From assembly GCF_035594035.1 (NCBI RefSeq), contig NZ_CP141588.1, positions 2,758,501 to 2,822,500 of the forward strand: a stretch of DNA of 64,000 bases, in the 5' to 3' direction. The notes beneath the pieces are model-generated. The model was not told the origin of the DNA and ran no database searches. It was given only the letters and a program-made list of their open reading frames with translations. This document shows, in pieces, positions 1-64,000 of this stretch (positions are counted from its first letter, which is position 1; the number at the start of each line of letters is the position of its first letter). The DNA is from Sphingomonas sp. LY54. Lineage in GTDB: Bacteria; Pseudomonadota; Alphaproteobacteria; Sphingomonadales; Sphingomonadaceae. Made by a program: the position numbers and the translations under genes.

Positions 1-1
1 C

Positions 2-1582
2 GTGCTCGACGCGCCGACCGCCGGCGTCGCCGACAATGACGGTCGCGGTTCCAGCGCCAATCCCGCCGACCCCGCCGGCTGCACCAATTATCACGGGCTG
101 CGCATCAATCCGTCGAACACCGGCAACATCCGCGGCCAGTCCCGCTTCACGCTGGCCGACGGCGTGCTGCTGACGGTCGATCCGAGCTATCAGTACACAC
201 TCGCCAATGGCGGCGGCACGACGGTCGTGGCCGAGAATTCGGCGATGGTGCGCGGCTCGAACGCCGCGCTGGCCGGGGTCGATCTCAACGGCGACGGCGA
301 CGTGCTCGACCAGGTCCGGCTCTACACGCCCAACACCACCAACACGAAGCGGCTGGGCGTGACGGCGTCGTTGATCTGGGACATCACCGAGCAGCACCGC
401 GTCCGCCTCGCCTACACGTTCGACCGCGGCCGCCATCGCCAGACCGGCGAATATGGCTTCCTCGATCCGAACGGGCGTCCCGAGAATGTGTTCAGCGGCC
501 GCAACGGCACCCCGGTGCTGGACGGCGACGGCAATCCGCTCCAGCAGCGCGACCGCCTCTCGATCGCCCTGCTTCACCAGGTCGCCGGCCAATATGTCGG
601 CCGCTTCTTGGACGGCGCGCTGCGCGTCGAGCTCGGCCTTCGCGCGCCCTTCTTCAAGCGCGAGCTCGCCCAATATTGCTACACGCAGACCGGCGGCAGC
701 GGCTTTGCGACCTGCTCCGGCCAGCCCGGCGGTCCGGGCGTGATCGTCGCGCCCGACGCGCAAGGGCCGTTCCCTGCCAATTCCTTCTTCGCCCCGTTCG
801 ATGCGACCTACAAGTTCGACGAACTGCTGCCGAATGTCGGTGCGACCTATCGCCTGACCGACGCCGTCAGCGTCTTCGCGAGCTATGCCAAGGGCTTCTC
901 GGCGCCGCGCACCGACAATCTCTACCGCACGCCACAGATGGACACCGAGCCGGAATCGACCGACTCGTTCGATCTCGGCCTGCGCTACACGTCGGGCCGC
1001 ATCCAGGCGCAGGCGACCGCCTGGCACATCGCCTTCCAGAACCGGATCGTCTCCTCGTTCAATCCGGATCTCGGCATCTCGCTCGACCGCAATATCGGCG
1101 CGGTCGACAGCTACGGCGTCGATGCCAGCATCGCGGTCAAGCCGGTCGACGCGTTCACCCTCTACGCTTTCGGTTCCTATATCGACACCGAGATCAAGGA
1201 GGATCTGGTGATCAGCGCCACGACGGTGCTGAACACGGCGGGCAAGTTCATGCCCGAGACTCCGAAGTGGCAGTTCGGCGGTCGCGCCCAGGTCAATCTC
1301 GGCCCGGTCGAGGTCGGCGCCCAGGTGAAATATGTCGGCGACCGCTTCGCGACCGAGATGAACGACGTGAAGACCAAGGGCTACACGCTCGTCGATCTTG
1401 ATGCGCGGCTGAGCCTGGCCCGGTTCGGGCTGGCGCAGACCTGGTTCCAGCTCAACGTCCAGAACTTGTTCGGCACCTTCTACTTCGGCAACATCAGCAC
1501 CCAGTCGCAGGCGTCCAACAACCCTAACTTCTCGGTCGGTGCCCCCCGTACCGTGCTCGGCACCCTGCGCGTCGGTTTCTGA
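2..1582 (+). CDS. TonB-dependent receptor, C-terminal part (5' end outside window)
   Basis: Only the last 526 residues are present; the reading frame is open at the window edge, so the signal peptide, TonB box and most of the plug are missing. What remains is a beta-barrel domain: repeated amphipathic strands, a receptor-type segment around residue 300 (ASYAKGFSAPRTDNLY) and a terminal strand ending in LGTLRVGF with a final aromatic residue, as outer-membrane barrels do. The family imports siderophores, vitamins or oligosaccharides using TonB-ExbBD energy. The ligand cannot be read from the barrel. A strong intrinsic terminator follows 20 bases after the stop, so this gene ends its transcription unit. 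Confidence 0.9.
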   Translation: MLDAPTAGVADNDGRGSSANPADPAGCTNYHGLRINPSNTGNIRGQSRFTLADGVLLTVDPSYQYTLANGGGTTVVAENSAMVRGSNAALAGVDLNGDGDVLDQVRLYTPNTTNTKRLGVTASLIWDITEQHRVRLAYTFDRGRHRQTGEYGFLDPNGRPENVFSGRNGTPVLDGDGNPLQQRDRLSIALLHQVAGQYVGRFLDGALRVELGLRAPFFKRELAQYCYTQTGGSGFATCSGQPGGPGVIVAPDAQGPFPANSFFAPFDATYKFDELLPNVGATYRLTDAVSVFASYAKGFSAPRTDNLYRTPQMDTEPESTDSFDLGLRYTSGRIQAQATAWHIAFQNRIVSSFNPDLGISLDRNIGAVDSYGVDASIAVKPVDAFTLYAFGSYIDTEIKEDLVISATTVLNTAGKFMPETPKWQFGGRAQVNLGPVEVGAQVKYVGDRFATEMNDVKTKGYTLVDLDARLSLARFGLAQTWFQLNVQNLFGTFYFGNISTQSQASNNPNFSVGAPRTVLGTLRVGF

Positions 1583-1601
1583 CCGCAGGTGACGGGAAAC
1601 T

Positions 1602-1633
1602 GCGCCGGCAGCGCATTGCTGCCGGCGCCTTTT
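1602..1633 (+). terminator. Rho-independent terminator of the TonB receptor gene
   Basis: A perfect 11-bp stem GCGCCGGCAGC / GCTGCCGGCGC with a 5-nt loop is followed by CTTTTCTTT. It lies just after the receptor stop and before the start chosen for the next gene, which also argues against the longer open frame that would begin at 1589. Confidence 0.85.
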
Positions 1634-1699
1634 CTTTCCGATCCGATGCCCGCCGTACGGCGAGCTCTTTTTTCCCCGCCCACGATGATTGGAAGCGCC

Positions 1700-2995
1700 A
1701 TGGTCCGTTCCCCCCTATTTCCGCTGCGCGGGCTGATGCTCGCGCTCTGCGCGTTCGCAACCGGTTGCGCGACCATTCCTCCGCGGTCTGGCGCCGAGGT
1801 CGCGCAGGCGCCGGTTTCTGCGCCGGCCGCGCCGGTCATCCTCGTATCGATCGACGGCTTTGCGCCGTCCTATCTGGAGCGAGGGCTCACCCCCAATCTC
1901 AGCGGGCTGGCCGACCGCGGCGTGAAGAGCGAAGGCATGCGCCCGTCCTTCCCCTCGGTCACCTTTCCCAATCACTATACGCTGGTGACCGGGCTGCGGC
2001 CCGACCGGCACGGCATCGTCGCCAACCGTATGGAGGATCCCGCAATTTCGTCGGCCCCGTTCACGCTGGGCGATCGGAATGCGGTCGGCGACCGGCGCTG
2101 GTGGGACGGCGCGGAACCGATTTGGGTGACCGCGGAGAAGCGGGGCCTTCGCACCGCGACCATGTTCTGGCCCGGTTCGGAAGCGGCAATCGGCGGCGTC
2201 CGGCCGACCCGCTGGCTGCCGTTCGACGGCAAGATGCCGGCGGAGGCGCGGGTCGACACCTTGCTCGGCTGGCTGGATGCGGATGCCGCCGAGCGGCCGG
2301 CCTTCATGACCCTCTATTTCGACGACGTCGACCATGCCGGTCACGAAAGCGGGCCTTATGCGCCTGAAACCGCCCGTGCCGTCGCGCGAGTGGATGCTGC
2401 CGTCGGTCGGCTCCTTGCCGGTCTCGAGGCACGTAGCATCGAAGCCAACGTCATCGTCGTTTCGGATCACGGCATGGCCGCGACCAGCGCCGACCGCGTC
2501 ATAAGGCTGGACCGGATCGCGCCGCAATCCTCGTACCGGACTGTCGCGGTCGGCCCGTTCGCGGCGATCGAGCCGCAGCCGGGGCAGGAGACGGCGCTTG
2601 CCCGCGCGCTGCTCCAGCCGCACACGCGCATGGAGTGCTGGCGCAAGCAGGACATTCCCGCCCGCTTCCATTACGGCCGCAACCAGCGCGTGCCCGCCTT
2701 TCTCTGCCTTGCCGATGACGGCTGGCTGATCGCGAGCGGCGAGGGCAGGGACTATCGCCCCGGCGGCGCGCACGGCTACGATACGGATTCAGCCGAAATG
2801 CGTGCAATCTTCCTCGCGGAGGGGCCCGCGTTCAAGCCGGGATCGACGCTGCCGGCATTCGACAATGTCGACGTCTATCCGCTGGTCATGGGCTTGCTGG
2901 GGCTGCGCCCGCTCGCGTCGGACGGCAGTGCGGTGCTGTTCGAAAAGGTGGCTCGGCGCGGATCGCGCCATGGACAGGGCGGCACCGACAAATGA
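1700..2995 (+). CDS. Lipoprotein nucleotide pyrophosphatase/phosphodiesterase (ENPP-like)
   Basis: A 431-residue member of the alkaline-phosphatase superfamily, ENPP branch, which hydrolyses phosphodiester or pyrophosphate bonds with two metal ions. Visible landmarks are ILVSIDGF (about 47-54), the nucleophile motif with Thr88 in SVTFPNHYTLVTG, the metal-site segment YFDDVDHAGHESG (206-218), SDHGM (255-259) and a late GGAHGYD. The N-terminus is a signal peptide ending in a lipobox (ATGC, Cys23), so it is probably membrane-anchored in the periplasm. ATG 1700 was chosen because GGAAG lies just upstream and the longer frame would run through the preceding terminator; ATG 1685 is possible. Its substrate is unknown. 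Confidence 0.88.
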   Translation: MVRSPLFPLRGLMLALCAFATGCATIPPRSGAEVAQAPVSAPAAPVILVSIDGFAPSYLERGLTPNLSGLADRGVKSEGMRPSFPSVTFPNHYTLVTGLRPDRHGIVANRMEDPAISSAPFTLGDRNAVGDRRWWDGAEPIWVTAEKRGLRTATMFWPGSEAAIGGVRPTRWLPFDGKMPAEARVDTLLGWLDADAAERPAFMTLYFDDVDHAGHESGPYAPETARAVARVDAAVGRLLAGLEARSIEANVIVVSDHGMAATSADRVIRLDRIAPQSSYRTVAVGPFAAIEPQPGQETALARALLQPHTRMECWRKQDIPARFHYGRNQRVPAFLCLADDGWLIASGEGRDYRPGGAHGYDTDSAEMRAIFLAEGPAFKPGSTLPAFDNVDVYPLVMGLLGLRPLASDGSAVLFEKVARRGSRHGQGGTDK

Positions 2996-3032
2996 GGGGG
3001 CGTGTCAGCCGTGTCGCGGTCTAGGGGCAGGG

Positions 3033-3068
3033 ACGCCCCTCCCTGACGCTACAGGGGAGGGGCGTTTC
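3033..3068 (+). terminator. Terminator after the phosphodiesterase gene
   Basis: An 11-bp inverted repeat ACGCCCCTCCC / GGGAGGGGCGT separated by 11 nt is followed by TTCT. It sits between the phosphodiesterase stop and the convergent gene ending at 3078. The T-tract is short. Confidence 0.6.
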
Positions 3069-3077
3069 TGCAGCGGT

Positions 3078-3515
3078 TCAGGAGCGGCGGCCGCGTTCGT
3101 AGGTCTGGAGGCAATTGTCGGTCACGCTGGCCGAGCAAGCCGGGTAGGATTCGTTGGTGTCGTCGATCGTCGCGCCGGTGGCGGGGTCGACGAGCGGACC
3201 GCCCATCGCGGTGCCGGCCACGCCGTTCCAGCCGGCGGGAACGACCGCAGCGGCCGAAAGCACGGCAATGCCGCGGGCGTCGCGCTCAGGATTGCTGTTG
3301 TCGGCCTGCACCACGGGGCCGCTGGCCATCGGCATGTTCGCGGCGGTCGTGTGGGCGCTGGTGGTGGCGTGGACGTCCGTATCGACGTCGGCGGCGGCAC
3401 CGGTATCGGTCTGGACCTGGGCGTTGACGTCCATATTGGTTTCGGCCTCGGTGGTCGTCTGCGCGACGGCCGCGCTGCTCATCAGGAGAGCGATCGCAAA
3501 AGCTGCTGTTCTCAT
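3078..3515 (-). CDS. Secreted hypothetical protein, Thr/Ala/Asp-rich
   Basis: 145 residues, no recognised domain. Residues 1-19 form a clear Sec signal peptide (MRTAAFAIALLMSSAAVAQ with an AVAQ cleavage site). Residues 20-60 are low-complexity and rich in Thr, Asp and Ala; the C-terminal half holds two cysteines (CSASVTDNC) that could form a disulfide. GGAAGGAA lies about 8 bases upstream of the ATG and supports the start. It stands alone, convergent with the phosphodiesterase gene and divergent from the next gene. Periplasmic location is inferred; function is unknown. Confidence 0.75.
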   Translation of the reverse strand: MRTAAFAIALLMSSAAVAQTTTEAETNMDVNAQVQTDTGAAADVDTDVHATTSAHTTAANMPMASGPVVQADNSNPERDARGIAVLSAAAVVPAGWNGVAGTAMGGPLVDPATGATIDDTNESYPACSASVTDNCLQTYERGRRS

Positions 3516-3739
3516 CAGATGTTCCTTCCGGTTGAGGTCCGCGGCAACGGCGTCGGCCAGGGGCCGTGCGAGCCTGCCGCGGGGGACTGCCTCTAAACGG
3601 GTTGCCGCATCGCCATTTCCGTGCCGTGGGACGGATCGTGCGCGCGACGGGGTCGATGGCAGCGGATTGACGGGCTCGGCCGTTACAGATTGAGTGGCCG
3701 CGCCCGATCAGGCGCGCATCCCCCGGAAGACAGGAAACC

Positions 3740-4000
3740 ATGCCCGCCCACGTCATCTTGATCGATCTCGTCGCACTTTTTCTGGCGACGCTGGGGTTCC
3801 ACATGGCGTTCCGCCAGCGCCTGGTCCGGCGCCTCTGGGGGAGCCTGACGGGCGCGCCTGCCGATGCCGCGGCACCTGCCCGGCCGGACGGCGAGGACCC
3901 GGTCCATTATGCGCTGATCATCTTCGGCATCATGATCATGGCCTTCGGCACGATCCTATTCGCCTTCACGACCTTCTACGCTTTCCTGACCGCTCCCTGA
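3740..4000 (+). CDS. Small two-helix membrane protein, hypothetical
   Basis: 86 residues with one hydrophobic segment at about 5-22 (HVILIDLVALFLATLGFHMA) and a second at about 58-83. Between them is a basic then Ala/Pro/Asp-rich loop. GGAAGACAGGAAA upstream of the ATG is a good ribosome binding site. It converges with the 4010-4399 gene, leaving 9 bases between the stops. I do not recognise a family. Confidence 0.72.
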   Translation: MPAHVILIDLVALFLATLGFHMAFRQRLVRRLWGSLTGAPADAAAPARPDGEDPVHYALIIFGIMIMAFGTILFAFTTFYAFLTAP

Positions 4001-4009
4001 CGGCAGCAA

Positions 4010-4399
4010 TCAGGCCGCCTGACGACGCATTGCAGCGAGCGGCTCCATGCCGTTGTCGGCGGCGGCGATATAGCTCTTCATCTCGACCACCGGCACCATC
4101 GTCTTGAGCACGTTCTCGACGCCATCCTGGCATTTGAGGCGCAGGCTTTCGATGCGCAGGTTGCTGTCTTCCGGCACGCGGATCGTTCCCGCCACGCCGA
4201 TCCGCCGGCAGTTGAGGCGCCGGCCCTGCACGATTTTGAAGCCGCCCATGTCGGTGGCGCTGTCGAGGCCCGGGGCGATGCCGGTCGCCGCACGGCACTG
4301 GTTGCCGATCTCGGTCATGCAATGGCGCTCGAGTCCTGCCAGCGGATAGTCGGCGGGGACGTCGACCGTGGCAATGACGACGATACGCTTCAGGGACAT
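4010..4399 (-). CDS. Hypothetical protein, 129 residues
   Basis: An unrecognised soluble protein beginning MSLKRIVVIATVDVP. It contains four cysteines and no signal peptide or membrane helix. Start 4399 is preferred over the upstream in-frame ATG at 4423 because GGAAAGG lies 8 bases before it and the sequence from there begins a plausible beta strand. It is divergent from the GNAT gene. No function is proposed. Confidence 0.65.
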   Translation of the reverse strand: MSLKRIVVIATVDVPADYPLAGLERHCMTEIGNQCRAATGIAPGLDSATDMGGFKIVQGRRLNCRRIGVAGTIRVPEDSNLRIESLRLKCQDGVENVLKTMVPVVEMKSYIAAADNGMEPLAAMRRQAA

Positions 4400-4529
4400 G
4401 ATGGGCCTTTCCGGGAACTGCACGCGGAGCGCCCTTGTGCCCTTGAACGCGCGCGGCGATCAAGCTCGGTGGCCCACGGCATGGGCTACGGGATCGACAG
4501 CGGCCGCGGAGGCTGACATTCCAGACGGA

Positions 4530-5060
4530 ATGAGCGGCGAGCTGACCTTGCGCGACGCGGCGCCCGGCGACGGGGCGGCGGTGGCGGCGATCTATGCGCA
4601 CCATGTGCTGCACGGCACCGCCTCCTACGACACCGAAGCCCCGAGCCCGGCGGACATGCGCGACAAGATCGCTCACGTGCTGGCGCGGGGCTGGCCGTTT
4701 CTCGTCGCGGAGGCGGACGGTGAGGTGGCCGGCTACGCTTATGCCACGCAGTTCCGCGACCGGCCGGCTTATGCCTTTACGTGCGAGAACAGCATCTATG
4801 TGCGCGCAGGCGATGGCGGCCGCGGCATCGGCCGGCGCCTGCTCGAAGCCTTGTTGGTTCGCTCCGAAAAAGCGGGCTTCCGGCAGATGGTCGCGGTGAT
4901 CGGCGGCGCCGAGCCGGCTTCGGTGGCGCTGCATGCGGCCTGCGGATTTCGCGAGACCGGACGGATCGAGGCGGTGGGCTGGAAGAAGGGCCGCTGGCTC
5001 GACAATGTCTATATGCAGAAGGCGCTGGGGCCCGGCGCGACGCGGCCGCCGGACGCCTGA
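4530..5060 (+). CDS. GNAT N-acetyltransferase, phosphinothricin acetyltransferase-like
   Basis: 176 residues with the GNAT fold. The acetyl-CoA pyrophosphate-binding loop is DGGRGIGRRLL (about 95-105), followed by the family-typical segment with GGAEPASVALHAACGF and the terminal GWKKGRWLDNVYMQ seen in the Pat/Bar-like subgroup that acetylates small amino-acid-like amines such as phosphinothricin or methionine sulfoximine. ATG 4530 is chosen because the open frame upstream has no GNAT content; its ribosome site is weak. The stop is 3 bases from the convergent cutA stop. The exact substrate is uncertain. Confidence 0.86.
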   Translation: MSGELTLRDAAPGDGAAVAAIYAHHVLHGTASYDTEAPSPADMRDKIAHVLARGWPFLVAEADGEVAGYAYATQFRDRPAYAFTCENSIYVRAGDGGRGIGRRLLEALLVRSEKAGFRQMVAVIGGAEPASVALHAACGFRETGRIEAVGWKKGRWLDNVYMQKALGPGATRPPDA

Positions 5061-5063
5061 GGC

Positions 5064-5390
5064 TCAGTCGCCGGTCTCGGCCTTGACCCATTCGCCATAG
5101 GGCGCGTGCGCAGCGGCGATCGGCCACGCGACGGCGGCGGGCACGTCGTAGCTGTGGAGTTCAGCGATGCGCGCGATCAGTTCATCGGCGCGGTGCGCGC
5201 CGGTCTTGAATAGGGCGGGCACCTCCTCGGCTTCCTCGATCGCTCCCTGCCAGCAGTAGATCGAGCGGCAGGGGCCAAGCAAATTGGCGCAGGCGGCGAG
5301 CCGTTCCTCGACGAGGATGCGGGCGATGCGGCGGGCTTCGTCGGCATCCGCGAACACCGCGTAGACCGTGACGATGCCCGCCTCGCTCAT
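5064..5390 (-). CDS. cutA: Divalent-cation tolerance protein CutA
   Basis: 108 residues, the normal length of CutA, a trimeric ferredoxin-like cytoplasmic protein linked to copper tolerance in E. coli. The sequence follows the family throughout: VTVYAVFADADEARRIA at the N-terminus, LVEERLAACANLLG, then a YCWQG segment and a C-terminal half ending YGEWV. The start overlaps the heme A synthase stop as ATGA, so the two are translationally coupled and likely co-transcribed. A link between copper handling and cytochrome oxidase assembly is plausible but inferred. Confidence 0.92.
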   Translation of the reverse strand: MSEAGIVTVYAVFADADEARRIARILVEERLAACANLLGPCRSIYCWQGAIEEAEEVPALFKTGAHRADELIARIAELHSYDVPAAVAWPIAAAHAPYGEWVKAETGD

Positions 5391-6433
5391 GTCGGCCGGG
5401 CGCCGATGCGGTGCGCCGCGAGGACGATCGCGCCGAGCAGGATCGCAGCCATGCCCTGGTGGGCGACGGCGATCCACAGGTCGACTCCGGTCAGCAGGGT
5501 CATGATTCCGATCAGGATCTGGACGAACACTGCGGCGACGGCGACGATCGCCTCGGAACGCAGGCCGCGGCTCCACGCCTCGAAAGCGAGCAGCAGGACC
5601 ATCACCGCCACCGCGAAGGCGACCCAGCGGTGGATGAACTGCACCACGATCGGATTGTCGACATAATTGCGCAGGAACGGCTCCAGCATCGGCGTGTCGG
5701 CCGGGAACCACTCGCTGCCCATCATCGGCCAGGTGTTGAAGGCATAGCCGGCGTCGAGCCCGGCGACATAGGCGCCGAACAGCATCTGCACGCCGAGGAT
5801 CGACAGCGCCCAGATGCCGACCGTCGGCATCCGCACCGGCTTCGCCGCCGGGTCGCGGTCGAGCAGGCGCAGGTCGAGCGCAGTCCAGACCAGTCCCGCT
5901 AGGATCAGGAAGGCGGTGAGCAAATGGATGGCCAGGCGGAGGTGGCTGACGTCGGGCCGGTCGATCAGCCCGGACGCGACCATCCACCAGCCGATGAAGC
6001 CCTGCAGCCCGCCCAGGGCGAACAGCGCGCCGAGCCGCCAGCCATAGCCGCGCGGGATCGCCTTCTTCCACGCGAACCAGACGAAGGGGATCGCGAAGGC
6101 AAGGCCGATGACGCGGCCGAGCAGTCGGTGGACATATTCCCAGAAGAAGATGTCCTTGAACTCGGCGAGCGTCATGCCGCGGTTGATCTTCTGATATTGC
6201 GGGCTCGCCTTATAGGCGTCGAACTCCTCCTGCCACTGCTCGGCGTTGAGCGGCGGCAGCGTGCCCGAAACGGGCTCCCAGCGCGTGATCGAGAGGCCGG
6301 ATTCGGTGAGCCGCGTGATGCCGCCGACCACGATCATCAGGAAGACCAGGGCCGCCACGACCAGCAGCCAGCGGGAGAGGGCGCGAGGGCGGACACGCGC
6401 CGCGCGGACAGACGCTTGAACCTGGGTAGCCAT
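5387..6433 (-). CDS. ctaA: Heme A synthase (COX15/CtaA)
   Basis: 348 residues, usual for alphaproteobacterial COX15, an inner-membrane enzyme that oxidises the C8 methyl of heme O to give heme A for cytochrome c oxidase. Visible features are the N-terminal helix ending IVVGGITRLTESGLS (a family signature), the EYVHRLLGR histidine site, HLRLAIHL, and the C-terminal FIHRW and AVAHQGM histidine sites, with eight predicted helices. ATG 6433 opens just before the first helix; the longer frame upstream is unrelated sequence. cutA follows with an ATGA overlap. Confidence 0.94.
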   Translation of the reverse strand: MATQVQASVRAARVRPRALSRWLLVVAALVFLMIVVGGITRLTESGLSITRWEPVSGTLPPLNAEQWQEEFDAYKASPQYQKINRGMTLAEFKDIFFWEYVHRLLGRVIGLAFAIPFVWFAWKKAIPRGYGWRLGALFALGGLQGFIGWWMVASGLIDRPDVSHLRLAIHLLTAFLILAGLVWTALDLRLLDRDPAAKPVRMPTVGIWALSILGVQMLFGAYVAGLDAGYAFNTWPMMGSEWFPADTPMLEPFLRNYVDNPIVVQFIHRWVAFAVAVMVLLLAFEAWSRGLRSEAIVAVAAVFVQILIGIMTLLTGVDLWIAVAHQGMAAILLGAIVLAAHRIGARPT

Positions 6434-6526
6434 GCCTCGCGCTATGGAGCGAGTCGGCCTCTTTGTCGATAAGCGGTGGCCGCAGGCAGGGTCCGTTCCC
6501 GGCGCAACTTTTACGTTCATGTGATG

Positions 6527-6555
6527 TTGTAACTTCTCGCTTACGCCCTTATACA
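6527..6555 (+). promoter_or_regulatory. Sigma70-like promoter of the merC-zur genes
   Basis: TTGTAA (6527-6532) and TATACA (6550-6555) are separated by exactly 17 bases and lie 23 bases before the MerC start. The -35 is embedded in ATGTTGTAAC, which resembles one half of an alphaproteobacterial Zur box (TGTTAT-type); the second half is not convincing. Confidence 0.55.
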
Positions 6556-6577
6556 AGGCCGAGCAGAGGGACCGACG

Positions 6578-6946
6578 ATGTTTGCGAATTCGACGAGTAG
6601 TGGAGCGATCGACCGGGCGGCTATCGGCCTGTCGGGCCTTTGCCTCGTCCATTGCCTCGCCAGCGCGGTGTTTCTGGCCGTGCTTGCCTCGGCTGGCGGC
6701 CTGCTGCTCAGCCCGGTGATCCACGAAGTGGGCCTGGTCTTGGCGATCCTGCTCGGCATCGTCGCGCTCGGCCGCGGCATCGTCCAGCACGGCTTCATGA
6801 TGCCGGCCGCGGTCGGCGGCCTCGGCCTCGGCGTGATGGCCGGCGCATTGACCCTCCCGCACAGCGGCATGGAAGTTGTCTACACGATCGTCGGCGTCGC
6901 CATCCTCGCGCTCGGCCACGACCTCAACCGACGCGCCACGATCTGA
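6578..6946 (+). CDS. MerC-domain integral membrane protein
   Basis: 122 residues with four hydrophobic segments. The first contains GLSGLCLVHCLASA with Cys22 and Cys26, the paired-cysteine position of MerC-family proteins, which were first known as mercuric-ion transporters. Chromosomal copies next to a Zur-type regulator are usually discussed as zinc or other metal uptake proteins rather than mercury resistance, and no merA or merR is present here. It is followed 38 bases later by the Fur-family regulator, so the two probably form a regulated pair. Confidence 0.85.
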   Translation: MFANSTSSGAIDRAAIGLSGLCLVHCLASAVFLAVLASAGGLLLSPVIHEVGLVLAILLGIVALGRGIVQHGFMMPAAVGGLGLGVMAGALTLPHSGMEVVYTIVGVAILALGHDLNRRATI

Positions 6947-6984
6947 CGCTTGTTCCGGGGCCGTCCAGGCCCTATCTGGCCGTT

Positions 6985-7446
6985 ATGGCTCATGTGCATC
7001 ATTCGCATGCCGGCGCTTCGCTGGCCGCTGCCGCCAAGGCGACGATGGAGCGGTCGGGCGAACAATGGACGGCGATGCGCGCCGCCATCTTCGATGCGCT
7101 GGCCAGCTTCGACAAGCCGGCCTCGGCCTATGACATCGCGGACAAGGTCTCCAAGGACCAGGGGCGTCGGGTCGCCGCAAACAGCGTCTATCGCATCCTC
7201 GACTTGTTCGTCGGCTCGAACCTTGCGCGCCGCGTCGAGAGCGCGAACGCCTATGTCGCGAACGATCATCCGGACTGCCTGCACGACTGCATCTTCCTGA
7301 TCTGCGACCATTGCGGACAAACCACCCATATCGACGACGACAGCCTGTCGAGCGGCGTGCGCGCCGCGGCGGTGAAGGCGGGATTCTCGCCCGATCGGCC
7401 AGTGATCGAAGTGCGCGGCCGCTGCAGCGATTGCGAAGGTCGCTGA
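6985..7446 (+). CDS. zur: Fur-family regulator, Zur-like
   Basis: 153 residues. The N-terminus is histidine-rich (HVHHSH); a winged-helix domain occupies about 25-90 (with YDIADKVSK and the NSVYRILDLF recognition helix), followed by a dimerisation domain. Two structural-zinc CxxC pairs are visible, Cys107/Cys110 (CDHC) and Cys147/Cys150 (CSDC), as in Zur and Fur. The pairing with a MerC-domain transporter favours zinc sensing over iron; this is inference. It lies 38 bases after the merC stop and 85 bases before dxs, which probably has its own promoter. Confidence 0.85.
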   Translation: MAHVHHSHAGASLAAAAKATMERSGEQWTAMRAAIFDALASFDKPASAYDIADKVSKDQGRRVAANSVYRILDLFVGSNLARRVESANAYVANDHPDCLHDCIFLICDHCGQTTHIDDDSLSSGVRAAAVKAGFSPDRPVIEVRGRCSDCEGR

Positions 7447-7531
7447 GCGGCACTTACGCCGTTCCTGCATCGTTTCACCATTCGACAGGCACAATCCGCA
7501 GCGCTAAGAGCGGCGCGGTAAAGGACCCCCG

Positions 7532-9457
7532 ATGACCGATCGCCCGCTCACGCCCCTTCTCGACACGGTCGACACGCCCGAGCAGCTCCGCCGCCTGCGG
7601 CCCGAGCAGCTCCGCCAGTTCGCCGACGAGTTGCGCGCAGAGACGATTTCCGCCGTCTCGGTCACCGGCGGCCATCTCGGCGCCGGTCTCGGCGTGGTCG
7701 AGCTCACCGTCGCGCTCCATTACGTGTTCAACACGCCCGACGACCGGCTGATCTGGGACGTCGGCCACCAATGCTATCCGCACAAGATCATCACCGGCCG
7801 GCGCGACCGCATCCGCACCTTGCGCATGGGCGGAGGCCTCAGCGGCTTCACCAAGCGCAGCGAGAGCGAGTACGACCCGTTCGGCGCCGCCCACAGCTCG
7901 ACCTCTATCTCGGCCGCCTTGGGCTTCGCGGTGGCGAACAAGCTCGCCGGAACGCCCGGCAAGGCGATCGCGGTGATCGGCGATGGCGCGATGAGCGCCG
8001 GCATGGCCTATGAGGCGATGAACAATGCGCGCGAAGCCGGAAACCGGCTGGTCGTGATCCTCAACGACAACGACATGTCGATCGCGCCGCCGGTGGGCGG
8101 GCTCTCGGCCTATCTGGCCCGGCTGGTCAGCTCCGACAGCTATCTCTCGGTCCGCCACCTCGCCCAGCGCTTCGCGCGCAAGCTGCCGACGCCGCTCCAC
8201 AATGCCGCGCGCAAGGCCGAGGAATTCGCCCGCGGCATGGCGACCGGCGGCACGCTCTTCGAGGAACTCGGTTTCTATTATGTCGGACCGGTCGACGGCC
8301 ACGACATCGACCGGCTGATCCCGATCCTCGAGAATGTGCGCGACGCCGATCTCGGGCCGATGCTGGTCCATGTGGTGACCAAGAAGGGCAAGGGCTACGG
8401 CCCCGCCGAAGCCGCGGCCGACAAATATCACGGCGTCCAGAAGTTCGACGTCGTCTCGGGCGAGCAGGCGAAGGCGCCGGCGGGTCCGCCCAGCTATACC
8501 GGCGTCTTCGCCCAGGCGCTGATCGGCGAGGCGGCGCGCGACGACAAGGTGGTCGCGATCACGGCTGCGATGCCCTCGGGCACCGGCCTCGACAAGTTCG
8601 AGGCGCGTTTCCCCGACCGCACGTTCGACGTCGGCATCGCCGAGCAGCATGCCGTGACCTTCGCCGCCGGCCTCGCCGCGCAGGGCTATCGGCCGTTCGT
8701 GGCGATCTACTCGACCTTCCTGCAGCGCGCTTACGACCAGGTGGTGCATGACGTCGCCATCCAGAATTTGCCGGTGCGCTTCGCGATGGATCGCGCCGGA
8801 CTGGTCGGCGCCGACGGCTCGACCCATGCCGGCAGCTTCGACCTCGCCTATCTCTGCACCCTGCCCAATTTCGTGGTGATGGCCGCGGCCGACGAAGCCG
8901 AACTCACCCACATGGTGCACACGATGGCGCTGCACGACAGCGGCCCGATCGCCGTGCGCTATCCGCGCGGCAACGGCACCGGCATCGGCGCGCCCGCGGT
9001 CCCGCAGAAGCTCGAAATCGGCAAGGGCCGGATCGTCCGCGAAGGCAAGAAGGTCGCGATCCTTTCGCTCGGCACCCGCCTCGAGGAAGCGCTGAAGGCT
9101 GCCGAGGTGCTGGAAGGGAAGGGGCTGTCGACGACGGTCGCCGACCTGCGCTTCGCCAAGCCGCTCGACGAGGAGCTGATCCGCAAACTGCTCACCACCC
9201 ACGAAGTGGCAGTCACGGTCGAGGAAGCCGCGATCGGCGGCCTCGGCGCCCACGTCCTTACCATGGCGAGCGACAAGGGGCTGATCGACTGCGGCCTGAA
9301 GATCCGCACGATGCGCCTGCCCGACCATTTCCAGGACCAGGACAAGCCCGAAAAGCAATATGCCGACGCCGGCCTCGACGCCGACGCGATCGTCGACACC
9401 GTGCTGAAAGCGCTGCGCCACAATAGCAGCGGCGTGATCGAGGGCGCGCGGGCCTAG
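7532..9457 (+). CDS. dxs: 1-deoxy-D-xylulose-5-phosphate synthase
   Basis: 641 residues, full length. The enzyme condenses pyruvate and glyceraldehyde-3-phosphate using thiamine diphosphate, the first step of the MEP isoprenoid pathway, which also feeds carotenoids and ubiquinone. Visible features are [14 protein letters not shown] (about 46-59), the ThDP/magnesium motif [16 protein letters not shown] (about 150-165), KGKGYGPAE near 290, and the catalytic segment [15 protein letters not shown] (about 368). AAAGGA lies upstream of the ATG. A long open frame on the opposite strand is only its shadow. Confidence 0.97.
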
Positions 9458-9474
9458 GGAGGGGTTTCACTCTA

Positions 9475-9492
9475 AGGCGCGGAGGCGCGAAG
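9475..9492. repeat. Left arm of inverted repeat around the GxxExxY remnant
   Basis: AAGGCGCGGAGGCGCGAA is the inverted partner of the repeat at 9693-9710, matching 16 of 18 positions. The pair brackets the shortened GxxExxY gene. Confidence 0.7.
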
Positions 9493-9500
9493 GGGGGCAG

Positions 9501-9749
9501 GTGCGGGACGTCGAGGATCTCGCGAGCATCGCCATCGATTGCGGGATCAGAATCCACAAGGATCTCGGGCCCGGCCTGTTCGAGTCCGTCTATGAAACAG
9601 TCTTGGCTGCCAGCCTCCGGCGTCAGGGACTCAACTTTGGCGGTGAGACAATTCGCGAAGGATTGAAGCGCGTCGTGTACAACCACCACCCCTCCGCGCC
9701 TTCGCGCCTTCGCGTGACCAATCGACCCCCGACCAAGCAGGCGAGTTAG
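9501..9749 (+). pseudogene. GxxExxY protein with internal in-frame deletion
   Basis: 82 residues from a GTG start. The first 38 residues (through IRIHKDLGPGLFESVYE, which carries the G-x-x-E-x-x-Y motif, then SLRRQGL) are a good match to the N-terminus of the GxxExxY family, proteins of about 125 residues with a PD-(D/E)XK-like core. The text then jumps straight to NFGGETIREGLKRVVYNH, which is the family's C-terminal end. The roughly 45-50 residue centre, where the presumed catalytic acidic and lysine residues lie, is absent without loss of frame. It is therefore probably an inactive remnant. Inverted repeats flank it. Confidence 0.75.
9693..9710. repeat. Right arm of inverted repeat around the GxxExxY remnant
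   Basis: TCCGCGCCTTCGCGCCTT pairs with 9475-9492. It lies inside the last codons of the GxxExxY remnant, so the C-terminal PSAPSRLR tail is encoded by the repeat. Confidence 0.7.
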
Positions 9750-9753
9750 GCAA

Positions 9754-10488
9754 GTGAACAAGCTGCGCGTCGACCAGATGCTCGTCGATCGCGGGCTGGC
9801 GGAGAGCCGGGCGCGGGCGCAGGCTTTGATCCTTGCCGGCTTGGTCTTCGCGGGGGAGCGCAAGATCGACAAGGCGGGGCAGGCGCTGCCCGAGGATGTG
9901 CCCCTCGAGGTCCGCGGCAAGGACCATCCCTGGGTGTCGCGTGGCGGCCTCAAGCTCGCCCGCGCGCTCGAGCATTTCGGCTGGGACGTGACCGGCGCGG
10001 TCGCGATCGACGTCGGCTCGTCGACCGGCGGCTTCACCGACGTCCTGCTGCAGAGGGGGGCGGCCAGGGTGTTCGCGGTCGATTCCGGCACCAACCAGCT
10101 CGCCTGGAAGCTCCGCCAGGACCCGCGCGTAATAGTCCACGAGAAGACCAACGCCCGCTATCTCACCGACGCTATCATCACGGAGCCGGTTGACCTTGTC
10201 GTCTGCGACGCGAGCTTCATCGGCCTCGCCAAGGTGCTCGACACCGCGATCGACTTCGTGAAGCCCGGCGGGCGGCTGGTCGCGCTGATCAAGCCGCAGT
10301 TCGAGGCGGAGCGGAGCGAGATCGGCAAGGGCGGCGTTGTCCGCGATCCCATTGTGCACAAACGGGTTTGCGCAGCCGCAGCGGCTTGGATAGAATCGCG
10401 CGGGTGGGGCGTTGCAGGCGTGGTCGAAAGTCCGATCACGGGACCCGAAGGGAATAAAGAGTTCCTACTGGCCGCACAGCGCGCTTGA
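9754..10488 (+). CDS. tlyA: TlyA-family rRNA 2'-O-methyltransferase
   Basis: 244 residues. An S4 RNA-binding domain (about 3-60, starting RVDQMLVDRGLAESRARAQ) is followed by an RrmJ/FtsJ-type SAM methyltransferase domain with the SAM motif AIDVGSSTGGFTDVLL (about 85-101), then VDLVVCDASFI and LIKPQFEAER. The family, often misnamed hemolysin A, methylates ribose in 16S and 23S rRNA. The start is GTG at 9754 with a weak ribosome site. It lies close behind the GxxExxY remnant. Confidence 0.9.
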   Translation: MNKLRVDQMLVDRGLAESRARAQALILAGLVFAGERKIDKAGQALPEDVPLEVRGKDHPWVSRGGLKLARALEHFGWDVTGAVAIDVGSSTGGFTDVLLQRGAARVFAVDSGTNQLAWKLRQDPRVIVHEKTNARYLTDAIITEPVDLVVCDASFIGLAKVLDTAIDFVKPGGRLVALIKPQFEAERSEIGKGGVVRDPIVHKRVCAAAAAWIESRGWGVAGVVESPITGPEGNKEFLLAAQRA

Positions 10489-10520
10489 TCCCGTTTCGGC
10501 CACAGGCTAGCCCCGCCGCC

Positions 10521-11594
10521 GTGCGCAACTTTCGTTTATCTCTCTCGCTCGCGATTCTTGGCCTGCTCGCTGCCTGCAGCGGCGCGGAAACCAAGGGGCG
10601 CGACCGTCCGCCGCCCGTCGTCAGGGTCGAGCCGGCGACCACGATGCGCTTCATCGAGCGGATTGACGCCGTCGGGACTGCGCGCGCGAACGAGCAGGTG
10701 ACGCTCGCCGCGCCGGTGACCGAACGGATCGTGCGCCTCAATTTCGACGATGGCGGCTACGTCAATCGCGGCCAGGTCGTGGCCGTTCTCGCACAGGGCC
10801 AGGAGACCGCCCAATTGTCCGAGGCCCAGGCCCGGGCGCGCGAGGCGGGACAGCAATTGCAGCGCGTGCAGGAGCTGAAGGAACGCGGGTTCGCGACCAA
10901 CTCCAGCCTCGACACGCAGCAGGCGCTCGCCGCCCAGGCGCGCGCCCAGGCCGCCGGTGCGCGCGCTCAGATTGGCGACCGCGTCGTCACCGCGCCTTTC
11001 TCGGGTTGGGTGTCGCTGCGCAACATCTCGCCGGGCGCAATCGTGAGCGCCGGCACCGAGATCGCAACGATCAGCGACCTTTCCTCGATCAAGCTCGACT
11101 TCACGGTTCCGGAGACGATGCTCGCCGCGATCAAGCCGGGGCAGACGATCGACGCGCGCTCGGCCGCCTATCCCGATCAGCCATTCCGCGGCCAGATTGC
11201 GACGATCGATCCGGTGATCGATCCCAATACCCGCTCGGTCACCGTGCGCGCCCGCCTTCCCAACACCGATCGCAAGCTGAAGCCCGGCATGCTGCTGACC
11301 GTCGGCATCGAGACCGCGCCGCGCATGTCGCTGTCGGTGCCCGAACTGTCCGTGGTGGGCGAGGGCGATCGGCGCTTCGTCTATACGATCGCCGAAGGCG
11401 GCGAGGCCAAGCGCATCCCGGTCCGCACCGGCGTCCGTTCCGACGGCCGGATCGAGATCGTCGAGGGCCTGCGCCCCGGCCAGAAGGTCGTCTCCGAAGG
11501 CGTCGTGAAACTGTCCGACGGGATGAAGGTTCGGCTCGCAGGCGCGGCCAATGCCGAGCGTCCGCCGGCGGCGCGCGAAGCCAAGGGCGACTAG
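10521..11594 (+). CDS. RND efflux periplasmic adaptor (membrane fusion) lipoprotein
   Basis: 357 residues from GTG 10521. A signal peptide ends in lipobox LLAAC, so the protein is anchored in the inner membrane. The lipoyl/barrel-sandwich half (EQVTLAAPVTERIVRLNFDDG), an Ala/Gln-rich coiled-coil hairpin (about 90-150), the second lipoyl half (TAPFSGWVSLRNISPGAIVS) and a beta-barrel follow in the usual order. It bridges the inner-membrane pump 9 bases downstream to an outer-membrane channel. A TTG at 10485 overlapping the tlyA stop would add 12 residues; GTG was preferred because it gives a normal signal-peptide N-terminus (MRNFRLSLSLAI). Confidence 0.88.
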   Translation: MRNFRLSLSLAILGLLAACSGAETKGRDRPPPVVRVEPATTMRFIERIDAVGTARANEQVTLAAPVTERIVRLNFDDGGYVNRGQVVAVLAQGQETAQLSEAQARAREAGQQLQRVQELKERGFATNSSLDTQQALAAQARAQAAGARAQIGDRVVTAPFSGWVSLRNISPGAIVSAGTEIATISDLSSIKLDFTVPETMLAAIKPGQTIDARSAAYPDQPFRGQIATIDPVIDPNTRSVTVRARLPNTDRKLKPGMLLTVGIETAPRMSLSVPELSVVGEGDRRFVYTIAEGGEAKRIPVRTGVRSDGRIEIVEGLRPGQKVVSEGVVKLSDGMKVRLAGAANAERPPAAREAKGD

Positions 11595-11603
11595 GTCGGG
11601 GCG

Positions 11604-14600
11604 ATGAGACTCTCCGACATCTCGGTCAAGCGCCCGGTCTTTGCGGCAGTTCTCGCCATCCTGCTGGCGGTGATCGGCGTCGTCGGTTTCCTTAGCCTCT
11701 CCGTCCGCGAATATCCCGATGTCGATCCGCCGGTCGTGTCGGTGGAAACCCAATATATCGGCGCAGCCGCGAGCGTCGTCGAAAGCCGCATCACCCAGGT
11801 GCTCGAGGAGAGGCTGTCGGGCATCGAGGGCCTGCAGACGATCACCTCGCGCTCACAGGACGGGCGCTCGGACATCTCGATCGAGTTCGCGCCCGGCCGC
11901 GACATCGATTCCGCCGCCAACGACGTGCGCGACCGCGTCGGCGCCGCTGCCCAGGATTTGCCGGAGGAAGCGCTCGCTTCGCAGGTGCGCAAGGTCGATG
12001 CCGACGCCTCGCCGATCATGTTCCTGGTCTTTTCGAAGGCGGGCTGGAGCCGGCTCGAACTCAGCGACTATGTCGACCGCAACGTGCTCGACCGCTTCTC
12101 GTCGATCGACGGCGTCGCGCGGGTGTTCGTCGGCGGCGAGGCGCGGCCGGCGATGCGGGTGTGGATGCAGCCCGAGCGGCTGGCGGCCTTCCAGCTGACG
12201 CCGGCCGATGTCGAGAGCGCGCTGCGCAGCCAGAATGTCGAGCTTCCCGCCGGTCGGCTCGAATCGGCCGACCAGAACGTGACCTTGCGCGTCGAGCGCC
12301 CGTTCTCGACGCCGCAGCAATTCGCCCAACTCGTCGTCGGCCGCGGCACCGACGGCTATCTGGTCCGCCTCGGCGACGTCGCGCGGGTCGAGCAGGGACC
12401 CGAAAATCCCTATTCCGCCTTCCGCGCCAACGGCGATTCCGCGGTCGGCCTCGGCATCGTCCGCCAGTCGGGCGCCAACACGCTGGCGGTCGCGCAGGCG
12501 GCCAAGGACATGGTCGAGCAGATCCGGCCGACCCTGCCCGAGGGCATGACCGTCACAATCGGGTCCGACGAGTCCCTCTTCATCAGCCGCGCGATCGACA
12601 AGGTCTGGCAGACGCTGGCCGAGGCCGCGATCCTCGTCGTGCTCGTCATCTTCCTGTTCCTCGGCAGCTGGCGCGCGACCCTGATCCCGGCCGTGACGGT
12701 GCCGCTCTGCCTGCTCGGCAGCTTCGCGGTGCTGTGGCTGGCGGGCTACTCGATCAACCTGCTGACTCTGCTCGCCATGGTGCTGTCGATCGGCATCGTC
12801 GTCGACGACGCCATCGTCGTGCTCGAAAACGTCTATCACCGCATCGAGGCCGGCGAGCCGCCGCTGAAGGCCGCTTATGAAGGCACGCGCCAGGTCGGCT
12901 TCGCGATCATTTCGACCACCCTGGTGGTCTGCGCGGTGTTCGTGCCGATCATGTTCATCACCGGCACCACCGGCCTGCTGTTCCGCGAGCTCGCGGTGGC
13001 GATGATCGGCGCCGTGGCCTTCTCGGGCTTCCTGGCGCTCAGCCTGGCGCCGATGCTGTGCTCCAAGATGCTGCGCCACGAGGAGAGGGGGCGCTTCGCG
13101 CAATGGATCGAAACCCGTCTCCACCGGCTCGAGCGGGGCTATGGTCGCTTCCTCGACCGCGTGCTGCGCAAGCCTGCGATCCCGCTCGTCTTCGTCGGCC
13201 TGTTCCTGGCGGCGGCCGGGTTCCTGTTCACCACGCTCCAGTCCGAGCTCGTGCCGAGCGAGGATGTCGGCATCCTCAGCGCCAACATCACCGCCCCCGA
13301 AGGCACCGGCTTCGCGGCGATGGACCGCTATGTGCTCGACGCCCAGGGCAAGATTCTCGAGCTCACCGAGAAAGGCGCTGTCCGCGCGGTCATCGCGCGC
13401 ACGCCGGGCGGCTTCGGCTCAAGCGACGATTTCAATTCCGGCGCCTTCACGATCTTCCTGAAGCCCTGGGAAGAGCGCGAGCAGACCACCCAGGAGGTCG
13501 TCACCGAGGTCAACAAGATCCTGAGCCAGATGCCCGCGGTGCGCGGCAACGCCTCGGTGCGCTCGTCGATCGGACGCGGTCGCGGCCAGCCGGTCAATTT
13601 CGTGATCGCCGGATCGACCTATCAGGATCTCGCCCGCGCCCGTGACCGCATCATTGCGGCGGCGGCGAACAATCCGGGCCTAATCAACCTCGATTCCGAT
13701 TACAAGGAAACCAAGCCGCAGATCCGCATCGACGTCGACACGACGCGCGCCGGGGATCTCGGCGTGTCGGTCGCCGACGTCAGCCAGGCGCTGCAGAGCC
13801 TGCTCGGCTCGCGCCGCGTCTCCACCTATGTCGACCGCGGCGAGGAATATCGCGTGGTCGTCCAGGCCGAGGCCGGCGCGCGCGCCACCGAGGCCAATCT
13901 CGCGTCGATCTACGTGCGCAGCCGCAGCGGCGACCTCGTTGCCCTCTCCAACCTCGTGACCCTGCGCGAAACGGCCGGCGCCCGCGACCTCGGCCGCTAC
14001 AACAAGCTGCGCGCGATCACTTTGTCGGGCGGCCTCGCGCCGGGCTATTCGCTCGGCGAGGCGCTTACCTTCCTCGAGCAGCAGGCCGCGGCTTCGCCCG
14101 AAGTGACGGCGGTCGGCTATCGCGGCGAAAGCCAGTCGTTCAGGGAAGCGGGCGGCTCGATCTACATCGTCTTCGCGCTCACCATTCTCGTCGTATATCT
14201 GCTGCTCGGCGCCCAGTTCGAGAGCTTCGTCCACCCGGCGGTGATCATCACCACGGTGCCGCTCGCGGTCGGCGGCGGCGTGATCGGCCTTGCGGTCATG
14301 GGCCAGACCCTGAACCTCTACAGCCAGGTCGGCATCGTCATGCTGGTCGGCCTCGCCGCCAAGAACGGCATCCTGATCGTCGAATTCGCCAACCAGCTGC
14401 GCGACGCCGGGCGCGATATCGCCACCGCCATCCGCGAAGCGGCGGCGCGGCGCCTGCGCCCGATCCTGATGACGTCGATCGCCACGGCGGCCGGGGCCGT
14501 GCCCTTGATGATCGCCAGCGGCGCCGGCGCGGCCGCGCGCCAGGCGATCGGCGTGGTCGTGGTCTGGGGCGTCTCGATTTCGACTGTCATCACGCTGTTC

Positions 14601-14741
14601 CTGATTCCATTGCTTTACTCCCGCCTCGCACGCTTTACGGGGTCACCCGAGGCGGTGAGCCGCGAGCTGGACGCACAATTGAAGCGGCCGGTTGCGGGCC
14701 ACGGCCCGGACCTCGCGGGAGCTCCGCTTCCCGCCGAATAA
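11604..14741 (+). CDS. RND multidrug efflux permease (AcrB/HAE1 family)
   Basis: 1045 residues, standard for a trimeric RND pump driven by the proton gradient. N-terminal MRLSDISVKRPVFAAVLAI is typical. Two sets of six helices flank the periplasmic porter and docking loops; the proton-relay aspartates are visible in VVDDAIVVLENVY (helix 4), and GRGRGQPVNFVI and LLLGAQFESF are family landmarks. It forms an operon with the adaptor. No outer-membrane channel gene is adjacent; the TolC-family gene at 57.8-59.3 kb could serve, but that is a guess. Substrates are unknown. Confidence 0.95.
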   Translation: MRLSDISVKRPVFAAVLAILLAVIGVVGFLSLSVREYPDVDPPVVSVETQYIGAAASVVESRITQVLEERLSGIEGLQTITSRSQDGRSDISIEFAPGRDIDSAANDVRDRVGAAAQDLPEEALASQVRKVDADASPIMFLVFSKAGWSRLELSDYVDRNVLDRFSSIDGVARVFVGGEARPAMRVWMQPERLAAFQLTPADVESALRSQNVELPAGRLESADQNVTLRVERPFSTPQQFAQLVVGRGTDGYLVRLGDVARVEQGPENPYSAFRANGDSAVGLGIVRQSGANTLAVAQAAKDMVEQIRPTLPEGMTVTIGSDESLFISRAIDKVWQTLAEAAILVVLVIFLFLGSWRATLIPAVTVPLCLLGSFAVLWLAGYSINLLTLLAMVLSIGIVVDDAIVVLENVYHRIEAGEPPLKAAYEGTRQVGFAIISTTLVVCAVFVPIMFITGTTGLLFRELAVAMIGAVAFSGFLALSLAPMLCSKMLRHEERGRFAQWIETRLHRLERGYGRFLDRVLRKPAIPLVFVGLFLAAAGFLFTTLQSELVPSEDVGILSANITAPEGTGFAAMDRYVLDAQGKILELTEKGAVRAVIARTPGGFGSSDDFNSGAFTIFLKPWEEREQTTQEVVTEVNKILSQMPAVRGNASVRSSIGRGRGQPVNFVIAGSTYQDLARARDRIIAAAANNPGLINLDSDYKETKPQIRIDVDTTRAGDLGVSVADVSQALQSLLGSRRVSTYVDRGEEYRVVVQAEAGARATEANLASIYVRSRSGDLVALSNLVTLRETAGARDLGRYNKLRAITLSGGLAPGYSLGEALTFLEQQAAASPEVTAVGYRGESQSFREAGGSIYIVFALTILVVYLLLGAQFESFVHPAVIITTVPLAVGGGVIGLAVMGQTLNLYSQVGIVMLVGLAAKNGILIVEFANQLRDAGRDIATAIREAAARRLRPILMTSIATAAGAVPLMIASGAGAAARQAIGVVVVWGVSISTVITLFLIPLLYSRLARFTGSPEAVSRELDAQLKRPVAGHGPDLAGAPLPAE

Positions 14742-14751
14742 GGAGTGGGTG

Positions 14752-15309
14752 ATGGCGACGGGACTGGCCTCCAAGGGCGAATTGCGCATGTCGTTTCTGC
14801 GCTATGCTTTGATCACGGTCCCCGCGGTGCTGCTGCTCGGCATTCTATCCGGTCGCGTTTCCAACAGCGGCTACGGCAATGCATGGTTCGCGGCGCTCGA
14901 AAAGCCGTCGTTCATGCCGCCGTCCTGGGCCTTTCCGGTCGCGTGGACGACGCTCTACATCCTGCTCGGACTCGTGCTGGCGATGATCCTCCACGCTCGC
15001 GGCGCGCACGGACGCGGCCCGGTGCTGGGCCTGTTCCTCGCGCAGCTTGTGCTCAATTTCTCCTGGTCGCCGCTCTTTTTCGCCGCGCACCAGGTGCGAC
15101 TGGCCTTGATGGTGATCGTCGCAATTCTGGTGATTTCGGCTGTCGTCACTTTTCTGGTGCGCCGGATCCGGCCGGTGGCGGCGCTCCTCATGCTCCCCTA
15201 TCTGGCTTGGCTCGCCTTCGCGAGCCTGCTCAATTATGAGATCGCGGCCAGGAACCCGAATGCCGAAACCCTTGTTCCGGCCGGGCCCAGCGCCGATATC
15301 GCGCTCTGA
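14752..15309 (+). CDS. tspO: TspO/MBR family membrane protein
   Basis: 185 residues with five transmembrane helices. The TspO signature is well kept: WFAALEKPSFMPPSW in the first loop, PVAWTTLYILLG, LVLNFSWSPLFF and the terminal YLAWLAFASLLNYEI. TspO proteins bind tetrapyrroles and cholesterol-like molecules and affect pigment and stress regulation in alphaproteobacteria. AAGGAG at 14740 positions ATG 14752; an open frame beginning at 14692 inside the pump gene is not the start. The last residues are hydrophilic. Confidence 0.9.
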   Translation: MATGLASKGELRMSFLRYALITVPAVLLLGILSGRVSNSGYGNAWFAALEKPSFMPPSWAFPVAWTTLYILLGLVLAMILHARGAHGRGPVLGLFLAQLVLNFSWSPLFFAAHQVRLALMVIVAILVISAVVTFLVRRIRPVAALLMLPYLAWLAFASLLNYEIAARNPNAETLVPAGPSADIAL

Positions 15310-15330
15310 CAGTCTAAGGAGACAGACGAA

Positions 15331-15645
15331 ATGCAGTCCGAAAACCGTTTGTTCGACGATTTCGTCAAGGTCCTGAACGGGGCCGCCGGGACCTTCGCCG
15401 GCATGACGCGCGAGGCCGAGGCTGGATTCCGCGAGCGCATGCGCGAATGGATCGGCGGGCTCGACATGGTCAGCCGCGACGAGTTCGAGGCGGTGAAGGC
15501 GATCGCCGTCGCCGCGCGCGAGGAATCGATGGCGCTCAAGACCCGGCTCGACGCGTTCGAGGCCGCCGGTTCTGCGTCCACCGTTGCCAAGGCACCGCGC
15601 GCCGCCAAGAAGAAGGCCGACGACACCCCCGCCCGCGGGGACTAA
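15331..15645 (+). CDS. ubiK: Ubiquinone biosynthesis accessory factor UbiK (BMFP)
   Basis: 104 residues. The family pattern is clear: an amphipathic N-terminal helix (RLFDDFVKVLNGAAGTF), then MVSRDEFEAVKAIAVAAREE leading into a coiled coil with LKTRLDAFEA. The C-terminal tail is Lys/Ala-rich, as is common in alphaproteobacterial members. UbiK assists the late steps of ubiquinone synthesis by bridging Ubi proteins and lipid. An AAGGAGA ribosome site precedes the ATG; tspO ends 21 bases upstream. Confidence 0.85.
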   Translation: MQSENRLFDDFVKVLNGAAGTFAGMTREAEAGFRERMREWIGGLDMVSRDEFEAVKAIAVAAREESMALKTRLDAFEAAGSASTVAKAPRAAKKKADDTPARGD

Positions 15646-15743
15646 TCCACAACTTATTGACGGCGTGGATTATGTCTCCCTTGCGCTTTGGCGGGGCTCC
15701 GTGCAGCCTTTGATACAAGATGTAGTAAAAGGACAGCCGGGGC

Positions 15744-16253
15744 ATGAACGTGGACGAATATGAGATGGAGCGCGAAACCAGCGCCCCGATCGACATGCTC
15801 GAACATTATTTCAGCGCTCATGGCTGGGGCTATGAGCGCCAGGGCGACGAGGAGATCGTCGCCACGTTCCAGGGCAGCTGGGCGCAATATGAGCTGCGCG
15901 CGATCTGGCGCGACGACGACAATGTCCTCCAGTTTCTCGCCTTGCCCGACATCCGCGTGCCCGCCGACAAGCGCGGCGCGACCTACGAGACGATCGGCCT
16001 CATCAACGAGCAGCTCTGGCTCGGCCATTTCGAATTGTGGGCGACCTCCGGCCTCGTCCTGTTCCGCCACGCGGCCTTGCTCGAAGGCGAGGACGGGGGC
16101 ACGCTGACGCTGCAGCAGGCCGAGACCCTGGTCGAGGCCGCGATCGAGGAGTGCGAGCGCTTCTACCCGGTCTTCCAGTTCGTTTTGTGGGCCGACAAGA
16201 CGCCGGCCGAGGCCATCGCCGCCGCCCTGATCGAGACCCAGGGCGAGGCCTGA
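15744..16253 (+). CDS. YbjN-domain protein
   Basis: 169 residues, cytoplasmic, acidic. The body matches the YbjN/type III chaperone-like fold: GWGYERQGDEEIVATFQG, then an extended LWLGHFELW segment and RFYPVFQFVLWADKTPAEAI near the C-terminus. YbjN proteins have been linked to motility and stress in enterics; no defined activity is known. The stop overlaps the proC start (TGATG), a layout frequent in sphingomonads, so the two are likely co-translated. Confidence 0.85.
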   Translation: MNVDEYEMERETSAPIDMLEHYFSAHGWGYERQGDEEIVATFQGSWAQYELRAIWRDDDNVLQFLALPDIRVPADKRGATYETIGLINEQLWLGHFELWATSGLVLFRHAALLEGEDGGTLTLQQAETLVEAAIEECERFYPVFQFVLWADKTPAEAIAAALIETQGEA

Positions 16254-17071
16254 TGCCGGTCCGCCTGCCGGGGCCCTTGTGGCTGGTCGGCTGCGGCAAC
16301 ATGGCCGGCGCGATGCTCGAGGGCTGGCTGGCGCGCGGCGTGGACCCGTCCCACGTCACCGTGATCCGCCCGAGCGGCAAGCCGGTCGCCGACGGCGTCC
16401 GCGTCCTCACCGCTCTGCCCGAGGACGAGGTGCCGGCGCTGCTGATGCTCGGCGTCAAGCCGCAGATGCTCGATGCGGTCGCGCCCGAGCTGGCGCGCGT
16501 CGTCGAGCCGGGGACGGTGCTCATCTCCATCCTCGCCGGCGTCGAGCAGGAATCGCTGCGGCGCCGGTTCGCCTCGGTACGGACGATCGTCCGCGCCATG
16601 CCTAATACGCCTGCGCGGCTCAACAAGGCGGCGACCAGCCTCTACAGCGACAGCGACGAGGGGGCCGCGCGCGGGATCGTCGAGCAGTTGATGGAAGCGC
16701 TCGGCCAGGTCGAATGGATCGACGACGAAGGCCTGTTCGACGTCGTCTCGGCGTTGACCGCCAGCGGGCCTGCCTTCCTGTTCCGCTTCATCGACGCGCT
16801 CGGCGAGGCCGCGGCCGCGCTCGGCCTGCCGCGCGCGCAGGCGCAGCGGCTGGCGCTCGCCACCGTCGAAGGCGCGGGCGCGCTGGCGGCCTCGGCCTCG
16901 GAGAGCCCGCACCAGCTCGCCGAGCAGGTCGCCAGCCCCGGCGGCATGACCCGCAAGGGCCTGGATGTGCTCGACGCCGACCAGCGCCTCGACCGTCTCG
17001 TCGCGCAGACGATCGAGGCGGCCGTGCGCCGCAGCCGCGAGATGGGCGAGGAAGCGCGGGCCCACGGCTGA
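16253..17071 (+). CDS. proC: Pyrroline-5-carboxylate reductase
   Basis: 272 residues. It reduces 1-pyrroline-5-carboxylate to proline with NAD(P)H. The N-terminal Rossmann motif is LWLVGCGNMAGAMLEGW (8-24); VRAMPNTPA follows near 118 and the C-terminal helical domain carries LTASGPAFLFRFIDAL and the signature PGGMTRKGLDVLD. The ATG shares bases with the YbjN stop. The C-terminal tail is short and ordinary. Confidence 0.95.
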   Translation: MPVRLPGPLWLVGCGNMAGAMLEGWLARGVDPSHVTVIRPSGKPVADGVRVLTALPEDEVPALLMLGVKPQMLDAVAPELARVVEPGTVLISILAGVEQESLRRRFASVRTIVRAMPNTPARLNKAATSLYSDSDEGAARGIVEQLMEALGQVEWIDDEGLFDVVSALTASGPAFLFRFIDALGEAAAALGLPRAQAQRLALATVEGAGALAASASESPHQLAEQVASPGGMTRKGLDVLDADQRLDRLVAQTIEAAVRRSREMGEEARAHG

Positions 17072-17158
17072 TGCTGTTGACGGGTCCGCCCGCCGCGGCC
17101 TAGGCCCCCCTCATGATGCGGCCCGTCCGGGGCGGCGCTCCATGATGAGGATAGATCG

Positions 17159-18253
17159 ATGCTTTCCGTTTCCGGCAGCTTTGCGTTCGAGCCCAATTCC
17201 AGCCCGGTGGCGGACGAGGAACGGGCGCAGCGGCTGATCGATCCGGGCTTCGGCCGCGTCTTCACCGATCATATGGCGATCGTCCGCTATAGCGAGGCCA
17301 AGGGCTGGCACGACGCCCGCATCACCGCGCGCCAGCCGGTGGCGATGGATCCGGCCGCGGCCGTGCTCCATTACGCGCAGGAGATCTTCGAGGGCATGAA
17401 GGCCTATTACCGCCCCGGCGGCGGCGCGGCTCTGTTTCGCCCTGAGGCCAATGCCCGGCGCTTCAACGATTCGGCGCGGCGGATGGCGATTGCCGAGCTG
17501 CCCGAGGAGATATTTCTGGAATCGGTGCGCGCCCTGGTCCGCGTGGACAAGGCCTGGATCCCCGACAGCCCCGACGGCGCGCTCTATCTGCGCCCGTTCA
17601 TGTTCGCGAGCGAGGTCTTCCTCGGCGTGAAGCCGTCGACCGAATATCTCTACGTCGTCATGGCCTCCTCGGTCGGCGCCTATTTCCGCGGCGGCGCGCC
17701 CGCCATCACGCTTTGGGCGACGCGCGAGTTCACCCGCGCCGCGCCGGGCGGGACCGGCGCCGCCAAATGCGGCGGCAATTATGCGGCGAGCCTGATCGCG
17801 CAGGCCGAAGCGACGCGGCAGGGCTGCGACCAGGTCGTGTTCCTCGACGCGGTCGAGCGACGCTGGGTCGAAGAGCTGGGCGGCATGAACATCTTCTTCG
17901 TGTTCGACGACGGTTCGATCCAGACGCCGCCGCTCACCGGCACGATCCTGCCCGGTATCACCCGCGATTCGATCATCACGCTCGCCCGCGACCAGGGGCT
18001 GACGGTGCGCGAGGAGCCCTATGCGATCGACCAGTGGGAGGCGGACGCCAGGAGCGGGCGGCTGACCGAGGCGTTCGCCTGCGGCACGGCGGCGGTGGTG
18101 ACGCCGATCGGCGCGGTGAAGACGGCCGAGGGCCAGTTCACGATCGGCGGCCAGTCGATCGGCCCGCTCACCCAGCGTCTGCGCTCCACCCTGGTCGCGA
18201 TCCAGCGCGGCGAGGCGCCCGACAGCCACGGCTGGGTCGAGGAGATCGCCTGA
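17159..18253 (+). CDS. ilvE: Branched-chain amino acid aminotransferase
   Basis: 364 residues, the longer (BCAT type II) form. It transfers the amino group between glutamate and leucine, isoleucine or valine using PLP. The PLP lysine is Lys203 in GTGAAKCGGNYAASL; HYAQEIFEGMKAYY near 71-84, ELGGMNIFFVF, TGTILPGITRDSI and AFACGTAAVVTPIG are further landmarks. It is complete and stands alone between proC and tRNA-Gln. Confidence 0.95.
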   Translation: MLSVSGSFAFEPNSSPVADEERAQRLIDPGFGRVFTDHMAIVRYSEAKGWHDARITARQPVAMDPAAAVLHYAQEIFEGMKAYYRPGGGAALFRPEANARRFNDSARRMAIAELPEEIFLESVRALVRVDKAWIPDSPDGALYLRPFMFASEVFLGVKPSTEYLYVVMASSVGAYFRGGAPAITLWATREFTRAAPGGTGAAKCGGNYAASLIAQAEATRQGCDQVVFLDAVERRWVEELGGMNIFFVFDDGSIQTPPLTGTILPGITRDSIITLARDQGLTVREEPYAIDQWEADARSGRLTEAFACGTAAVVTPIGAVKTAEGQFTIGGQSIGPLTQRLRSTLVAIQRGEAPDSHGWVEEIA

Positions 18254-18348
18254 GGCCCGCGCGGCCTTCAAAAAAGCGCGTTCTTCCCCTTTTCCCGCGC
18301 GGCTTCCCCGCTATAAGGCGGGCGCGCCGGCCGTGTCGCCGGCCATGC

Positions 18349-18423
18349 TGGGGCGTCGCCAAGTGGTAAGGCAGCGGCTTTTGGTGCCGCCATTCGCAGG
18401 TTCGAATCCTGCCGCCCCAGCCA
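18349..18423 (+). tRNA. tRNA-Gln (anticodon TTG)
   Basis: A full cloverleaf can be drawn: acceptor stem TGGGGCG/CGCCCCA, anticodon stem GCGGC/GCCGC around a loop with TTG at positions 34-36, T-loop GTTCGAATC, discriminator G and encoded CCA (18421-18423). TATAAG at 18312-18317 may be its -10. The tRNA borders a lower-GC patch with a broken recombinase, so it may have been an integration site. Confidence 0.96.
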
Positions 18424-18530
18424 GTTCTGCCAACTCCATAGAATTCAGCGACTTAGGAGGGGGATGCTAGTCCCTGTGGGGCAGGTGTGTGGGGCAGGTT
18501 AGATGCGTTGTGACGAGATTCGGTGAGAAT

Positions 18531-19040
18531 CTAAAGTAGCGCGGTCAGCGCGGGCAGTAGAACCGCCGTCCCAACCACGAAGGCCAAGGTTCGCTTCGAT
18601 CTTTGCCGTCGCCACTCCGGCCCATACTCAAACTGGCAGCGGGGGAAAGTCCGTCCCATCTGATGGTGTATCAAATTACCGATCATCCCGGTGACTGCGC
18701 CGGCACCTAAGGGGAATAAGAAGTCCAACGGCCAGACTTTAAAGGCGTCAATAGGGTCTCTGCTGTACGCAATCATAACCGAGATTAGGAGGCCTAATGA
18801 GACAACGGCGCCGGCCGCCAGCCTCGTCGAGAAATCGTGTAGCCAAGCATGGTCTGGTTCTGACGCTTTGAAGAGATTCTCGATTTGACGATGTAAATGA
18901 TCCACGTCGCGGCGATCCCCGCTGACATCGAAATGGGCCGTTATAAGAGAGTTGTAGAGGCGGATTGTGAAGCTTGCGCTTCTATAGCCGTTCCCGGCGC
19001 GGATTGAGAGCCACTCGGGGAGGCCAGGCTCCTTCCCCAA
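18531..19040 (-). CDS. Hypothetical membrane protein, probably C-terminal part of a frameshifted gene
   Basis: 169 residues if read from the TTG at 19040. Two strong membrane helices occur (about 75-95 and 105-125), then a basic segment and a third hydrophobic stretch at the C-terminus. The same frame continues upstream, protein-like, to about 19190 without an ATG, GTG or TTG before 19040 (reading ENYLITQVSRQ, then TDDLKDLKGV). The gene at 19151-19402 ends in another frame exactly there. I therefore think both were one gene with a 1-base frameshift near 19155-19165. GC is visibly lower than in the flanking genes. Family unknown. Confidence 0.5.
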   Translation of the reverse strand: MGKEPGLPEWLSIRAGNGYRSASFTIRLYNSLITAHFDVSGDRRDVDHLHRQIENLFKASEPDHAWLHDFSTRLAAGAVVSLGLLISVMIAYSRDPIDAFKVWPLDFLFPLGAGAVTGMIGNLIHHQMGRTFPRCQFEYGPEWRRQRSKRTLAFVVGTAVLLPALTALL

Positions 19041-19150
19041 TACACCCTTTAGGTCTTTAAGGTCATCTGTCTGAACGCTATAGCCGGTCTTGTAGGTAAG
19101 GCTGTAGGCAATCTTGCTGTCAGACTGGATCTGACGAGAAACTTGGGTAA

Positions 19151-19402
19151 TTAGATAATTCTCGTCGCGAGCGCTCTGTCGGCCATATAGTCAAACTGAA
19201 TAATCGGCACCGCCGGCGCCTCCTGAGGAGCTTCCTGTCGATCAGCGATAGCTCGGACGCGTGCGAGAGGAAGCCCGTGTGCTTCGGCTGCTGCACGAAG
19301 TGCAGCTTCTCGGACACTGGCTGCAACGTCATCCAGTCTGTCAAAGAAGTCCTCGTTTACGGCGATAGGCCGTGTAGTACTGCCACTTTGTTCGGATCTC
19401 AC
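19151..19402 (-). CDS. Hypothetical protein, probably N-terminal part of the same frameshifted gene
   Basis: 83 residues from GTG 19402 with GGGGGAG 8 bases upstream. The sequence is helical (NEDFFDRLDDVAASVREAAL, then ARVRAIADRQEAP) and ends MADRALATRII. Its stop overlaps the protein-like extension of the downstream frame. It could be a short separate gene of an overlapping pair, but the abrupt end and the start-less extension of the neighbour favour a frameshift. No family is recognised. Confidence 0.45.
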   Translation of the reverse strand: MRSEQSGSTTRPIAVNEDFFDRLDDVAASVREAALRAAAEAHGLPLARVRAIADRQEAPQEAPAVPIIQFDYMADRALATRII

Positions 19403-19524
19403 GCGATGCTCCCCCCGTCCTGCCGCTTTAGCAGGGCGGTTGGGCGTACATAAGGGGTTCGATGATACTCACGGGAGTTGCGTGAACTCTGACGAAACAA
19501 AGCAGGGCAGGCGCGGGTGGGCAC

Positions 19525-20210
19525 CTACGCAACGTCCCCGATTCTCGCGAGCAGGTTCCGGACAGAGGAAGGATGCCACTTGCCACCTCTGGGGGTGATT
19601 ATCCCTCGGCTATTCAGTTCGTGGGCAATAGCGGGGAGAGACTATGCGCCTGAAGCGCGTACATCGGCAACAGTCTCAGCATACTCCTCAGCGCGTAAGG
19701 CAGCGTTCTTCCGGACGGTCTCGAGGGCCGCTTCCGTGCCCTTTTCCGGCCCGCCTGATGGCAGCAGTACCATTGGGGTTCCCGAGCTTCACCCCCCCGC
19801 GACTTGGCAGCCGTGAGGGCAGCCTTTGTCCGATCCGAAATTAGCTTCCGCTCACGCTGTGCGACGGCAGCCAAGATATGCACGGTAAACTCGTCAGCCT
19901 CGGGCATGTCGGCTGCTGTGAACTTCGCCCCGCTTTCCTGGAGTGCAGCGAGGAAGGCCACGTTGCGCGACAGGCGGTCAAGTTTGGCAATTACCAGACG
20001 CGCGCCAGTCACCTTCCCGCGCTTCAGTGCAGCGAGGAGTTGGGGCCTGTCGTTTCGCCTACCGCTCTCCACCTCCGTGAACTCAGCGACAATCTCCCAG
20101 CCGCGCTGGCGGCAAAGCCCGGCGACGGCCTCCCGCTGAGCTTGCAGGCCAAGGCCTGAGCGGCCCTGAGCCTCGGTGGAGACGCGGTAGTACGCAACGA
20201 CTCTGCACAT
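19525..20210 (-). pseudogene. Serine recombinase (resolvase/invertase family), frameshifted
   Basis: The first ~137 residues read as an intact serine recombinase catalytic domain: AYYRVSTEAQ with the nucleophile Ser11, VESGRRNDRPQLLAAL, AKLDRLSRN, VAQRERKLISDRTKAAL. Translation then leaves the family at SRGG. Skipping one base in the G7 run (plus-strand C run 19792-19798) restores GVKLGNPNGTAAIRRAGKG; a second +1 shift in the following A4 run restores TEAALETVRKNA; an in-frame TAG after DVRASGA interrupts it; then SLPAIAHELNSRGI and SSVRNLLARIG complete the C-terminus to 19525. ATG 20210 has AAGGATGAG upstream. It is dead by at least three lesions, unless the homopolymers are sequencing errors. 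Confidence 0.85.
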
Positions 20211-20694
20211 GTTCTCATCCTTACAAAACGACCTAACGAGCATCTGCCGGTCTTTGTGAGATGTTCAGCGGAAGCACCGCTGCATAACCGCCAGACCAGC
20301 CTGGTATTAGGATGGTCGGTTAAGCGCCAACAGCGGACGCTCACAGTGCCTCCTGAGTCACCCGAAAGCGGACCTTTATCCAGAGGCCGCTACCCCTGCT
20401 CTCGGCTCGCGGACGCCACGCAAAAAAGGGGCCAAGGCGGCGAAGCTGGTTGTCGCGCAAGCTGAAACTGCGACCGGCCAGGCCGCTGTTCCGATGTCAT
20501 TCCGGTTGACAGCATACGAGGCTGGTGTAACGGTACTAGAAATAGATTATAGTTACCGATTTATCGAGAGGCCCGAATGCAGGGGGTTGGATGGAACGAC
20601 GGGATCATCGCTTGGCGAAATTGGTACTACGCGCCCGACGGAAAGAGCGTCATGGCGGAGGCCGCGAGTGTCTGATCCGGTGGGAGTACCGGCC
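20211..20694 (+). other. Gene-free stretch before the acyl-CoA ligase
   Basis: No convincing gene. The first part is an AT-richer continuation of the degraded recombinase patch. The second part holds the candidate regulated promoter of the acyl-CoA ligase (20506-20558). Open frame continues upstream of the chosen ligase start but has no ligase-like content before about 20680. Confidence 0.5.
20506..20558 (+). promoter_or_regulatory. Candidate GGTACC-type operator and promoter of the acyl-CoA ligase operon
   Basis: TTGACA (20506-20511) is followed 20 bases later by CGGTACTA, whose imperfect inverted copy TAGTTACCG ends at 20558. The layout TTGACA plus GGTAC-type palindrome recurs at several promoters of this cluster; here the palindrome is the most degenerate. 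No clean -10 is visible. Confidence 0.4.
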
Positions 20695-22266
20695 ATGCCC
20701 GGCACATATGCGGGCGAGCTGCACCATGGCCCGACCTTCGGCGAGCTGACCGCCAGGGCGATCCGGCGTTATGCCGACCGGCCCGCCATCTGGTACCAGG
20801 ATAATGTTCTAAGTTACTCGCAGATGGGGGCGATGTGCAGCGGCCTGATGCAGGCGCTGAAGGGCGAGGGCGTCGGTCCGGGCCTCGGCGTCTGCGCCTT
20901 GATGTCCAACCGCCCCGAGACAATCTGCCTGCGGCTGGCGGTGCAATTGCTGGGCGCGCGGTTCACCGCGCTCAATCCGCTCGGTACCGACACGGACCAT
21001 GTCTTCATCGTCCAGGATTCCGAGGCGCGTTTCCTGATCGTCGAGGATCGTTTCTTCGGTCTGGCCGAAGCGATTGCGCGTGGGAGCGCGGTGACGCGGA
21101 CGCTTTCGGTCGGTTCGGTTGCGGGCGCCGACGATCTGCTCGCGCTCGCCGGCGCTCAGACGCCGGGCCCGGTGGTTTGCGAGGCGGACCCCGGGGGAAT
21201 CGCGGGGCTGACCTATACCGGTGGCACGACCGGCCGGCCCAAGGGCATCATCCACACGCACCGCACGCTCGTCGCCAACGTGCTGATGTGCCTCGCCGAA
21301 TGGGACTGGCCCGAGGCGCCCAACATCCTGCTCTCGACGCCGCTCGCCCATGCCTCCGGCCTGCTGACCACGCCGACCTTCGTGAAGGGAGGATGCGTGT
21401 TCCTGACCGACGGCTTCGATGCCGGCCAGTTCATCACCTTGGTCGAGCGTGAGCACATATCGGCGACCTTCCTGGTGCCGACCATGGTCTATGCGCTCAC
21501 CACCCACGAGCGGATCCGGGCGGCCGATCTGTCGAGCCTGAAGCTGATCATCTACGGCGCGGCACCGATCAGCCCTTCCCTGCTCGCCGAGGCGATGGAG
21601 ATTTTCGGCCCGGTTTTCCTGCAGCTTTACGCTCAGTCGGAGGCGCCGATGACGGTGACGACGCTGGCGCAGGCCGACCACGATCTCGACCGCCCCCAGC
21701 AATTGCTGTCGTGCGGTTTCCCGATGGTCGGGGTGCAGGTCAAACTGCTCGACGATGCCGGCACGGTCGTACCGGTTGGCGAGGTCGGCGAGATCTGCGT
21801 GCGCGGGCCTTTGGTAATGGACGGCTATTGGCGCCGGCCCGAGGAGACGGCGGCCGCGCTGCGCGACGGCTGGCTGCGCACCGGCGACCTCGCGCGCGAG
21901 GACGAGCGCGGCTATCTCTACATCGTCGACCGCAAGAAGGACATGATCATCACCGGCGGGTTCAACGTCTATCCCAAGGAAGTCGAGGACGCGCTGGCAT
22001 CGCACCCCGACGTCGCCCAGGCGGCGGTGTTCGGCGTGCCCGACGACAAATGGGGCGAGGCGGTGAAGGCGGCGATCGTGCCGTGGCCGGGGAAAGTCCC
22101 CAATCTCGACGAGATCATCGCGTTCGTCCGCGCCAGCAAGGGTGCGGTCAACACCCCCAAATCGATCGACGTGATCGCGGCGATGCCGCAGACCGCGCTC
22201 GGCAAACCCGACAAGCAGGCGCTGCGCGCGCCTTATTGGCAGGATAAGAGGCGCAATGTCGGATAG
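20695..22266 (+). CDS. Acyl-CoA synthetase (class I adenylate-forming, AMP-binding)
   Basis: 523 residues from ATG 20695 (TGGGAG 9 bases upstream). It activates a carboxylic acid to its CoA thioester through an acyl-adenylate. The P-loop-like motif LTYTGGTTGRPKGIIHTH starts near residue 172, the A5 region is QLYAQSEAPMTVT, and A7-A8 read GWLRTGDLAR and DRKKDMIITGGFNVYPKEVE; the C-terminal lysine of A10 is in TALGKPDKQALR. Length and motifs suit a medium/long-chain or aryl ligase; the substrate cannot be told. The stop overlaps the thiolase start by 11 bases, so CoA activation and thiolysis are co-expressed. Confidence 0.92.
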   Translation: MPGTYAGELHHGPTFGELTARAIRRYADRPAIWYQDNVLSYSQMGAMCSGLMQALKGEGVGPGLGVCALMSNRPETICLRLAVQLLGARFTALNPLGTDTDHVFIVQDSEARFLIVEDRFFGLAEAIARGSAVTRTLSVGSVAGADDLLALAGAQTPGPVVCEADPGGIAGLTYTGGTTGRPKGIIHTHRTLVANVLMCLAEWDWPEAPNILLSTPLAHASGLLTTPTFVKGGCVFLTDGFDAGQFITLVEREHISATFLVPTMVYALTTHERIRAADLSSLKLIIYGAAPISPSLLAEAMEIFGPVFLQLYAQSEAPMTVTTLAQADHDLDRPQQLLSCGFPMVGVQVKLLDDAGTVVPVGEVGEICVRGPLVMDGYWRRPEETAAALRDGWLRTGDLAREDERGYLYIVDRKKDMIITGGFNVYPKEVEDALASHPDVAQAAVFGVPDDKWGEAVKAAIVPWPGKVPNLDEIIAFVRASKGAVNTPKSIDVIAAMPQTALGKPDKQALRAPYWQDKRRNVG

Positions 22267-23512
22267 AAAAGCGGTCTATATCGTCGGCGCCTATGCGACC
22301 GCGGTCGGGCGCTTTCCGGGGCGTTCGCTTAAGGATCTGACGCGCGAGGCCGTCCAAGGCGTGATCGCCGACGCCGGGATCGAGAGCGGCACCGCGATCG
22401 AGAGCGCCTGGTTCGCCAATTGCGGCATGTGGGTCGAGGGGCAGGGGAGCATTCGCGGTCAGGTGATGCTGACGCCGCTCATCCGCGACGGTCTGCTCGC
22501 CGAGCGGATACCGATCGTCAATGTCGAGGGCGGCTGCGCCAGCGCGGCGATCGCCATGCAGGGCGCGCGCAAGGACATTGCCGCGGGCGACGCCGAACTG
22601 AGTTTGGCCGTCGCGGCGGAACGCACCTTCTATCCCGACGCGCCGGAGCGAACGGCGGCGCTCTTCAACGGCGGCATCGACCAATATGATTCCGACGAAT
22701 GGCACGATTACTATGCTCGCGCCGGCGAGGCCGCCGGCAAGCCGTTCGACACCGGGCCGGACCGCACCCTGTTCATGGACACTTATGCCATGCAGGCGGC
22801 GCACCACATGGCGCTTTACGGCACCACGGTCGAGCAACTCGCCATGGTCGCGGCGAAGAACCACACGATCGCCGTCCACAATCCCAAGGCGCAATACCGC
22901 TTTCCGATGACGGTGGCGCAGGTTCTCGCCGATCGTCCGGTTAGTTACCCGCTCACCCGCGCGATGTGTGCGCCGATCGGCGACGGGGCGGCGGCGGCGG
23001 TTCTGTGCTCGCAGGCCTGGCTCGACCGCGCGCCCGCGGCGGTGCAGGCACGCGCGGTGCGGATCGCGGGAACCGCGCTCACCAGCGGCAAATATCGCCG
23101 GCTCGACGAGCCCAGCCTCAGCCAGGTCGCGGCGCAGCGCGCTTATGCGACGGCCGGAATCGGGCCGGAGCAGATCGATCTCGCCGAGGTCCACGACGCG
23201 ACCGCGTTCAGCGAAATCTACCAGAGCGAAATGCTGGGCTTCTGCGCGCCGGGCGAGGGCGGCGCATTGGCGCAAAGCGGCGCGACTGCGATCGGCGGCC
23301 GCATCCCGATCAACCTGTCGGGCGGGCTCGAATCCAAGGGGCATCCGGTCGGCGCGAGCGGGCTGATGATGATCGAGGAGCTGGTGCGCCAGCTCCGCGG
23401 CGAGGCCGGCGAGCGCCAGGCGGCGCGGCACCGGATCGGGCTGGCCGAAACCGGCGGCGGCGTCGTCGGCTTCGACGAAGGCGCCTGCGCGGTCACGATC
23501 CTGGAGCGATGA
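22256..23512 (+). CDS. Thiolase family protein, SCP-x/acetyl-CoA acetyltransferase type
   Basis: 418 residues. Thiolases cleave 3-ketoacyl-CoA with CoA. The nucleophilic Cys94 is in VEGGCASAA, the catalytic His363 in SKGHPVGASG, and a C-terminal Cys411 lies in EGACAVTIL; together these suggest an active enzyme of the SCP-x-like branch rather than the classical FadA branch, whose CxG motif differs. The unusual region around FYPDAPERTAALFNGG is specific to this branch. It is the second gene of the ligase operon and converges with the SDR gene ending at 23525. Confidence 0.88.
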   Translation: MSDRKAVYIVGAYATAVGRFPGRSLKDLTREAVQGVIADAGIESGTAIESAWFANCGMWVEGQGSIRGQVMLTPLIRDGLLAERIPIVNVEGGCASAAIAMQGARKDIAAGDAELSLAVAAERTFYPDAPERTAALFNGGIDQYDSDEWHDYYARAGEAAGKPFDTGPDRTLFMDTYAMQAAHHMALYGTTVEQLAMVAAKNHTIAVHNPKAQYRFPMTVAQVLADRPVSYPLTRAMCAPIGDGAAAAVLCSQAWLDRAPAAVQARAVRIAGTALTSGKYRRLDEPSLSQVAAQRAYATAGIGPEQIDLAEVHDATAFSEIYQSEMLGFCAPGEGGALAQSGATAIGGRIPINLSGGLESKGHPVGASGLMMIEELVRQLRGEAGERQAARHRIGLAETGGGVVGFDEGACAVTILER

Positions 23513-23518
23513 TGCTTC

Positions 23519-23543
23519 CGGGCTTCAATTGAACTGAAGCCCG
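23519..23543. terminator. Hairpin between convergent thiolase and SDR genes
   Basis: CGGGCTTCA / TGAAGCCCG is a perfect 9-bp stem with a 7-nt loop, 6 bases after the thiolase stop. It overlaps the last codons of the SDR gene on the other strand. There is no clear T-tract, so termination is uncertain. Confidence 0.4.
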
Positions 23544-24259
23544 CCGTCCACATTCAATGTCTGGCCGGTGACGTAGCTGCTTTCCGCGCCGGCGAGGAAG
23601 AGCGCGGCGTCGGCGATGTCCCCCGCCGTCGCCATGCGACCGAGCGGGATGCCGTCGGCCATAGTTGCGCGCAGCTCGTGAACCGGCTTGCCGACCGTTT
23701 GGGCGCGTCGGCGCAGGACGTCCTCCCACATGGCGGTTTCGACCCGGCCCGGCGCGACCGCATTGGCGCGGATGCCGCGATCGGCGAAGGCAATCGCCGC
23801 CGACTGGGTGAGGCTGATTACCGCCGCCTTGCTGGCCGCATAGAGCACCGAGTTGGCGTTGCCCATTCGCCCTGCGACCGAGGCGATGTTGGTGATGCTC
23901 GAGCCGGGCGGCATGTGCGGCAACGCGGCCTGCGTCATCAGGGTTAGGCCGAGCACGTTGACGTCGAATATCCGGCGATAGTCGGCGCTGTCGATCTCGC
24001 CCCAAGGCTGGAGGCCGTAGACGCCGGCGCTGTTGACCAGCAGGTCGATACGGCCGGAGGTGGCGGCGATGCGGGCGACAGCGGCGTCGATTGCGCCGGC
24101 GTCCGTGACGTCGAGGGCGATCGTGCGGTCGCCCACGGTTGCTGCGCGGTCCAAGCGCCACACGTTGGCGCCGCTGGCCCCAAGCCGATCGACGATCGCT
24201 GCGCCGATGCCGCTCGCCGCGCCGGTGACGACGGCGATCTTCCCTTGAAATTGGGTCAT
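23525..24259 (-). CDS. Short-chain dehydrogenase/reductase
   Basis: 244 residues, classical SDR. NAD(P)-binding motif [11 protein letters not shown] (about 12-22), NSAG near 85, catalytic Ser and YAASKAA (Tyr-x-x-x-Lys) near 150, and the terminal [13 protein letters not shown] are all present. Asp at the end of beta 2 (WRLDRA) favours NAD. Its start overlaps the MFS stop as ATGA. In this cluster it could oxidise a hydroxyacyl intermediate; the precise substrate is unknown. Confidence 0.9.
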
Positions 24260-25770
24260 TCCTGTTTCTCTCCATCCGACAGCGCGGCGATCGCGCTCTC
24301 GAGCAGTGCGTCTTCCCGGGTCCGGCGCGCGCGCCAGCGCAATGCAGCCACCTCGTCGGGAAACATGAATCGTTCGCGCCAGCCGCCACCGGCGTCGCGC
24401 GCCAGCTCCCAGCGGCGGGCGCCGTCGCGGCGCCGGGCGCGGCCGAGTTGGCGCATCAGGGCGAGGAACCTATCCTCATTGTCGGGGGCAGGCCGATGAA
24501 GTCGTTCGACCCGGAGCGCCACGGCGTCCTCACGGGCTGGCGGGGCGGGGGTCAGGTCGACCGAATCGTCGGATACGACCGGGAGGGCGTTGCCGAGCGC
24601 GAGCGTCGCCAGCATCGCTGCGGCCGAACCAAGCATTGCCGCGGTCAGGCCGTAGCTGTCGGCGACAACGCCCCAGCAGAAGCTGCCAAGCGCGAGGCCG
24701 AGGAACAGGGCGACCTGGAGTAACGAGATCGCGCGCGCCGCGACCCAGCGCGCCGAATGGACCTGGATCGCGACATTGAGGCCGCTGAGGCCCGCCACCC
24801 AGCCGGCGCCGGTGAGCACCATCGCCAGCGCGGCCGGCACGAGCGACGGAGCAAGGCCAAGCATTGCCGCCGCGAGCGCGTAAAGGAGGGTGCAGGCCGA
24901 TAGGAAGCGGGCGCGCGGCCAATGCGCGAAGCGAGCACGGGTCATCGCGCCGGCAAAGGCGCCCGCGCCGAACATCGCGACGAGCAGGCCGAGGATCGCG
25001 GCGTCGCCGCCGATGCGGTCGTAGGCGAGCACGGGCGTCAATGCCCACACGCTCGCGCCGCTAAAAGTGAACAGGAAAGCGCGAATCGTCAGCGCCGCAA
25101 GCGTGGGACGGAGGGCGACGTAGCGCAGGCCGGCACCGATCGCGCTCGCCAGCCGCTCGCGTTGCGGGGCGGCATGGAGCGGCGGCCGCCAGCGCGCGAG
25201 CGTCGCCAGCAGCGGCAGGATCGCGGCCGTGCTGGCGGAGAGCGCCGCGATCGGACCGCCCACGGCGAGGATTCCGCCGCCCACCGCCGGGCCGACGCAG
25301 CGGGCGAGGTTGAAGCCGACCGCGTTGAGCAGGATGGCGGGCTCGAGCAGTCGGTCGTCGGCAACCTGGAGGCGGATCGAGGCGTGCCAGGCCGGATTGG
25401 CCAGCGCGAACCCGGCGCCGCCCGCGAAGGTGAGGGCCAGCAGGGCGGCGGGGCTCATTTGCCCCGACAAGGCGAGCAGCAGCAATCCCGCAGCGGCGGC
25501 GAACGTCAGCGTCTGCGCCGCCAGCATCACGCGGCGGCGGTCGTAGAGGTCGGCGAACGCGCCGGCGGGGAGCGACAGCAAAACGAGCGGCAGCGACGCG
25601 GCGGTCTGGACCGACGCCACCAGCGTCGGGCTGCCGTCGGTAAGGCTCGTCATCAGCCAAGCGACGGTGACGGCCTGCGCCATGACTCCGATGTTCGCGA
25701 CGAGATTGGCCGACCAGCAGGCGCGGAATATCGGCACTTTCAACGGAGCGATTGCCGAATCCTGCGCCAC
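24256..25770 (-). CDS. MFS transporter with C-terminal soluble domain (MFS_3 type)
   Basis: 504 residues from GTG 25770. Residues 1-400 form 12 helices; [12 protein letters not shown] is the loop 2-3 signature. The last ~100 residues are a soluble domain ([12 protein letters not shown], then [20 protein letters not shown], then a WRARRTRED stretch) that accompanies this EntS-like exporter group. It is probably an exporter, perhaps of a pathway product or toxic intermediate. A promoter with an embedded GGTACC palindrome lies directly upstream, and the SDR gene follows with an ATGA overlap. Confidence 0.88.
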
Positions 25771-25807
25771 GCGACCCCCTTTTCCGCAGACGCGCGGATC
25801 GGGGTAC

Positions 25808-25836
25808 TGTAATCAGATCGACGGTACCAGCGTCAA
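25808..25836 (-). promoter_or_regulatory. Promoter of the MFS-SDR operon with GGTACC operator
   Basis: On the minus strand TTGACG (25836-25831) and ATTACA (25813-25808) are separated by 17 bases, and TGGTACC falls inside the spacer (GGTACC at 25823-25828). A repressor bound there would block polymerase. It lies 38 bases before the MFS start and just after the tetR stop. Confidence 0.6.
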
Positions 25837-25846
25837 GGGGCCAGGC

Positions 25847-26473
25847 TCATTGCTTGGCTTGCGACGAACCCGCAGCCTCTCCGTTGCGTGGGAACAGTCC
25901 GTTCTGGATCAAGCGGGTGAGTTCGTCCCAAGCGTCGGCGAGCGAGATGCCGACCTCCTGCAGGAAGGCCGGGTCCCGCATCCGACGGAACGAGATCATG
26001 ATGACCTCGGCGACGAGATGGGGATGGTAGCCGGTGAAATAGCCCTCGCGCACGCCTTCCTCGATCATCGCGCGAATGCCGTCGGCGCGACGGCGCTGGT
26101 GCTCGCTGAAGATCTGCGAGGCGGCTGGATCGCGCTCGATGTCCCCGAGCAGCTTGTCGCCCATCTCGACCAGCGCGTTGGTGCCGACCTCGAGAAAGGC
26201 CCAGGTCCGGTCGGTGGGGGAAGAATGGAGCCCGGCGGCATCCCAACCTGCCTGGCGGATCTTTGCAAATCGCCGCTTCAGTACCAGTTCGATCAGCGCT
26301 TGCTTGCTGGTCGCAAGCTCGTACAGGGACCGTTTGGAACATTGCAGCTTGGCGGCCATGTCCGACACGCTCAGATGGCGAAAGCCTTCGCGACGAAAGA
26401 CTTGCTCCAGCTTGTCGAGCCGCCGTTCGGCTGCCGACGCCTTGCGGTCGGATGTCCCGCCGTTCGCTACCAT
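25847..26473 (-). CDS. TetR/AcrR-family transcriptional regulator
   Basis: 208 residues. The N-terminal helix-turn-helix is clear: GFRHLSVSDMAAKLQCSKRSLYE followed by KQALIELVLKRRF, residues about 30-70. The remaining helical ligand-binding domain is not recognisable by family. ATG 26473. It sits centrally in the catabolic cluster, and its own upstream region contains a GGTACC palindrome (26515-26520) about 42 bases before its start, consistent with autoregulation. I infer it to be the local repressor that reads the repeated GGTACC sites; the effector is probably a CoA ester or the free substrate. Confidence 0.9.
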   Translation of the reverse strand: MVANGGTSDRKASAAERRLDKLEQVFRREGFRHLSVSDMAAKLQCSKRSLYELATSKQALIELVLKRRFAKIRQAGWDAAGLHSSPTDRTWAFLEVGTNALVEMGDKLLGDIERDPAASQIFSEHQRRRADGIRAMIEEGVREGYFTGYHPHLVAEVIMISFRRMRDPAFLQEVGISLADAWDELTRLIQNGLFPRNGEAAGSSQAKQ

Positions 26474-26510
26474 TATCGTGTCCCCCGCTTAATGGTTTTC
26501 GTTACTGGTC

Positions 26511-26524
26511 CACCGGTACCCATA
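26511..26524 (-). promoter_or_regulatory. GGTACC operator upstream of tetR
   Basis: CACCGGTACCCATA contains the GGTACC core at 26515-26520, in the intergenic region shared by tetR and the divergent cupin gene. Half-site-like AATGGT and GTTACTGGT sequences occur between it and tetR. No confident -10/-35 for tetR is visible. Confidence 0.45.
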
Positions 26525-26592
26525 AATTGGGAAGCTGTCACGGGGCGATGCTTAGCCCGGACGTGGTCTCGCTACGCGCTGGCGCAGACGAG

Positions 26593-26647
26593 TTGACACC
26601 GGCTTCATTGCCGCTCATTGGTACCAACGCAGAATAATGGTACCATT
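26593..26647 (+). promoter_or_regulatory. Tandem GGTACC palindromes in the cupin-gene promoter
   Basis: TTGACA at 26593-26598 is followed by two perfect palindromes: TTGGTACCAA (26618-26627) and AATGGTACCATT (26636-26647). Their centres are 19 bp apart, nearly two helical turns, which suits cooperative binding of two repressor dimers. The second ends 16 bases before the cupin ATG, so occupancy would block transcription. Confidence 0.65.
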
Positions 26648-26663
26648 TCTAGGAGAGCGAGGG

Positions 26664-27470
26664 ATGAGCGGGTCGGGCAGATATACGGTGGCTGGCTTCA
26701 TGCGGGATGCGCAGAAGGTGCTCGAAACCTCGCTGCCGCTGGTCGAAAAGCAGGCCGACATCGCCGATCGCATGTCGCACCTGTCCCAGCGCGACGACCT
26801 CACCCGCTTCGGCATGCCGATTGGCCCCGCCGACGGATCGACGCAAAATTATCTGCTCGCATTCGAGCCGCCCTTCACCCTGCTGGGCCTGTCGCAATTC
26901 GACCCGCATTATCTTTCGCCGGTCCACGAACATGGCGATTTCTGGGTGATCGCCTGCGGCTGGCGTGGCGTCGACCGGTGGGACATGTACGAGCGCAAGG
27001 ACGATGGCTCGGTCCCCGGCTATGCCGATCTGGAGCTGGTCGACCAGATTTTCCTGCCGCGCGGCCGGACGACCTGGATGCCGCCGCCGCCGCGGTCGAT
27101 CCATTCGCACAATAATGAGACCGGGGCGCTCAACTGCGAGCTGATCTTCACCGCCGCCGAGCCGATGAAGGTCGAGGACCGGCTCTATTACGACGTCGAG
27201 GAAAAGACCTGCTGGCCGAGTCTTTTTCCGCCTTCGAACATCTTCCCCGACACGCGCTGGCCGCCCGAGCTGCCCGGCCATCATCGTCACGAGAAGGCTG
27301 CGCCTTGCGTCCACGAGACGCCGGGCGCCGCGCCGGCCGCCCGGGGCGACGCGCTCAGCCGCATGATCGCCTCGGCACGCGCGGGCGTGGATTCGCTGCT
27401 CGGCCGCGGGAGCTGCCCGAGCTGCAACTTGATCGATGCCGCCGCACGACTGGCGCCGCTGCGCGCCTGA
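26664..27470 (+). CDS. Cupin-fold protein, possible dioxygenase
   Basis: 268 residues, cytoplasmic. A cupin core is visible: LSPVHEHGDFWVIACGWRG (a metal-binding His-x-His followed by Asp) and, about 50 residues on, MPPPPRSIHSHNNE with further histidines. This spacing fits an iron-dependent cysteine-dioxygenase-like or related cupin enzyme, but I cannot name the family. The C-terminal ~70 residues contain a CPSC pair (GRGSCPSCNL). GAGAGCGAGGG precedes ATG 26664. It is divergent from tetR and preceded by the two strongest operators of the cluster, suggesting tight induction. Confidence 0.72.
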   Translation: MSGSGRYTVAGFMRDAQKVLETSLPLVEKQADIADRMSHLSQRDDLTRFGMPIGPADGSTQNYLLAFEPPFTLLGLSQFDPHYLSPVHEHGDFWVIACGWRGVDRWDMYERKDDGSVPGYADLELVDQIFLPRGRTTWMPPPPRSIHSHNNETGALNCELIFTAAEPMKVEDRLYYDVEEKTCWPSLFPPSNIFPDTRWPPELPGHHRHEKAAPCVHETPGAAPAARGDALSRMIASARAGVDSLLGRGSCPSCNLIDAAARLAPLRA

Positions 27471-27493
27471 GGAGGGAGCTGTGATTTCCCCGC

Positions 27494-27524
27494 TTGACAG
27501 CGACAACAGCTAATCTACGGTACC
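27494..27524 (+). promoter_or_regulatory. GGTACC promoter/operator upstream of the TonB receptor
   Basis: TTGACA (27494-27499) is followed 16 bases later by TACGGTACCACA, so the GGTACC core (27519-27524) overlaps the expected -10 position. A second GGTACC occurs at 27631-27636, closer to the receptor start, with an ATTACC half-site in between. Confidence 0.6.
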
Positions 27525-27630
27525 ACAAAATAAGAAACATTACCGATCGAAACGGCGGATAAGACAGGCCAATTCACACCGTGGTGACGAGACGCCCGGA
27601 TTCGCGCGATTGAGCGCGATCCGGAGGATC

Positions 27631-27636
27631 GGTACC
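27631..27636 (+). promoter_or_regulatory. Second GGTACC site in the TonB receptor leader
   Basis: A lone GGTACC core in GATCGGTACCGCAT, 51 bases before the receptor ATG. It is flanked by GC-rich rather than AT-rich sequence, unlike the stronger sites, and may be weak or fortuitous. Confidence 0.35.
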
Positions 27637-27687
27637 GCATGAGCCTATCACGACCCGAATCCTCGATCGCCTACTGGGAGAGAATGG

Positions 27688-29898
27688 ATGAAACGGATTG
27701 TGAAGCTTTGCCTCGGTGCGGCGATCGTGCTGCCGGTTCCGGCGCTGGCCCAGGTTGAGGCTGTTGCCGAAGCCGACGCGGCCGCAGCCCAGCCGGCCGA
27801 AGGGGACGGCGATATCGTCGTCACCGGTTCGCGCCTCCGCGAGGAGTCGGTCCAGGAGACGCCTATCGCGGTCGCCGTCCTGTCCAGCGCCCAGATCGAG
27901 TCGCTCAACGCCTCGAACCTGATCGCGCTCAGCGGCAACGTTCCCAGCCTCACCGTTTCGACCCTCGGCACGGCCCCCGCCAACCCGGTGATCAGCCTGC
28001 GCGGCTTCCTAACCCAAGCGGCCGACATTTCGATCGAGCCCGGCGTGCCCGTCTATATCGACGGCGTCTACCAGCCGATCATCTCCGGATCGATGTCCGA
28101 CCTGTTCGACGTCGAGCGGATCGAGGTGCTGCGCGGACCGCAGGGCACCACCCTCGGCAAGAACGCGTCGGCCGGCGCGGTACTGGTCACGCGTTCGCGC
28201 CCGACCGGCGATTTCAGCGGCCGGGTTAACGTCGAATATGGCAGCCACAACCTCTTCCAGGCGCAGGGTCTGGTCAATTTCCCGATCGCCGAGGGCGTAC
28301 TGGCGGGCAAGGTCTACGCGAACTTCCGCCGTCGCGACGATTGGGTCGAGAACCTCGCCGTGCCCGGCGGCGACATGGGCGGCGAAAAGCGCGGCTCCGT
28401 TCGCGGCGCGCTCCTGTTCACGCCCAACGACGATTTCTCTTATTATCTGACCGCCGATTACATCTGGGACCGTTCGTCGCAGATGGGCGGCCGGCCCGTA
28501 CCGTTGCCGCGCGACCGCATCTGCGCGGTCTATGGCGTTTGTACGCAGGACTTCAATTACGGGACGACGCGGTCGGGCAATACGATCAAGCCCACGGTCG
28601 ACGACATCAACGTCACCGGCGTCGGCGATTGGACGGTCGGCCCGGTCAAGATCTCCAGCATCACCGGCTATCGCAATTTCGACGAGTTCAACGCGAACGA
28701 CTTCGACAAGACGCCCTTCCCGGCGCTCGAGCTCTACCGCGCCGACACCACGCTCGAGATGATCTCGCAGGAAGTGCGCATCACCTCCGAGCATATGGGC
28801 GGGCTCGACATGGACGGCCGGCTCGCCTGGCTGGTCGCGGGCTATTACAACCATAGCGACGCCTATCAGAATAACGGCCAAAACGTGTTCGGCACGCAGC
28901 TCATGGTCGCGCAGCGCTCGGTCCGCGACACGTTCGCCTTGTTCGGCCGCGTCGATTTCGACCTCACCGACAAGCTGACCATTTCCGGCGGCGTCCGCCA
29001 CAGCTGGGACAAGACGGTCCACTATTTCGCGCCGGCGCAGGTCGGAACGACCCCGCCCGACCCCATCAACCGCGAGTCCGGGCGCTGGGAGAACACCTCG
29101 TTCGAGGCGGGCGCCCAGTACAAGATCGACAAGACCAAGATGGTCTACCTGCGCTATGCCGAGGGCTATCGCGGCGGCGGCTTCCTCGGCACGCCGGCAT
29201 CGGTGGCGGCGGCGCGCTCCTACAATCCCGAAACTTCGCGCTCCTACGAAGCGGGTTTGAAGAGCGAGTGGCTCGATCGCACGCTGCAGTTCAACCTGAC
29301 GTTGTTCCGCACCGAATTCACCGACCTGCAGAAGCAAGTCGGGCGGACGGGCGCCGGCGGCACGCTGGTGCAGGTGATTGACAATGCCGCGGACGCGATC
29401 ACCCAGGGCGCCGAGATCGAGGCGGTCCTGCGCCCCACCGACGGCTTCAATATCTCGGTCACGGGGTCTTATCTCGACGCCTACTACAAGAGCTATGTCA
29501 GCCGCGACGCCGCCGGCAATCCGGTCGATCTGTCCGGCCTGCCGTTTCAGTTCGCGCCCAAATATGTCGTCGGCATCGCGCCGACCTACGAATGGCTCCT
29601 GCCCGAAGCTTTCCTCGGCTTCGAGAAGGCGCGGATCGGCGCGCGGCTCAAGTTCAGCGACGAATATGAGATCTCGTCGGCGGTGCCGCCGAGCCCCGTC
29701 GGCCACCAGCCCTCGTTCGAAACGATCGATCTTACCGCGGACCTGTTCAGCAGGAAGGGTTTGAGCTTCGGTCTCTACGCCAACAACCTGCTCGACCAGC
29801 GCTTCCTGATCTACGGCAACGAGCCGTCCAACCTCATCGGGTTCCAGGTCGACGATATCGGCCGGGTGTTCGGTGCGAAGCTAGGCTTCAGGTTCTGA
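27688..29898 (+). CDS. TonB-dependent receptor of the catabolic cluster
   Basis: 736 residues, complete. Signal peptide 1-22 ends in ALAQ. A TonB-box-like segment GDIVVTGSRL near 47-56 is followed by the plug (VQETPIAVAVLSSAQIE, then VISLRGF, then DVERIEVLRGPQGTTLGKNASAGAV) and a 22-strand barrel with YLRYAEGYRGGGF and a C-terminal FGAKLGFRF. The plug form is that of the sphingomonad group usually tied to import of aromatic, terpenoid or steroid-like substrates, not siderophores; that reading is inference from the cluster. It is preceded by GGTACC operators and followed by an SDR. Confidence 0.93.
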   Translation: MKRIVKLCLGAAIVLPVPALAQVEAVAEADAAAAQPAEGDGDIVVTGSRLREESVQETPIAVAVLSSAQIESLNASNLIALSGNVPSLTVSTLGTAPANPVISLRGFLTQAADISIEPGVPVYIDGVYQPIISGSMSDLFDVERIEVLRGPQGTTLGKNASAGAVLVTRSRPTGDFSGRVNVEYGSHNLFQAQGLVNFPIAEGVLAGKVYANFRRRDDWVENLAVPGGDMGGEKRGSVRGALLFTPNDDFSYYLTADYIWDRSSQMGGRPVPLPRDRICAVYGVCTQDFNYGTTRSGNTIKPTVDDINVTGVGDWTVGPVKISSITGYRNFDEFNANDFDKTPFPALELYRADTTLEMISQEVRITSEHMGGLDMDGRLAWLVAGYYNHSDAYQNNGQNVFGTQLMVAQRSVRDTFALFGRVDFDLTDKLTISGGVRHSWDKTVHYFAPAQVGTTPPDPINRESGRWENTSFEAGAQYKIDKTKMVYLRYAEGYRGGGFLGTPASVAAARSYNPETSRSYEAGLKSEWLDRTLQFNLTLFRTEFTDLQKQVGRTGAGGTLVQVIDNAADAITQGAEIEAVLRPTDGFNISVTGSYLDAYYKSYVSRDAAGNPVDLSGLPFQFAPKYVVGIAPTYEWLLPEAFLGFEKARIGARLKFSDEYEISSAVPPSPVGHQPSFETIDLTADLFSRKGLSFGLYANNLLDQRFLIYGNEPSNLIGFQVDDIGRVFGAKLGFRF

Positions 29899-29940
29899 TC
29901 GAAACGGACCGCGCCGTCCCACCGGCGGCGCGGACGGGAG

Positions 29941-29976
29941 AGCGGGCGGGGCCGGAAGCGGCTGCCGCCCGCTTTG
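29941..29976 (+). terminator. Possible terminator after the TonB receptor gene
   Basis: AGCGGGCGG (29941-29949) and CCGCCCGCT (29965-29973) form a 9-bp stem followed by TTGCTATT. An additional GC-rich hairpin, CCGCGCCG/CGGCGCGG, precedes it near 29912. The T-tract is poor and the SDR gene begins 26 bases later, so read-through is likely. Confidence 0.4.
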
Positions 29977-29998
29977 CTATTGAAGGGACCGGGACATC

Positions 29999-30748
29999 AT
30001 GACGAATGAGCTTAGCGGCCGCGCCGCGATCGTAACCGGGGGCGCGTCGGGGATCGGTGCTGCGACCGCCCGGCTGCTGGCGGCACGGGGCGCGGCGGTG
30101 CTGGTCGTCGATCGCGACGCCGCGGCCGCAGACGCGCTCTGCCGCGATATTGCCGATGCGGGCGGCCGGACGCAGCAGTACCTTGCCGACCTCACCGATA
30201 CCGGCGCCGCCAATGGCGCAGTCGCAGCGGCGCTCGATGCCTTCGGCCGCCTCGATATCCTCATCAACAATGCCGGCATCGGGGCGCGCGGCCCCAGCCA
30301 CGAACTGGGCGACACGGAATGGCGGCGCGTGCTCGCGCTCAATCTCGACAGCGTCTTCTACATGGCCCGGGCGGCGCTGCGGCCGATGCTCGCACAGGAG
30401 GGCGGGGCGATCGTCAACATCGCTTCGATCTTCGGCCATGTCGGCATCGCCGAACGCGCGGCCTACAGCGCGTCCAAGGCGGGCGTGGTCAATCTCACGC
30501 GCGCGCTCGCGCTCGAATATGGCCGCCGAGGGATCCGGGTGAATGCGGTGTGTCCGGGGGTGATCCGCACGCCGCTTATCGCCCATAACGAGCCGCGGCA
30601 GTTGGCGGCGCTGGCCGATCTCCACCCGCTCGGCCGCCTGGGCGAGGCCGGGGAGGTGGCGCAGGCCATCGCCTTCCTTGCCAGCGACGCCGCGAGCTTC
30701 GTCACCGGGTCCAGCCTGATGGTCGACGGCGGCTACACCGCCGCCTGA
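29999..30748 (+). CDS. Short-chain dehydrogenase/reductase
   Basis: 249 residues. Motifs are TGGASGIGAATARLL (13-27), an Asp-ending beta 2 (VLVVDRDAA, favouring NAD), NNAGIGARGPS near 89, SIFGHVG with the catalytic Ser, YSASKAG (about 155) and SLMVDGGYTAA at the end. AAGGGACCGGGACATC precedes the ATG. It follows the TonB receptor in the same direction and converges with the MFS gene 1 base away. Its role is probably a hydroxyl oxidation in the pathway; the substrate is not identifiable. Confidence 0.9.
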   Translation: MTNELSGRAAIVTGGASGIGAATARLLAARGAAVLVVDRDAAAADALCRDIADAGGRTQQYLADLTDTGAANGAVAAALDAFGRLDILINNAGIGARGPSHELGDTEWRRVLALNLDSVFYMARAALRPMLAQEGGAIVNIASIFGHVGIAERAAYSASKAGVVNLTRALALEYGRRGIRVNAVCPGVIRTPLIAHNEPRQLAALADLHPLGRLGEAGEVAQAIAFLASDAASFVTGSSLMVDGGYTAA

Positions 30749-30749
30749 A

Positions 30750-32189
30750 TCAGGCCGCTTCGCCGGCCGGGGTCAGCGGAACCGGGACCATGGAGCCTTC
30801 GCGGGCGCGCTCGAAATCGGCTCTGATGGTGCGCGACGCGAGCAGGAAGTGGACGGCAGCCCACAACAGGCCGAGCGTGCAGAAGGCGAGGCCGGTGCGG
30901 GTCGCCTGATCGATCGCGTTCCGGCATCCCGCCTCGAGCACCGCCGAAGCGCCCTGCGCGGCGACCCCGCCGGGGCACAGAGCCGAGAAGCTGCCGGCCT
31001 GGCTCAGCCCGAAATAATAGCCCGACAGCGTGTCGATCAGCGCGCCCGCCGCGACCGTGCCGATGACGAGTGCGGCGAGGCTCGCGACCAGCGAGATCAG
31101 GGCCGTCGTCGTCGCCCGCATCCGCGCGTCGACCATGTTGTAGATCGCGGCATAGGTCGGGCTGAAATAGACGAACTGGATGACGCCGCCGACGGTCAGG
31201 AGCGCGACCGCGATGCGCCAGTCCGCCTGAAGGAAAGATGCGACCATCAGGGGCGTGGCGATCACCAGGCCAACCAGCGGCACGAAGGCGTAAGCGCGCG
31301 CGTCGCTCTTGCCGAAATAATCGGACAGGAAGCCGCCGGCGAAGGTGCCGACCGCGTTCGCCGCGCCGATCGCGAAGCCGATGATCAGGCCGACCTCGGC
31401 ATAATTGAGCCCGTAGGCGCGGATCAGGAAGGGCGCAGTGAACGCGCCGGCGCCGTAATTGACGAAGGTGAACAGAGTCACGCCCGCGATCATGTGCCGC
31501 GCGGTAGGGATGGCGAACACCCGCTTCGCCGTTTCCCAGGTCGACGGGGAGACTTCGGACTTGGCGACCCGACCGGCAAGCGCATCCGAATGGCCGCGCG
31601 GCACTTCCCGAATGACCAGCTTGAGCACGAGCGCGAGGACAAGACCGGGCACGCCCAGCACCAGGAAGGCAACGCGCCAGCCATAATATTGGGTGAGGAA
31701 GCCGCCCGCGATCGCTCCGAACATGATGCCGAGCGGGAGGCCGATCTGGTAGATGGACAGAGCCGTGGCCCGGCGGCCCGGGCCGAAATAATCGGTGATC
31801 AGCGAATAAGCGGGCGGGTTGCCGCAGGCCTCGCCGACGCCGACGCCGATCCGGCACAGCAGCAATTGACCGAAGGTGCGCGCGAAGCCCGAGAGCGAGG
31901 TGAACAGCGACCAGACGGCGATGCTGGCGGCGATGATGTTGACGCGGTTGTAGCGTTCCGAGAGTCGCGCGGCCGGCAGCGACAGCGTGACATAGAGGAT
32001 GCTGAACGCGAAGCCGTGGAGGAAACCGAGCTCGACGTCGCTCAGCTTCAGGTCCACCTTGATCGCCTGGCCGATCGTCGAGAGGACCGACCGATCCGCC
32101 CAGCTGAACAGACTGTAGAGCATCAGCAGGAAGAGGATCGTGGCACGATAGCTGCGGCTCATATTGGGCACTGCGCCGGCTTGCGACAT
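30750..32189 (-). CDS. MFS transporter, spinster-like
   Basis: 479 residues with 12 helices. Signatures include SWADRSVLSTIGQAIKVDL near the N-terminus (the sphingomonad/caulobacter spinster-like group typically starts this way), ARLSERYNRVNII in loop 2-3, and GEACGNPPAYSLITDYFGPGRRA in helix 4-5. A long loop near residue 410 carries two cysteines. Start 32189 has GGAAGGG upstream; open frame continues beyond it. This is a likely inner-membrane importer for the substrate taken up by the TonB receptor. It shares an intergenic region with the divergent cupin operon. Confidence 0.88.
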   Translation of the reverse strand: MSQAGAVPNMSRSYRATILFLLMLYSLFSWADRSVLSTIGQAIKVDLKLSDVELGFLHGFAFSILYVTLSLPAARLSERYNRVNIIAASIAVWSLFTSLSGFARTFGQLLLCRIGVGVGEACGNPPAYSLITDYFGPGRRATALSIYQIGLPLGIMFGAIAGGFLTQYYGWRVAFLVLGVPGLVLALVLKLVIREVPRGHSDALAGRVAKSEVSPSTWETAKRVFAIPTARHMIAGVTLFTFVNYGAGAFTAPFLIRAYGLNYAEVGLIIGFAIGAANAVGTFAGGFLSDYFGKSDARAYAFVPLVGLVIATPLMVASFLQADWRIAVALLTVGGVIQFVYFSPTYAAIYNMVDARMRATTTALISLVASLAALVIGTVAAGALIDTLSGYYFGLSQAGSFSALCPGGVAAQGASAVLEAGCRNAIDQATRTGLAFCTLGLLWAAVHFLLASRTIRADFERAREGSMVPVPLTPAGEAA

Positions 32190-32338
32190 TCTGGATCCCT
32201 TCCGAAGATTCTGGCCGTTGTGGCAAACGCGCCGAGCCGCCGCAAGCATAATGGTAACGAAATATGGGTTTTGGTTTCCAAATGTCTCAGCGGCTCGAAA
32301 TGTGCGCGCGGAGAGGGCGGATTCGCCCGGGCCAAGGC

Positions 32339-32378
32339 TTGACAGCCTCGCGTAAGTGGTACCAGAATGCAAAAAATG
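32339..32378 (+). promoter_or_regulatory. Promoter of the cupin-MDR-ACAD-SDR operon with GGTACC operator
   Basis: TTGACA (32339-32344) and CAGAAT (32363-32368) are 18 bases apart, with the perfect palindrome TGGTACCA (32357-32364) between and overlapping the -10. The start codon follows at 32428. A related ATGGTAAC half-site lies at about 32250, toward the divergent MFS gene. Confidence 0.65.
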
Positions 32379-32427
32379 GTTTCACAGCGAGTGGCGCGTG
32401 CCGAAACTCGTGGGCAGGAGAGATGCG

Positions 32428-33267
32428 ATGGCGTTGCTGATCAAGGAAATTCGTCCGGACGCGGAATGGGCGGTCAATTCGCCGCACCGCTCGCGCGGTA
32501 TCACCGTGCAGAACGTCTTCCAGCGCGACGTCGAGAATCGCAGCGTCGAATTCAACATCACCGCTTTCAACGGCGACGAGTTCTGGAGTCCCGCACACCG
32601 GCACAATTTCGACCAGATCCGCATCGGACTGGACGGCGTGATGAATTACGGCACGCGCAGCAAGCTGAAGCCGCGCACGGTTGCTTATTATCCCGAAGGC
32701 ACCTGGTACGGCCCGATGGCGTGTGACGGCCCGTCGATCTGTGCGATCATGCAGTTCGATGGCGCCAGCCATGGCGGCTATGTCACGCTCGGACGAATGG
32801 ACGAGGCGACGGAGGTCCTCCGTCACAAGGGCAAATTCGAGAAAGGCTTCTATTATCCCGATGACGGCAGCCCGCGCATCGATGGCTATCAGGCTTCGTG
32901 GGAGCACGTGACCGGCCGCGAGATGGTCTATGTCGATCCGCCGCGCTTCGTCGATGCAATCTACATGAACATCGACTCGTTCAACTGGCTGCCGGTCGAA
33001 GGCGGCACGATGCGCAAGACGCTCGGCCGTTTCGGCGAGCGCGACTTCACGATCGAAGCTTTGCTGGTGCCCAAGGGCGCGAGCGTGACGGTCGACAAGC
33101 CTGGTCGCCTCGTCGTCGCCTTCGTCCTCACCGGCGAGGTCGAGGTGGAGGGATCGATCCTGCCCAAATGGTCGGGCGCCTTCGCCGAGGAAGAGGACGC
33201 AATGCGCTTCGCGGGGCGCGACGAGACGTCGGAGATCCTGATCTTCACTTTGCCAGACCTCGGCTGA
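32428..33267 (+). CDS. Cupin-domain protein
   Basis: 279 residues from ATG 32428 (AGGAGA 9 bases upstream). The first half holds a cupin with HRHNFDQIRIGLDGVMNYG, a His-x-His plus Asp/Gln pattern, then YYPEGTWYGP; a second, weaker cupin-like half follows (VPKGASVTVD, LTGEVEVEGS). Bicupins of this kind can be dioxygenases, isomerases or sensors; no assignment is possible. It is the first gene of a four-gene operon whose promoter carries a GGTACC palindrome. Confidence 0.75.
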   Translation: MALLIKEIRPDAEWAVNSPHRSRGITVQNVFQRDVENRSVEFNITAFNGDEFWSPAHRHNFDQIRIGLDGVMNYGTRSKLKPRTVAYYPEGTWYGPMACDGPSICAIMQFDGASHGGYVTLGRMDEATEVLRHKGKFEKGFYYPDDGSPRIDGYQASWEHVTGREMVYVDPPRFVDAIYMNIDSFNWLPVEGGTMRKTLGRFGERDFTIEALLVPKGASVTVDKPGRLVVAFVLTGEVEVEGSILPKWSGAFAEEEDAMRFAGRDETSEILIFTLPDLG

Positions 33268-33279
33268 GCCGGGCCCGGC

Positions 33280-34308
33280 ATGGCCGCGATCAACCGCCAG
33301 CTCGTGCTGCGCGCCCGGCGCGATGGCGTGCCGCACGCCGATGACTTCGCCGTGCAGGAGGCGCCGGTCCCCGAGCCGGGCGAGGGGCAGTTCGTCGTGC
33401 GCAACCTCTATGCCTCGCTCGATCCGGCGCTGCGCCAGCGACTGACGCTGACCGACAGCTATGTGCCGCGGATCGAGCTGGGCGAGGTGCTGACTGCGAC
33501 GACCGTGGGTGTCGTCGTCGCCTCGCGCGATGCCGATTATCCGGCCGGCCAGCACGTGGTCGGCCATCACGGCATCGCCGATTACTGGCTGACCCGGGCC
33601 GGCCCGGTGACTCGGGCGGTCGATCCGGCCGCGGTGGACTCGCTCAGCCATTACCTCAGCGTGTGCGGCCCGACCGGGCTGACCGCCTATTTCGGCATCA
33701 CCCGCATCGCCTGCCCCCGCCCCGGCGAAACCGTCCTCGTCTCGGCCGCGGCCGGCGCGGTCGGATCGGTTGCGGGGCAGATCGCCAAATTGGCAGGCTG
33801 CCGCGTCATCGGCATCGCCGGTGGCCCTGAGAAGGTCCGGCGCCTGGCCGAGGATTACGGCTTCGATGCCGGCATCGATTATCGCGGCCAGGATCTCGCC
33901 GGTCTGACCGCCGCGATCCGTTCCGCCGCGCCGGAGGGCGTAGACGCCGTGTTCGAGAATGTCGGCGGCATCCAGCTCGATGCCGCGATCGACTGCGTCA
34001 ACGAGCGCGGCCGCATCGCCGTCTGCGGCCTGATCAGCCAGTATAACGCGACCGAGCCGCCGCCGCCTTTGACCAACCTGTTCAAACTGGTCGCGCGCTC
34101 GATCTGCATGGAAGGGTTCATCGTTCGCAACTACAGTGCCCAATATGGCGCAGCCGCGGCGTGCCTGGCGCAATGGGCTCGCGACGGCAAGATCCGCTTC
34201 CGCGAAGATATTCACGACGGGCTCGAGGCGGGCCCGGAGGCATTCCTGTCGCTCTTCTCGGGCGCGAACCAGGGCAAGGTGATGCTGCGGCTCGATCCCG
34301 CGGCATGA
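33280..34308 (+). CDS. NADP-dependent oxidoreductase, zinc-independent MDR family (CurA/leukotriene B4 dehydrogenase-like)
   Basis: 342 residues. The N-terminal ASLDPALRQRL and GEVLTATTVG are typical of this group, followed by the nucleotide-binding segment ETVLVSAAAGAVGSVAGQIAKLAGCRVIGIAGG (AAxGxxG) and the FENVGGIQLDAAI motif; no zinc-binding cysteines are seen. Members reduce carbon-carbon double bonds in enones or enoyl-CoAs with NADPH. In this operon it could reduce an unsaturated intermediate before or after the acyl-CoA dehydrogenase. The stop overlaps the next start as ATGA. Confidence 0.88.
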   Translation: MAAINRQLVLRARRDGVPHADDFAVQEAPVPEPGEGQFVVRNLYASLDPALRQRLTLTDSYVPRIELGEVLTATTVGVVVASRDADYPAGQHVVGHHGIADYWLTRAGPVTRAVDPAAVDSLSHYLSVCGPTGLTAYFGITRIACPRPGETVLVSAAAGAVGSVAGQIAKLAGCRVIGIAGGPEKVRRLAEDYGFDAGIDYRGQDLAGLTAAIRSAAPEGVDAVFENVGGIQLDAAIDCVNERGRIAVCGLISQYNATEPPPPLTNLFKLVARSICMEGFIVRNYSAQYGAAAACLAQWARDGKIRFREDIHDGLEAGPEAFLSLFSGANQGKVMLRLDPAA

Positions 34309-35489
34309 GCAATGAAGTGAGAGAGATGACAAACGACGGCAGGGACATCGCCGCCCGGGTCGAGGCATTCGTGCGCGACCGGGTCTTCGCTTATGAGCGC
34401 GACCCGCGTCTCGGCGGCCACGGCCCCAGCGACGAGCTGGTCGCCGAGCTTCGCGCGCTGGCGCGCGCCGCAGGCGTGCTGACGCCGCACGTGCTCGCCG
34501 ACGGGAGCCACCTGCCGCTGCGGGCCATGGCGCGGGTTTTCCGCGCCGCTGGCCTGTCGCCGCTCGGTCCGGTCGCGCTCAACGTCATGGCGCCCGACGA
34601 GGGCAATATGCACCTGCTCAGCCGCGTGGCCACCGACGCGCAGAAGGCGCAGTTCCTGGCGCCGCTGCTTGAAGGGCGGACGCGTTCGGCCTTCCTGATG
34701 ACCGAACCCGCGGCGGACGGCGGCGCCGGCTCCGATCCGTCGATGCTGCAGACGGTGGCCCGGCGCGACGGCGACGGCTGGGTGATCGACGGCCGCAAGG
34801 CCTTCATCACCGGCATAGTGGGCGCATCAACCGGCATCGTCATGGCGCGCACCGGCGAACCGGGGCGCGTCGCCGCGACGATGTTCCTGGTCGAATTGCC
34901 CGATCCGGCGGTTCGCGTCGAGCGCGTGCTCGACACGATCGACAGCTCGATGCCCGGCGGCCATTCGATCGTCGCGATCGAGGGGCTGCGCGTCGGCGAC
35001 AACGCCATCTTGGGCGAGGTCGACGAGGGTTTCCGCTATGCTCAGGTCCGGCTCGCGCCCGCGCGCCTCACCCATTGCATGCGCTGGCTCGGCGGCTGCG
35101 ACCGCGCACAGGAGATCGCCAGCGCCTACGCGGTGCGTCGCCACGCGTTCGGCAAGCCGCTGATCGACCACGAGGGCGTCGGCTTCATGCTGGCCGAGAA
35201 TATGATCGAGCTGAAGCAGGCCGAATTGATGATTGACTGGTGTGCCGGCCTACTCGACGGGGGCGCGCCGGGCACGGTCGAATCGTCGATGGCCAAGGTC
35301 GCAGTCAGCGAAGGGCTGTTCCGGATCGCCGACCGCTGCGTACAGGTCCTGGGCGGGACCGGCGTTTCGGGCGACACGATCGTCGAGCAGATTTTCCGCG
35401 AGGTGCGCGCCTTCCGCATCTATGACGGCCCCACCGAGGTCCACAAATGGAGCCTCGCCAAGCGGATCAAGCGGCAGGCCGCGGAGTGA
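34305..35489 (+). CDS. Acyl-CoA dehydrogenase, ACAD10/11-like
   Basis: 394 residues. The FAD acyl-CoA dehydrogenase fold is clear: FLMTEPAADGGAGSDPSM (FAD/substrate loop, about 123-140), DGWVIDGRKAFITG, RLTHCMRWLGGCDRAQEIA, YAVRRHAFGKPLIDHEGV and the C-terminal QVLGGTGVSGDT plus YDGPTEVHKWSLAKRI. The MTEP form together with a separate ACAD10/11-type kinase gene in the same regulon suggests the branch that removes a phosphorylated 4-hydroxyl group rather than starting ordinary beta-oxidation. That is inference. ATG 34305 overlaps the preceding stop. Confidence 0.88.
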   Translation: MSNEVREMTNDGRDIAARVEAFVRDRVFAYERDPRLGGHGPSDELVAELRALARAAGVLTPHVLADGSHLPLRAMARVFRAAGLSPLGPVALNVMAPDEGNMHLLSRVATDAQKAQFLAPLLEGRTRSAFLMTEPAADGGAGSDPSMLQTVARRDGDGWVIDGRKAFITGIVGASTGIVMARTGEPGRVAATMFLVELPDPAVRVERVLDTIDSSMPGGHSIVAIEGLRVGDNAILGEVDEGFRYAQVRLAPARLTHCMRWLGGCDRAQEIASAYAVRRHAFGKPLIDHEGVGFMLAENMIELKQAELMIDWCAGLLDGGAPGTVESSMAKVAVSEGLFRIADRCVQVLGGTGVSGDTIVEQIFREVRAFRIYDGPTEVHKWSLAKRIKRQAAE

Positions 35490-36226
35490 AGCTGTCGCTC
35501 GAAGGCAAGCGTGCCTTGGTCACCGGCGCATCGTCCGGCCTCGGCGCGCATTTTGCGAGGGTCCTGGCCGAGGCGGGGGCCGAAGTCGTGCTGGCAGCGC
35601 GCAACGTCGCCAGGCTCGAAGCGCTCGCCGCGACTATCGGGCCGGCCGCCAGCCAAGTCGCGCTCGACGTCCGCGATCCGGCCTCGGTCGCGGACGCCAT
35701 CGCGCAAGCCGGGCCGATCGACGTGCTGGTCAACAATGCCGGCGTCACCACGACCGCCCCCGCGCTCGACCAGAGCGAGGATGACTGGGCGAGCGTGGTC
35801 GGCACCAATCTGGAAGGCGGCTATCGCGTTGCGGTCGCCGCCGCGCGGGCGATGCGCGAAGGCGGTCGCGGCGGATCGATCGTCAACATCGCCTCGATCC
35901 TGGGGCTCCGGCAGGGCGGGCAGGTCACGCCCTACGCCGTGTCCAAGGCGGGCGTCATCCAGATGACCAAGCAGCTCGCGCTCGAGCTGGCGCGCTACGA
36001 CATCCGGGTGAATGCGATCGCGCCGGGCTATATCGAGACCGACCTCAACCGCGATTTTTTCGCCAGTCCGGCCGGGGAGGCGCTGGTAAAGCGTATTCCG
36101 CAGCGCCGGCTCGGTCAGCTCGCCGACCTCGACGCGCCCTTGCTCCTACTCGCGTCGTCGGCCTCTGCCTTCATGACCGGCAGCGTGATCGTCGTCGACG
36201 GCGGCCACATGGTGAGCTCGCTCTAG
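35486..36226 (+). CDS. Short-chain dehydrogenase/reductase
   Basis: 246 residues from GTG 35486, which overlaps the ACAD stop (GTGA). Motifs: TGASSGLGAHFARVL (11-25), an Arg after beta 2 (LAARNVARLEAL, suggesting NADP), NNAGVTTTAPAL, SILGLRQGG with the catalytic Ser, YAVSKAGVIQMTKQLA and SVIVVDGGHMVSSL. It is the last gene of the cupin-MDR-ACAD-SDR operon and converges with the dioxygenase gene. Confidence 0.9.
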   Translation: MKLSLEGKRALVTGASSGLGAHFARVLAEAGAEVVLAARNVARLEALAATIGPAASQVALDVRDPASVADAIAQAGPIDVLVNNAGVTTTAPALDQSEDDWASVVGTNLEGGYRVAVAAARAMREGGRGGSIVNIASILGLRQGGQVTPYAVSKAGVIQMTKQLALELARYDIRVNAIAPGYIETDLNRDFFASPAGEALVKRIPQRRLGQLADLDAPLLLLASSASAFMTGSVIVVDGGHMVSSL

Positions 36227-36240
36227 GCACGCTTTAGTTC

Positions 36241-37146
36241 CTACGGCGTGAGCAGGCGGCCGGTCGGCTGATCGCCCGCCAAAGTGGTCCGCTGCACGAC
36301 CCGCGTCTCGGCATAGGGAAAGCCGAACGCCGCATGCATGGTGCGGCGATTGTCCCACAGCACGAGGTCGTTCACCGCCCAATGGTGCCGGTAGCAGAAA
36401 CGTGGCTCGACCGCGTGGCGCACCACTTCCTCATAGATTCGATCGCCCTCGGTCCGGTCCATGCCCCAGACCCCGTCATAGCCGAGCGGGCTGAGGAGCA
36501 GCGCCTTGGCGCCCGACACCGGATGCTCGATCGCCATCGGCTGGAGGACCGGTGGAAAGGGCTGGTGATCGACGACCGGCATCGGGTCGTCCGTGCTTAC
36601 GGCGTCCAGGTGGATCTCGGGCCAGCCCCAAAGCCGCTCGGGAAAGTCGCGCCAGACCTGGACCGTCGCATGGCTATCGCAGAACGCCTTCAGGTTGGCG
36701 GGCAGGGCCGCATAGGCCGCCTGCGTATCGGTCCACAATGTGTCGCCGCCATGGGCGGGCGGCTGGATCATCCGCAGCATTCCGCCCTGCGAGATGGACG
36801 GCGTATAGGCGCCGTCCTGGTGCAGGAAGAGGAAGCCGGCGCGCAATTCGCCGTCGACGCGCATCGGCGGACCCTTCTTGTCGCCCTCGCCGCCGAGCAC
36901 GATCAGGTCCGGATTGTCGGCGACGCGCAGCGACTCGATCACATGCTCCTGCAATGCGCCGAAGATGCGCGACAGGCGGACGTGGGTCGCGGCGTCGGTG
37001 CCGACGCGCCGGAACAACAGCACGCCATGCTCAATCCAGAGCGCGCGCAGCCTGTCCTCGTCCGCCCCGCCAATCCGTGCGGAATCGAGTCCGACGATCT
37101 CGACGCCGATATGGGCCAACGGTGCGACCGTGAAAGTGCTCTGCAT
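36241..37146 (-). CDS. TauD/TfdA-family 2-oxoglutarate-dependent dioxygenase
   Basis: 301 residues. The iron-binding facial triad is visible: His109 and Asp111 in FLFLHQDGAYTP and His271 in NRRTMHAAFG, with arginines 11-15 residues later (RVVQR) for 2-oxoglutarate. The family hydroxylates unactivated carbons, often releasing sulfite or a phenol from its substrate. GGGAGGA upstream places the start at 37146 or 37149. It diverges from the kinase gene across a region with two GGTACC sites. In this cluster it may introduce the hydroxyl group that the kinase later phosphorylates; this is inference. Confidence 0.9.
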   Translation of the reverse strand: MQSTFTVAPLAHIGVEIVGLDSARIGGADEDRLRALWIEHGVLLFRRVGTDAATHVRLSRIFGALQEHVIESLRVADNPDLIVLGGEGDKKGPPMRVDGELRAGFLFLHQDGAYTPSISQGGMLRMIQPPAHGGDTLWTDTQAAYAALPANLKAFCDSHATVQVWRDFPERLWGWPEIHLDAVSTDDPMPVVDHQPFPPVLQPMAIEHPVSGAKALLLSPLGYDGVWGMDRTEGDRIYEEVVRHAVEPRFCYRHHWAVNDLVLWDNRRTMHAAFGFPYAETRVVQRTTLAGDQPTGRLLTP

Positions 37147-37165
37147 CATTCCTCCCACGCACGCC

Positions 37166-37199
37166 TTGCGGTACCATTTATATAATGTAGGTACCGGTC
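37166..37199. promoter_or_regulatory. Paired GGTACC operators in divergent promoter region
   Basis: Two GGTACC cores (37170-37175 and 37190-37195) are centred 20 bp apart, about two helical turns, and enclose TATAAT (37181-37186). The region lies between the divergent dioxygenase and kinase genes, only 60 bases apart, so a dimer pair could silence both. A -35 for TATAAT is not obvious on the plus strand. Confidence 0.65.
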
Positions 37200-37206
37200 A
37201 AATCGG

Positions 37207-38334
37207 ATGAGCGTCAAGGGATCGACTGATCATGGCCAAATGTTGCGGGACGAGGTCGAGGTGACCCTGGGTAGCGATCCCAATAGTGGTACCACGGCGG
37301 TGCGGGCTGCGCATGCATTTGACGAGCGTGCGCTGGCCGCGTGGATGGCATGCAACGTCGATGGCTTTGGCGGGCCGATGCGGGTCGAACAGTTCAAGGG
37401 GGGGCAGTCCAACCCGACCTACAAGCTCGTGACGCCGGGACGGAGCTACGTCCTGCGCCGCAAGCCGCCCGGTACGTTGCTGAAGGGCGCGCACGCGATC
37501 GAGCGCGAGGCGCGGGTGTTGCAGGCGCTGGCCAAGGCGGACTTTCCGGTCGCGCGGGTCCATGCCTTGTGCACCGACGAGGATGTGATCGGCACCTGGT
37601 TCTATGTCATGGACATGGTCGAGGGCCGCATCTTCTGGGACGCGACCTTCTCCGCCGTGCCGCGGGACGAGCGCGCAGCCTATTTCGACGCGATGAACGC
37701 GACGATCGCCGCGCTGCACGCGATCGAGCCGCAAGCGGTCGGGCTCGGTGATTACGGCCGCCCCGGCAATTATTTCGCGCGCCAGGTGGCGCGCTGGTCG
37801 AAGCAATATCTGGAGGACGAGGAAGCGGGCCGCGATCCGGCGATGGACCGGCTGGTCGAATGGCTGCCCACGCACCTCCCGGTCGGAGACGAGGTCGCGA
37901 TCGTCCATGGCGATTTCCGCTGCGACAACATGATCTTCCACCCGATCGAGCCCAAGGTGCTGGCCGTGCTCGACTGGGAATTGTCGACGCTCGGCCATCC
38001 GCTCGCCGATTTCACCTATCACAGCATGATGTACCACATGCCGCCGGACATCGTGGCGGGGCTGTTCGGCGCCGACCTGGCCGAACTGGGGCTGCCGTCG
38101 GAAGAGGATTATGTACGGGCTTATTGCGCGCGGACCGGTCGCTCCGAGGTTCCCCGACCGCTCTACCTCTTCTGCATCGTCTTCAACCTGTTTCGGCTTG
38201 CCGCCATCTTCCACGGCATCAAGGGCAGGGTGGCGCGCGGCACCGCCGCTTCCGCCCATGCGAAAGAACGGGCCGCCCACTTCCCCCGCCTCGCCGCGCT
38301 GGCGTGGGAGCGGGCTGGATGGATTGGCTGCTAA
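37207..38334 (+). CDS. Phosphotransferase, ACAD10/11-type kinase (APH fold)
   Basis: 375 residues as read from ATG 37207. From about residue 60 it follows the kinase domain of ACAD10/11: FKGGQSNPTYKL, YVLRRKPPGTLLKGAHAIERE, VIGTWFYVMDMVEGRIFWD, GNYFARQVARWSKQY, catalytic loop VHGDFRCDNMIF (about 233-244) and LDWELSTLGHPLADF. Such kinases phosphorylate the 4-hydroxyl of acyl-CoAs before elimination. The N-terminal ~30 residues are atypical and include a GGTACC palindrome (37286-37295), so a downstream start such as GTG 37300 is possible. The partner dehydrogenase is at 34305. Confidence 0.88.
   Translation: MSVKGSTDHGQMLRDEVEVTLGSDPNSGTTAVRAAHAFDERALAAWMACNVDGFGGPMRVEQFKGGQSNPTYKLVTPGRSYVLRRKPPGTLLKGAHAIEREARVLQALAKADFPVARVHALCTDEDVIGTWFYVMDMVEGRIFWDATFSAVPRDERAAYFDAMNATIAALHAIEPQAVGLGDYGRPGNYFARQVARWSKQYLEDEEAGRDPAMDRLVEWLPTHLPVGDEVAIVHGDFRCDNMIFHPIEPKVLAVLDWELSTLGHPLADFTYHSMMYHMPPDIVAGLFGADLAELGLPSEEDYVRAYCARTGRSEVPRPLYLFCIVFNLFRLAAIFHGIKGRVARGTAASAHAKERAAHFPRLAALAWERAGWIGC
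37286..37295 (+). promoter_or_regulatory. GGTACC palindrome inside the annotated kinase 5' end
   Basis: GTGGTACCAC is a perfect 10-bp palindrome with the GGTACC core at 37288-37293, 5 bases before an in-frame GTG (37300) that would give a more typical kinase N-terminus. It may be a third operator of this promoter region, or chance. Confidence 0.35.
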
Positions 38335-38455
38335 TGGCGCGCTCGACATTATGAACATGGGCATTCCGATCATTCGGAAATTTCCATTGAACGCGGTCGT
38401 CGAGGTCTGGTTTGCGCCAATTGCAGCCATTCAGGCCGCTGTCGCAGGCGTCGGG

Positions 38456-38513
38456 AAGCGGACGTTCGTTCAGGCGTGCGAGTTATGTCCGCTTACGACC
38501 CTTTGCGGACATT
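38456..38513. repeat. Small palindromic element (GCGGAC/GTCCGC)
   Basis: GCGGAC at 38458-38463, GTCCGC at 38487-38492 and GCGGAC at 38505-38510 can pair as alternative hairpins. A similar unit, TGTCCGCTT-N-GCGGACATT, is in my memory a frequent intergenic repeat of alphaproteobacteria whose chance translation reads MSAYDPLRTL-like. Copy number in the genome would decide this. Confidence 0.4.
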
Positions 38514-38550
38514 GATGAAATCAGTATCTACCCTCGAAAGGGGGCTGGAT

Positions 38551-39133
38551 GTGGGTTTGTTGCGGAAAATTACGGCGCTCGTAGACAAGGACGTCGCGGC
38601 CAACTCCAAGCCCATCTCAATCATCGGCACGGCCATCCCATTCGTGCCGTTCATGATCTTTGTCGATGGCCCACCCGCTGACAGCTACCCCGTGCTAGGT
38701 GGGCTGGCGCTGGCTGCCAGCATCTGCTGGGGCTTGTTCGTGATGTGGCGTTATCTTCGCCATCTCCAGCCTAAGCTTGCGGGTCCACGCAAGGCTCTTG
38801 GCTCTGCCAGGCTCTGGCTGCTGATCGTCGGCGCCGTGCTGTTTCATCCTTCTGTTGGCGGCAGGCGACATCTGGCTGTCGAACAAGATCGGGTGGCCGG
38901 AGGCCTACGGTTTCGATTGCCAAGGGCGCGGCTGCTTCCTCCAAGACCTGGCGCATAGTCCAAGGTTGCTACGGGGCGGGAGCGTTTACGAACTCGGTTT
39001 GTTCGCCCTGATGTGGTTGCTCCCTACATTCATAGTTGCTGCGCTCATCTACCGCCTCGTCAAACGTCGCAGTCGTCGACTAAGCTCGATCGCGCAGGCC
39101 TTCACTAGGCGCAGTCTGATCCTGCCCTTTTAA
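38551..39133 (+). pseudogene. Three-helix membrane protein, frameshifted
   Basis: From GTG 38551 (AAGGGGG upstream) the frame reads a plausible membrane protein: a helix at about 14-33 (ISIIGTAIPFVPFMIFVDG), another near 45-60 (LGGLALAASICWGLFVMW), and the start of a third (RLWLLIVGAVLF). At the T3 run 38842-38844 one surplus base moves the frame; reading on in the other frame gives ILLLAAGDIWLSNKIGWPEAYG, then GRGCFLQDL, a final helix (ELGLFALMWLLPTFIVAALI) and a basic tail to 39133. The two halves fit well, so this is one gene with a +1 frameshift. The family is not recognised; it converges with the DUF6894-like gene. Confidence 0.65.
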
Positions 39134-39361
39134 GTCGACGGCATGGGCAAAGGTCACGGTGAAGAGGTAATTCCGGTTCTCGTCTTCGACCTCGATGAAC
39201 GAGCCCAGGTCCAACTCACCTAGCTGGATCTCAGCCGCCATTATGTCCCGCGCGCCCGCTAAGGCCTTCTCGCGTGCGGCCGAGGCATCCGGAAGGTCGG
39301 AGCCCTCTTCATCCTCGACGAAGCCGTTACCATTGCAAACGTGAAGATAGAACCGGGGCAT
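39080..39361 (-). CDS. DUF6894-like small protein
   Basis: 93 residues. It starts MPRFYLHVCNGNGFVEDEEG and continues DLPDASAAREKALAGARDIMA, ending with a VEDENRNYLFTVTF strand; this matches my memory of the small DUF6894 proteins common in sphingomonads and rhizobia, whose role is unknown. The 3' end overlaps the frameshifted membrane-protein gene on the other strand by about 50 bases. No signal peptide. Confidence 0.75.
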   Translation of the reverse strand: MPRFYLHVCNGNGFVEDEEGSDLPDASAAREKALAGARDIMAAEIQLGELDLGSFIEVEDENRNYLFTVTFAHAVDLKGQDQTAPSEGLRDRA

Positions 39362-39494
39362 TGCACCTCAAAGCGTCAGCCTCAACGGGGTTCCAGCAGC
39401 TTATGAAGCAGCTGCGCCGCTGTCCCACAAGGAGAGGAAGGAGTAAGCCGGTCATGGCCCCGCCGCCTTGCCGATAGGAGGTGAAGGAGGTAAT

Positions 39495-39509
39495 ATGGGC
39501 ACCGGCTGA
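39495..39509 (+). other. Four-codon open frame behind a perfect ribosome site
   Basis: AAGGAGGT at 39484-39491 is ideally placed before ATG GGC ACC GGC TGA. The cupredoxin start lies 22 bases after this stop and has a weaker site of its own. It may be a minimal leader that loads ribosomes for the downstream gene, or coincidence. Confidence 0.3.
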
Positions 39510-39530
39510 AACGGGTCACGGAGACCGCTG

Positions 39531-39902
39531 ATGCCCCACTTTCTGCTCCCCATCCTCGCGCTAGCGGCCGGCTCTGGGACGGCCGATTCCGCGACGGTCC
39601 CGGTCGCGCTTGCCAGCTTCCGCTTCGAGCCGAGCACCATCCACCTCAAAGCGGGTAAGCCGGTGACACTCCGCCTCGTCAACAGCAGCTCTTCCGGGCA
39701 CGATTTTACCGCGCCGGCCTTCTTCGCGGCAGCCCGCGTTGCCCCGGACGACGCCCGCTTTGTCCACGATGGTTCGGTCACGCTCCGAGGAGGCGAGACG
39801 CGAGACGTTCACCTCACGCCGGCAATCGGCCGCTACAAGCTCAAGTGCTCGCATTTCCTGCATAAGACCATGGGGATGGCCGGCACCATCGTTGTCGAAT
39901 GA
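39531..39902 (+). CDS. Cupredoxin (plastocyanin-like copper protein), periplasmic
   Basis: 123 residues. The N-terminus is a short signal peptide (about 1-20). The copper ligands are visible: His57 in SSSGHDFTAP and the C-terminal loop with Cys106, His111 and Met116 (CSHFLHKTMGM), the same Cys+5 His, +10 Met spacing as plastocyanin-type domains. It is probably a type 1 copper electron carrier or copper-binding protein. It is preceded by a very strong ribosome site with a tiny frame. No oxidase gene is next to it. Confidence 0.82.
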   Translation: MPHFLLPILALAAGSGTADSATVPVALASFRFEPSTIHLKAGKPVTLRLVNSSSSGHDFTAPAFFAAARVAPDDARFVHDGSVTLRGGETRDVHLTPAIGRYKLKCSHFLHKTMGMAGTIVVE

Positions 39903-40301
39903 TGCTAGCCAAGGCGGCGCCTCCACGGTGCTGTCCGGACTGGGGAAGAACGCGCCACGAACGACGAGACGATCGCCGCGGCGTCTATCGCCCTACTGTG
40001 CGGGCCGAGTAATGGTTGTTCACCGTCCGTCCAGAGATGTTTCAAAGTTGGGGAAAAGTGGAACAGCAGTCTGGACTCAGCCACCAGCCTTCCCCACGCC
40101 CTGTGCCAACGAAGCGATGGTACAGCATGCGATCGAGCGCCGATCGTCGCCGCCGTGCGCATCGCGGAATTGAGCAATCAAGGCGACCACGAGGGTGTCG
40201 CGACCTGGAGGCGTATCGCTTTCACGGATCGAAGCGCTGGGCGGGGCGCATTGGAGTCCGCGCACTAGGTCCAACTCCCGGCAATGTAGGTCTTGCCATG
40301 G
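39903..40301 (+). other. Gene-poor stretch with a possible DUF6961-type remnant
   Basis: No intact gene. In one plus-strand frame, from about 40100 to the TAG at 40266-40268, the translation reads DRAPIVAAVRIAEL then GDHEGVATWRRIA, which resembles the C-terminal half of the small DUF6961-type proteins of sphingomonads; no start or N-terminal half is present. The resemblance is from memory and weak. Confidence 0.3.
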
Positions 40302-40526
40302 CTATCCGTGGACACCGACCTCCTGCTTTCCCCTGAACTCCAGCTGGACGAGCAAGTCCCTCAGTTTCTCGGCAACCTGGTCAGGCGTGCCGAGAACGTA
40401 GCTCGACGTATTTCCATCAGCCTCTACCACGTTGACCAGATATGACCCTCGCTGTCGGGGCCTAGCAACCCAGAGCGCTCGTTCACGATTGATGGCCCCA
40501 AGCTCAATACAACTCAATGCGCACAA
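40302..40526 (-). CDS. Hypothetical small protein
   Basis: 74 residues from a TTG. The centre (SYLVNVVEADGNTSSYVLG, then TPDQVAEKLRDLLVQLEF) looks like folded protein with a beta hairpin and an amphipathic helix, but there is no good ribosome site and no family recognised. It diverges from the RTX gene. It may be a remnant. Confidence 0.35.
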   Translation of the reverse strand: MCALSCIELGAINRERALWVARPRQRGSYLVNVVEADGNTSSYVLGTPDQVAEKLRDLLVQLEFRGKQEVGVHG

Positions 40527-40621
40527 GCGGTTAAGGCGCTCGGTCTAGGTCTTTAGGGCAATTGACTCCAATTCAAGACAGGGTCTTTTGCTCCCGCCAG
40601 CGCGCAATCCGGAGCAGGGTC

Positions 40622-43600
40622 ATGGCAGATCTCAACGGCGGACCGTTCGGCGACTTTCTCTTTGGCACCGATGAGGATGACAACATATTCGGCAACGGGG
40701 GCGACGACTTCCTGAACGGCCAGGGCGGCAATGACCGGATCGAAGGTGCCGACGGCGACGACACATTGCAGGGAGACGGGTTCGGCTTCTTCAGCCTGAA
40801 GGGCGCCGATACGCTGACCGGCGGCACCGGCAACGACGCCCTTGAATTTTCGGTCTTCGATGGCGACTCGACTGCACTGACGCTGGACGTCGTGACCGAT
40901 TTCGAGGGGGGCGGAGCTGACGGCGGCGACGTGCTGCAGCTGCGGAATTCGTTCTTCGTCACCGGTCCTCGCCTGAGCATTGGGGGGCTTGGCATCGCTC
41001 CGGTGACCGGGACCGCGCTCGGCGTGGCGGGTGACGGCGTGGCCGCGATCTTCTACGCCTTCGACGGCGGCAATACCCTCGTCTTCGGCGACAGCAATGA
41101 CGACGGCGCCTATGACGAAAACGACTTCACCGTACGCTTGACCGGTACGCACAGCCTGATCGCGTCCGACTTCGGCGACACCGACTTCGTGAGCGCCGGC
41201 ACCAACGGCGACGACGCTACCAACGGCACCGGGGGCGACGACAATATCTTCGGTGGGGCGGGCAACGACACGATCAACGCCCTCGACGGCTCCGATCGCG
41301 TCGATGGCGGCAGTGGCGACGACATCATCAAGGGCGGGGACGGCGACGACGCCGGTGATTTTCCGGGGGATGTTGCGCTGCTCGGTGGCGACGGCAACGA
41401 CCGCGTCAACGGGAATGCCGGGAACGACACCGCGGAGGGGGGCAATGGCAACGACGTCGTCGTTGGCGGCGATGGTGACGACATTGTTAGCGGGGGCGCG
41501 GACGATGATTCAGTATCGGGAGGTTGGGGTAACGACTTCGTCCTAGGCGGCGCTGGCAACGACGCTTTGGCCGGCGGTAACGGCGCCGACGCTCTGAACG
41601 GCGGCGACGGCGATGATGTGATCAATGGCGGGGCTGGTGACGACTCGCTGCTGGGCGACGACAGTTTCAATGGCTCGATCGGCGCCGACATTCTCACCGG
41701 CGGGGCCGGGAACGACCAGTTCAGCTGGTCGGTCGGCTCCAACCAGGAATCGACCACGCAATTCCAGGATCGGGTCACCGATTTCGAAGGAGCCGGCGTG
41801 GGCGGCGGGGACATCCTGTTCCTGCATCTGCCGTTCGATCACAATCGGCGGCTGACATTCCGGGGTCAGCTTGCCGCCATGCCGGCGCTGAACGCGGTCA
41901 TTCCCAACGGCAATGACGGACTGACCGACATATTCTTCGCCTTCTCAGGCGGCGACACGATCCTGTTTGGCGATTCCAACGATAACGGGCGTTTCGACGC
42001 CGACGATTTTACGGTGCGACTGGCCGGCCAGCGGACTCTCGTCCAATCCGACTTCGAGGCGACTGACTTCGTGATCGCCGGCACCAGTGGCAATAACACG
42101 CTCAACGGCACCGACGGCCCCGACACGATATTCGGACTGGGCGGCAACGACACGATCAACGGGCTCGGTGGCGCCGATAATCTGGACGGCGGCGCCGGCA
42201 ACGACGTGATCAATGGGGGCAACGGCAACGACGTCGTCACGGGCGGCACCGGCAACGACCTGCTGAACGGCGATGCCGGCAACGATCGGATCAATGGCGA
42301 TAACGCGAACGATGAGGTCAATGGCGGCTTCGGACGTGACAACCTGACCGGCGACGCTGGCAACGACGTCGTCGATGGCGGTGGCGACAGCGACAATGTT
42401 TCCGGGGGTTCCGGCAATGACATCGTTCGCGGCGGCACCGGCAACGATAATGTCGATGGCGATCGAGGCAGCGACCTTCTGCTCGGCGGCGACGGCCGGG
42501 ATATCCTCAATGGCGGCGACGATAATGACGACGATGTCCTGCGCGGCGAGGAAGGAGATGACATTCTCGAAGGAGGCGACAGCGATGACAGTCTTGGGGT
42601 CGACAGGTTGTTCGGCGGTGCCGGCGACGACGAGCTTACCGGTTATGCGGGTACGGACATCAAGGAAGGTGGGACCGGGAACGACATTTTCCGGTTCTTC
42701 CAAGGTTCCTTCAGTCCGGACTCGATCCTCCTGCGACCCGATACCGTCAACGATTTCGAGGGCGCCGGCGTGGCGGGTGGCGATGCGATCGATTACGAAC
42801 AGGCAGGTCCCATCCTGTGGCGCGGTCAGCAGAATATCGGCCTGACGATCGGGGCGGTTTTGCCGGGAGCCAGGAATGGCCTTCACGATCTCATGTACAC
42901 GTTCAAGAATGGGAACACGTGGCTGATCGGCGACACCAATGACGATGGACGGCTCGACCATCAGGACAGCGCGATCAAGTTTCTCGGTATCCGGAATTTC
43001 AATGAGGCCGACTTCACGCAATCCGCAGGGTTCGTGACCGTCGGCACCGAGGGCGACGATATGATCGACGGCACGGATGGCGATGACAAGATCTTTGCCC
43101 TGGGTGGCGAGGACCAGGTCTTCGGCAACGGTGGTGACGACGAATTACACGGAGGCGCCGGCGACGATCTGCTCGACAGCGGCGCCGGTTTTGACGACCT
43201 GTTCGGCGAGGCTGGCAAAGACACGCTCGTCATCCGTGAGTTCGGCGGGTTCTTCGCGGGGGGAGCGTCGGGCGGGCTTGGCGACGACGTCATCTTCGGA
43301 AGCGAAGTCCCCTTCAGCTTCGTCAGGCTGAACGGCGACGAAGGAAATGACGAGATCCACGCCGGCGCTGGAGGCGCGGTCATGCTCGGCGGGACGGGCG
43401 CCGATCGGATCATCGGCGGGATCGGCGACGACGCCATGAACGGCGGGCCTGACGGCTTCACTTTGGATGGGGAGCAGGATCTGTTCGTTTTCGGGGCCAC
43501 TTGGGGATCGGATAATATCGCCGACTTCGAAGACGGGATCGACCTCATGGATTTCGGCGGAAGCGGTTTTGCCTTCGCCGATCTGAATATCGAGGATGCC

Positions 43601-43714
43601 TTCGGCGGAGGTGGATTCGCGACTAGGATCACCGTGATCGGTCGCCCCGAGGTCGGAGAGATTGTTTTGTCGGCGGACCCCGCCAACATCGATGCGACGG
43701 ATTTCCTATTCTGA
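40622..43714 (+). CDS. RTX calcium-binding protein with three repeated EF-hand-like modules
   Basis: 1030 residues from ATG 40622 (GGAGCAGGG upstream). There is no signal peptide; the protein is built of glycine-aspartate nonapeptides (GGxGxDxxx), e.g. GNGGDDFLNGQGGNDRI, so it is very probably exported by a type I system through an uncleaved C-terminal signal. Three larger modules interrupt the RTX blocks. Each begins with VTDFEGAGV/GGGD-like sequence (about residues 91, 384 and 709) and carries an EF-hand-like calcium loop about 65 residues later: DSNDDGAYDEND (~157), DSNDNGRFDADD (~450), DTNDDGRLDHQD (~771). No catalytic domain is recognised. It is likely an adhesin or surface-layer-type protein. 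No T1SS genes are adjacent. Confidence 0.85.
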   Translation: MADLNGGPFGDFLFGTDEDDNIFGNGGDDFLNGQGGNDRIEGADGDDTLQGDGFGFFSLKGADTLTGGTGNDALEFSVFDGDSTALTLDVVTDFEGGGADGGDVLQLRNSFFVTGPRLSIGGLGIAPVTGTALGVAGDGVAAIFYAFDGGNTLVFGDSNDDGAYDENDFTVRLTGTHSLIASDFGDTDFVSAGTNGDDATNGTGGDDNIFGGAGNDTINALDGSDRVDGGSGDDIIKGGDGDDAGDFPGDVALLGGDGNDRVNGNAGNDTAEGGNGNDVVVGGDGDDIVSGGADDDSVSGGWGNDFVLGGAGNDALAGGNGADALNGGDGDDVINGGAGDDSLLGDDSFNGSIGADILTGGAGNDQFSWSVGSNQESTTQFQDRVTDFEGAGVGGGDILFLHLPFDHNRRLTFRGQLAAMPALNAVIPNGNDGLTDIFFAFSGGDTILFGDSNDNGRFDADDFTVRLAGQRTLVQSDFEATDFVIAGTSGNNTLNGTDGPDTIFGLGGNDTINGLGGADNLDGGAGNDVINGGNGNDVVTGGTGNDLLNGDAGNDRINGDNANDEVNGGFGRDNLTGDAGNDVVDGGGDSDNVSGGSGNDIVRGGTGNDNVDGDRGSDLLLGGDGRDILNGGDDNDDDVLRGEEGDDILEGGDSDDSLGVDRLFGGAGDDELTGYAGTDIKEGGTGNDIFRFFQGSFSPDSILLRPDTVNDFEGAGVAGGDAIDYEQAGPILWRGQQNIGLTIGAVLPGARNGLHDLMYTFKNGNTWLIGDTNDDGRLDHQDSAIKFLGIRNFNEADFTQSAGFVTVGTEGDDMIDGTDGDDKIFALGGEDQVFGNGGDDELHGGAGDDLLDSGAGFDDLFGEAGKDTLVIREFGGFFAGGASGGLGDDVIFGSEVPFSFVRLNGDEGNDEIHAGAGGAVMLGGTGADRIIGGIGDDAMNGGPDGFTLDGEQDLFVFGATWGSDNIADFEDGIDLMDFGGSGFAFADLNIEDAFGGGGFATRITVIGRPEVGEIVLSADPANIDATDFLF

Positions 43715-43761
43715 GTGATGGCTGACCGACCCCGTCGGGTGCCCTCGCAGCAGCGGGCGGT

Positions 43762-44325
43762 CTATGCGATCGGGACCAGCTTCAGGTGCTCGACCAGTAT
43801 CTTGAGGCCGAGGCCGAGGAGCATCACGCGTCCCAGCACCTCCGCCCACTTCCCCGCCCGCGAAGCGACGCGGCGGCCCAGAAGAATGCCCGCGAACTTC
43901 AGGAGCGTCGTAGTCGCGCCGATGATGAAGCAGGCGACCGGAATCGGCCGACCAGCAGCGGCAGCGTCAGGCCCGCCGCCGCCGCGTCGATGCTCGTCGC
44001 CCGCGCCGAAACTAGCAAGGTGAGGAGAAAGAGGCGCTTTGCCTCCTCAATGCCCGGATCCATGCCGCAATCCCTCCCGGATCATGCGCAAGTCGAGGAC
44101 CGTGAGCAGAGCAAATGCCAGCTGATGGTGGACGCTTTGAAAGATGCCGGCGAAAGCGATGCCCAGTGCCTAACCGGCCAGGGGCATGACGCCCTGAGTC
44201 AGTCCGAACGTGACACCGACGCGAGCCCCACCGGCCACGCCAAATCTGCCGGTGGCGCTCTGAATCGGCACAACGGCAAAAGCATCCATCGCAAGAGCGC
44301 AGGCCAGCAGGACTATCGCAAACAA
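43762..44325 (-). pseudogene. mntP: Manganese efflux pump MntP, degraded
   Basis: Minus-strand translation shows pieces of MntP, an inner-membrane manganese exporter of about 190 residues, in order: VLLACALAMDAFAV (with the conserved Asp), GVTFGLTQGVMPLAG, a TAG stop, ALGIAFAGIF, HHQLAFALLTVLDLRMI, a stop and frame change near the middle, LFLLTLLVSARATSIDA, then after another frame change FIIGATTTLLKFAGILLGRR and AEVLGRVMLLGLGLKILVEHL to the end at 43762. At least one nonsense codon and two frameshifts make it non-functional. Open frames on either strand here are only shadows of this remnant. Confidence 0.78.
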
Positions 44326-45133
44326 TCGTCAGACTTTTGTGGAATCTGCTCGGGGATGAAGGTGCCGGGTGGTCGTCCCAAGCTCTCGGTTTCGACGGGA
44401 TTATGGCATCCCCTATGGCGAACTGCTCGAGCAACGTCGAGACCGCCGGAAGCGCTAGCCGAAAGTGCATGGCAGCCTCCCTATTGGACCATCATAAGCT
44501 AAGCTTGGCGTAGCACGGTGCCGCCCGCCTGATCCGCACATTGGGCCATAGAGTGTCGGGATCGCGGCACGTCGGCGAAGGGGTCGTCAGTCAAGCTGCT
44601 CGCGAGAGTTTCGAGCGGCTTAACTGCGCATGCCCCGAAGGCTGATCATTTCGATGACCAAGGCAAAGCTCTAGCCGAGCGATCAACGAGCCGCCCAAGG
44701 CCTGGTAAGGCCGTGCTATTCCCTATGAGCCGCTTGCGGGAGATAAAGGAGGTGCAGCGGTTTGCGAAGGTGAAGGGGCCGTGGCGGAGCGCCAGGCCCA
44801 GAGGATGACCGCTCACCACTTCGCCAATCCATTCGCTGTTTTATCTCGGTCAGGCGCCGCGGGGGCGGCAGGATGATCGGTTCATAGGCAGAGGACGACC
44901 GCTTATCCTGTACTTCAAATGGGGAGCCGACGCGCTTGCGAGGGCGCATGGCCTTTAGGCGATATCCACGCTGGCTGGCGGCCACCGATGTCACGCCGCG
45001 TGTGAGCGCGTGTGCGCCGGGTCCAAGAAAGCCGTTCTCGCCGTGAGGGGTCTCGAGAATATCCGACTGGCACCGTCCCCCATCTCGCGACGACGAGCCA
45101 GCGCCTTAATCGGCGATCCCGCGCCGCATCTCG
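44326..45133. other. Gene-free stretch
   Basis: About 800 bases without a gene I can support. A minus-strand open frame of 92 residues (44716-44994) is Arg/Pro/Ser-rich, lacks a ribosome site and matches nothing I recognise. No repeats or tRNA seen. It separates the mntP remnant from the TonB receptor gene. Confidence 0.45.
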
Positions 45134-48100
45134 TCAAGGGCCGCCCAGGAAGCCGCCGAGGCTTGCACGTGCGCCGACGTAGAAGAAGCGTCCGACAGTG
45201 CTCACCGGATAACCGAAATTGGCGGCGATCGCCGGCTTCTGATCGGTAAGGTTGTTGACCCCTCCATAGATCGAGAAATCATCGCTCACCGCGTAGGAGA
45301 TCTGGAGGTCGTGCTCCCAGCGCTCCTTGTAGTGGAGAAATTCCGGAGCCGCCGCGTCCGGGTTGGCCCGCGTGGTTTCGCGAACGAACCTGCGGACCTT
45401 GCTCTGCCAGGACAGGCCATAGTTCAAGGTCAGCGAGCCTTTCGTCCAGGTAAGATCGGCCGTCCCCAGATATTTGGGAGCCGAATTGGGGTCGATCTCA
45501 CCCGCGTCCTGGTCCGGCGCTGCGCCGGCGCTCGGCACGAAAGTGAGGTCGTGAAGATAACCGCCGACCAGCCGTACGTTGAAGGTTCCGGCATTCTCGA
45601 TCGGCGTGAAGCGATAGTTCAGCACCACGTCCATGCCCGAGGTGGTGAACTGGGCGACGTTCTGCGCCGTCACCCGGAACGAGTTGATGAAGCCGGTGGT
45701 CGTGGAGCGGGTGAAAAGCTGGCAGAAAGGGTTGTCGAGCGTCGGGGCATCGACGCAATTCTTGAAGATATCGTTCGCTTCCGGCGTGTTGATCGCATCC
45801 TTGATCTTGATGTCGTACCAGTCGGCGCTGAGCGTCAGTCCGGGGATGAACCTCGGCCGCAGGACGACGCCCGCCGTCCAGGTCTTGGCAGTCTCTTCGC
45901 TGAGATCGGGGTTGCCGCTCCTGGAGCCCGTCTGGCTGGTGCTCTGCTCCGGATCAGTGGCGGGGCTGAAGTTGGCGATTTCCTCGGGCGTGAGTCCCGC
46001 CGCCTGTAGCTGGGCGAGGCAGTTGGCGCGGCGGGTCGCAGTACCCTCATCGATATTGAGAGGATCGCAGGGATCGTCGAGGAATTCGAACGTACCCGAA
46101 GCTGGACTGAACAATTCGGTGATGTTCGGCGCGCGGACCGCTTGGGAATAGGTGCCGCGGAAGGTCACGTCGCTGACCGGAGCGTAGGTCCCGTCGACCT
46201 TGTAGGTGAGCGTGGAACCGATGGTGCTGTAATCGGAGTAGCGCACCGCGCCACCGAAAGAGAGCGTCTGGGCGAAAGGCACATCGCTTAGGAGCGGAAA
46301 GTTGACCTCGCCGAACACCTCCTTGACGCTATATTTGCCGCCGCTGGATGGCGTCTGCGTGCCGCCTTCGAACGCGCCGAGCTGGGCGAAGGCGGAAGAT
46401 ATGTTGCGGGTGCTTTCGCGACGATATTCGGCGCCGAGAGCGAAACCGATCGGCCCGCCGGGAAGGTCGAAGAGGAAGCCCATGTCGCCCGAAAGCGAGG
46501 CCGACGCCACATACTGGCGGTTGCGCGCCTTTGTGACATCATCGACGAACACGAAGTCGACGCCGGCCGGGTCGGACACGCCCTGGCCGAGGATGGTGAT
46601 CGGGCGGCACTCTCCCGGACTGAACGTGAGGGGCGCCCCGCTCACCGGCTCGCCGGTGATTTCCGCAATGCCTGCATAATTGTTGGGATCGATGATCGTC
46701 TCGCCGGGAAGGTTGATCCGGCAGGTCACCTGCCCGGTGCTCGGGTCCACCACGGCATCGAGCGCCGCATAATAGCGATCCAGAACGCGGGCATTACGGT
46801 CCTCGGTTCGAGACTTCGCCTGTCCGTAAACGAAGGAGACGTCGTATTTGAGATTGCCGCTGCCCTCGCCTTGCGTGAGCCTGCCATCGGCGCCGATGAC
46901 GCCGCGAACCGTTTCCCGCTCCGCGAACTGGGCGCCGCGGCCAAAGTCGAAATTGTCGCGGTTGACCAGCGCACCGTCCGGCGCGCGATCCTCAAAACGC
47001 TGCTGCAGGTAGAAGTTGTCGGGGGCGAGGAAGGTGAAGAAGTCGAACGAAGGCTGGATCTCCGTATAGGCCGTCGAGTCGACATATTTTCCTTCTGCAT
47101 AGAGGCGGAAAGCCGGGCTGAGCTCTAAGCTCGCCAGCAGGTTGACATTGTGCCGCCGGAGATAAGGCGCGACGTCTCCGAAATATCCGGCCGTCGGCGT
47201 GTTGGACGATCCGTTGATCGCCCGTCCGCCGGTGCCCGAAAGGAAGGTGCCCCCATCATAGGGACGTCCATCGCCGTCAAAGTCGGGAACGCCATCGAGG
47301 TCGATATCGACCGCGCCATTGGGCGCGCTGTCCGCCCAGCTGACATTGCTGAAGAGGATCCGATCCGGGATGTTGGGATCATCGTCCGGATCGTCGGGAT
47401 TGCGCAGCAGCTCGAAGCGGCGCGCCTGGTCGCCGGTGTAACGGCGCTGCGTCTCGCTGAAACGGTCGCTTTCGTAAAATTCGTAGGACATGGCGACGTT
47501 GCCGCGGCCATCGGCAAAATTCCTGCCCGCAACGATCGCGCCGAACCGGTTGCCGGCGTCCCCGCGAGAGGAGATGCCTATTTGCCCGCGGGCGCGGACG
47601 CCTTCGAAATCCCGCTTCAGGACGAAGTTGACGACGCCGGACACGGCGTCCGCGCCGTAGATCGCGGACGCGCCGCCCGTGAGCACGTCGACCCGATCGA
47701 TCAGGTCCACCGGGATCGTGTTCACATCGACCGAATTCTCGCCCGGATAGGCGTTCACGTGGCGCCGGCCGTTAACCAGCACCAGGGTCCGCTCCGTGCC
47801 CAGGTTGCGCAAGTTGAGAAGGTTCAGGCCAACCTCCTGCGCACCTGTGTTCGATCCCGAGCTCAGCGAATTGTTGGTGGAGCCGACCAGTGCCGGGCTA
47901 TCGGTCAGGAAATCCGTGAGGTTGGTTTCGCCGGACTGCTCAATGCCGGCGGACGTGAACGATTGGACGGGGTTGGGGAAGGCAAATTCCGGACGGGCGA
48001 TGCGCGAGCCGGTGATCACGATGTCGGCGTTCTCGGCGGTTGGCGAAGCACGGGTTGCGTCCCGCGCAGTCGGCTGAACATCCGTCGCGTTCGGCTGGGC

Positions 48101-48241
48101 GGCAGCGTCATCAATCTGCGCCGGCGACCCAGGTCCACTGGTTGCCGGTCCGACCTGCGCGAATGCCGCTGAAGGCGCCGCGAGCGCCAGAGCCAGTAGC
48201 GACGCGCCGAACGACCGCTTGTGCGAAAACGTACGATCCAT
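45134..48241 (-). CDS. TonB-dependent receptor (large, oligosaccharide/peptide-type)
   Basis: 1035 residues from ATG 48241 with AGGAGGTGGAA directly upstream; a GTG two codons earlier is less likely. Signal peptide to about residue 29 (AAFAQ), low-complexity linker, then TonB-box-like ADIVITGSRIARPEF, plug motifs (LNLLNLRNLGTERTLVLVNGRRH, DLIDRVDVLTGGASAIYGADA) and a large barrel with YSQAVRAPNITELF and a C-terminal aromatic-rich end. The LVNGRRH and VDVLTGGASAIYG plug form is typical of the large sphingomonad/xanthomonad receptors of unknown ligand. TACAAT 48267-48272 on the minus strand could be its -10. It stands alone. Confidence 0.93.
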   Translation of the reverse strand: MDRTFSHKRSFGASLLALALAAPSAAFAQVGPATSGPGSPAQIDDAAAQPNATDVQPTARDATRASPTAENADIVITGSRIARPEFAFPNPVQSFTSAGIEQSGETNLTDFLTDSPALVGSTNNSLSSGSNTGAQEVGLNLLNLRNLGTERTLVLVNGRRHVNAYPGENSVDVNTIPVDLIDRVDVLTGGASAIYGADAVSGVVNFVLKRDFEGVRARGQIGISSRGDAGNRFGAIVAGRNFADGRGNVAMSYEFYESDRFSETQRRYTGDQARRFELLRNPDDPDDDPNIPDRILFSNVSWADSAPNGAVDIDLDGVPDFDGDGRPYDGGTFLSGTGGRAINGSSNTPTAGYFGDVAPYLRRHNVNLLASLELSPAFRLYAEGKYVDSTAYTEIQPSFDFFTFLAPDNFYLQQRFEDRAPDGALVNRDNFDFGRGAQFAERETVRGVIGADGRLTQGEGSGNLKYDVSFVYGQAKSRTEDRNARVLDRYYAALDAVVDPSTGQVTCRINLPGETIIDPNNYAGIAEITGEPVSGAPLTFSPGECRPITILGQGVSDPAGVDFVFVDDVTKARNRQYVASASLSGDMGFLFDLPGGPIGFALGAEYRRESTRNISSAFAQLGAFEGGTQTPSSGGKYSVKEVFGEVNFPLLSDVPFAQTLSFGGAVRYSDYSTIGSTLTYKVDGTYAPVSDVTFRGTYSQAVRAPNITELFSPASGTFEFLDDPCDPLNIDEGTATRRANCLAQLQAAGLTPEEIANFSPATDPEQSTSQTGSRSGNPDLSEETAKTWTAGVVLRPRFIPGLTLSADWYDIKIKDAINTPEANDIFKNCVDAPTLDNPFCQLFTRSTTTGFINSFRVTAQNVAQFTTSGMDVVLNYRFTPIENAGTFNVRLVGGYLHDLTFVPSAGAAPDQDAGEIDPNSAPKYLGTADLTWTKGSLTLNYGLSWQSKVRRFVRETTRANPDAAAPEFLHYKERWEHDLQISYAVSDDFSIYGGVNNLTDQKPAIAANFGYPVSTVGRFFYVGARASLGGFLGGP

Positions 48242-48507
48242 TTCCACCTCCTGGACTCAGAGGTGGATTGTAACCTTTTGACTAAAGGCGGAATAGTCCG
48301 CGGGCTGGAGCCGGAGCTTTATTCTGCGCTGTGTCGGGAACAACACAGCTCAGCCCGGCGACCAGGTCTCCGAGGAAGTTCGACACTCGGAAAGAGTTAC
48401 ACCCCGAAAGCGGTCCCATTTTGGGATCCTTGACCCTGGCCTCATCGAGGCGCAGCCTCTTCCGCCTGTGCGCATGATTGATCCTCGGGCCTGATGGAGG
48501 GGAGGCC

Positions 48508-49512
48508 GTGCATTTCCGGGCTTTGGATTTTTATCGGTTCGTGGCCGCGATGGGGGTCGTGCTCTTCCACTACAGCCACAAGGTCGACGGCCCCGAATTC
48601 CAGTCGCTCCGCTACATGGTCGACTTCTTCTTCGTGCTGAGCGGCTTTGTCATCATGCAGAGCGCCAGCGACATCGGCCGCTCGGACGTCATCCCCTTCT
48701 TCATCAAGAGGCTCGCGAGAATCTGGCCTTTGCATGCCCTGACGCTCGCGCTTTTCATCCTCTACGCCGCGATCCAGATCGTCTATCTGGGAAAGACCAG
48801 CGATCGCTACGATTGGTCCTCGCTCCCCCAGCAGCTGCTGATGGTCCATGCCTGGGGGACCACCGATGCCGCGACCTGGAACGGACCGTCCTGGTCGATC
48901 AGCGCCGAATGGTTCGTCTATCTCCTGTTCCCGCTCTTTCTCGCTTTTTATCGCAGGTGGAGCGTGTGGGCGCTGCTCGCCCTGTCAGCTTCGATCTGGG
49001 TCGCCCTGACGATCAACGATTATCTCGACCCGGGGCGGCCGTGGACGTCGGCTACCCACGATTGGGGTGCCATGCGGGCCGTGCCGAGCTTCATCCTGGG
49101 GATGGCCTTGAATCGCCTCCCGTCGCTACGTGTCTCCTGGACTGCGATCTGGCTGGCGTTCGCAGCGGTGGTCGCGAGCCTCTTCCTCGACTTGCCGGGG
49201 CCGCTCTACGTCCCGATATTCGGAATGCTCATCTATCTTACGGCCTCTGCACCGACGCCCGAGTGGATGAAGACGAGGCTGGTCGGGGAGCTCGGCAACC
49301 TGTCTTACGGCGTGTACATGTTCCACGTCCTGGTCTTGCTGGTGAGCTTCAACCTGCTCGGGCGCTGGGTGCCGCACGTGCCGCTTGCCGCGGGCGCGGC
49401 TGCTGCGTCGCTGGCCGTTTCCTGGATCGTCTTTCATCGGTTCGAGAAGCCCTGCCGGGATGCGGCCAAGGATTGGCTAAAGGGCAGACGCCTGCTCCTT
49501 CCGGCTGAATGA
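48508..49512 (+). CDS. Acyltransferase 3 family membrane protein (OafA-like)
   Basis: 334 residues from GTG 48508 (GGAGGGGAGG upstream). Ten helices. Signature residues are RALDFYRFVAAMGVVLFHY with the catalytic-type histidine in FHY, DFFFVLSGFVI, FFIKRLARIWPLHAL (R/K-x(10)-H), and WNGPSWSISAEWFVYLLFP. The family transfers acetyl or succinyl groups to polysaccharides across the membrane. It begins the surface-polysaccharide locus, and a second member lies at 51861. Substituents such as O-acetyl groups on the polymer are the probable product. Confidence 0.88.
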   Translation: MHFRALDFYRFVAAMGVVLFHYSHKVDGPEFQSLRYMVDFFFVLSGFVIMQSASDIGRSDVIPFFIKRLARIWPLHALTLALFILYAAIQIVYLGKTSDRYDWSSLPQQLLMVHAWGTTDAATWNGPSWSISAEWFVYLLFPLFLAFYRRWSVWALLALSASIWVALTINDYLDPGRPWTSATHDWGAMRAVPSFILGMALNRLPSLRVSWTAIWLAFAAVVASLFLDLPGPLYVPIFGMLIYLTASAPTPEWMKTRLVGELGNLSYGVYMFHVLVLLVSFNLLGRWVPHVPLAAGAAAASLAVSWIVFHRFEKPCRDAAKDWLKGRRLLLPAE

Positions 49513-49533
49513 CCAGGCAATGGACGGGTCGAT

Positions 49534-49662
49534 ATGACGTCCAGACGCATGCTTGCCGGATTGCTTGCGGTCGCCTTGCTGACGATGGCGCTCGCGACTT
49601 TAGGCTGGCCGCTGATGAGAAACATATTGTTTGGACTCGCCTATGAGATCGATGGCAATTGA
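49534..49662 (+). CDS. Very small single-helix membrane protein
   Basis: 42 residues: MTSRRMLAGLLAVALLTMAL, a second hydrophobic stretch around GWPLMRNILFGLAYE and an acidic end. It starts 21 bases after the acyltransferase stop and overlaps the next gene by 20 bases, which argues for real coding within an operon. GACGGGTCG upstream is a moderate ribosome site. Function unknown; small membrane proteins recur in this locus. Confidence 0.5.
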   Translation: MTSRRMLAGLLAVALLTMALATLGWPLMRNILFGLAYEIDGN

Positions 49663-50170
49663 GGGCGGCCCGGAATGTGTCCTGCGCGTCTGCCTGGTCC
49701 TCGTGCCGTTCGGCCTGCTTTTCGCGGCGCCGGCGAGCGCCCAGATGCCGCTTTCCGGCAGCGAGCGTTCCTCAGCCTTCAGGGCCGCGGGGTTCCGGCT
49801 CGAGGGCGGCAGGTGGCGCGGATGCGGGGACCCAGGCACGCCCACCTATCAAGCTGGGACGCTCGAGAGCGTAGGCGATCTCAATGGCGACGGCCGCCCC
49901 GAAGCGCTGATCGCGGAGAGAAGCACATATTGTTTCGGCTCGACGGAGGCGGGCTACGTGCTGGTGAGCAAGCAGGCGGACGGCAGCTGGCGTCGGATCG
50001 CCGGAGGACCCGGCGTTCCCACGTTTCTAGCCACCAAAGGGGTGGCGGGCTGGCCCGATATCGAAGTAGGCGGGCCAGGCTTCTGCTTTTCCGTGGAGCG
50101 GTGGAACGGCCGTCAATATGTCCTTCACCGTCACCAGTATGAGGGCAGACCCTGTCGCCCCCAACGCTAG
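49643..50170 (+). CDS. Secreted protein with FG-GAP/VCBS-like repeat, hypothetical
   Basis: 175 residues. A Sec signal peptide (with VLVPFGLLFAAPASAQ) is followed by ESVGDLNGDGRPEALIAE, a calcium-binding FG-GAP/VCBS-type repeat, and a cysteine-containing domain (GGPGFCFSVERW, EGRPCRPQR). Starts ATG 49643 or 49652 are both possible; both overlap the small membrane-protein gene. It is probably periplasmic. The role within the polysaccharide locus is unknown. Confidence 0.7.
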   Translation: MRSMAIEGGPECVLRVCLVLVPFGLLFAAPASAQMPLSGSERSSAFRAAGFRLEGGRWRGCGDPGTPTYQAGTLESVGDLNGDGRPEALIAERSTYCFGSTEAGYVLVSKQADGSWRRIAGGPGVPTFLATKGVAGWPDIEVGGPGFCFSVERWNGRQYVLHRHQYEGRPCRPQR

Positions 50171-50250
50171 CCTGGGAACGCGGAAAGCGGGTCATCGCCC
50201 TTTTCTATCAGTGGTCCCGTCGAGACTCTGGGAACGTGACCGTCGGCCGC

Positions 50251-50586
50251 TCAGGCCGGGCGCTCGAAGTCCCTGTCGCGCGAAGGCACCTGGCCCTCGC
50301 CATTGCCCTCTACCGATTTACCGAGTTCGAAGAGTCGGCGACTGAGATCCTTGCGCTCGCGATCGGACAACCCGTCGGCTTCGTAACGTCCGTATAGCTC
50401 CTTTATGGACTGTAGCTCGGCACGACGCGCCTTCGCGTCGCCATTAGCATCGGAAGATTGCGCGAGGCGTTCGAGCCGCGCTTCGATCCGAGAGATTTTC
50501 GCATCGATCCTCGGATCCCGAGCGAGCGCCGGTTGCCAAGCCAGCAGCGCGCAGGAGGTCACGACTATTCCTCGTGCAATTGTCAT
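50251..50586 (-). CDS. Secreted helical protein, hypothetical
   Basis: 111 residues from ATG 50586; 21 residues more from an upstream in-frame start is possible. Signal peptide to about residue 23 (ALLAWQPALAR). The mature part is charged and helical with coiled-coil character (DAKISRIEARLERLA, then SDRERKDLSRRLFEL). The sequence SDANGDAKARRAEL resembles a calcium loop only weakly. It follows the beta-helix lipoprotein gene on the same strand. No family known. Confidence 0.6.
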   Translation of the reverse strand: MTIARGIVVTSCALLAWQPALARDPRIDAKISRIEARLERLAQSSDANGDAKARRAELQSIKELYGRYEADGLSDRERKDLSRRLFELGKSVEGNGEGQVPSRDRDFERPA

Positions 50587-50645
50587 GCGCCCGGCCCTTG
50601 TCGCGGCGAGCTTTTCGCGCATGCGGTCTGCCGGGTGCCGATCCC

Positions 50646-51851
50646 TCATCGCCCGGATCCGCGCGGTGTGAAAAGAGTCAAGTCAGCACCTGTCGAGCCT
50701 TCGAGGAGCCCCCCCTCCCGGTTTTTTTCGAAGATCACGGTTTCATTGCCCGGCCGTATCTTCAGAGGCCGTCCTCCCCGAAGAATGTTGTTGCTGATCT
50801 CCACCTCGGATGAATAAATTCGGTGGACGGCCTTGGGGTTGTTTTCGGCCACGATCGCGACTGGATGCTCTGCCGAGCCTGCCAACAGGTTACCCAACGC
50901 GACGCTTCTTTTCGCTCCGAGGAATATCAGGGGAGATTTCCCTACGCGCTCGACGATGTTGCGCGTCACGAGCATGCATGTTGCCTCGCCTTCGTCATAG
51001 CCGGCGCGATAATTGAATTGGGGATTGGTCCAGCCGCCGACGCTGATCCCGTTCGCGCCGACGTCGGATATCCGGTTGCCCGAGACAAGGATGGCGTGGG
51101 ACCCCCCCTTCGCGAAGATGGCGGCGCTGGTCGCGCCTATTCCGGCGATCGTGTTGCGGTCGACAATCCCCCGAACCACGCCGACAAAATCAATCCCCTC
51201 CTGGCCGGTCGAGGCGATTTCATTGTGTGCGATGAGTACGTCTTCGGCTCCGTTGATCTTGATCCCGTCCATGAGGGGGCGGCTGATCGTGTTGAACCTG
51301 ATGACGATGCCGCGCGCAAGGTCGCTCCAGTCGCCGCCGTTCTGGCCGAAATGAACGCCATTGCGGCCGCCGACTATCTCGAATCCTTCGACCGCGATAT
51401 TCTCGTTTCCACCGCCTTCGATCGCCGACCGGTCGTTCTCGGTCGCTATGATCCTCGCCTTGCCGGCCCCGTCGGCGGACGTGAGGCGGATCGGACAGTC
51501 GGGGCGGCCGTCCTGCCCGCGCGCGAAGACGACGTTCTCGCTATAAGTGCCCGCGCGCACCATGATGGCGGTGCAAGGTCGCGCGTTTCGCACGGCGGCC
51601 GATATGGTGCGGAAGGGTTGGGCTGCACTGCCAAGGCCATCCGATCGGGCGGACGCGTCGACCCAGAGAATATTGTCAGGCGTCTTCCACCGGCGTGCGC
51701 CATCGGCGGCAGTCTGCGCGCGGGGACCATCCGGCTTGACCATGTCCGGACAGGCGCCGCCGGCTACCTCGCCGCGGGCATCCTGTGCGTCGCAATTGGT
51801 GACCGCCATGACCGCCAGGAGAAGCGTCAGTCTCAATGCCAGCATCGCCAT
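50646..51851 (-). CDS. Sec-exported parallel beta-helix protein (polysaccharide-lyase-like)
   Basis: 401 residues from ATG 51851. The N-terminus is a signal sequence with a possible lipobox (AVTNC). From about residue 55 it is a right-handed parallel beta-helix: LWVDASARSDGLGSAAQPF, then HFGQNGGDWSDL and repeated short strands with N ladders such as GIVDRNTIAGIG and ILVSGNRISDVGANGISVGG. It is clearly homologous to the first half of the RTX protein at 54918, with the same HFGQNG, EGIDFV and ANGISVGG landmarks. This suggests a lyase or polysaccharide-binding role in the periplasm during polymer export, by analogy with alginate and sphingan loci. Confidence 0.8.
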   Translation of the reverse strand: MAMLALRLTLLLAVMAVTNCDAQDARGEVAGGACPDMVKPDGPRAQTAADGARRWKTPDNILWVDASARSDGLGSAAQPFRTISAAVRNARPCTAIMVRAGTYSENVVFARGQDGRPDCPIRLTSADGAGKARIIATENDRSAIEGGGNENIAVEGFEIVGGRNGVHFGQNGGDWSDLARGIVIRFNTISRPLMDGIKINGAEDVLIAHNEIASTGQEGIDFVGVVRGIVDRNTIAGIGATSAAIFAKGGSHAILVSGNRISDVGANGISVGGWTNPQFNYRAGYDEGEATCMLVTRNIVERVGKSPLIFLGAKRSVALGNLLAGSAEHPVAIVAENNPKAVHRIYSSEVEISNNILRGGRPLKIRPGNETVIFEKNREGGLLEGSTGADLTLFTPRGSGR

Positions 51852-51860
51852 CAATCCCAA

Positions 51861-53066
51861 TTAACTGCGACCGGGCGTCCACAAAGATCTGCGTGAACGG
51901 AAGCGTTGAGCGACGGTACGCGGCCAGTCGGGCTGCATGAATGGCCTTTCCACGCAGACGTAGAAGCCAAGTCCCGCCAGAATAATTGACGGGAGACCGC
52001 AAATCAACGTGACAATGAAAGCGACGCCAAATTCGGTGGGTATATAGATCGCCGCGATCAACTGCGTGGTGACGGCCGCCACCGGGAGATGCGTGAGATA
52101 GATCGAGTAGCATGCGCCTCCAAGGAGTGCGATCCAGGGCAGCGAGCAGAAACGGCGAAACCGGACGCCGTGAACCGCTCCCAGGAACATGCCGTAGATA
52201 GCCAGCAGGCGGCCGAAGAAAAGGACGATTTTCGGCACGTCTAGCCAAAGGGCGACCTTGTTATTGGCGAGTATGAGGAAAGCGAGGGACGCCAAGGCGA
52301 CGAGGTCGAATCGCCAGTGCAGGGCACCGCTCTGAGTCCGGTCGGAGAGAAGGACGCCCAGCCAGAAATAAGGAAGATAGCGCAGAATGCTGTACCTGTG
52401 GGGCGTCGCCCCCAAGGTAGCGTCAGCAGCGACTGAAATTATAGCGGATGCGATCAGGCCCACGATTCCCAACATCAGCCGTCGGGGCAGCCGATAATAG
52501 ATCCAGAACAAGGCGGGGGCGATGATGTAGAACTGAACTTCTATTTCCAGCGACCATGCCGGCGGCAGGAGTCGAGGAAATGAGTTCAGCGAGAGTCCAT
52601 GCACGTAAAAAACGCTCGCGATATAGCTCTCGGTGAGCGTCACCGACTCGCGATTGAAGGATCTCGCAAATTCGGGCTTGTAACCGCTGAGCATGATGAA
52701 AACGAAGATCGCCGTCAGTATGATGAGGTATGGCGGCTCGATCCGGGTTACGCGGCGCAGGAAATAGGCTTTCAAGCCCGGATTGTGTCTTCGCCATTGC
52801 GAAGAGATGATATATCCGCTGATCGTGAAGAACAGGAGAACTCCCTGCGTACCCGAATTGAACGTGTCGAGTAGAAAATGCTCGATCTCCGAAAGTGCAT
52901 GACCGTGGCCATATAGGCGGCCTGAGCGTTCCCAGAGATGGGCGATCACGACCAGCGCGATAGCGAAAAAACGCAGGCCGTCGATTTCCGGCCGGTAGGT
53001 CCCTCCGGACGTGATGCGTCGAAAGCGCTCAGGGAAGGTCGTCAGAAATCTCAGGGCGGGCATCAT
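51861..53066 (-). CDS. Acyltransferase 3 family membrane protein
   Basis: 401 residues from ATG 53066 (GGGGGAA upstream); the frame upstream is not part of the family. Ten to eleven helices. Landmarks are YRPEIDGLRFFAIALVVIAHL with the catalytic histidine, GVLLFFTISGYIISSQ, FLRRVTRIEPPYLI, and LPPAWSLEIEVQFYIIAP. It differs clearly from the 48508 protein, so the locus encodes two separate acylation activities. It lies 9 bases upstream of the beta-helix lipoprotein gene on the same strand. Confidence 0.88.
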   Translation of the reverse strand: MMPALRFLTTFPERFRRITSGGTYRPEIDGLRFFAIALVVIAHLWERSGRLYGHGHALSEIEHFLLDTFNSGTQGVLLFFTISGYIISSQWRRHNPGLKAYFLRRVTRIEPPYLIILTAIFVFIMLSGYKPEFARSFNRESVTLTESYIASVFYVHGLSLNSFPRLLPPAWSLEIEVQFYIIAPALFWIYYRLPRRLMLGIVGLIASAIISVAADATLGATPHRYSILRYLPYFWLGVLLSDRTQSGALHWRFDLVALASLAFLILANNKVALWLDVPKIVLFFGRLLAIYGMFLGAVHGVRFRRFCSLPWIALLGGACYSIYLTHLPVAAVTTQLIAAIYIPTEFGVAFIVTLICGLPSIILAGLGFYVCVERPFMQPDWPRTVAQRFRSRRSLWTPGRS

Positions 53067-53230
53067 CCGGATTTCCCCCGTTTTCGATATCTTCCGCCGC
53101 GATGGTTTGTCTTGCAATAGCTAGCGGTCGAATCTCAAGCCTGTTTCATTTTGACTACGCGGCCCAAGATTATCCTGGTTTCATTTGTCCACTTCTTGAG
53201 CCCGCAACATATGGATTGTAAAAGACGACG

Positions 53231-54637
53231 ATGGCCATGTCGGGAGCCTTGATGAAGAACGCGGCATCAAGCGGACATCATGTGCGCAGGGGCGTGATCC
53301 CGTTCGCCGCCCTCATCCAAAGCTGGGCGGCCTTGCTTCTCGTATCAGGTCTCGTCGTAGCATTGATGGCCGCTCCGCACGCAGGCGCGGTCGAGGACCG
53401 GGAGAGCGGCACTCCCGTCATGCAGGCCATAAGTCTGGGCGTCTATCTGCCGTCGCTTTTCTTCATTGCTGCGAGGCCGGGCAGCGCGCTCCGCGTCGTC
53501 GCGCGGGGATGGGCCTATTCGCTGCTTCTTGCCTTGGCGGTCGCGTCCTTCGCCTGGTCGGTCCAGCCGGACATCTCCATTCGCCGGTCGATCGCGCTGC
53601 TCGTCTCAACGCTGTTCGTCATCCATGCCGCGAGCTGGTTCACACCCGAGCAGTTCATTCGTCAGATGGCGCTGATCTTCGGGCTACTGCTCTTCCTGTC
53701 GATCGCCGCGGCCGCGGTGCCGGGTTATGGGATCCATTCTTCTGGAGTGCATGCGGGGCGCTGGCGGGGGGTTTTGGCGAGCAAGAACACGTTCGGCCTG
53801 CTCTGCGGAGCGGCCGGTCTCTGCTACGCGGTGCTCTATATCAAGGTCAAAGGCCTTCCGCGGCAGCGGCTCGCCTTCGCATCGATGTTCTGCCTCGCGC
53901 TCCTGCTCTGCTTCCTGTCAAACGCGCGCACGCCGCTGATCGCGCTCTTCGCCGCTCTCGTTGCAATCTTCTTCGCGCGATTGCTGTTTCTGCCCTCGGC
54001 GGCCCAGGCGCGCATGACCATGTCGCTGAGAGTGACCCTCATCGCGGCGGCGATGTCCTCGGTGCTCGTCCTGCTGCCCATGGCCACGGCCCTGATACTG
54101 TCCCTGCTCGGCCGAAGCGTCACGCTGACCGGGCGCGGGAAGCTTTGGGAATATGCTTTCAACAAGGGACTCGACCGGCCCATGCTCGGAGCGGGCTACA
54201 AGACCTTCTGGGTCGACAGGATCACCTATGATCTGCGCGTTTTCCATCAATATTGGACGGTCGACGGCGAGCCTCTTCAAATGACTTCCAATGCCCATAA
54301 CGGCTATCTCGACGCGTGGCTGGAGCTCGGGATCCCGGGCCTGGTGCTCGTCATCCTGATGTTCAGCATCGCGGTTTACCGAGCCAACCAGTGTCTCGCC
54401 CGGAGCAAGGACCCGATCTTCCTCTGGCATGTGGGAGCGATCACCTTCGTCTCGGTCTATTACGTCACCAACAGCTACATTCTGAAGCACAATGAACTTG
54501 CCTGGTTCCTCGCCGCTTATGCCTTTTACTCGTTGAGCGCGTTCAAGCCGCAACGTTCCCCGGCAGCGGCGGGTTTCGTCCTGGAAGCGAGGCGACTCGC
54601 CTCATCGCCCTCCCATTATCTCCGTCAGTCTAGCTAG
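53231..54637 (+). CDS. Wzy/O-antigen ligase-type polymerase
   Basis: 468 residues with about 12 helices. The Wzy_C signature lies in a large periplasmic loop: GVLASKNTFGLLCG, then LTGRGKLWEYAFNKGLDRPMLG and the HNGYLDAWLELGIPGLVL motif. The family polymerises or ligates undecaprenyl-linked oligosaccharides. Within this locus it is the probable polymerase of the exopolysaccharide. ATG 53231; an ATG at 53237 is equally possible. It is transcribed away from the acyltransferase gene. Confidence 0.88.
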   Translation: MAMSGALMKNAASSGHHVRRGVIPFAALIQSWAALLLVSGLVVALMAAPHAGAVEDRESGTPVMQAISLGVYLPSLFFIAARPGSALRVVARGWAYSLLLALAVASFAWSVQPDISIRRSIALLVSTLFVIHAASWFTPEQFIRQMALIFGLLLFLSIAAAAVPGYGIHSSGVHAGRWRGVLASKNTFGLLCGAAGLCYAVLYIKVKGLPRQRLAFASMFCLALLLCFLSNARTPLIALFAALVAIFFARLLFLPSAAQARMTMSLRVTLIAAAMSSVLVLLPMATALILSLLGRSVTLTGRGKLWEYAFNKGLDRPMLGAGYKTFWVDRITYDLRVFHQYWTVDGEPLQMTSNAHNGYLDAWLELGIPGLVLVILMFSIAVYRANQCLARSKDPIFLWHVGAITFVSVYYVTNSYILKHNELAWFLAAYAFYSLSAFKPQRSPAAAGFVLEARRLASSPSHYLRQSS

Positions 54638-54917
54638 AGTTGGTTGGTCAACGATTAGTAATCCTGGGGACGATATTTTCATGACGTTCAAGGAACGAGT
54701 CCCTTCCTGACATCATATCAATCAGCGTTAAACCAACTCTCAATATAAAGACGAAATCCATTAGCGCTCGCTGGGGCTTGTCTCTGCACGCGGTCTCGTA
54801 TGACTACGGTAGTGACTCGGCTACACCATGGATTTAACTCCCATTAACCAATCTGCTCCATCGGCGGGTAAGCGGATGCCCCTTAGGGGGGCGCCATCCT
54901 CTAAGGAATTTATAGCT

Positions 54918-57296
54918 ATGTCTGCGTACCCTTTCCACGATCTGGCGCCGAGCCGCTATCTGTGGGTGGACTCAAAAGCGGCCGCCGGCGGTGACGGCAG
55001 CCGGGGGAACCCGCTGAACAGCATCCAGACCGCGCTGGCCAAGGCCAAGCCTGGAACCGCGATCATGGTGAGGGAAGGCGACTATCCAAGCGTCACCATC
55101 CCGCGCACAGCGGATGGCACGCCCGACAAGCCCATCTGGCTCATATCGGCCGACGGTCCGCAGGCGGCTCACATCATCGCCAACGACAATTCGCGCGCTG
55201 GCATCACGGGGGGCGGGGTCGAGAACTTCATCGTCGACGGCTTCCGGGTGACGGGTGGGAAGAACGGCATCCACTTTGGGCAAAACGGCTTCGACTATAG
55301 CGACATGGTTACCAATATCGTCGTCCGCAACAATGTGATCGAGAACCCGCGGGAGGACGGCGTCAAGGCAAATGGCGGCGAGCACGTCTATGTCTACAAC
55401 AACAAGATTACGGGCGGGGTGGACGAAGGCATCGACTTCGTCGCTATCGTCCATGGGGTGATCGCAGATAACGAGATCAGCGGGAACACTGGATCGAGCG
55501 CGGGGATCTTTGCCAAGCTCGGATCGCAGGACATCCTCATCACCGGCAATTATGTCCACGACAATGCCGCCTCGGGTATCTCCGTCGGAGGTTACAACAA
55601 TCCTGATCGGCTGATGCGCGATGGATATGACACGTTCCAGGCGAAGGACGTGACGGTCGGGAACAATGTGATCGTGCGCAATGGCAAGGCCGCGATGACA
55701 TTCTACGGAGCGCACGATACCTCGGTGTCCGGCAACTACATCGAGGCCAACCCGAAATATTTCGCGGCCATGGTGGTGGGCAGCAACAGCCCCGACAATT
55801 ATCGTGGCTTCCTTTCCAAAGGCGTGGTCATCCGCGACAATTTCATCGCGGATCACAAGGCGGCAATCACTATTCTCGACAAAAGCACCGCTGTTGCCTA
55901 CCGCGGCAACAAGGATGCGGCGGCACGGGAGGCTCTGGAGGAGTGGCGCCTCGAGGTCCCGTCAGGTCAGCTTCCCGGTGCGCCCGAACCCAAGCCGCAA
56001 CCGAGCCCCGGTCCGGAATCCGACCCTCTTCCCCGTCCCGAACCCTCGCCGGGCATCAAGCTCATCCCGCTCGAGCAATTGTTCGGCAAGGAGTGGAGCG
56101 AAGGTGATACTCCCCTGAGGACCGTACGCGACGGGGTGGGCACCGCCGGTGCCGACCGCCTGATGGGGCGCTCCAATCATTATGCCGGCGCGGGAGGCGA
56201 CGACACCTATGTGATTGGCGAGGCGGCGCTCGCCAAGGTGAAGGAGGCCGCTGGCGGCGGTGTGGATACGATCGAGGCCACGGGGCGCCATCTCGCGCTT
56301 CCTGAGCATGTCGAGAATCTCGAACTCGCATCCAACGGAGGTGCGATCCTCGTCGGCAACGCGTCGGACAACCGCCTCCTCGGCAATGCGGGCAGCGATT
56401 ATCTTATAGGAGGGGGCGGCGACAATTGGCTCCTGGGCGGCGGCGGCGGCGACCATTTCGTGGTGGGCGAGGACGACCGCATCACGCGAATTGCCGATTT
56501 CGGGCAGAATGATCGGCTTCATATCTCCGGGAGCACATTTTCCAGTTTCGCGGAGATCAAGGACGCTCTCGTCGAGCGTTCGGGCAGCGTGGTGCTGAGG
56601 CTCGATGACGGGCGAGCGGTCATGTTCGATGATTCGAGCATTTCCAGCCTGAGCGCTGAGCAATTCGGATTTGGCCGGAGCACCGACGCCCAGGCCGGCG
56701 CAAAGGCCTCGGGCAAGGCGAAAGCCGCCGGTTCGGCGACGCACATTGCGGAGGGCGGAGCCGGCAATGACCAGCTAAAGGGAAGCGGGGACTCGGTGCT
56801 CGTCGGCAAGGGCGGCGATGACCGATATACCCTGAGAACCCCGGGCGATCATGTCATCGAGGAAGCCGACGGAGGAATCGATACAGTGGTGCTTCTTCAC
56901 GGACATTATGTGATCGAATCAGCGGTCGAGAACGTGATCGTGCGCCATGGCGGGCCGACTTTCGTGCTCGGCAACGGCCTTGCGAACCAGATATGGGGCG
57001 GCTCCGGAGCGGACTATATCGTCGGGGGCAAGGGCGCGGATCATCTGCGCGGCGGCGATGGCGCAGACCTGTTCGCCTATCGGTCGCTGGACGAGGGGGG
57101 CGATACCATTCTCGACTTCGAAGTGGGCCGCGACCATCTGGACGTTTCCGCCCTTCGCGAATTGGGAGCGGCGTTCCATTCGGAGGTGTCGGGTAAGGGA
57201 ACCGCGATCTATGCGGATATGGGGCAGGAGCACTATCTGCTGGCGGTCCTCGACAATGTCACCGATGCCCTGCCGGTCACCGATTTCCTGGTCTAG
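54918..57296 (+). CDS. Beta-helix/RTX protein, type I secreted (polysaccharide-lyase-like)
   Basis: 792 residues from ATG 54918, where AAGGAA is well placed; an ATG at 54828 lacks a ribosome site. Residues about 15-320 are a right-handed parallel beta-helix (RYLWVDSKAAAGGDGS, HFGQNGFDYSDM, SGISVGGYNN). A proline-rich linker follows at about 352-382, then RTX blocks (GNAGSDYLIGGGGDNWLLG, GGSGADYIVGGKGADHLRG) and a C-terminal type I secretion tail ending VTDFLV. The layout matches the SpsR/GelR-type lyase-like proteins of sphingan clusters, which are exported through AtrD-AtrB-type T1SS. Its paralogue without RTX is at 50646. Confidence 0.85.
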   Translation: MSAYPFHDLAPSRYLWVDSKAAAGGDGSRGNPLNSIQTALAKAKPGTAIMVREGDYPSVTIPRTADGTPDKPIWLISADGPQAAHIIANDNSRAGITGGGVENFIVDGFRVTGGKNGIHFGQNGFDYSDMVTNIVVRNNVIENPREDGVKANGGEHVYVYNNKITGGVDEGIDFVAIVHGVIADNEISGNTGSSAGIFAKLGSQDILITGNYVHDNAASGISVGGYNNPDRLMRDGYDTFQAKDVTVGNNVIVRNGKAAMTFYGAHDTSVSGNYIEANPKYFAAMVVGSNSPDNYRGFLSKGVVIRDNFIADHKAAITILDKSTAVAYRGNKDAAAREALEEWRLEVPSGQLPGAPEPKPQPSPGPESDPLPRPEPSPGIKLIPLEQLFGKEWSEGDTPLRTVRDGVGTAGADRLMGRSNHYAGAGGDDTYVIGEAALAKVKEAAGGGVDTIEATGRHLALPEHVENLELASNGGAILVGNASDNRLLGNAGSDYLIGGGGDNWLLGGGGGDHFVVGEDDRITRIADFGQNDRLHISGSTFSSFAEIKDALVERSGSVVLRLDDGRAVMFDDSSISSLSAEQFGFGRSTDAQAGAKASGKAKAAGSATHIAEGGAGNDQLKGSGDSVLVGKGGDDRYTLRTPGDHVIEEADGGIDTVVLLHGHYVIESAVENVIVRHGGPTFVLGNGLANQIWGGSGADYIVGGKGADHLRGGDGADLFAYRSLDEGGDTILDFEVGRDHLDVSALRELGAAFHSEVSGKGTAIYADMGQEHYLLAVLDNVTDALPVTDFLV

Positions 57297-57345
57297 GCGC
57301 GATTGCTGCCTGCTGTCGCCCGAACCGGGGAGCAAGCTGTGCGCT

Positions 57346-57382
57346 CCTCTGGCCCGCAAGCTGCGGGCCAGAGGGGCCTTTT
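57346..57382 (+). terminator. Rho-independent terminator after the beta-helix/RTX gene
   Basis: CCTCTGGCCCGCA / TGCGGGCCAGAGG is a perfect 13-bp stem with a 3-nt loop, followed by GGCCTTTT. It lies 50 bases after the gene's stop codon. Confidence 0.88.
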
Positions 57383-57586
57383 GGGCACGAGCCGAAGCTC
57401 GACTCAAGCCGCGGCTGGGTAGCCTTCGCTGGAACGCGCGCAACAATTGCTCGTTGAGCAGATCGAATGACAGGGGAACACTTCGGTTCGGCGTCCTCGA
57501 AGCACGTCTTGCAGCTTGAGCCGCGCCGGAAGATTGCATCGGGAATGTCTACCGATTAGGTTGGGATATAGCCCGCTGGAGTTTCT

Positions 57587-57718
57587 ATGCACCATACGCA
57601 CGACAGTATTTTCGAAGAGGCCGCATCGGTCAGTCGATTTCGTGACGGGATCGTCGCGGCAGGCCTGATATCGACTCTTCTCTGGACCATCATTCTGGGT
57701 GGCGCTTTCTTCCGCTGA
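57587..57718 (+). CDS. Very small membrane protein (paralogue A)
   Basis: 43 residues: a charged N-terminus (MHHTHDSIFEEAASVSRFRD) and one helix, GIVAAGLISTLLWTIILGG, ending AFFR. GGAG lies 7 bases before the ATG. The helix shares the pattern AGL[VI]S-x-x-[LV]WT with the protein at 59493-59627, on the other side of the TolC gene. I infer a small family tied to this locus, perhaps modulating an integral-membrane partner. Confidence 0.6.
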   Translation: MHHTHDSIFEEAASVSRFRDGIVAAGLISTLLWTIILGGAFFR

Positions 57719-57831
57719 GCATAAGGCATAGCCAGTCTCCTGATACGCAAGTCGCCAGAGTCGGCGTTTTTCAGGTGTATTGGCCGGTCGGGGCGAGTTT
57801 CCTGAGCAATCTGATCGCCAGTCCTTCCACC

Positions 57832-59289
57832 CTATCTGGGCCGATCTCTCGAAGCCGGATCGCTCGCGGGTGTCTCGGTGTTTGCGGGCGGCCCCATCAC
57901 GGTCCGCGTCGCGACCGGCGCGGGGGTCGCATCGTCCGACCAGTCGGAGGCGCGGCGGCTGACGCGATTGTAGTTGGCGACCGGATCGTAGAGCGCGCCG
58001 CCGTCCAAATTGAGGTCCTCGACCTCGGCCTGGCCCATCGCGTTGAGCAAGGCGAAGCCGGCGACATAGGCGTCGCGGCGGGCGGTGACGAGCAACACCT
58101 GGCTGTTCAGCAACTCCTGCTCGGCGTTGAGCACGTCGAGCACGTTGCGCGTGCCGACGCTCTGCTCGGCGCGGGTGCCCTCGAGCGCGAGCTGGTTGGC
58201 CGAGACCGCCACCTCGTTCGATTCGATGGAGTCCATCGCCGCCTGGTAGCTGGCGAAGGCGGCGCGGGTCTGGGCAACCACGGAGCGCTCGACCGCGACC
58301 CCCTGCTCGAGCAGCTGGCTCTGGAAGGCCTGGGCCTGGCGGACGCGGGCACCGACCAGGCCGCCCTGGTAAAGCGGGATACGCGCCTGGACGCCGAGGC
58401 CGGTCTGGGTGGTGCTGTCGGCGGCGCCGACGCCGAACTGCTTGTCGGCGGTGCCGAGATAATCGGTGGCGCGGCCCGAGGCGATCGCCGACACGGTCGG
58501 CAGGCGATCGGCACGGGCGATCGAGACGTCGCGGCCGGCGGCGCGGATCTGCGCGGCGATCGAGACGAGGTCGGGATTGTTCTGAAGCGCGATCTCGACC
58601 GCCTGGTCGGCGGTGGTCGGGAGCGGCGGCAGCGGCGGCGGCGGCTGCAGTTCGTCGGGCATCGCGCCGATCACGCGCCGGTAATTTTCCTCGCTGGAGA
58701 TCAGGCGTCCCTCGGCCAGCTCGAGGCTGCTGCGGGCGAGCGCCAGCCGCGCTTCGGACTGGGCGACGTCGGTGCGGGTGAGGTCGCCGACTTCGAACCG
58801 GTCGCGGCTCGCCTGGAGGTTGGTGTCGAGCACGCGCACCTGGTTGCGGTTGAGCGTCACGATCGAGCGGTCGCGGATCACGTCCATATAGGCGCCGACC
58901 GCCTCGGTGAAGATGTCGCCCTCGGTGGCGCGCAGGCCGGCGCGGCCGGCGAGCACGCGCTCGTCAGCGGCGCGGATCGCGTTGCGCACCGCTCCGCCGC
59001 TGAACAAAGGGTAGCTGACGTCGACCCCGGCATTGAGGTTGCGGCCGTTGCCGCCGCCGGTGCGGGTGAGATCCTGGTTGATGCCGGCGGTGGCGGACAC
59101 TTGCGGGCGGCCCAAAGCGCGGGCGATGGCGACGCCCTCGTCGAGCGTCCGCACCTGGGCGCGCTGCCCGGTGATGGTCGGGTTGCTGTTATAGGTCTGG
59201 ACCAAAGCCTCGCGCAGCGTGTCGGCCTGCGCCACGCCCCCGATCAGCAATGCCCCCACACAAGCCCCGGCCAGCAAACCTCCCCGCAT
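57832..59289 (-). CDS. TolC-family outer-membrane channel
   Basis: 485 residues. Signal peptide 1-22 (GGVAQA), then two OEP repeats with the long alpha-barrel helices: DTLREALVQTYNSNPTI, LNAGVDVSYPLFSGGAVRNAI, YMDVIRDRSIVTLNRNQV, ALARSSLELAEGRLISSEENYRRV, and VLDVLNAEQELLNSQVLLVTARRD near the C-terminus. The SNP and LNAEQEL landmarks are typical of the channels of type I secretion. It is the probable outer-membrane component for the RTX proteins; the ABC and MFP partners are not in the window. A long plus-strand open frame across it is a shadow. Confidence 0.92.
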   Translation of the reverse strand: MRGGLLAGACVGALLIGGVAQADTLREALVQTYNSNPTITGQRAQVRTLDEGVAIARALGRPQVSATAGINQDLTRTGGGNGRNLNAGVDVSYPLFSGGAVRNAIRAADERVLAGRAGLRATEGDIFTEAVGAYMDVIRDRSIVTLNRNQVRVLDTNLQASRDRFEVGDLTRTDVAQSEARLALARSSLELAEGRLISSEENYRRVIGAMPDELQPPPPLPPLPTTADQAVEIALQNNPDLVSIAAQIRAAGRDVSIARADRLPTVSAIASGRATDYLGTADKQFGVGAADSTTQTGLGVQARIPLYQGGLVGARVRQAQAFQSQLLEQGVAVERSVVAQTRAAFASYQAAMDSIESNEVAVSANQLALEGTRAEQSVGTRNVLDVLNAEQELLNSQVLLVTARRDAYVAGFALLNAMGQAEVEDLNLDGGALYDPVANYNRVSRRASDWSDDATPAPVATRTVMGPPANTETPASDPASRDRPR

Positions 59290-59492
59290 CCTCCAGTATC
59301 CCCCATGTTCGGCCTAGCCGAATTCAAAATCCCAGAGATATTCGATAGTCATCATCTTGTATCTGATTGAAGAAGGACGCGCCATATAGTTGACGCCTCA
59401 GAACCGATGGTCCCGATGCTGGCGATCGTGAGATGCGGGACGTTGTCGACGCTCACATGAATTGACAAGGCGGATGCCCTTGGGCGCGATGA

Positions 59493-59627
59493 TCAGTAAT
59501 AAGCTGTCACGAGGCCGATCAATGTCCAGACGAAGAGCGAGACGAGGCCAGCCCAGAAGAGGCCCTTGCCAAGCCGCCGCGCATCGTCGCGATGGGGAGC
59601 AGCCGGCCGCCGTGGTTCATGCTTCAC
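59493..59627 (-). CDS. Very small membrane protein (paralogue B)
   Basis: 44 residues from GTG 59627 (GAGG about 10 bases upstream): basic N-terminus (MKHEPRRPAAPHRDDARRLG) and one helix, KGLFWAGLVSLFVWTLIGLV, ending TAYY. The helix resembles that of the 57587 protein (AGLVSLFVWT versus AGLISTLLWT). It lies upstream of the TolC gene on the same strand. Confidence 0.6.
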   Translation of the reverse strand: MKHEPRRPAAPHRDDARRLGKGLFWAGLVSLFVWTLIGLVTAYY

Positions 59628-59806
59628 GCTTGCTGACCTCAAACGGTTGGCCCGAGACCGGCGCGCGGCGATCTTTACATGACTCCGCGGCGCCCTTTGC
59701 GCAGCAGCTTGAAGGAGATGCTCGGAGAGATCAATGACAACGCTGCACGGGGTGTGAGGACAGCAAAGGAGCGACTCCCGGGTGATGCGCGATACGACCT
59801 CGCCGC

Positions 59807-59965
59807 TCAGGCTGGAGCGGGCCCTTCGGTGGCGTAGACCCGGTCCAGATAGAGGTTGGCGAGCTCATAGTGGAATGTGACTTCCTTTTCGCTCCCGGCA
59901 TTGCAAGCGAGGTTCACTTCCTCGACCGCGCGGCGGTAGAAATAGTCCAGGTCCTGCTCGTTCAT
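59807..59965 (-). CDS. Small helical protein (sphingomonad hypothetical type)
   Basis: 52 residues from ATG 59965: NEQDLDYFYRRAVEEVNLA, CNAGSEKEVTFHYELANLYLD. It folds as a helical hairpin by appearance and resembles the small proteins with R-A-x-E-E and H-Y-x-x-A motifs common in sphingomonads. A longer frame upstream, from about 60019, is possible. The neighbour at 60069-60314 looks like a paralogue. Confidence 0.5.
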   Translation of the reverse strand: MNEQDLDYFYRRAVEEVNLACNAGSEKEVTFHYELANLYLDRVYATEGPAPA

Positions 59966-60068
59966 GCCGAAGGTCCCGCAATGGTGAATGACCAAAAAGG
60001 GCTTATGATTTCTGTACATCAGGCACGCAGGGCGACCGTCGGCACTGGAGCGGAGTGGAGGCGCGACC

Positions 60069-60314
60069 TCAATAGGTAACGTCCGTCTCACCTCCCGGCC
60101 GGGGATCGCCTCCAAAGGCGAGATTGAGTAAGATGGCCGCCTTGAAATAATGGTGCTTGCGTACCGGTTCTGTCGTGGCCTGCTCGGCCCGGACGAGTTC
60201 CTCTTCGGCGCGCCGCGCATGTTCCCGGGCATCGCCTTCTAGGCGCGCGGGGCAGGCAACGGGCAGGGACCGGTGGATGACCGCATGGTCGCCGATGCCA
60301 GCCTTAAGCCTCAT
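60069..60314 (-). CDS. Small helical protein, paralogue-like neighbour
   Basis: 81 residues from ATG 60314. The C-terminal half reads DAREHARRAEEELVRAEQAT, then HHYFKAAILLNLAFG, with the same RRA-EE ... HY-x-x-A-x-L pattern as the preceding small protein. The N-terminal 35 residues are less protein-like, so the start is uncertain. It lies between that gene and the sugar transferase on the same strand. Confidence 0.45.
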   Translation of the reverse strand: MRLKAGIGDHAVIHRSLPVACPARLEGDAREHARRAEEELVRAEQATTEPVRKHHYFKAAILLNLAFGGDPRPGGETDVTY

Positions 60315-60424
60315 CGCCCGTCCCGAAATGCGTCGCGCGGCGATACGGGCGTCTCGGGGCCGGCCGGAGAACTGCCTGTTCCTCATCGGCGCGTGCGAGG
60401 CTCGCAGCCCTCACCGGTCGTCTC

Positions 60425-61819
60425 CTAATAAGCGTTGCGGTGCATGACGACGCCGAAAGTCCGCAGGAGGATCGACAGGTCCCTTGCGAGCGACCAGGTC
60501 GAGACATATTCCAGATCCGCCTCCAGTCGGCGCGTGAGATCCGATCGCGTATGTGTGCTTCCGCGATAACCCCTGATCTGCGCCAAACCGGTGATGCCCG
60601 GCTTCAGAGTATGACGGTGCCAGTAAGTCGGATCGATTTGCCAGAACAGGTCGTCGCCCACCGTTGATCCGAGCGCGTGCGGCCGCGGACCGACCAAGCT
60701 CATGTCCCCAAGCAATACGTTGAACAGCTGTGGCAGCTCGTCGATGCTCGTGCAGCGTAGGACGTGTCCGAAGCGCGTTACGCGCTCGTCCTGGTGGGAG
60801 GTCGAGCGGCAGCCGCTCGGATCGCACATGTCCGCCTTCATCGTGCGGAACTTGTAAACCGAGAACAAGCGGTTGCCACATCCCATGCGTTGCTGCCGGA
60901 AAAGGATGGGGCCCGGGGAATCGAGCTTGATCAGCAGCGCCACCAGAATGAGGCAGGGGGCGAGGAAGATCAGGGTTGGCAGGGTGATGCCGATATCGAG
61001 GCAGCGTTTCAGGAAGCGGTTCGTGAGGCTGAGCGGGCCGGCATTGACTACTGCGGTAGGCGTGCCTGCATATTTTCCTAGCGCGCAGATACCGGTATAT
61101 TTGAAGCGCTGCATGCAAACCTCGCCCTGAATGTCCATCCCCTTGAGCAAATTGCCCCAAGCGGCCTCCCGCTCCGAAGGGCATGCGACGATGACCCGGT
61201 CGGCAAATTGCAGGAGCCGCGAAAGCCGGTCGAGCATGATCGGGTCGCCCGTGTCCGGCCTTATTCCCGCTGCGGCCGCGTCGATTGCGAACATGCCCGT
61301 CGGGACCTCGATCCGGACATCGTCCAGGATTACCGCTTCCTGGACAAAGCGGCCCTGAAACCGACGGTTAAGCTGGCGGCCGACTGCGTACCGTCCGATA
61401 CAAACCAGGGCGGCGCTCGACGCCAGCCCCACGGTCAGGAGGATCCTCGAATAGTCGTCCGAAGTCTTGAGGAGGAAAGCGGTGAGGAAGATGGCGCAGG
61501 CGCTAATGAGCAGCGAACGGAGCGCCCGGAACGCTCCTATCCGCCAATTCTTGAGCACGTCGATCGTGTAGGATTCGCCCGCAAGCGAGAATGCGCCGTA
61601 AAGCGGAAGCATGACGGCTGCCACCTCGATGGCTCGCGGCGAACTGAAACTCCCGAAGCGGATCTGGCCGGCTAGTGAAAAGCCGGCGAGAATCGACAGC
61701 AAGTCGATAAAGGCCAATATGCAGTAGAGACTTATTCGAACGCTTCGGCCGGATCGAACCTTGGGTCCCGTTATCGGGATCTCAGGCACGGCAAAGGCTT
61801 GCGCCGACCGCATGTTCAT
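60425..61819 (-). CDS. Undecaprenyl-phosphate sugar phosphotransferase (WcaJ/GelB-type)
   Basis: 464 residues from ATG 61819. The N-terminal half has about four helices and a CoA-binding-like Rossmann region. The C-terminal half is the conserved bacterial sugar transferase domain: [89 protein letters not shown] and an [16 protein letters not shown] tail. It transfers a hexose-1-phosphate from UDP-sugar to undecaprenyl phosphate, starting the repeat unit of the polysaccharide; in sphingan producers this is SpsB/GelB. It ends just before the small-protein genes. Confidence 0.92.
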
Positions 61820-62249
61820 AGCGTCACCCGCTAGTTCGGTCCTGCGGCAGGAACGCCCCACAGCGACGATTTGTATTCAAACTATGATGGTTACACTATG
61901 GACCACGCCGTCAAAGTCAACACGCGTCCCGATATAAGACAAGGCATGGATCAGGACGGGATTCTTCAGTCTAGGGCAAGTCGCCTCACAGACAACGGGC
62001 TCACTTCGCGGGCGGAAGTCACTTCGGGTGAGGGCCCCAAGATCGGGTCCGATCCGCCACGCCCACAGCGATAGCTTAGTCGAGGGGACCCCGAGCCACC
62101 TGCCGCTGTGGAATCCGGCGCTCCTGCCTGGGCGCCGGTGCCGCGACAGGCCTTACGGCAGTGATTCACGCCCCGGCTCGCACGCGCGCGTGCGAGCCGG
62201 GGGGACGACGTCGTCGGGTGGCGCTCCTGCCGTTTCGGCGAGGCCCGGC
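61820..62249. other. Gene-free stretch with a long palindrome
   Basis: No supported gene. It is the divergent upstream region of the sugar-transferase gene and the downstream region of the outer-membrane barrel gene. The 32-nt palindrome at 62171-62202 is its main feature. Plus-strand open frames (e.g. from 61871) lack protein-like content or ribosome sites. Confidence 0.5.
62171..62202. repeat. Perfect 32-nt palindrome, possible terminator hairpin
   Basis: CCCCGGCTCGCACGCG is followed directly by its exact reverse complement, ending 47 bases past the barrel gene's stop (62250). The innermost CG repeats could leave a small loop. There is no T-tract in either direction, so it may act as an RNA-stabilising hairpin rather than a terminator. 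Confidence 0.6.
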
Positions 62250-63542
62250 CTAGAATGTCGCGAGAATACCCGCTCGCAGATAAGCGGCGGAAAAACCGCT
62301 GTCCGGCGGGCCTCCAGTGCGGCCCGCGACCCCAGCGCCCCCGAATACGCGGTAACGCCTAGTCAGAAAATAAGTGAGCTCGCCTGCCACGTCATATTCG
62401 GTGCGGCTCTCGCCCCCGCCGATCGGATTGAGCCTGCGCAGCCTCGCGTCTCCGACGAGCAGCAGGGCACGCGAGAGCGAGCGCTGCGCCGTCAGTTCAA
62501 GCTCGGCCGTTCGAAAACCGGCAATAACGGGGGAAGCGCTTTCGATGAAGTCGCTCCGTGCCTCTAGCCTGAAGGAAGTCGCCGGATTGGGAAGCCATAG
62601 CAGCTCCGATGAGAAGGAAATGCCGCCAGAATTTCGCGGGGGGTTGGGTTGGGACACGAAAGTGCGCCTTGAATAGCCGACCGTGGCGCTTCCCTGAAGA
62701 CGGCCAGTGATCGCAATGCCTGCGCCTCCTTCGATCCGCCAGAGATCGGAATCGCGATCGGAGTCGCGCGCTAGGTCGAAGCCGGCGCTTCGCTCTCCGA
62801 AGTCATAGTCGTATCGGCTGAACGCTCCTCGGACGAGAAGCATGACGGGCGGGCTGAGCTCGTAGCCGCCTTGGGCGCGGACGGTCACGCGCGTGAAGTC
62901 GCGCCGATCCTGGTCGATGATATCGCCCGAGCGGCCTTGAGCGTCGTGATAATCGAGTCGTCGCACGGAAAGGGCGCCTTGGAGCGCGAGCCGGTTCAGC
63001 CGGTGCGTGTAACCAAGGTCGCTGCTCAGGAAATCGAAGCGGATCGGAGAGCGCGCCTCCTTGACGTCGTTGACGTCGCGACGCTCCACGAACCGCCGGG
63101 CCACCGAGGCCGAAGCCTGGAGGTTCGATCCATCGGCCGGACCCTCGCGATATGACATGCTCGCCGACAGGCTCGTTCTGTCTTCGTGCAGCTTGCGCGC
63201 GTGAAATCTCTGGTCGATGCGCGCTTGCACCTGGAGCCTCCGGACCGGATCGGGACGGACCAGGCGGACCCCGGCCGATGCGTCGAGCCAGGCGTCGCTT
63301 TCCTTGTCGTCCTCCGTTGCCCGAATATTGTCCGTGAAGTTCCCGGCAGCTTCGAGTTCGGGGTAGAGATAGAAACTCCCGATCCGGCCGCCTATCGGCT
63401 GGTAATAGACGGAGAGGCGTTCGCGCACGTCCAGAGGGCGTTGCGCTTCCTTGAAGTCGGTTGTCGGAATATCCTGTCCCAGAGCGGGTCCGGCCCACAA
63501 CGCCCAACTTGCCGTACACATCAACGCTACATGCTTGAGCAT
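62250..63542 (-). CDS. Outer-membrane beta-barrel protein (exopolysaccharide-associated)
   Basis: 430 residues from ATG 63542 (AGGGAGGGCGG upstream). Signal peptide to about residue 22 (GPALGQ). The mature part is made of alternating amphipathic strands, with RIGSFYLYPELEAAGNFTDNI near the start, and ends in a C-terminal strand AAYLRAGILATF. It fits the outer_membrane beta-barrel (BBP2-type) proteins that accompany sphingan and related loci and may form the export pore. Its role is inferred from context. Confidence 0.8.
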   Translation of the reverse strand: MLKHVALMCTASWALWAGPALGQDIPTTDFKEAQRPLDVRERLSVYYQPIGGRIGSFYLYPELEAAGNFTDNIRATEDDKESDAWLDASAGVRLVRPDPVRRLQVQARIDQRFHARKLHEDRTSLSASMSYREGPADGSNLQASASVARRFVERRDVNDVKEARSPIRFDFLSSDLGYTHRLNRLALQGALSVRRLDYHDAQGRSGDIIDQDRRDFTRVTVRAQGGYELSPPVMLLVRGAFSRYDYDFGERSAGFDLARDSDRDSDLWRIEGGAGIAITGRLQGSATVGYSRRTFVSQPNPPRNSGGISFSSELLWLPNPATSFRLEARSDFIESASPVIAGFRTAELELTAQRSLSRALLLVGDARLRRLNPIGGGESRTEYDVAGELTYFLTRRYRVFGGAGVAGRTGGPPDSGFSAAYLRAGILATF

Positions 63543-63694
63543 GCCGCCCTCCCTGCGTACACTGCATAATCCAGGCATGGAGCCAAGTAAACGCGTCCCT
63601 TTGATTTGACCAATTTGAGTAATGTTGCGTGGGAGGGGCGCGATAATCGCTTCGCCGAGGCGTTCGTCCAACAGTCTTCACATGGAGCGGCTCA

Positions 63695-64000
63695 TTGTCG
63701 AACAATCGTGCGAGCTCGGAAGCGCCTGCCTTGGTCCCCAAGCGCATTGGCTATCGCTATCGCGCACGTGCGCGGCGTCTGTTTCTCGAGGCAAGTCTCG
63801 CTGCCCGTCGGCTGGCCCCGCGCCGGATGCGCCCGTCGGTCTTTGTCGTGGGCGCGCAGAAAGCGGGCACGACCAGCCTCCACGCCTTGCTGAGCGAGCA
63901 TCCCGCCATGCGTGCTCCGCTGGTGAAGGAAGTGCATTATTTCGATCTCGCGGCCGATCGTCCCGCGCGGTGGTATGAGGCGCACTTTCCCGCCGTGTCG
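63695..64000 (+). CDS. Sulfotransferase, N-terminal part (3' end outside window)
   Basis: 102 residues in frame to the window edge, starting at TTG 63695 with GGAG 8 bases upstream; the in-frame ATG at 63824 is an alternative. VFVVGAQKAGTTSLHALLSEHP is the 5'-phosphosulfate-binding loop of PAPS-dependent sulfotransferases, followed by KEVHYFDLAADRPARWYEAHFP, also typical. It would add sulfate to a sugar hydroxyl. Divergent from the outer-membrane barrel gene, it suggests that the polymer may be sulfated. The catalytic rest of the protein lies outside. Confidence 0.78.
   Translation, partial: MSNNRASSEAPALVPKRIGYRYRARARRLFLEASLAARRLAPRRMRPSVFVVGAQKAGTTSLHALLSEHPAMRAPLVKEVHYFDLAADRPARWYEAHFPAVS

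Follow-up and report, generated by a model that had tools for sequence, protein, structure and literature searches.

Paired GGTACC-like palindromes as predicted operators of a TetR-family regulator in a catabolic gene cluster of Sphingomonas sp. LY54

The window analysed is a stretch of 64,000 nucleotides from Sphingomonas sp. LY54 (contig NZ_CP141588.1, positions 2,758,501 to 2,822,500). It contains a gene cluster that appears to break down an organic compound, in which a doublet of GGTACC-like boxes precedes nearly every group of genes (Table 1). The long open reading frame of the ligase opens at 20494, upstream of the predicted operator, and its alignment with Sphingomonas colocasiae starts at its residue 70; the gene probably starts at an in-frame ATG, 20695. 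Because the ATG of the MFS_1 transporter lies only 3 bp from an operator and the alignment with S. colocasiae runs from residue 17, the true start of this gene may be at about 32201. Among solved structures, the acyl-CoA dehydrogenase is most closely related to the ACAD part of ACAD11 (8v3u, E 3.5e-49), with 4hr3 (1.1e-47) close behind, and the second-best relative of the kinase is the kinase half of ACAD11 (8v3v, 6.5e-74). For cupin 1 the tabulated match is the only solved structure at E 0.1, and neither Pfam nor NCBIfam gives a match at E 0.001; cupin 2 matches nothing in Pfam at E 0.001 or in NCBIfam at E 1e-20.

Table 1. Genes and predicted regulatory features of the cluster (positions in the window)
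Feature	Position	Strand	Remarks
Predicted operator, ligase-thiolase unit	20532..20557	+	GGTACT-N14-GTTACC; TTGACA 20 bp upstream of first box
AMP-binding acyl-CoA ligase	20695..22266	+	Pfam AMP-binding; best NCBIfam model FadD8, below cut-off
Thiolase / lipid-transfer type protein	22256..23512	+	
SDR oxidoreductase	23525..24259	-	
MFS_3 transporter	24256..25770	-	
Predicted operator, MFS_3-SDR unit	25803..25828	-	GGTACC-N14-AGTACC; TTGACG 2 bp upstream
TetR-family regulator, proposed repressor	25847..26473	-	208 aa; Pfam TetR_N
Predicted tetR operator (autoregulation)	26494..26520	-	GGTACC and weak second box 21 bp away; TGACA 15 bp upstream
Predicted operator, cupin 1	26620..26644	+	GGTACC-N13-GGTACC; TTGACA 21 bp upstream
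Cupin 1	26664..27470	+	Name from preliminary description; matches mercaptosuccinate dioxygenase 8vni, E 4.6e-7
Predicted operator, TonB receptor unit	27519..27544	+	GGTACC-N14-ATTACC; TTGACA 19 bp upstream
Lone GGTACC, role doubtful	27631..27636	.	Between TonB operator and TonB start
TonB-dependent receptor	27688..29898	+	
SDR oxidoreductase	29999..30748	+	
MFS_1 transporter	30750..32249	-	
Predicted operator, second MFS transporter	32253..32278	-	GAAACC-N14-GTTACC; absent from earlier list
Predicted operator, cupin 2-MDR-ACAD-SDR unit	32358..32383	+	GGTACC-N14-GGTTTC; TTGACA 13 bp upstream
Cupin 2	32425..33267	+	Name from preliminary description; 89% identical in S. colocasiae
Zinc-type medium-chain reductase, CurA-like	33280..34308	+	Under NCBIfam cut-off
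Acyl-CoA dehydrogenase ORF	34161..35489	+	True start later; conserved from ~34332
SDR oxidoreductase	35447..36226	+	
TauD/TfdA-type dioxygenase	36241..37149	-	ATG at 37149
Predicted shared operator, divergent TauD dioxygenase / kinase	37170..37195	.	GGTACC-N14-GGTACC
APH-type kinase	37207..38334	+	Best solved relative 3dxp, E 2.6e-118

The TetR protein of the cluster contains the helix-turn-helix domain of its family (TetR_N, PF00440, 25.5 bits with a cut-off of 24), and its match to TetR_C_27 lies under the cut-off (24.4 bits, 26.1 required). A profile of its subfamily aligns with nearly full-length TetR structures, for example 3vpr (positions 11–194 of 200). The orthologue in S. colocasiae is 90–94% identical. 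By analogy with other TetR proteins, CSKRSLYELATSK is presumably the recognition-helix region. The alignment of 11 TetRs shows no variation at residues C45, S46, L50, Y51, A54 and K57.

Exact GGTACC occurs 12 times in the window, always inside the cluster. The search recovered the ten positions of the preliminary description (25823, 26515, 26620, 26639, 27519, 27631, 32358, 37170, 37190 and 37288) and the two further copies it had placed in the ligase reading frame (20792 and 20983), and no others; the degenerate site it reported at 20532 reads GGTACT. Its estimate of one random GGTACC per 3 kb was too high, the 3.28-Mb genome holding 196 copies, or one per 16.7 kb (the reversed hexamer CCATGG occurs 927 times). 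At the rate outside the cluster, 1.0 copy would be expected in the 17.8-kb region that holds all 12 (Poisson P 9e-10), and dinucleotide shuffles of the window contain a mean of 5.02 (s.d. 2.30), with 1 of 100 reaching 12. Nine copies lie wholly between genes, in a region whose intergenic share is 5.3–6.3%, according to which gene starts are used (binomial P 7e-10 to 3e-9). Counting over window and genome thus bears out both the GGTACC sites and their intergenic enrichment. A count of 10.0 is predicted from the 5-mers of the window itself, which means no excess of the hexamer at that level; these 5-mers are themselves raised by the GGTACC sites.

Three of the copies are coding and probably irrelevant to regulation: the counterpart of 20792 in S. 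colocasiae is ligase coding sequence, 20983 has no counterpart there, and 37288 lies within the kinase frame and likewise lacks one. S. colocasiae has coding GGTACC of its own, at 12445 and 22149 of the joined stretch. The latter is part of a one-mismatch doublet inside an SDR gene, and therefore not every doublet is an operator.

The single palindrome, which had been taken as the unit, gives way to a doublet of boxes, each of them palindromic, with centres 19–20 bp apart (21 at tetR). Six intergenic stretches hold eight of these doublets, which lie at predicted core promoters, including that of tetR. When boxes are scored singly, 37 matches exceed 4 bits in the 20–38 kb interval and many of these are genic; the doublet alone separates promoters from noise. 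The three coding copies do not belong to the regulon, 27631 becomes doubtful and the doublet at 32253–32278 is added, having been overlooked because it contains no exact GGTACC. In S. colocasiae the interval matching 27631 also holds a GGTACC, but this is unaligned and loosely placed. The first boxes begin 2 to 21 bp downstream of a −35-type hexamer, with promoters predicted by eye. Four or five sites had been noted within 13–21 bases of TTGACA or TTGACG, in agreement with the four TTGACA distances in Table 1 and a TTGACG 16 bp from the TauD box. The second boxes vary widely in sequence.

The arrangement is retained in the diverged orthologous cluster of S. colocasiae. In the alignment 90 of the 96 bases in 16 boxes are identical, compared with 507 of 880 in the remainder of the six stretches, the boxes being defined on the very two clusters compared. 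The distance from −35 to box is identical at six of the eight doublets. The ligase operator reads GGTACC-N13-GGTACC in S. colocasiae, with TTGACA also at 20 bp; that of TonB reads GGTACC-N14-GTTACC (19 bp kept), that of cupin 2 GGTACC-N14-CGTTTC (13 bp kept) and that of tetR GGTACC-N14-ATAACC (TGACA likewise at 15 bp). The boxes of MFS_3 are unchanged, with TTGACT 2 bp upstream, as is the spacing at cupin 1; the TauD/kinase operator is an exact doublet in both species, and the counterpart of 32253–32278 is GGAACC-N14-GTTACC at an equal position.

A matrix trained on seven S. colocasiae doublets alone places six cluster doublets at the top of the window (18.9–31.6 bits), cupin 1 being the highest-scoring pair. 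The best noise values are 10.5 bits for the window reversed and 12.1 for a set of 10 Markov sequences; the MFS_3 operator scores 8.5 bits, within noise. A second model, R1, was trained on 14 of the 16 sites (first-look candidates scored: 56 and 112). Up to E 10 it matches the genome of Sphingomonas sp. LY54 seven times and gives 10 rows for S. colocasiae, all inside the cluster, and none elsewhere in either genome. The doublet at 32253–32278 is recovered by both, whereas the tetR operator, the weakest of the eight and excluded from R1 training, is missed by R1. Among 396 genomes of Sphingomonadales, two exact doublets are found in this genome only, one in 22 and none in 373; the TetR protein and the multi-site pattern are both very narrowly distributed.

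Distant homologues of the cluster TetR (24–37% identity where computed) extend from Alphaproteobacteria to Streptomyces. GTAC-N16-GTAC is present at 10 of 12 such loci and GGTA-N18-TACC at one more; neither occurs at the weakest homologue locus, L065 (E 2.7e-14), which has no site in 3.6 kb and was counted as a miss. GTAC pairs exactly 20 bp apart number 15 in these 12 loci; for the remaining spacings between 4 and 60 the mean is 1.66 and the highest count 6. The first 10 loci contain 14 pairs against a Markov null mean of 0.455, maximum 3 (200 runs). Some loci share ancestry (L066 with L067, L059 with L070). The boxes of L059 and L070 are AGTACT/GGTACT rather than GGTACC; the GGTACC matrix gives no convincing doublet in the Rhodococcus locus L059 (best 15.4, far from tetR), which was counted solely for the GTAC-N16-GTAC in its tetR promoter. 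In the Cupriavidus and G521 loci the doublet lies at the ligase or the next gene, not in the tetR promoter. Left out of the set are a second location within the H3 record and the plasmid match H2, which agrees with H1 in species and identity; longer stretches, L066–L069, supersede L061–L064. Eight loci of another TetR subfamily, from the 11 non-self matches among 12 listed of 49 records, served as controls; six carry acyl-CoA type genes, L080 is unannotated and L082 has mainly other genes. GTAC-N16-GTAC is absent from all eight, where other spacings average 1.16, and two have a chance GGTA-N18-TACC. Since about one pair is expected, the zero in the controls is small evidence alone.

The doublets are very probably the operators of a local regulon, with the cluster TetR as its autoregulated repressor. 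This extends the earlier proposal of one GGTACC regulon under the TetR protein, which gains support from the conservation in S. colocasiae, from the lack of model matches elsewhere in the genome and from the element at distant-homologue loci but not at the eight control loci. The link between doublets and TetR, drawn from sequence, is strong but indirect.

The first boxes fall over the spacer, −10 or start region of the promoters predicted by eye. This is the usual location for a repressor, and it makes an activator, or a dual activator and repressor, unlikely, even though seven of the 11 subfamily members, not including the cluster TetR, match the NCBIfam model of an activator, FasR (NF053731, best E 1.6e-12). 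Slightly less probable still is that these are genuine operators of a regulator whose gene lies elsewhere, with the cluster TetR controlling only itself or something else. That the poorest operator is the one in the tetR promoter, and that TetR is tied to the operators through sequence, would fit such an arrangement; against it stand the 20-bp GTAC or GGTA/TACC doublet at 11 of 12 distant-homologue loci across phyla, the control loci with GTAC-N16-GTAC at none and a chance GGTA-N18-TACC at two, and the very narrow distribution of both TetR and the multi-site pattern. An origin without regulatory meaning, whether by chance or composition, as a restriction-site effect or as a repeat, to which the 5-mer expectation and the genome-wide rarity of GGTACC might point, can be dismissed given that site, spacing and −35 distance are conserved in the diverged orthologous cluster and the doublet recurs in distant relatives.

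As an autoregulated repressor, TetR would bind the 25–26-bp element formed by two palindromes about two helical turns apart. Since one canonical TetR dimer could not span a doublet with 20-bp spacing, two dimers are assumed, most likely one per box. As the element overlaps or adjoins each unit's predicted core promoter, bound TetR would block RNA polymerase, and tetR would be repressed likewise by its own product. Release would probably be triggered by a compound of the pathway, with a CoA thioester or the acid feeding the ligase as the likeliest candidates, and would jointly induce uptake (the TonB receptor and two MFS transporters), activation (the CoA ligase) and the degradation enzymes.

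Comparable systems are known. EdcR of Caenibius tardaugens (Sphingomonadales) is a TetR repressor of the estradiol cluster; its palindrome, which overlaps the −10 at several promoters and in part that of its own gene, is conserved in one relative (PMC8700777). It resembles the present case as a TetR repressor within a catabolic cluster, but its operator is the single palindrome TnnCnnTACnAnTnGTAnnGnnA, not a doublet, and the core TACNANTNGTA has no match in the window. MbdR of Azoarcus sp. CIB similarly represses a catabolic cluster with several promoters and responds to a CoA thioester (PMC4424350); its operator differs, ATAC-N10-GTAT, and is absent from the window. DarR, QacR, CgmR, SlmA and CprB are reported as dimer-of-dimers binders (PMC4150764, PMC10636190), but on sites that are overlapping or single, and no copy of the DarR motif ATACT-N4-AGTAT is present in the window when up to one mismatch is allowed. 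FasR of Mycobacterium tuberculosis senses acyl-CoA, and the DNA it binds contains three inverted repeats (PMC7382501); the likeness is the NCBIfam model named above, which the cluster TetR does not match at E 0.001, and the difference is that FasR is described as activating fatty acid synthesis. No GGTACC doublet operator was recognised among the matches listed from the searchable literature; AGTACT matches in PMC6921075 and PMC5541348 are primer sequences. It is fairly likely that the cluster TetR represents a subfamily, undescribed in the literature searched, whose members, occurring in groups as far apart as Sphingomonadales and Actinomycetota, use a fixed code of two GTAC-centred palindromes two helical turns apart, bound by cooperating dimers, to gate catabolic pathways initiated by a CoA ligase.

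Sequence alone thus provides a likely regulator, its DNA code and likely targets for an uncharacterised catabolic cluster. If correct, the operator doublet alone would suffice to predict regulon members and find new pathways of this kind; its recurrence next to tetR and CoA-ligase genes of distantly related bacteria means that the code could also serve to detect and classify pathways whose substrate is unknown. The 26-bp operator and its repressor are a candidate biosensor, and the fixed 20-bp spacing poses the structural question of how a TetR protein reads two short palindromes two turns apart. With regard to the pathway, ACAD11 is reported to phosphorylate and process 4-hydroxyacyl-CoAs (PMC12440821). 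The closest known systems are mammalian ACAD11 and LvaA/LvaC of Pseudomonas putida. The cluster kinase and acyl-CoA dehydrogenase both match ACAD11; here the two are separate genes under different predicted operators of one regulon.

The GGTACC doublets of the putative catabolic cluster form a regulon that is real and well supported. In kind it is ordinary, a catabolic cluster under a local TetR regulator as with EdcR and MbdR; what is unusual is the fixed doublet code, which recurs across phyla. Scans with Pfam and NCBIfam identify a CoA ligase, a thiolase/lipid-transfer protein, an SDR, an MFS_3 transporter, the TetR regulator (a family member by Pfam), cupin 1 and a TonB receptor. After these come an SDR, an MFS transporter on the reverse strand, cupin 2, an MDR reductase, an acyl-CoA dehydrogenase, an SDR, a TauD-type dioxygenase and an APH-type kinase. 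Both scans left the cupin 1 and cupin 2 products without a family assignment; the former resembles mercaptosuccinate dioxygenase.

Coordinates of features (window positions unless a homologue locus is named)
Feature	Position	Strand	Remark
tRNA-Gln gene	18349-18423		just left of cluster
Resolvase-type recombinase	19614-20243		just left of cluster
Long ligase ORF	begins 20494		upstream of operator
Ligase, likelier start	20695		in-frame ATG
Exact GGTACC	within 20792-37293		all 12 in window
Genic GGTACC	20792		coding-sequence counterpart in S. colocasiae
Genic GGTACC	20983, 37288		no counterpart in S. colocasiae
tetR	25847-26473	-	
Top matrix doublets	26620, 32358, 37170, 27519, 32253, 20532		31.6 to 18.9 bits
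Second MFS, ATG	32249	-	almost abuts operator
Acyl-CoA dehydrogenase	34161-35489		
Kinase	37207-38334		
Long ORF	40562-43714		just right of cluster
L066, doublet pair	9789-9857		
L067, doublet pair	10526-10594		
L057, doublets with third GTAC	10418-10443, 12012-12037		
L072, doublets with third GTAC	6323-6348, 9811-9836		

An exact search recovered every GGTACC site listed in the preliminary description, together with the two noted inside the ligase gene, and nothing elsewhere in the window. The enrichment it proposed is borne out by counting: the 17.8-kb region holds 12 sites against 1.0 expected at the outside-cluster rate (Poisson P 9e-10), and 9 of the 12 are wholly intergenic where the intergenic share is 5.3-6.3% (P 7e-10 to 3e-9, both ranges varying with the assumed gene starts). 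As a caution on this excess, the window's own 5-mers predict 10.0 sites, an expectation that is high because the same sites make those 5-mers frequent. The window is positions 2758501-2822500 of a single 3.28-Mb contig, in which GGTACC occurs 196 times and the reversed hexamer 927 times. This scarcity may be a trace of past restriction avoidance.

Scanning GTDB contigs with the TetR protein turned up one relative, 94% identical over its best segment, in Sphingomonas colocasiae JCM 31229. The cluster of that species is collinear with that of the window (aligned DNA pieces 78-85% identical). When the sites are laid out by promoter, the regulatory unit in both species is a doublet. The first box is GGTACC in 13 of 16 cases, the spacer is 13-15 bp and often A/T-rich, and the second box ranges from perfect GGTACC to variants such as ATTACC and GGTTTC. 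Six intergenic stretches contain the eight doublets, one each ahead of the ligase, MFS_3, tetR, cupin 1, TonB, second MFS, cupin 2 and TauD/kinase genes. All eight are common to both species, with 90/96 box bases identical (boxes having been defined on these same two clusters) against 507/880 elsewhere in the stretches, gaps counted as differences. The site list of the preliminary description omitted the second MFS operator, which has no exact GGTACC. At six promoters the first box follows a -35-type hexamer at the same distance in both species (20, 2, 15, 21, 19 and 13 bp); the TauD promoter differs, and no such hexamer was found at the second MFS promoter. Since the S. colocasiae alignment of the ligase starts only at residue 70, the downstream ATG is the likelier predicted start; that of the second MFS gene begins at residue 17, so its start is uncertain.

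A matrix trained on seven S. colocasiae doublets only, and applied to the 64-kb window, gave its top scores to six doublets of the cluster, against a best of 10.5 bits in the reversed window and 12.1 bits in 10 Markov sequences. The tetR (11.4 bits) and MFS_3 (8.5 bits) doublets are not distinguishable from noise; these predicted operators rest on alignment and constant -35 distances, not on the matrix. When the own genome was searched with a sequence-only model built from 14 sites (those of tetR excluded), 7 matches came out, and S. colocasiae gave 10 rows (E up to 10; 56 and 112 first-look candidates scored). The model recovers its training sites by construction, and the informative result is that no match lay beyond the cluster in 3.28 Mb and 6.6 Mb, respectively. 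With one mismatch allowed, GGTACC-N13/14-GGTACC was confined to the cluster in the own genome; S. colocasiae had two matches outside the cluster and one within a cluster gene. Exact doublets number two in this genome alone among 396 of the order, one in 22 and none in 373.

Among relatives the regulator occurs in 1 of 148 genomes, the own one (E 1e-20); for the order the figure is 2 of 396 (E 1e-15). The second of these two, G397, encodes a homologue with 37% identity, close to ligase, TonB receptor and thiolase-like genes. Its 19-kb stretch contains exactly two copies of GGTA-N18-TACC, one between ligase and tetR and the other ahead of the TonB gene. Further homologues were examined from successive searches (5/6 records, 5/5 other genomes, 1 new genome), and one more search added none. 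Across 12 homologue loci (217 kb), GTAC pairs at 20 bp number 15, in 10 of the loci, against an average of 1.66 and a maximum of 6 at other spacings (4 to 60). Eight control loci of another TetR subfamily (165 kb, equal GTAC density) contain none, against a mean of 1.16 at other spacings; GGTA-N18-TACC in two of them was graded as chance. Of the 15 pairs, 13 precede tetR or the CoA ligase or lie in the interval between them, one (L072) standing in front of a small ORF upstream of the ligase; of the other two, one in L057 precedes a TonB gene and one in L068 a fumarylacetoacetate-hydrolase-type gene. L071 carries GGTA-N18-TACC in the tetR promoter, and L065, the weakest homologue, has neither pattern. 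In the related loci L066 and L067 the ligase and tetR genes diverge, and the interval between them carries two doublets at a distance of 43 bp; one in L066 is a perfect 26-bp palindrome. Residues C45, S46, L50, Y51, A54 and K57, which we take to lie in and just after the recognition helix, are common to all eleven aligned regulators. A third GTAC, 8 or 12 bp from an outer box, lies inside doublets of L057 and L072; this is seen both in Streptomyces and in a relative belonging to the window's family.

Repression by TetR is the simplest reading, because the doublet overlaps the spacer, -10 or start region of predicted promoters. Recognition helices within a TetR dimer are 31-38 Å apart (PMC4150764). 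This is about one turn and the boxes stand two turns apart, so two dimers per doublet are likeliest; several TetR proteins are reported to bind as dimers of dimers. No operator motif of EdcR, MbdR or DarR occurs in the window, the regulator does not match the FasR model, and no description of the doublet operator was recognised among the papers listed, which include few subscription papers.

The kinase and acyl-CoA dehydrogenase match the two parts of ACAD11, which process 4-hydroxyacyl-CoAs (PMC12440821). A 4-hydroxyacyl-CoA intermediate in part of the pathway is therefore a fair guess. Such a match is also seen in the lva pathway; the two genes of this cluster are separate but share one type of operator.

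The cluster may be an acquired island, since a tRNA-Gln gene and a recombinase adjoin it and its regulator was absent from the 147 other genomes searched among relatives. On its other side lies a long ORF encoding numerous RTX calcium-binding nonapeptide repeats (PF00353, 11 stretches).
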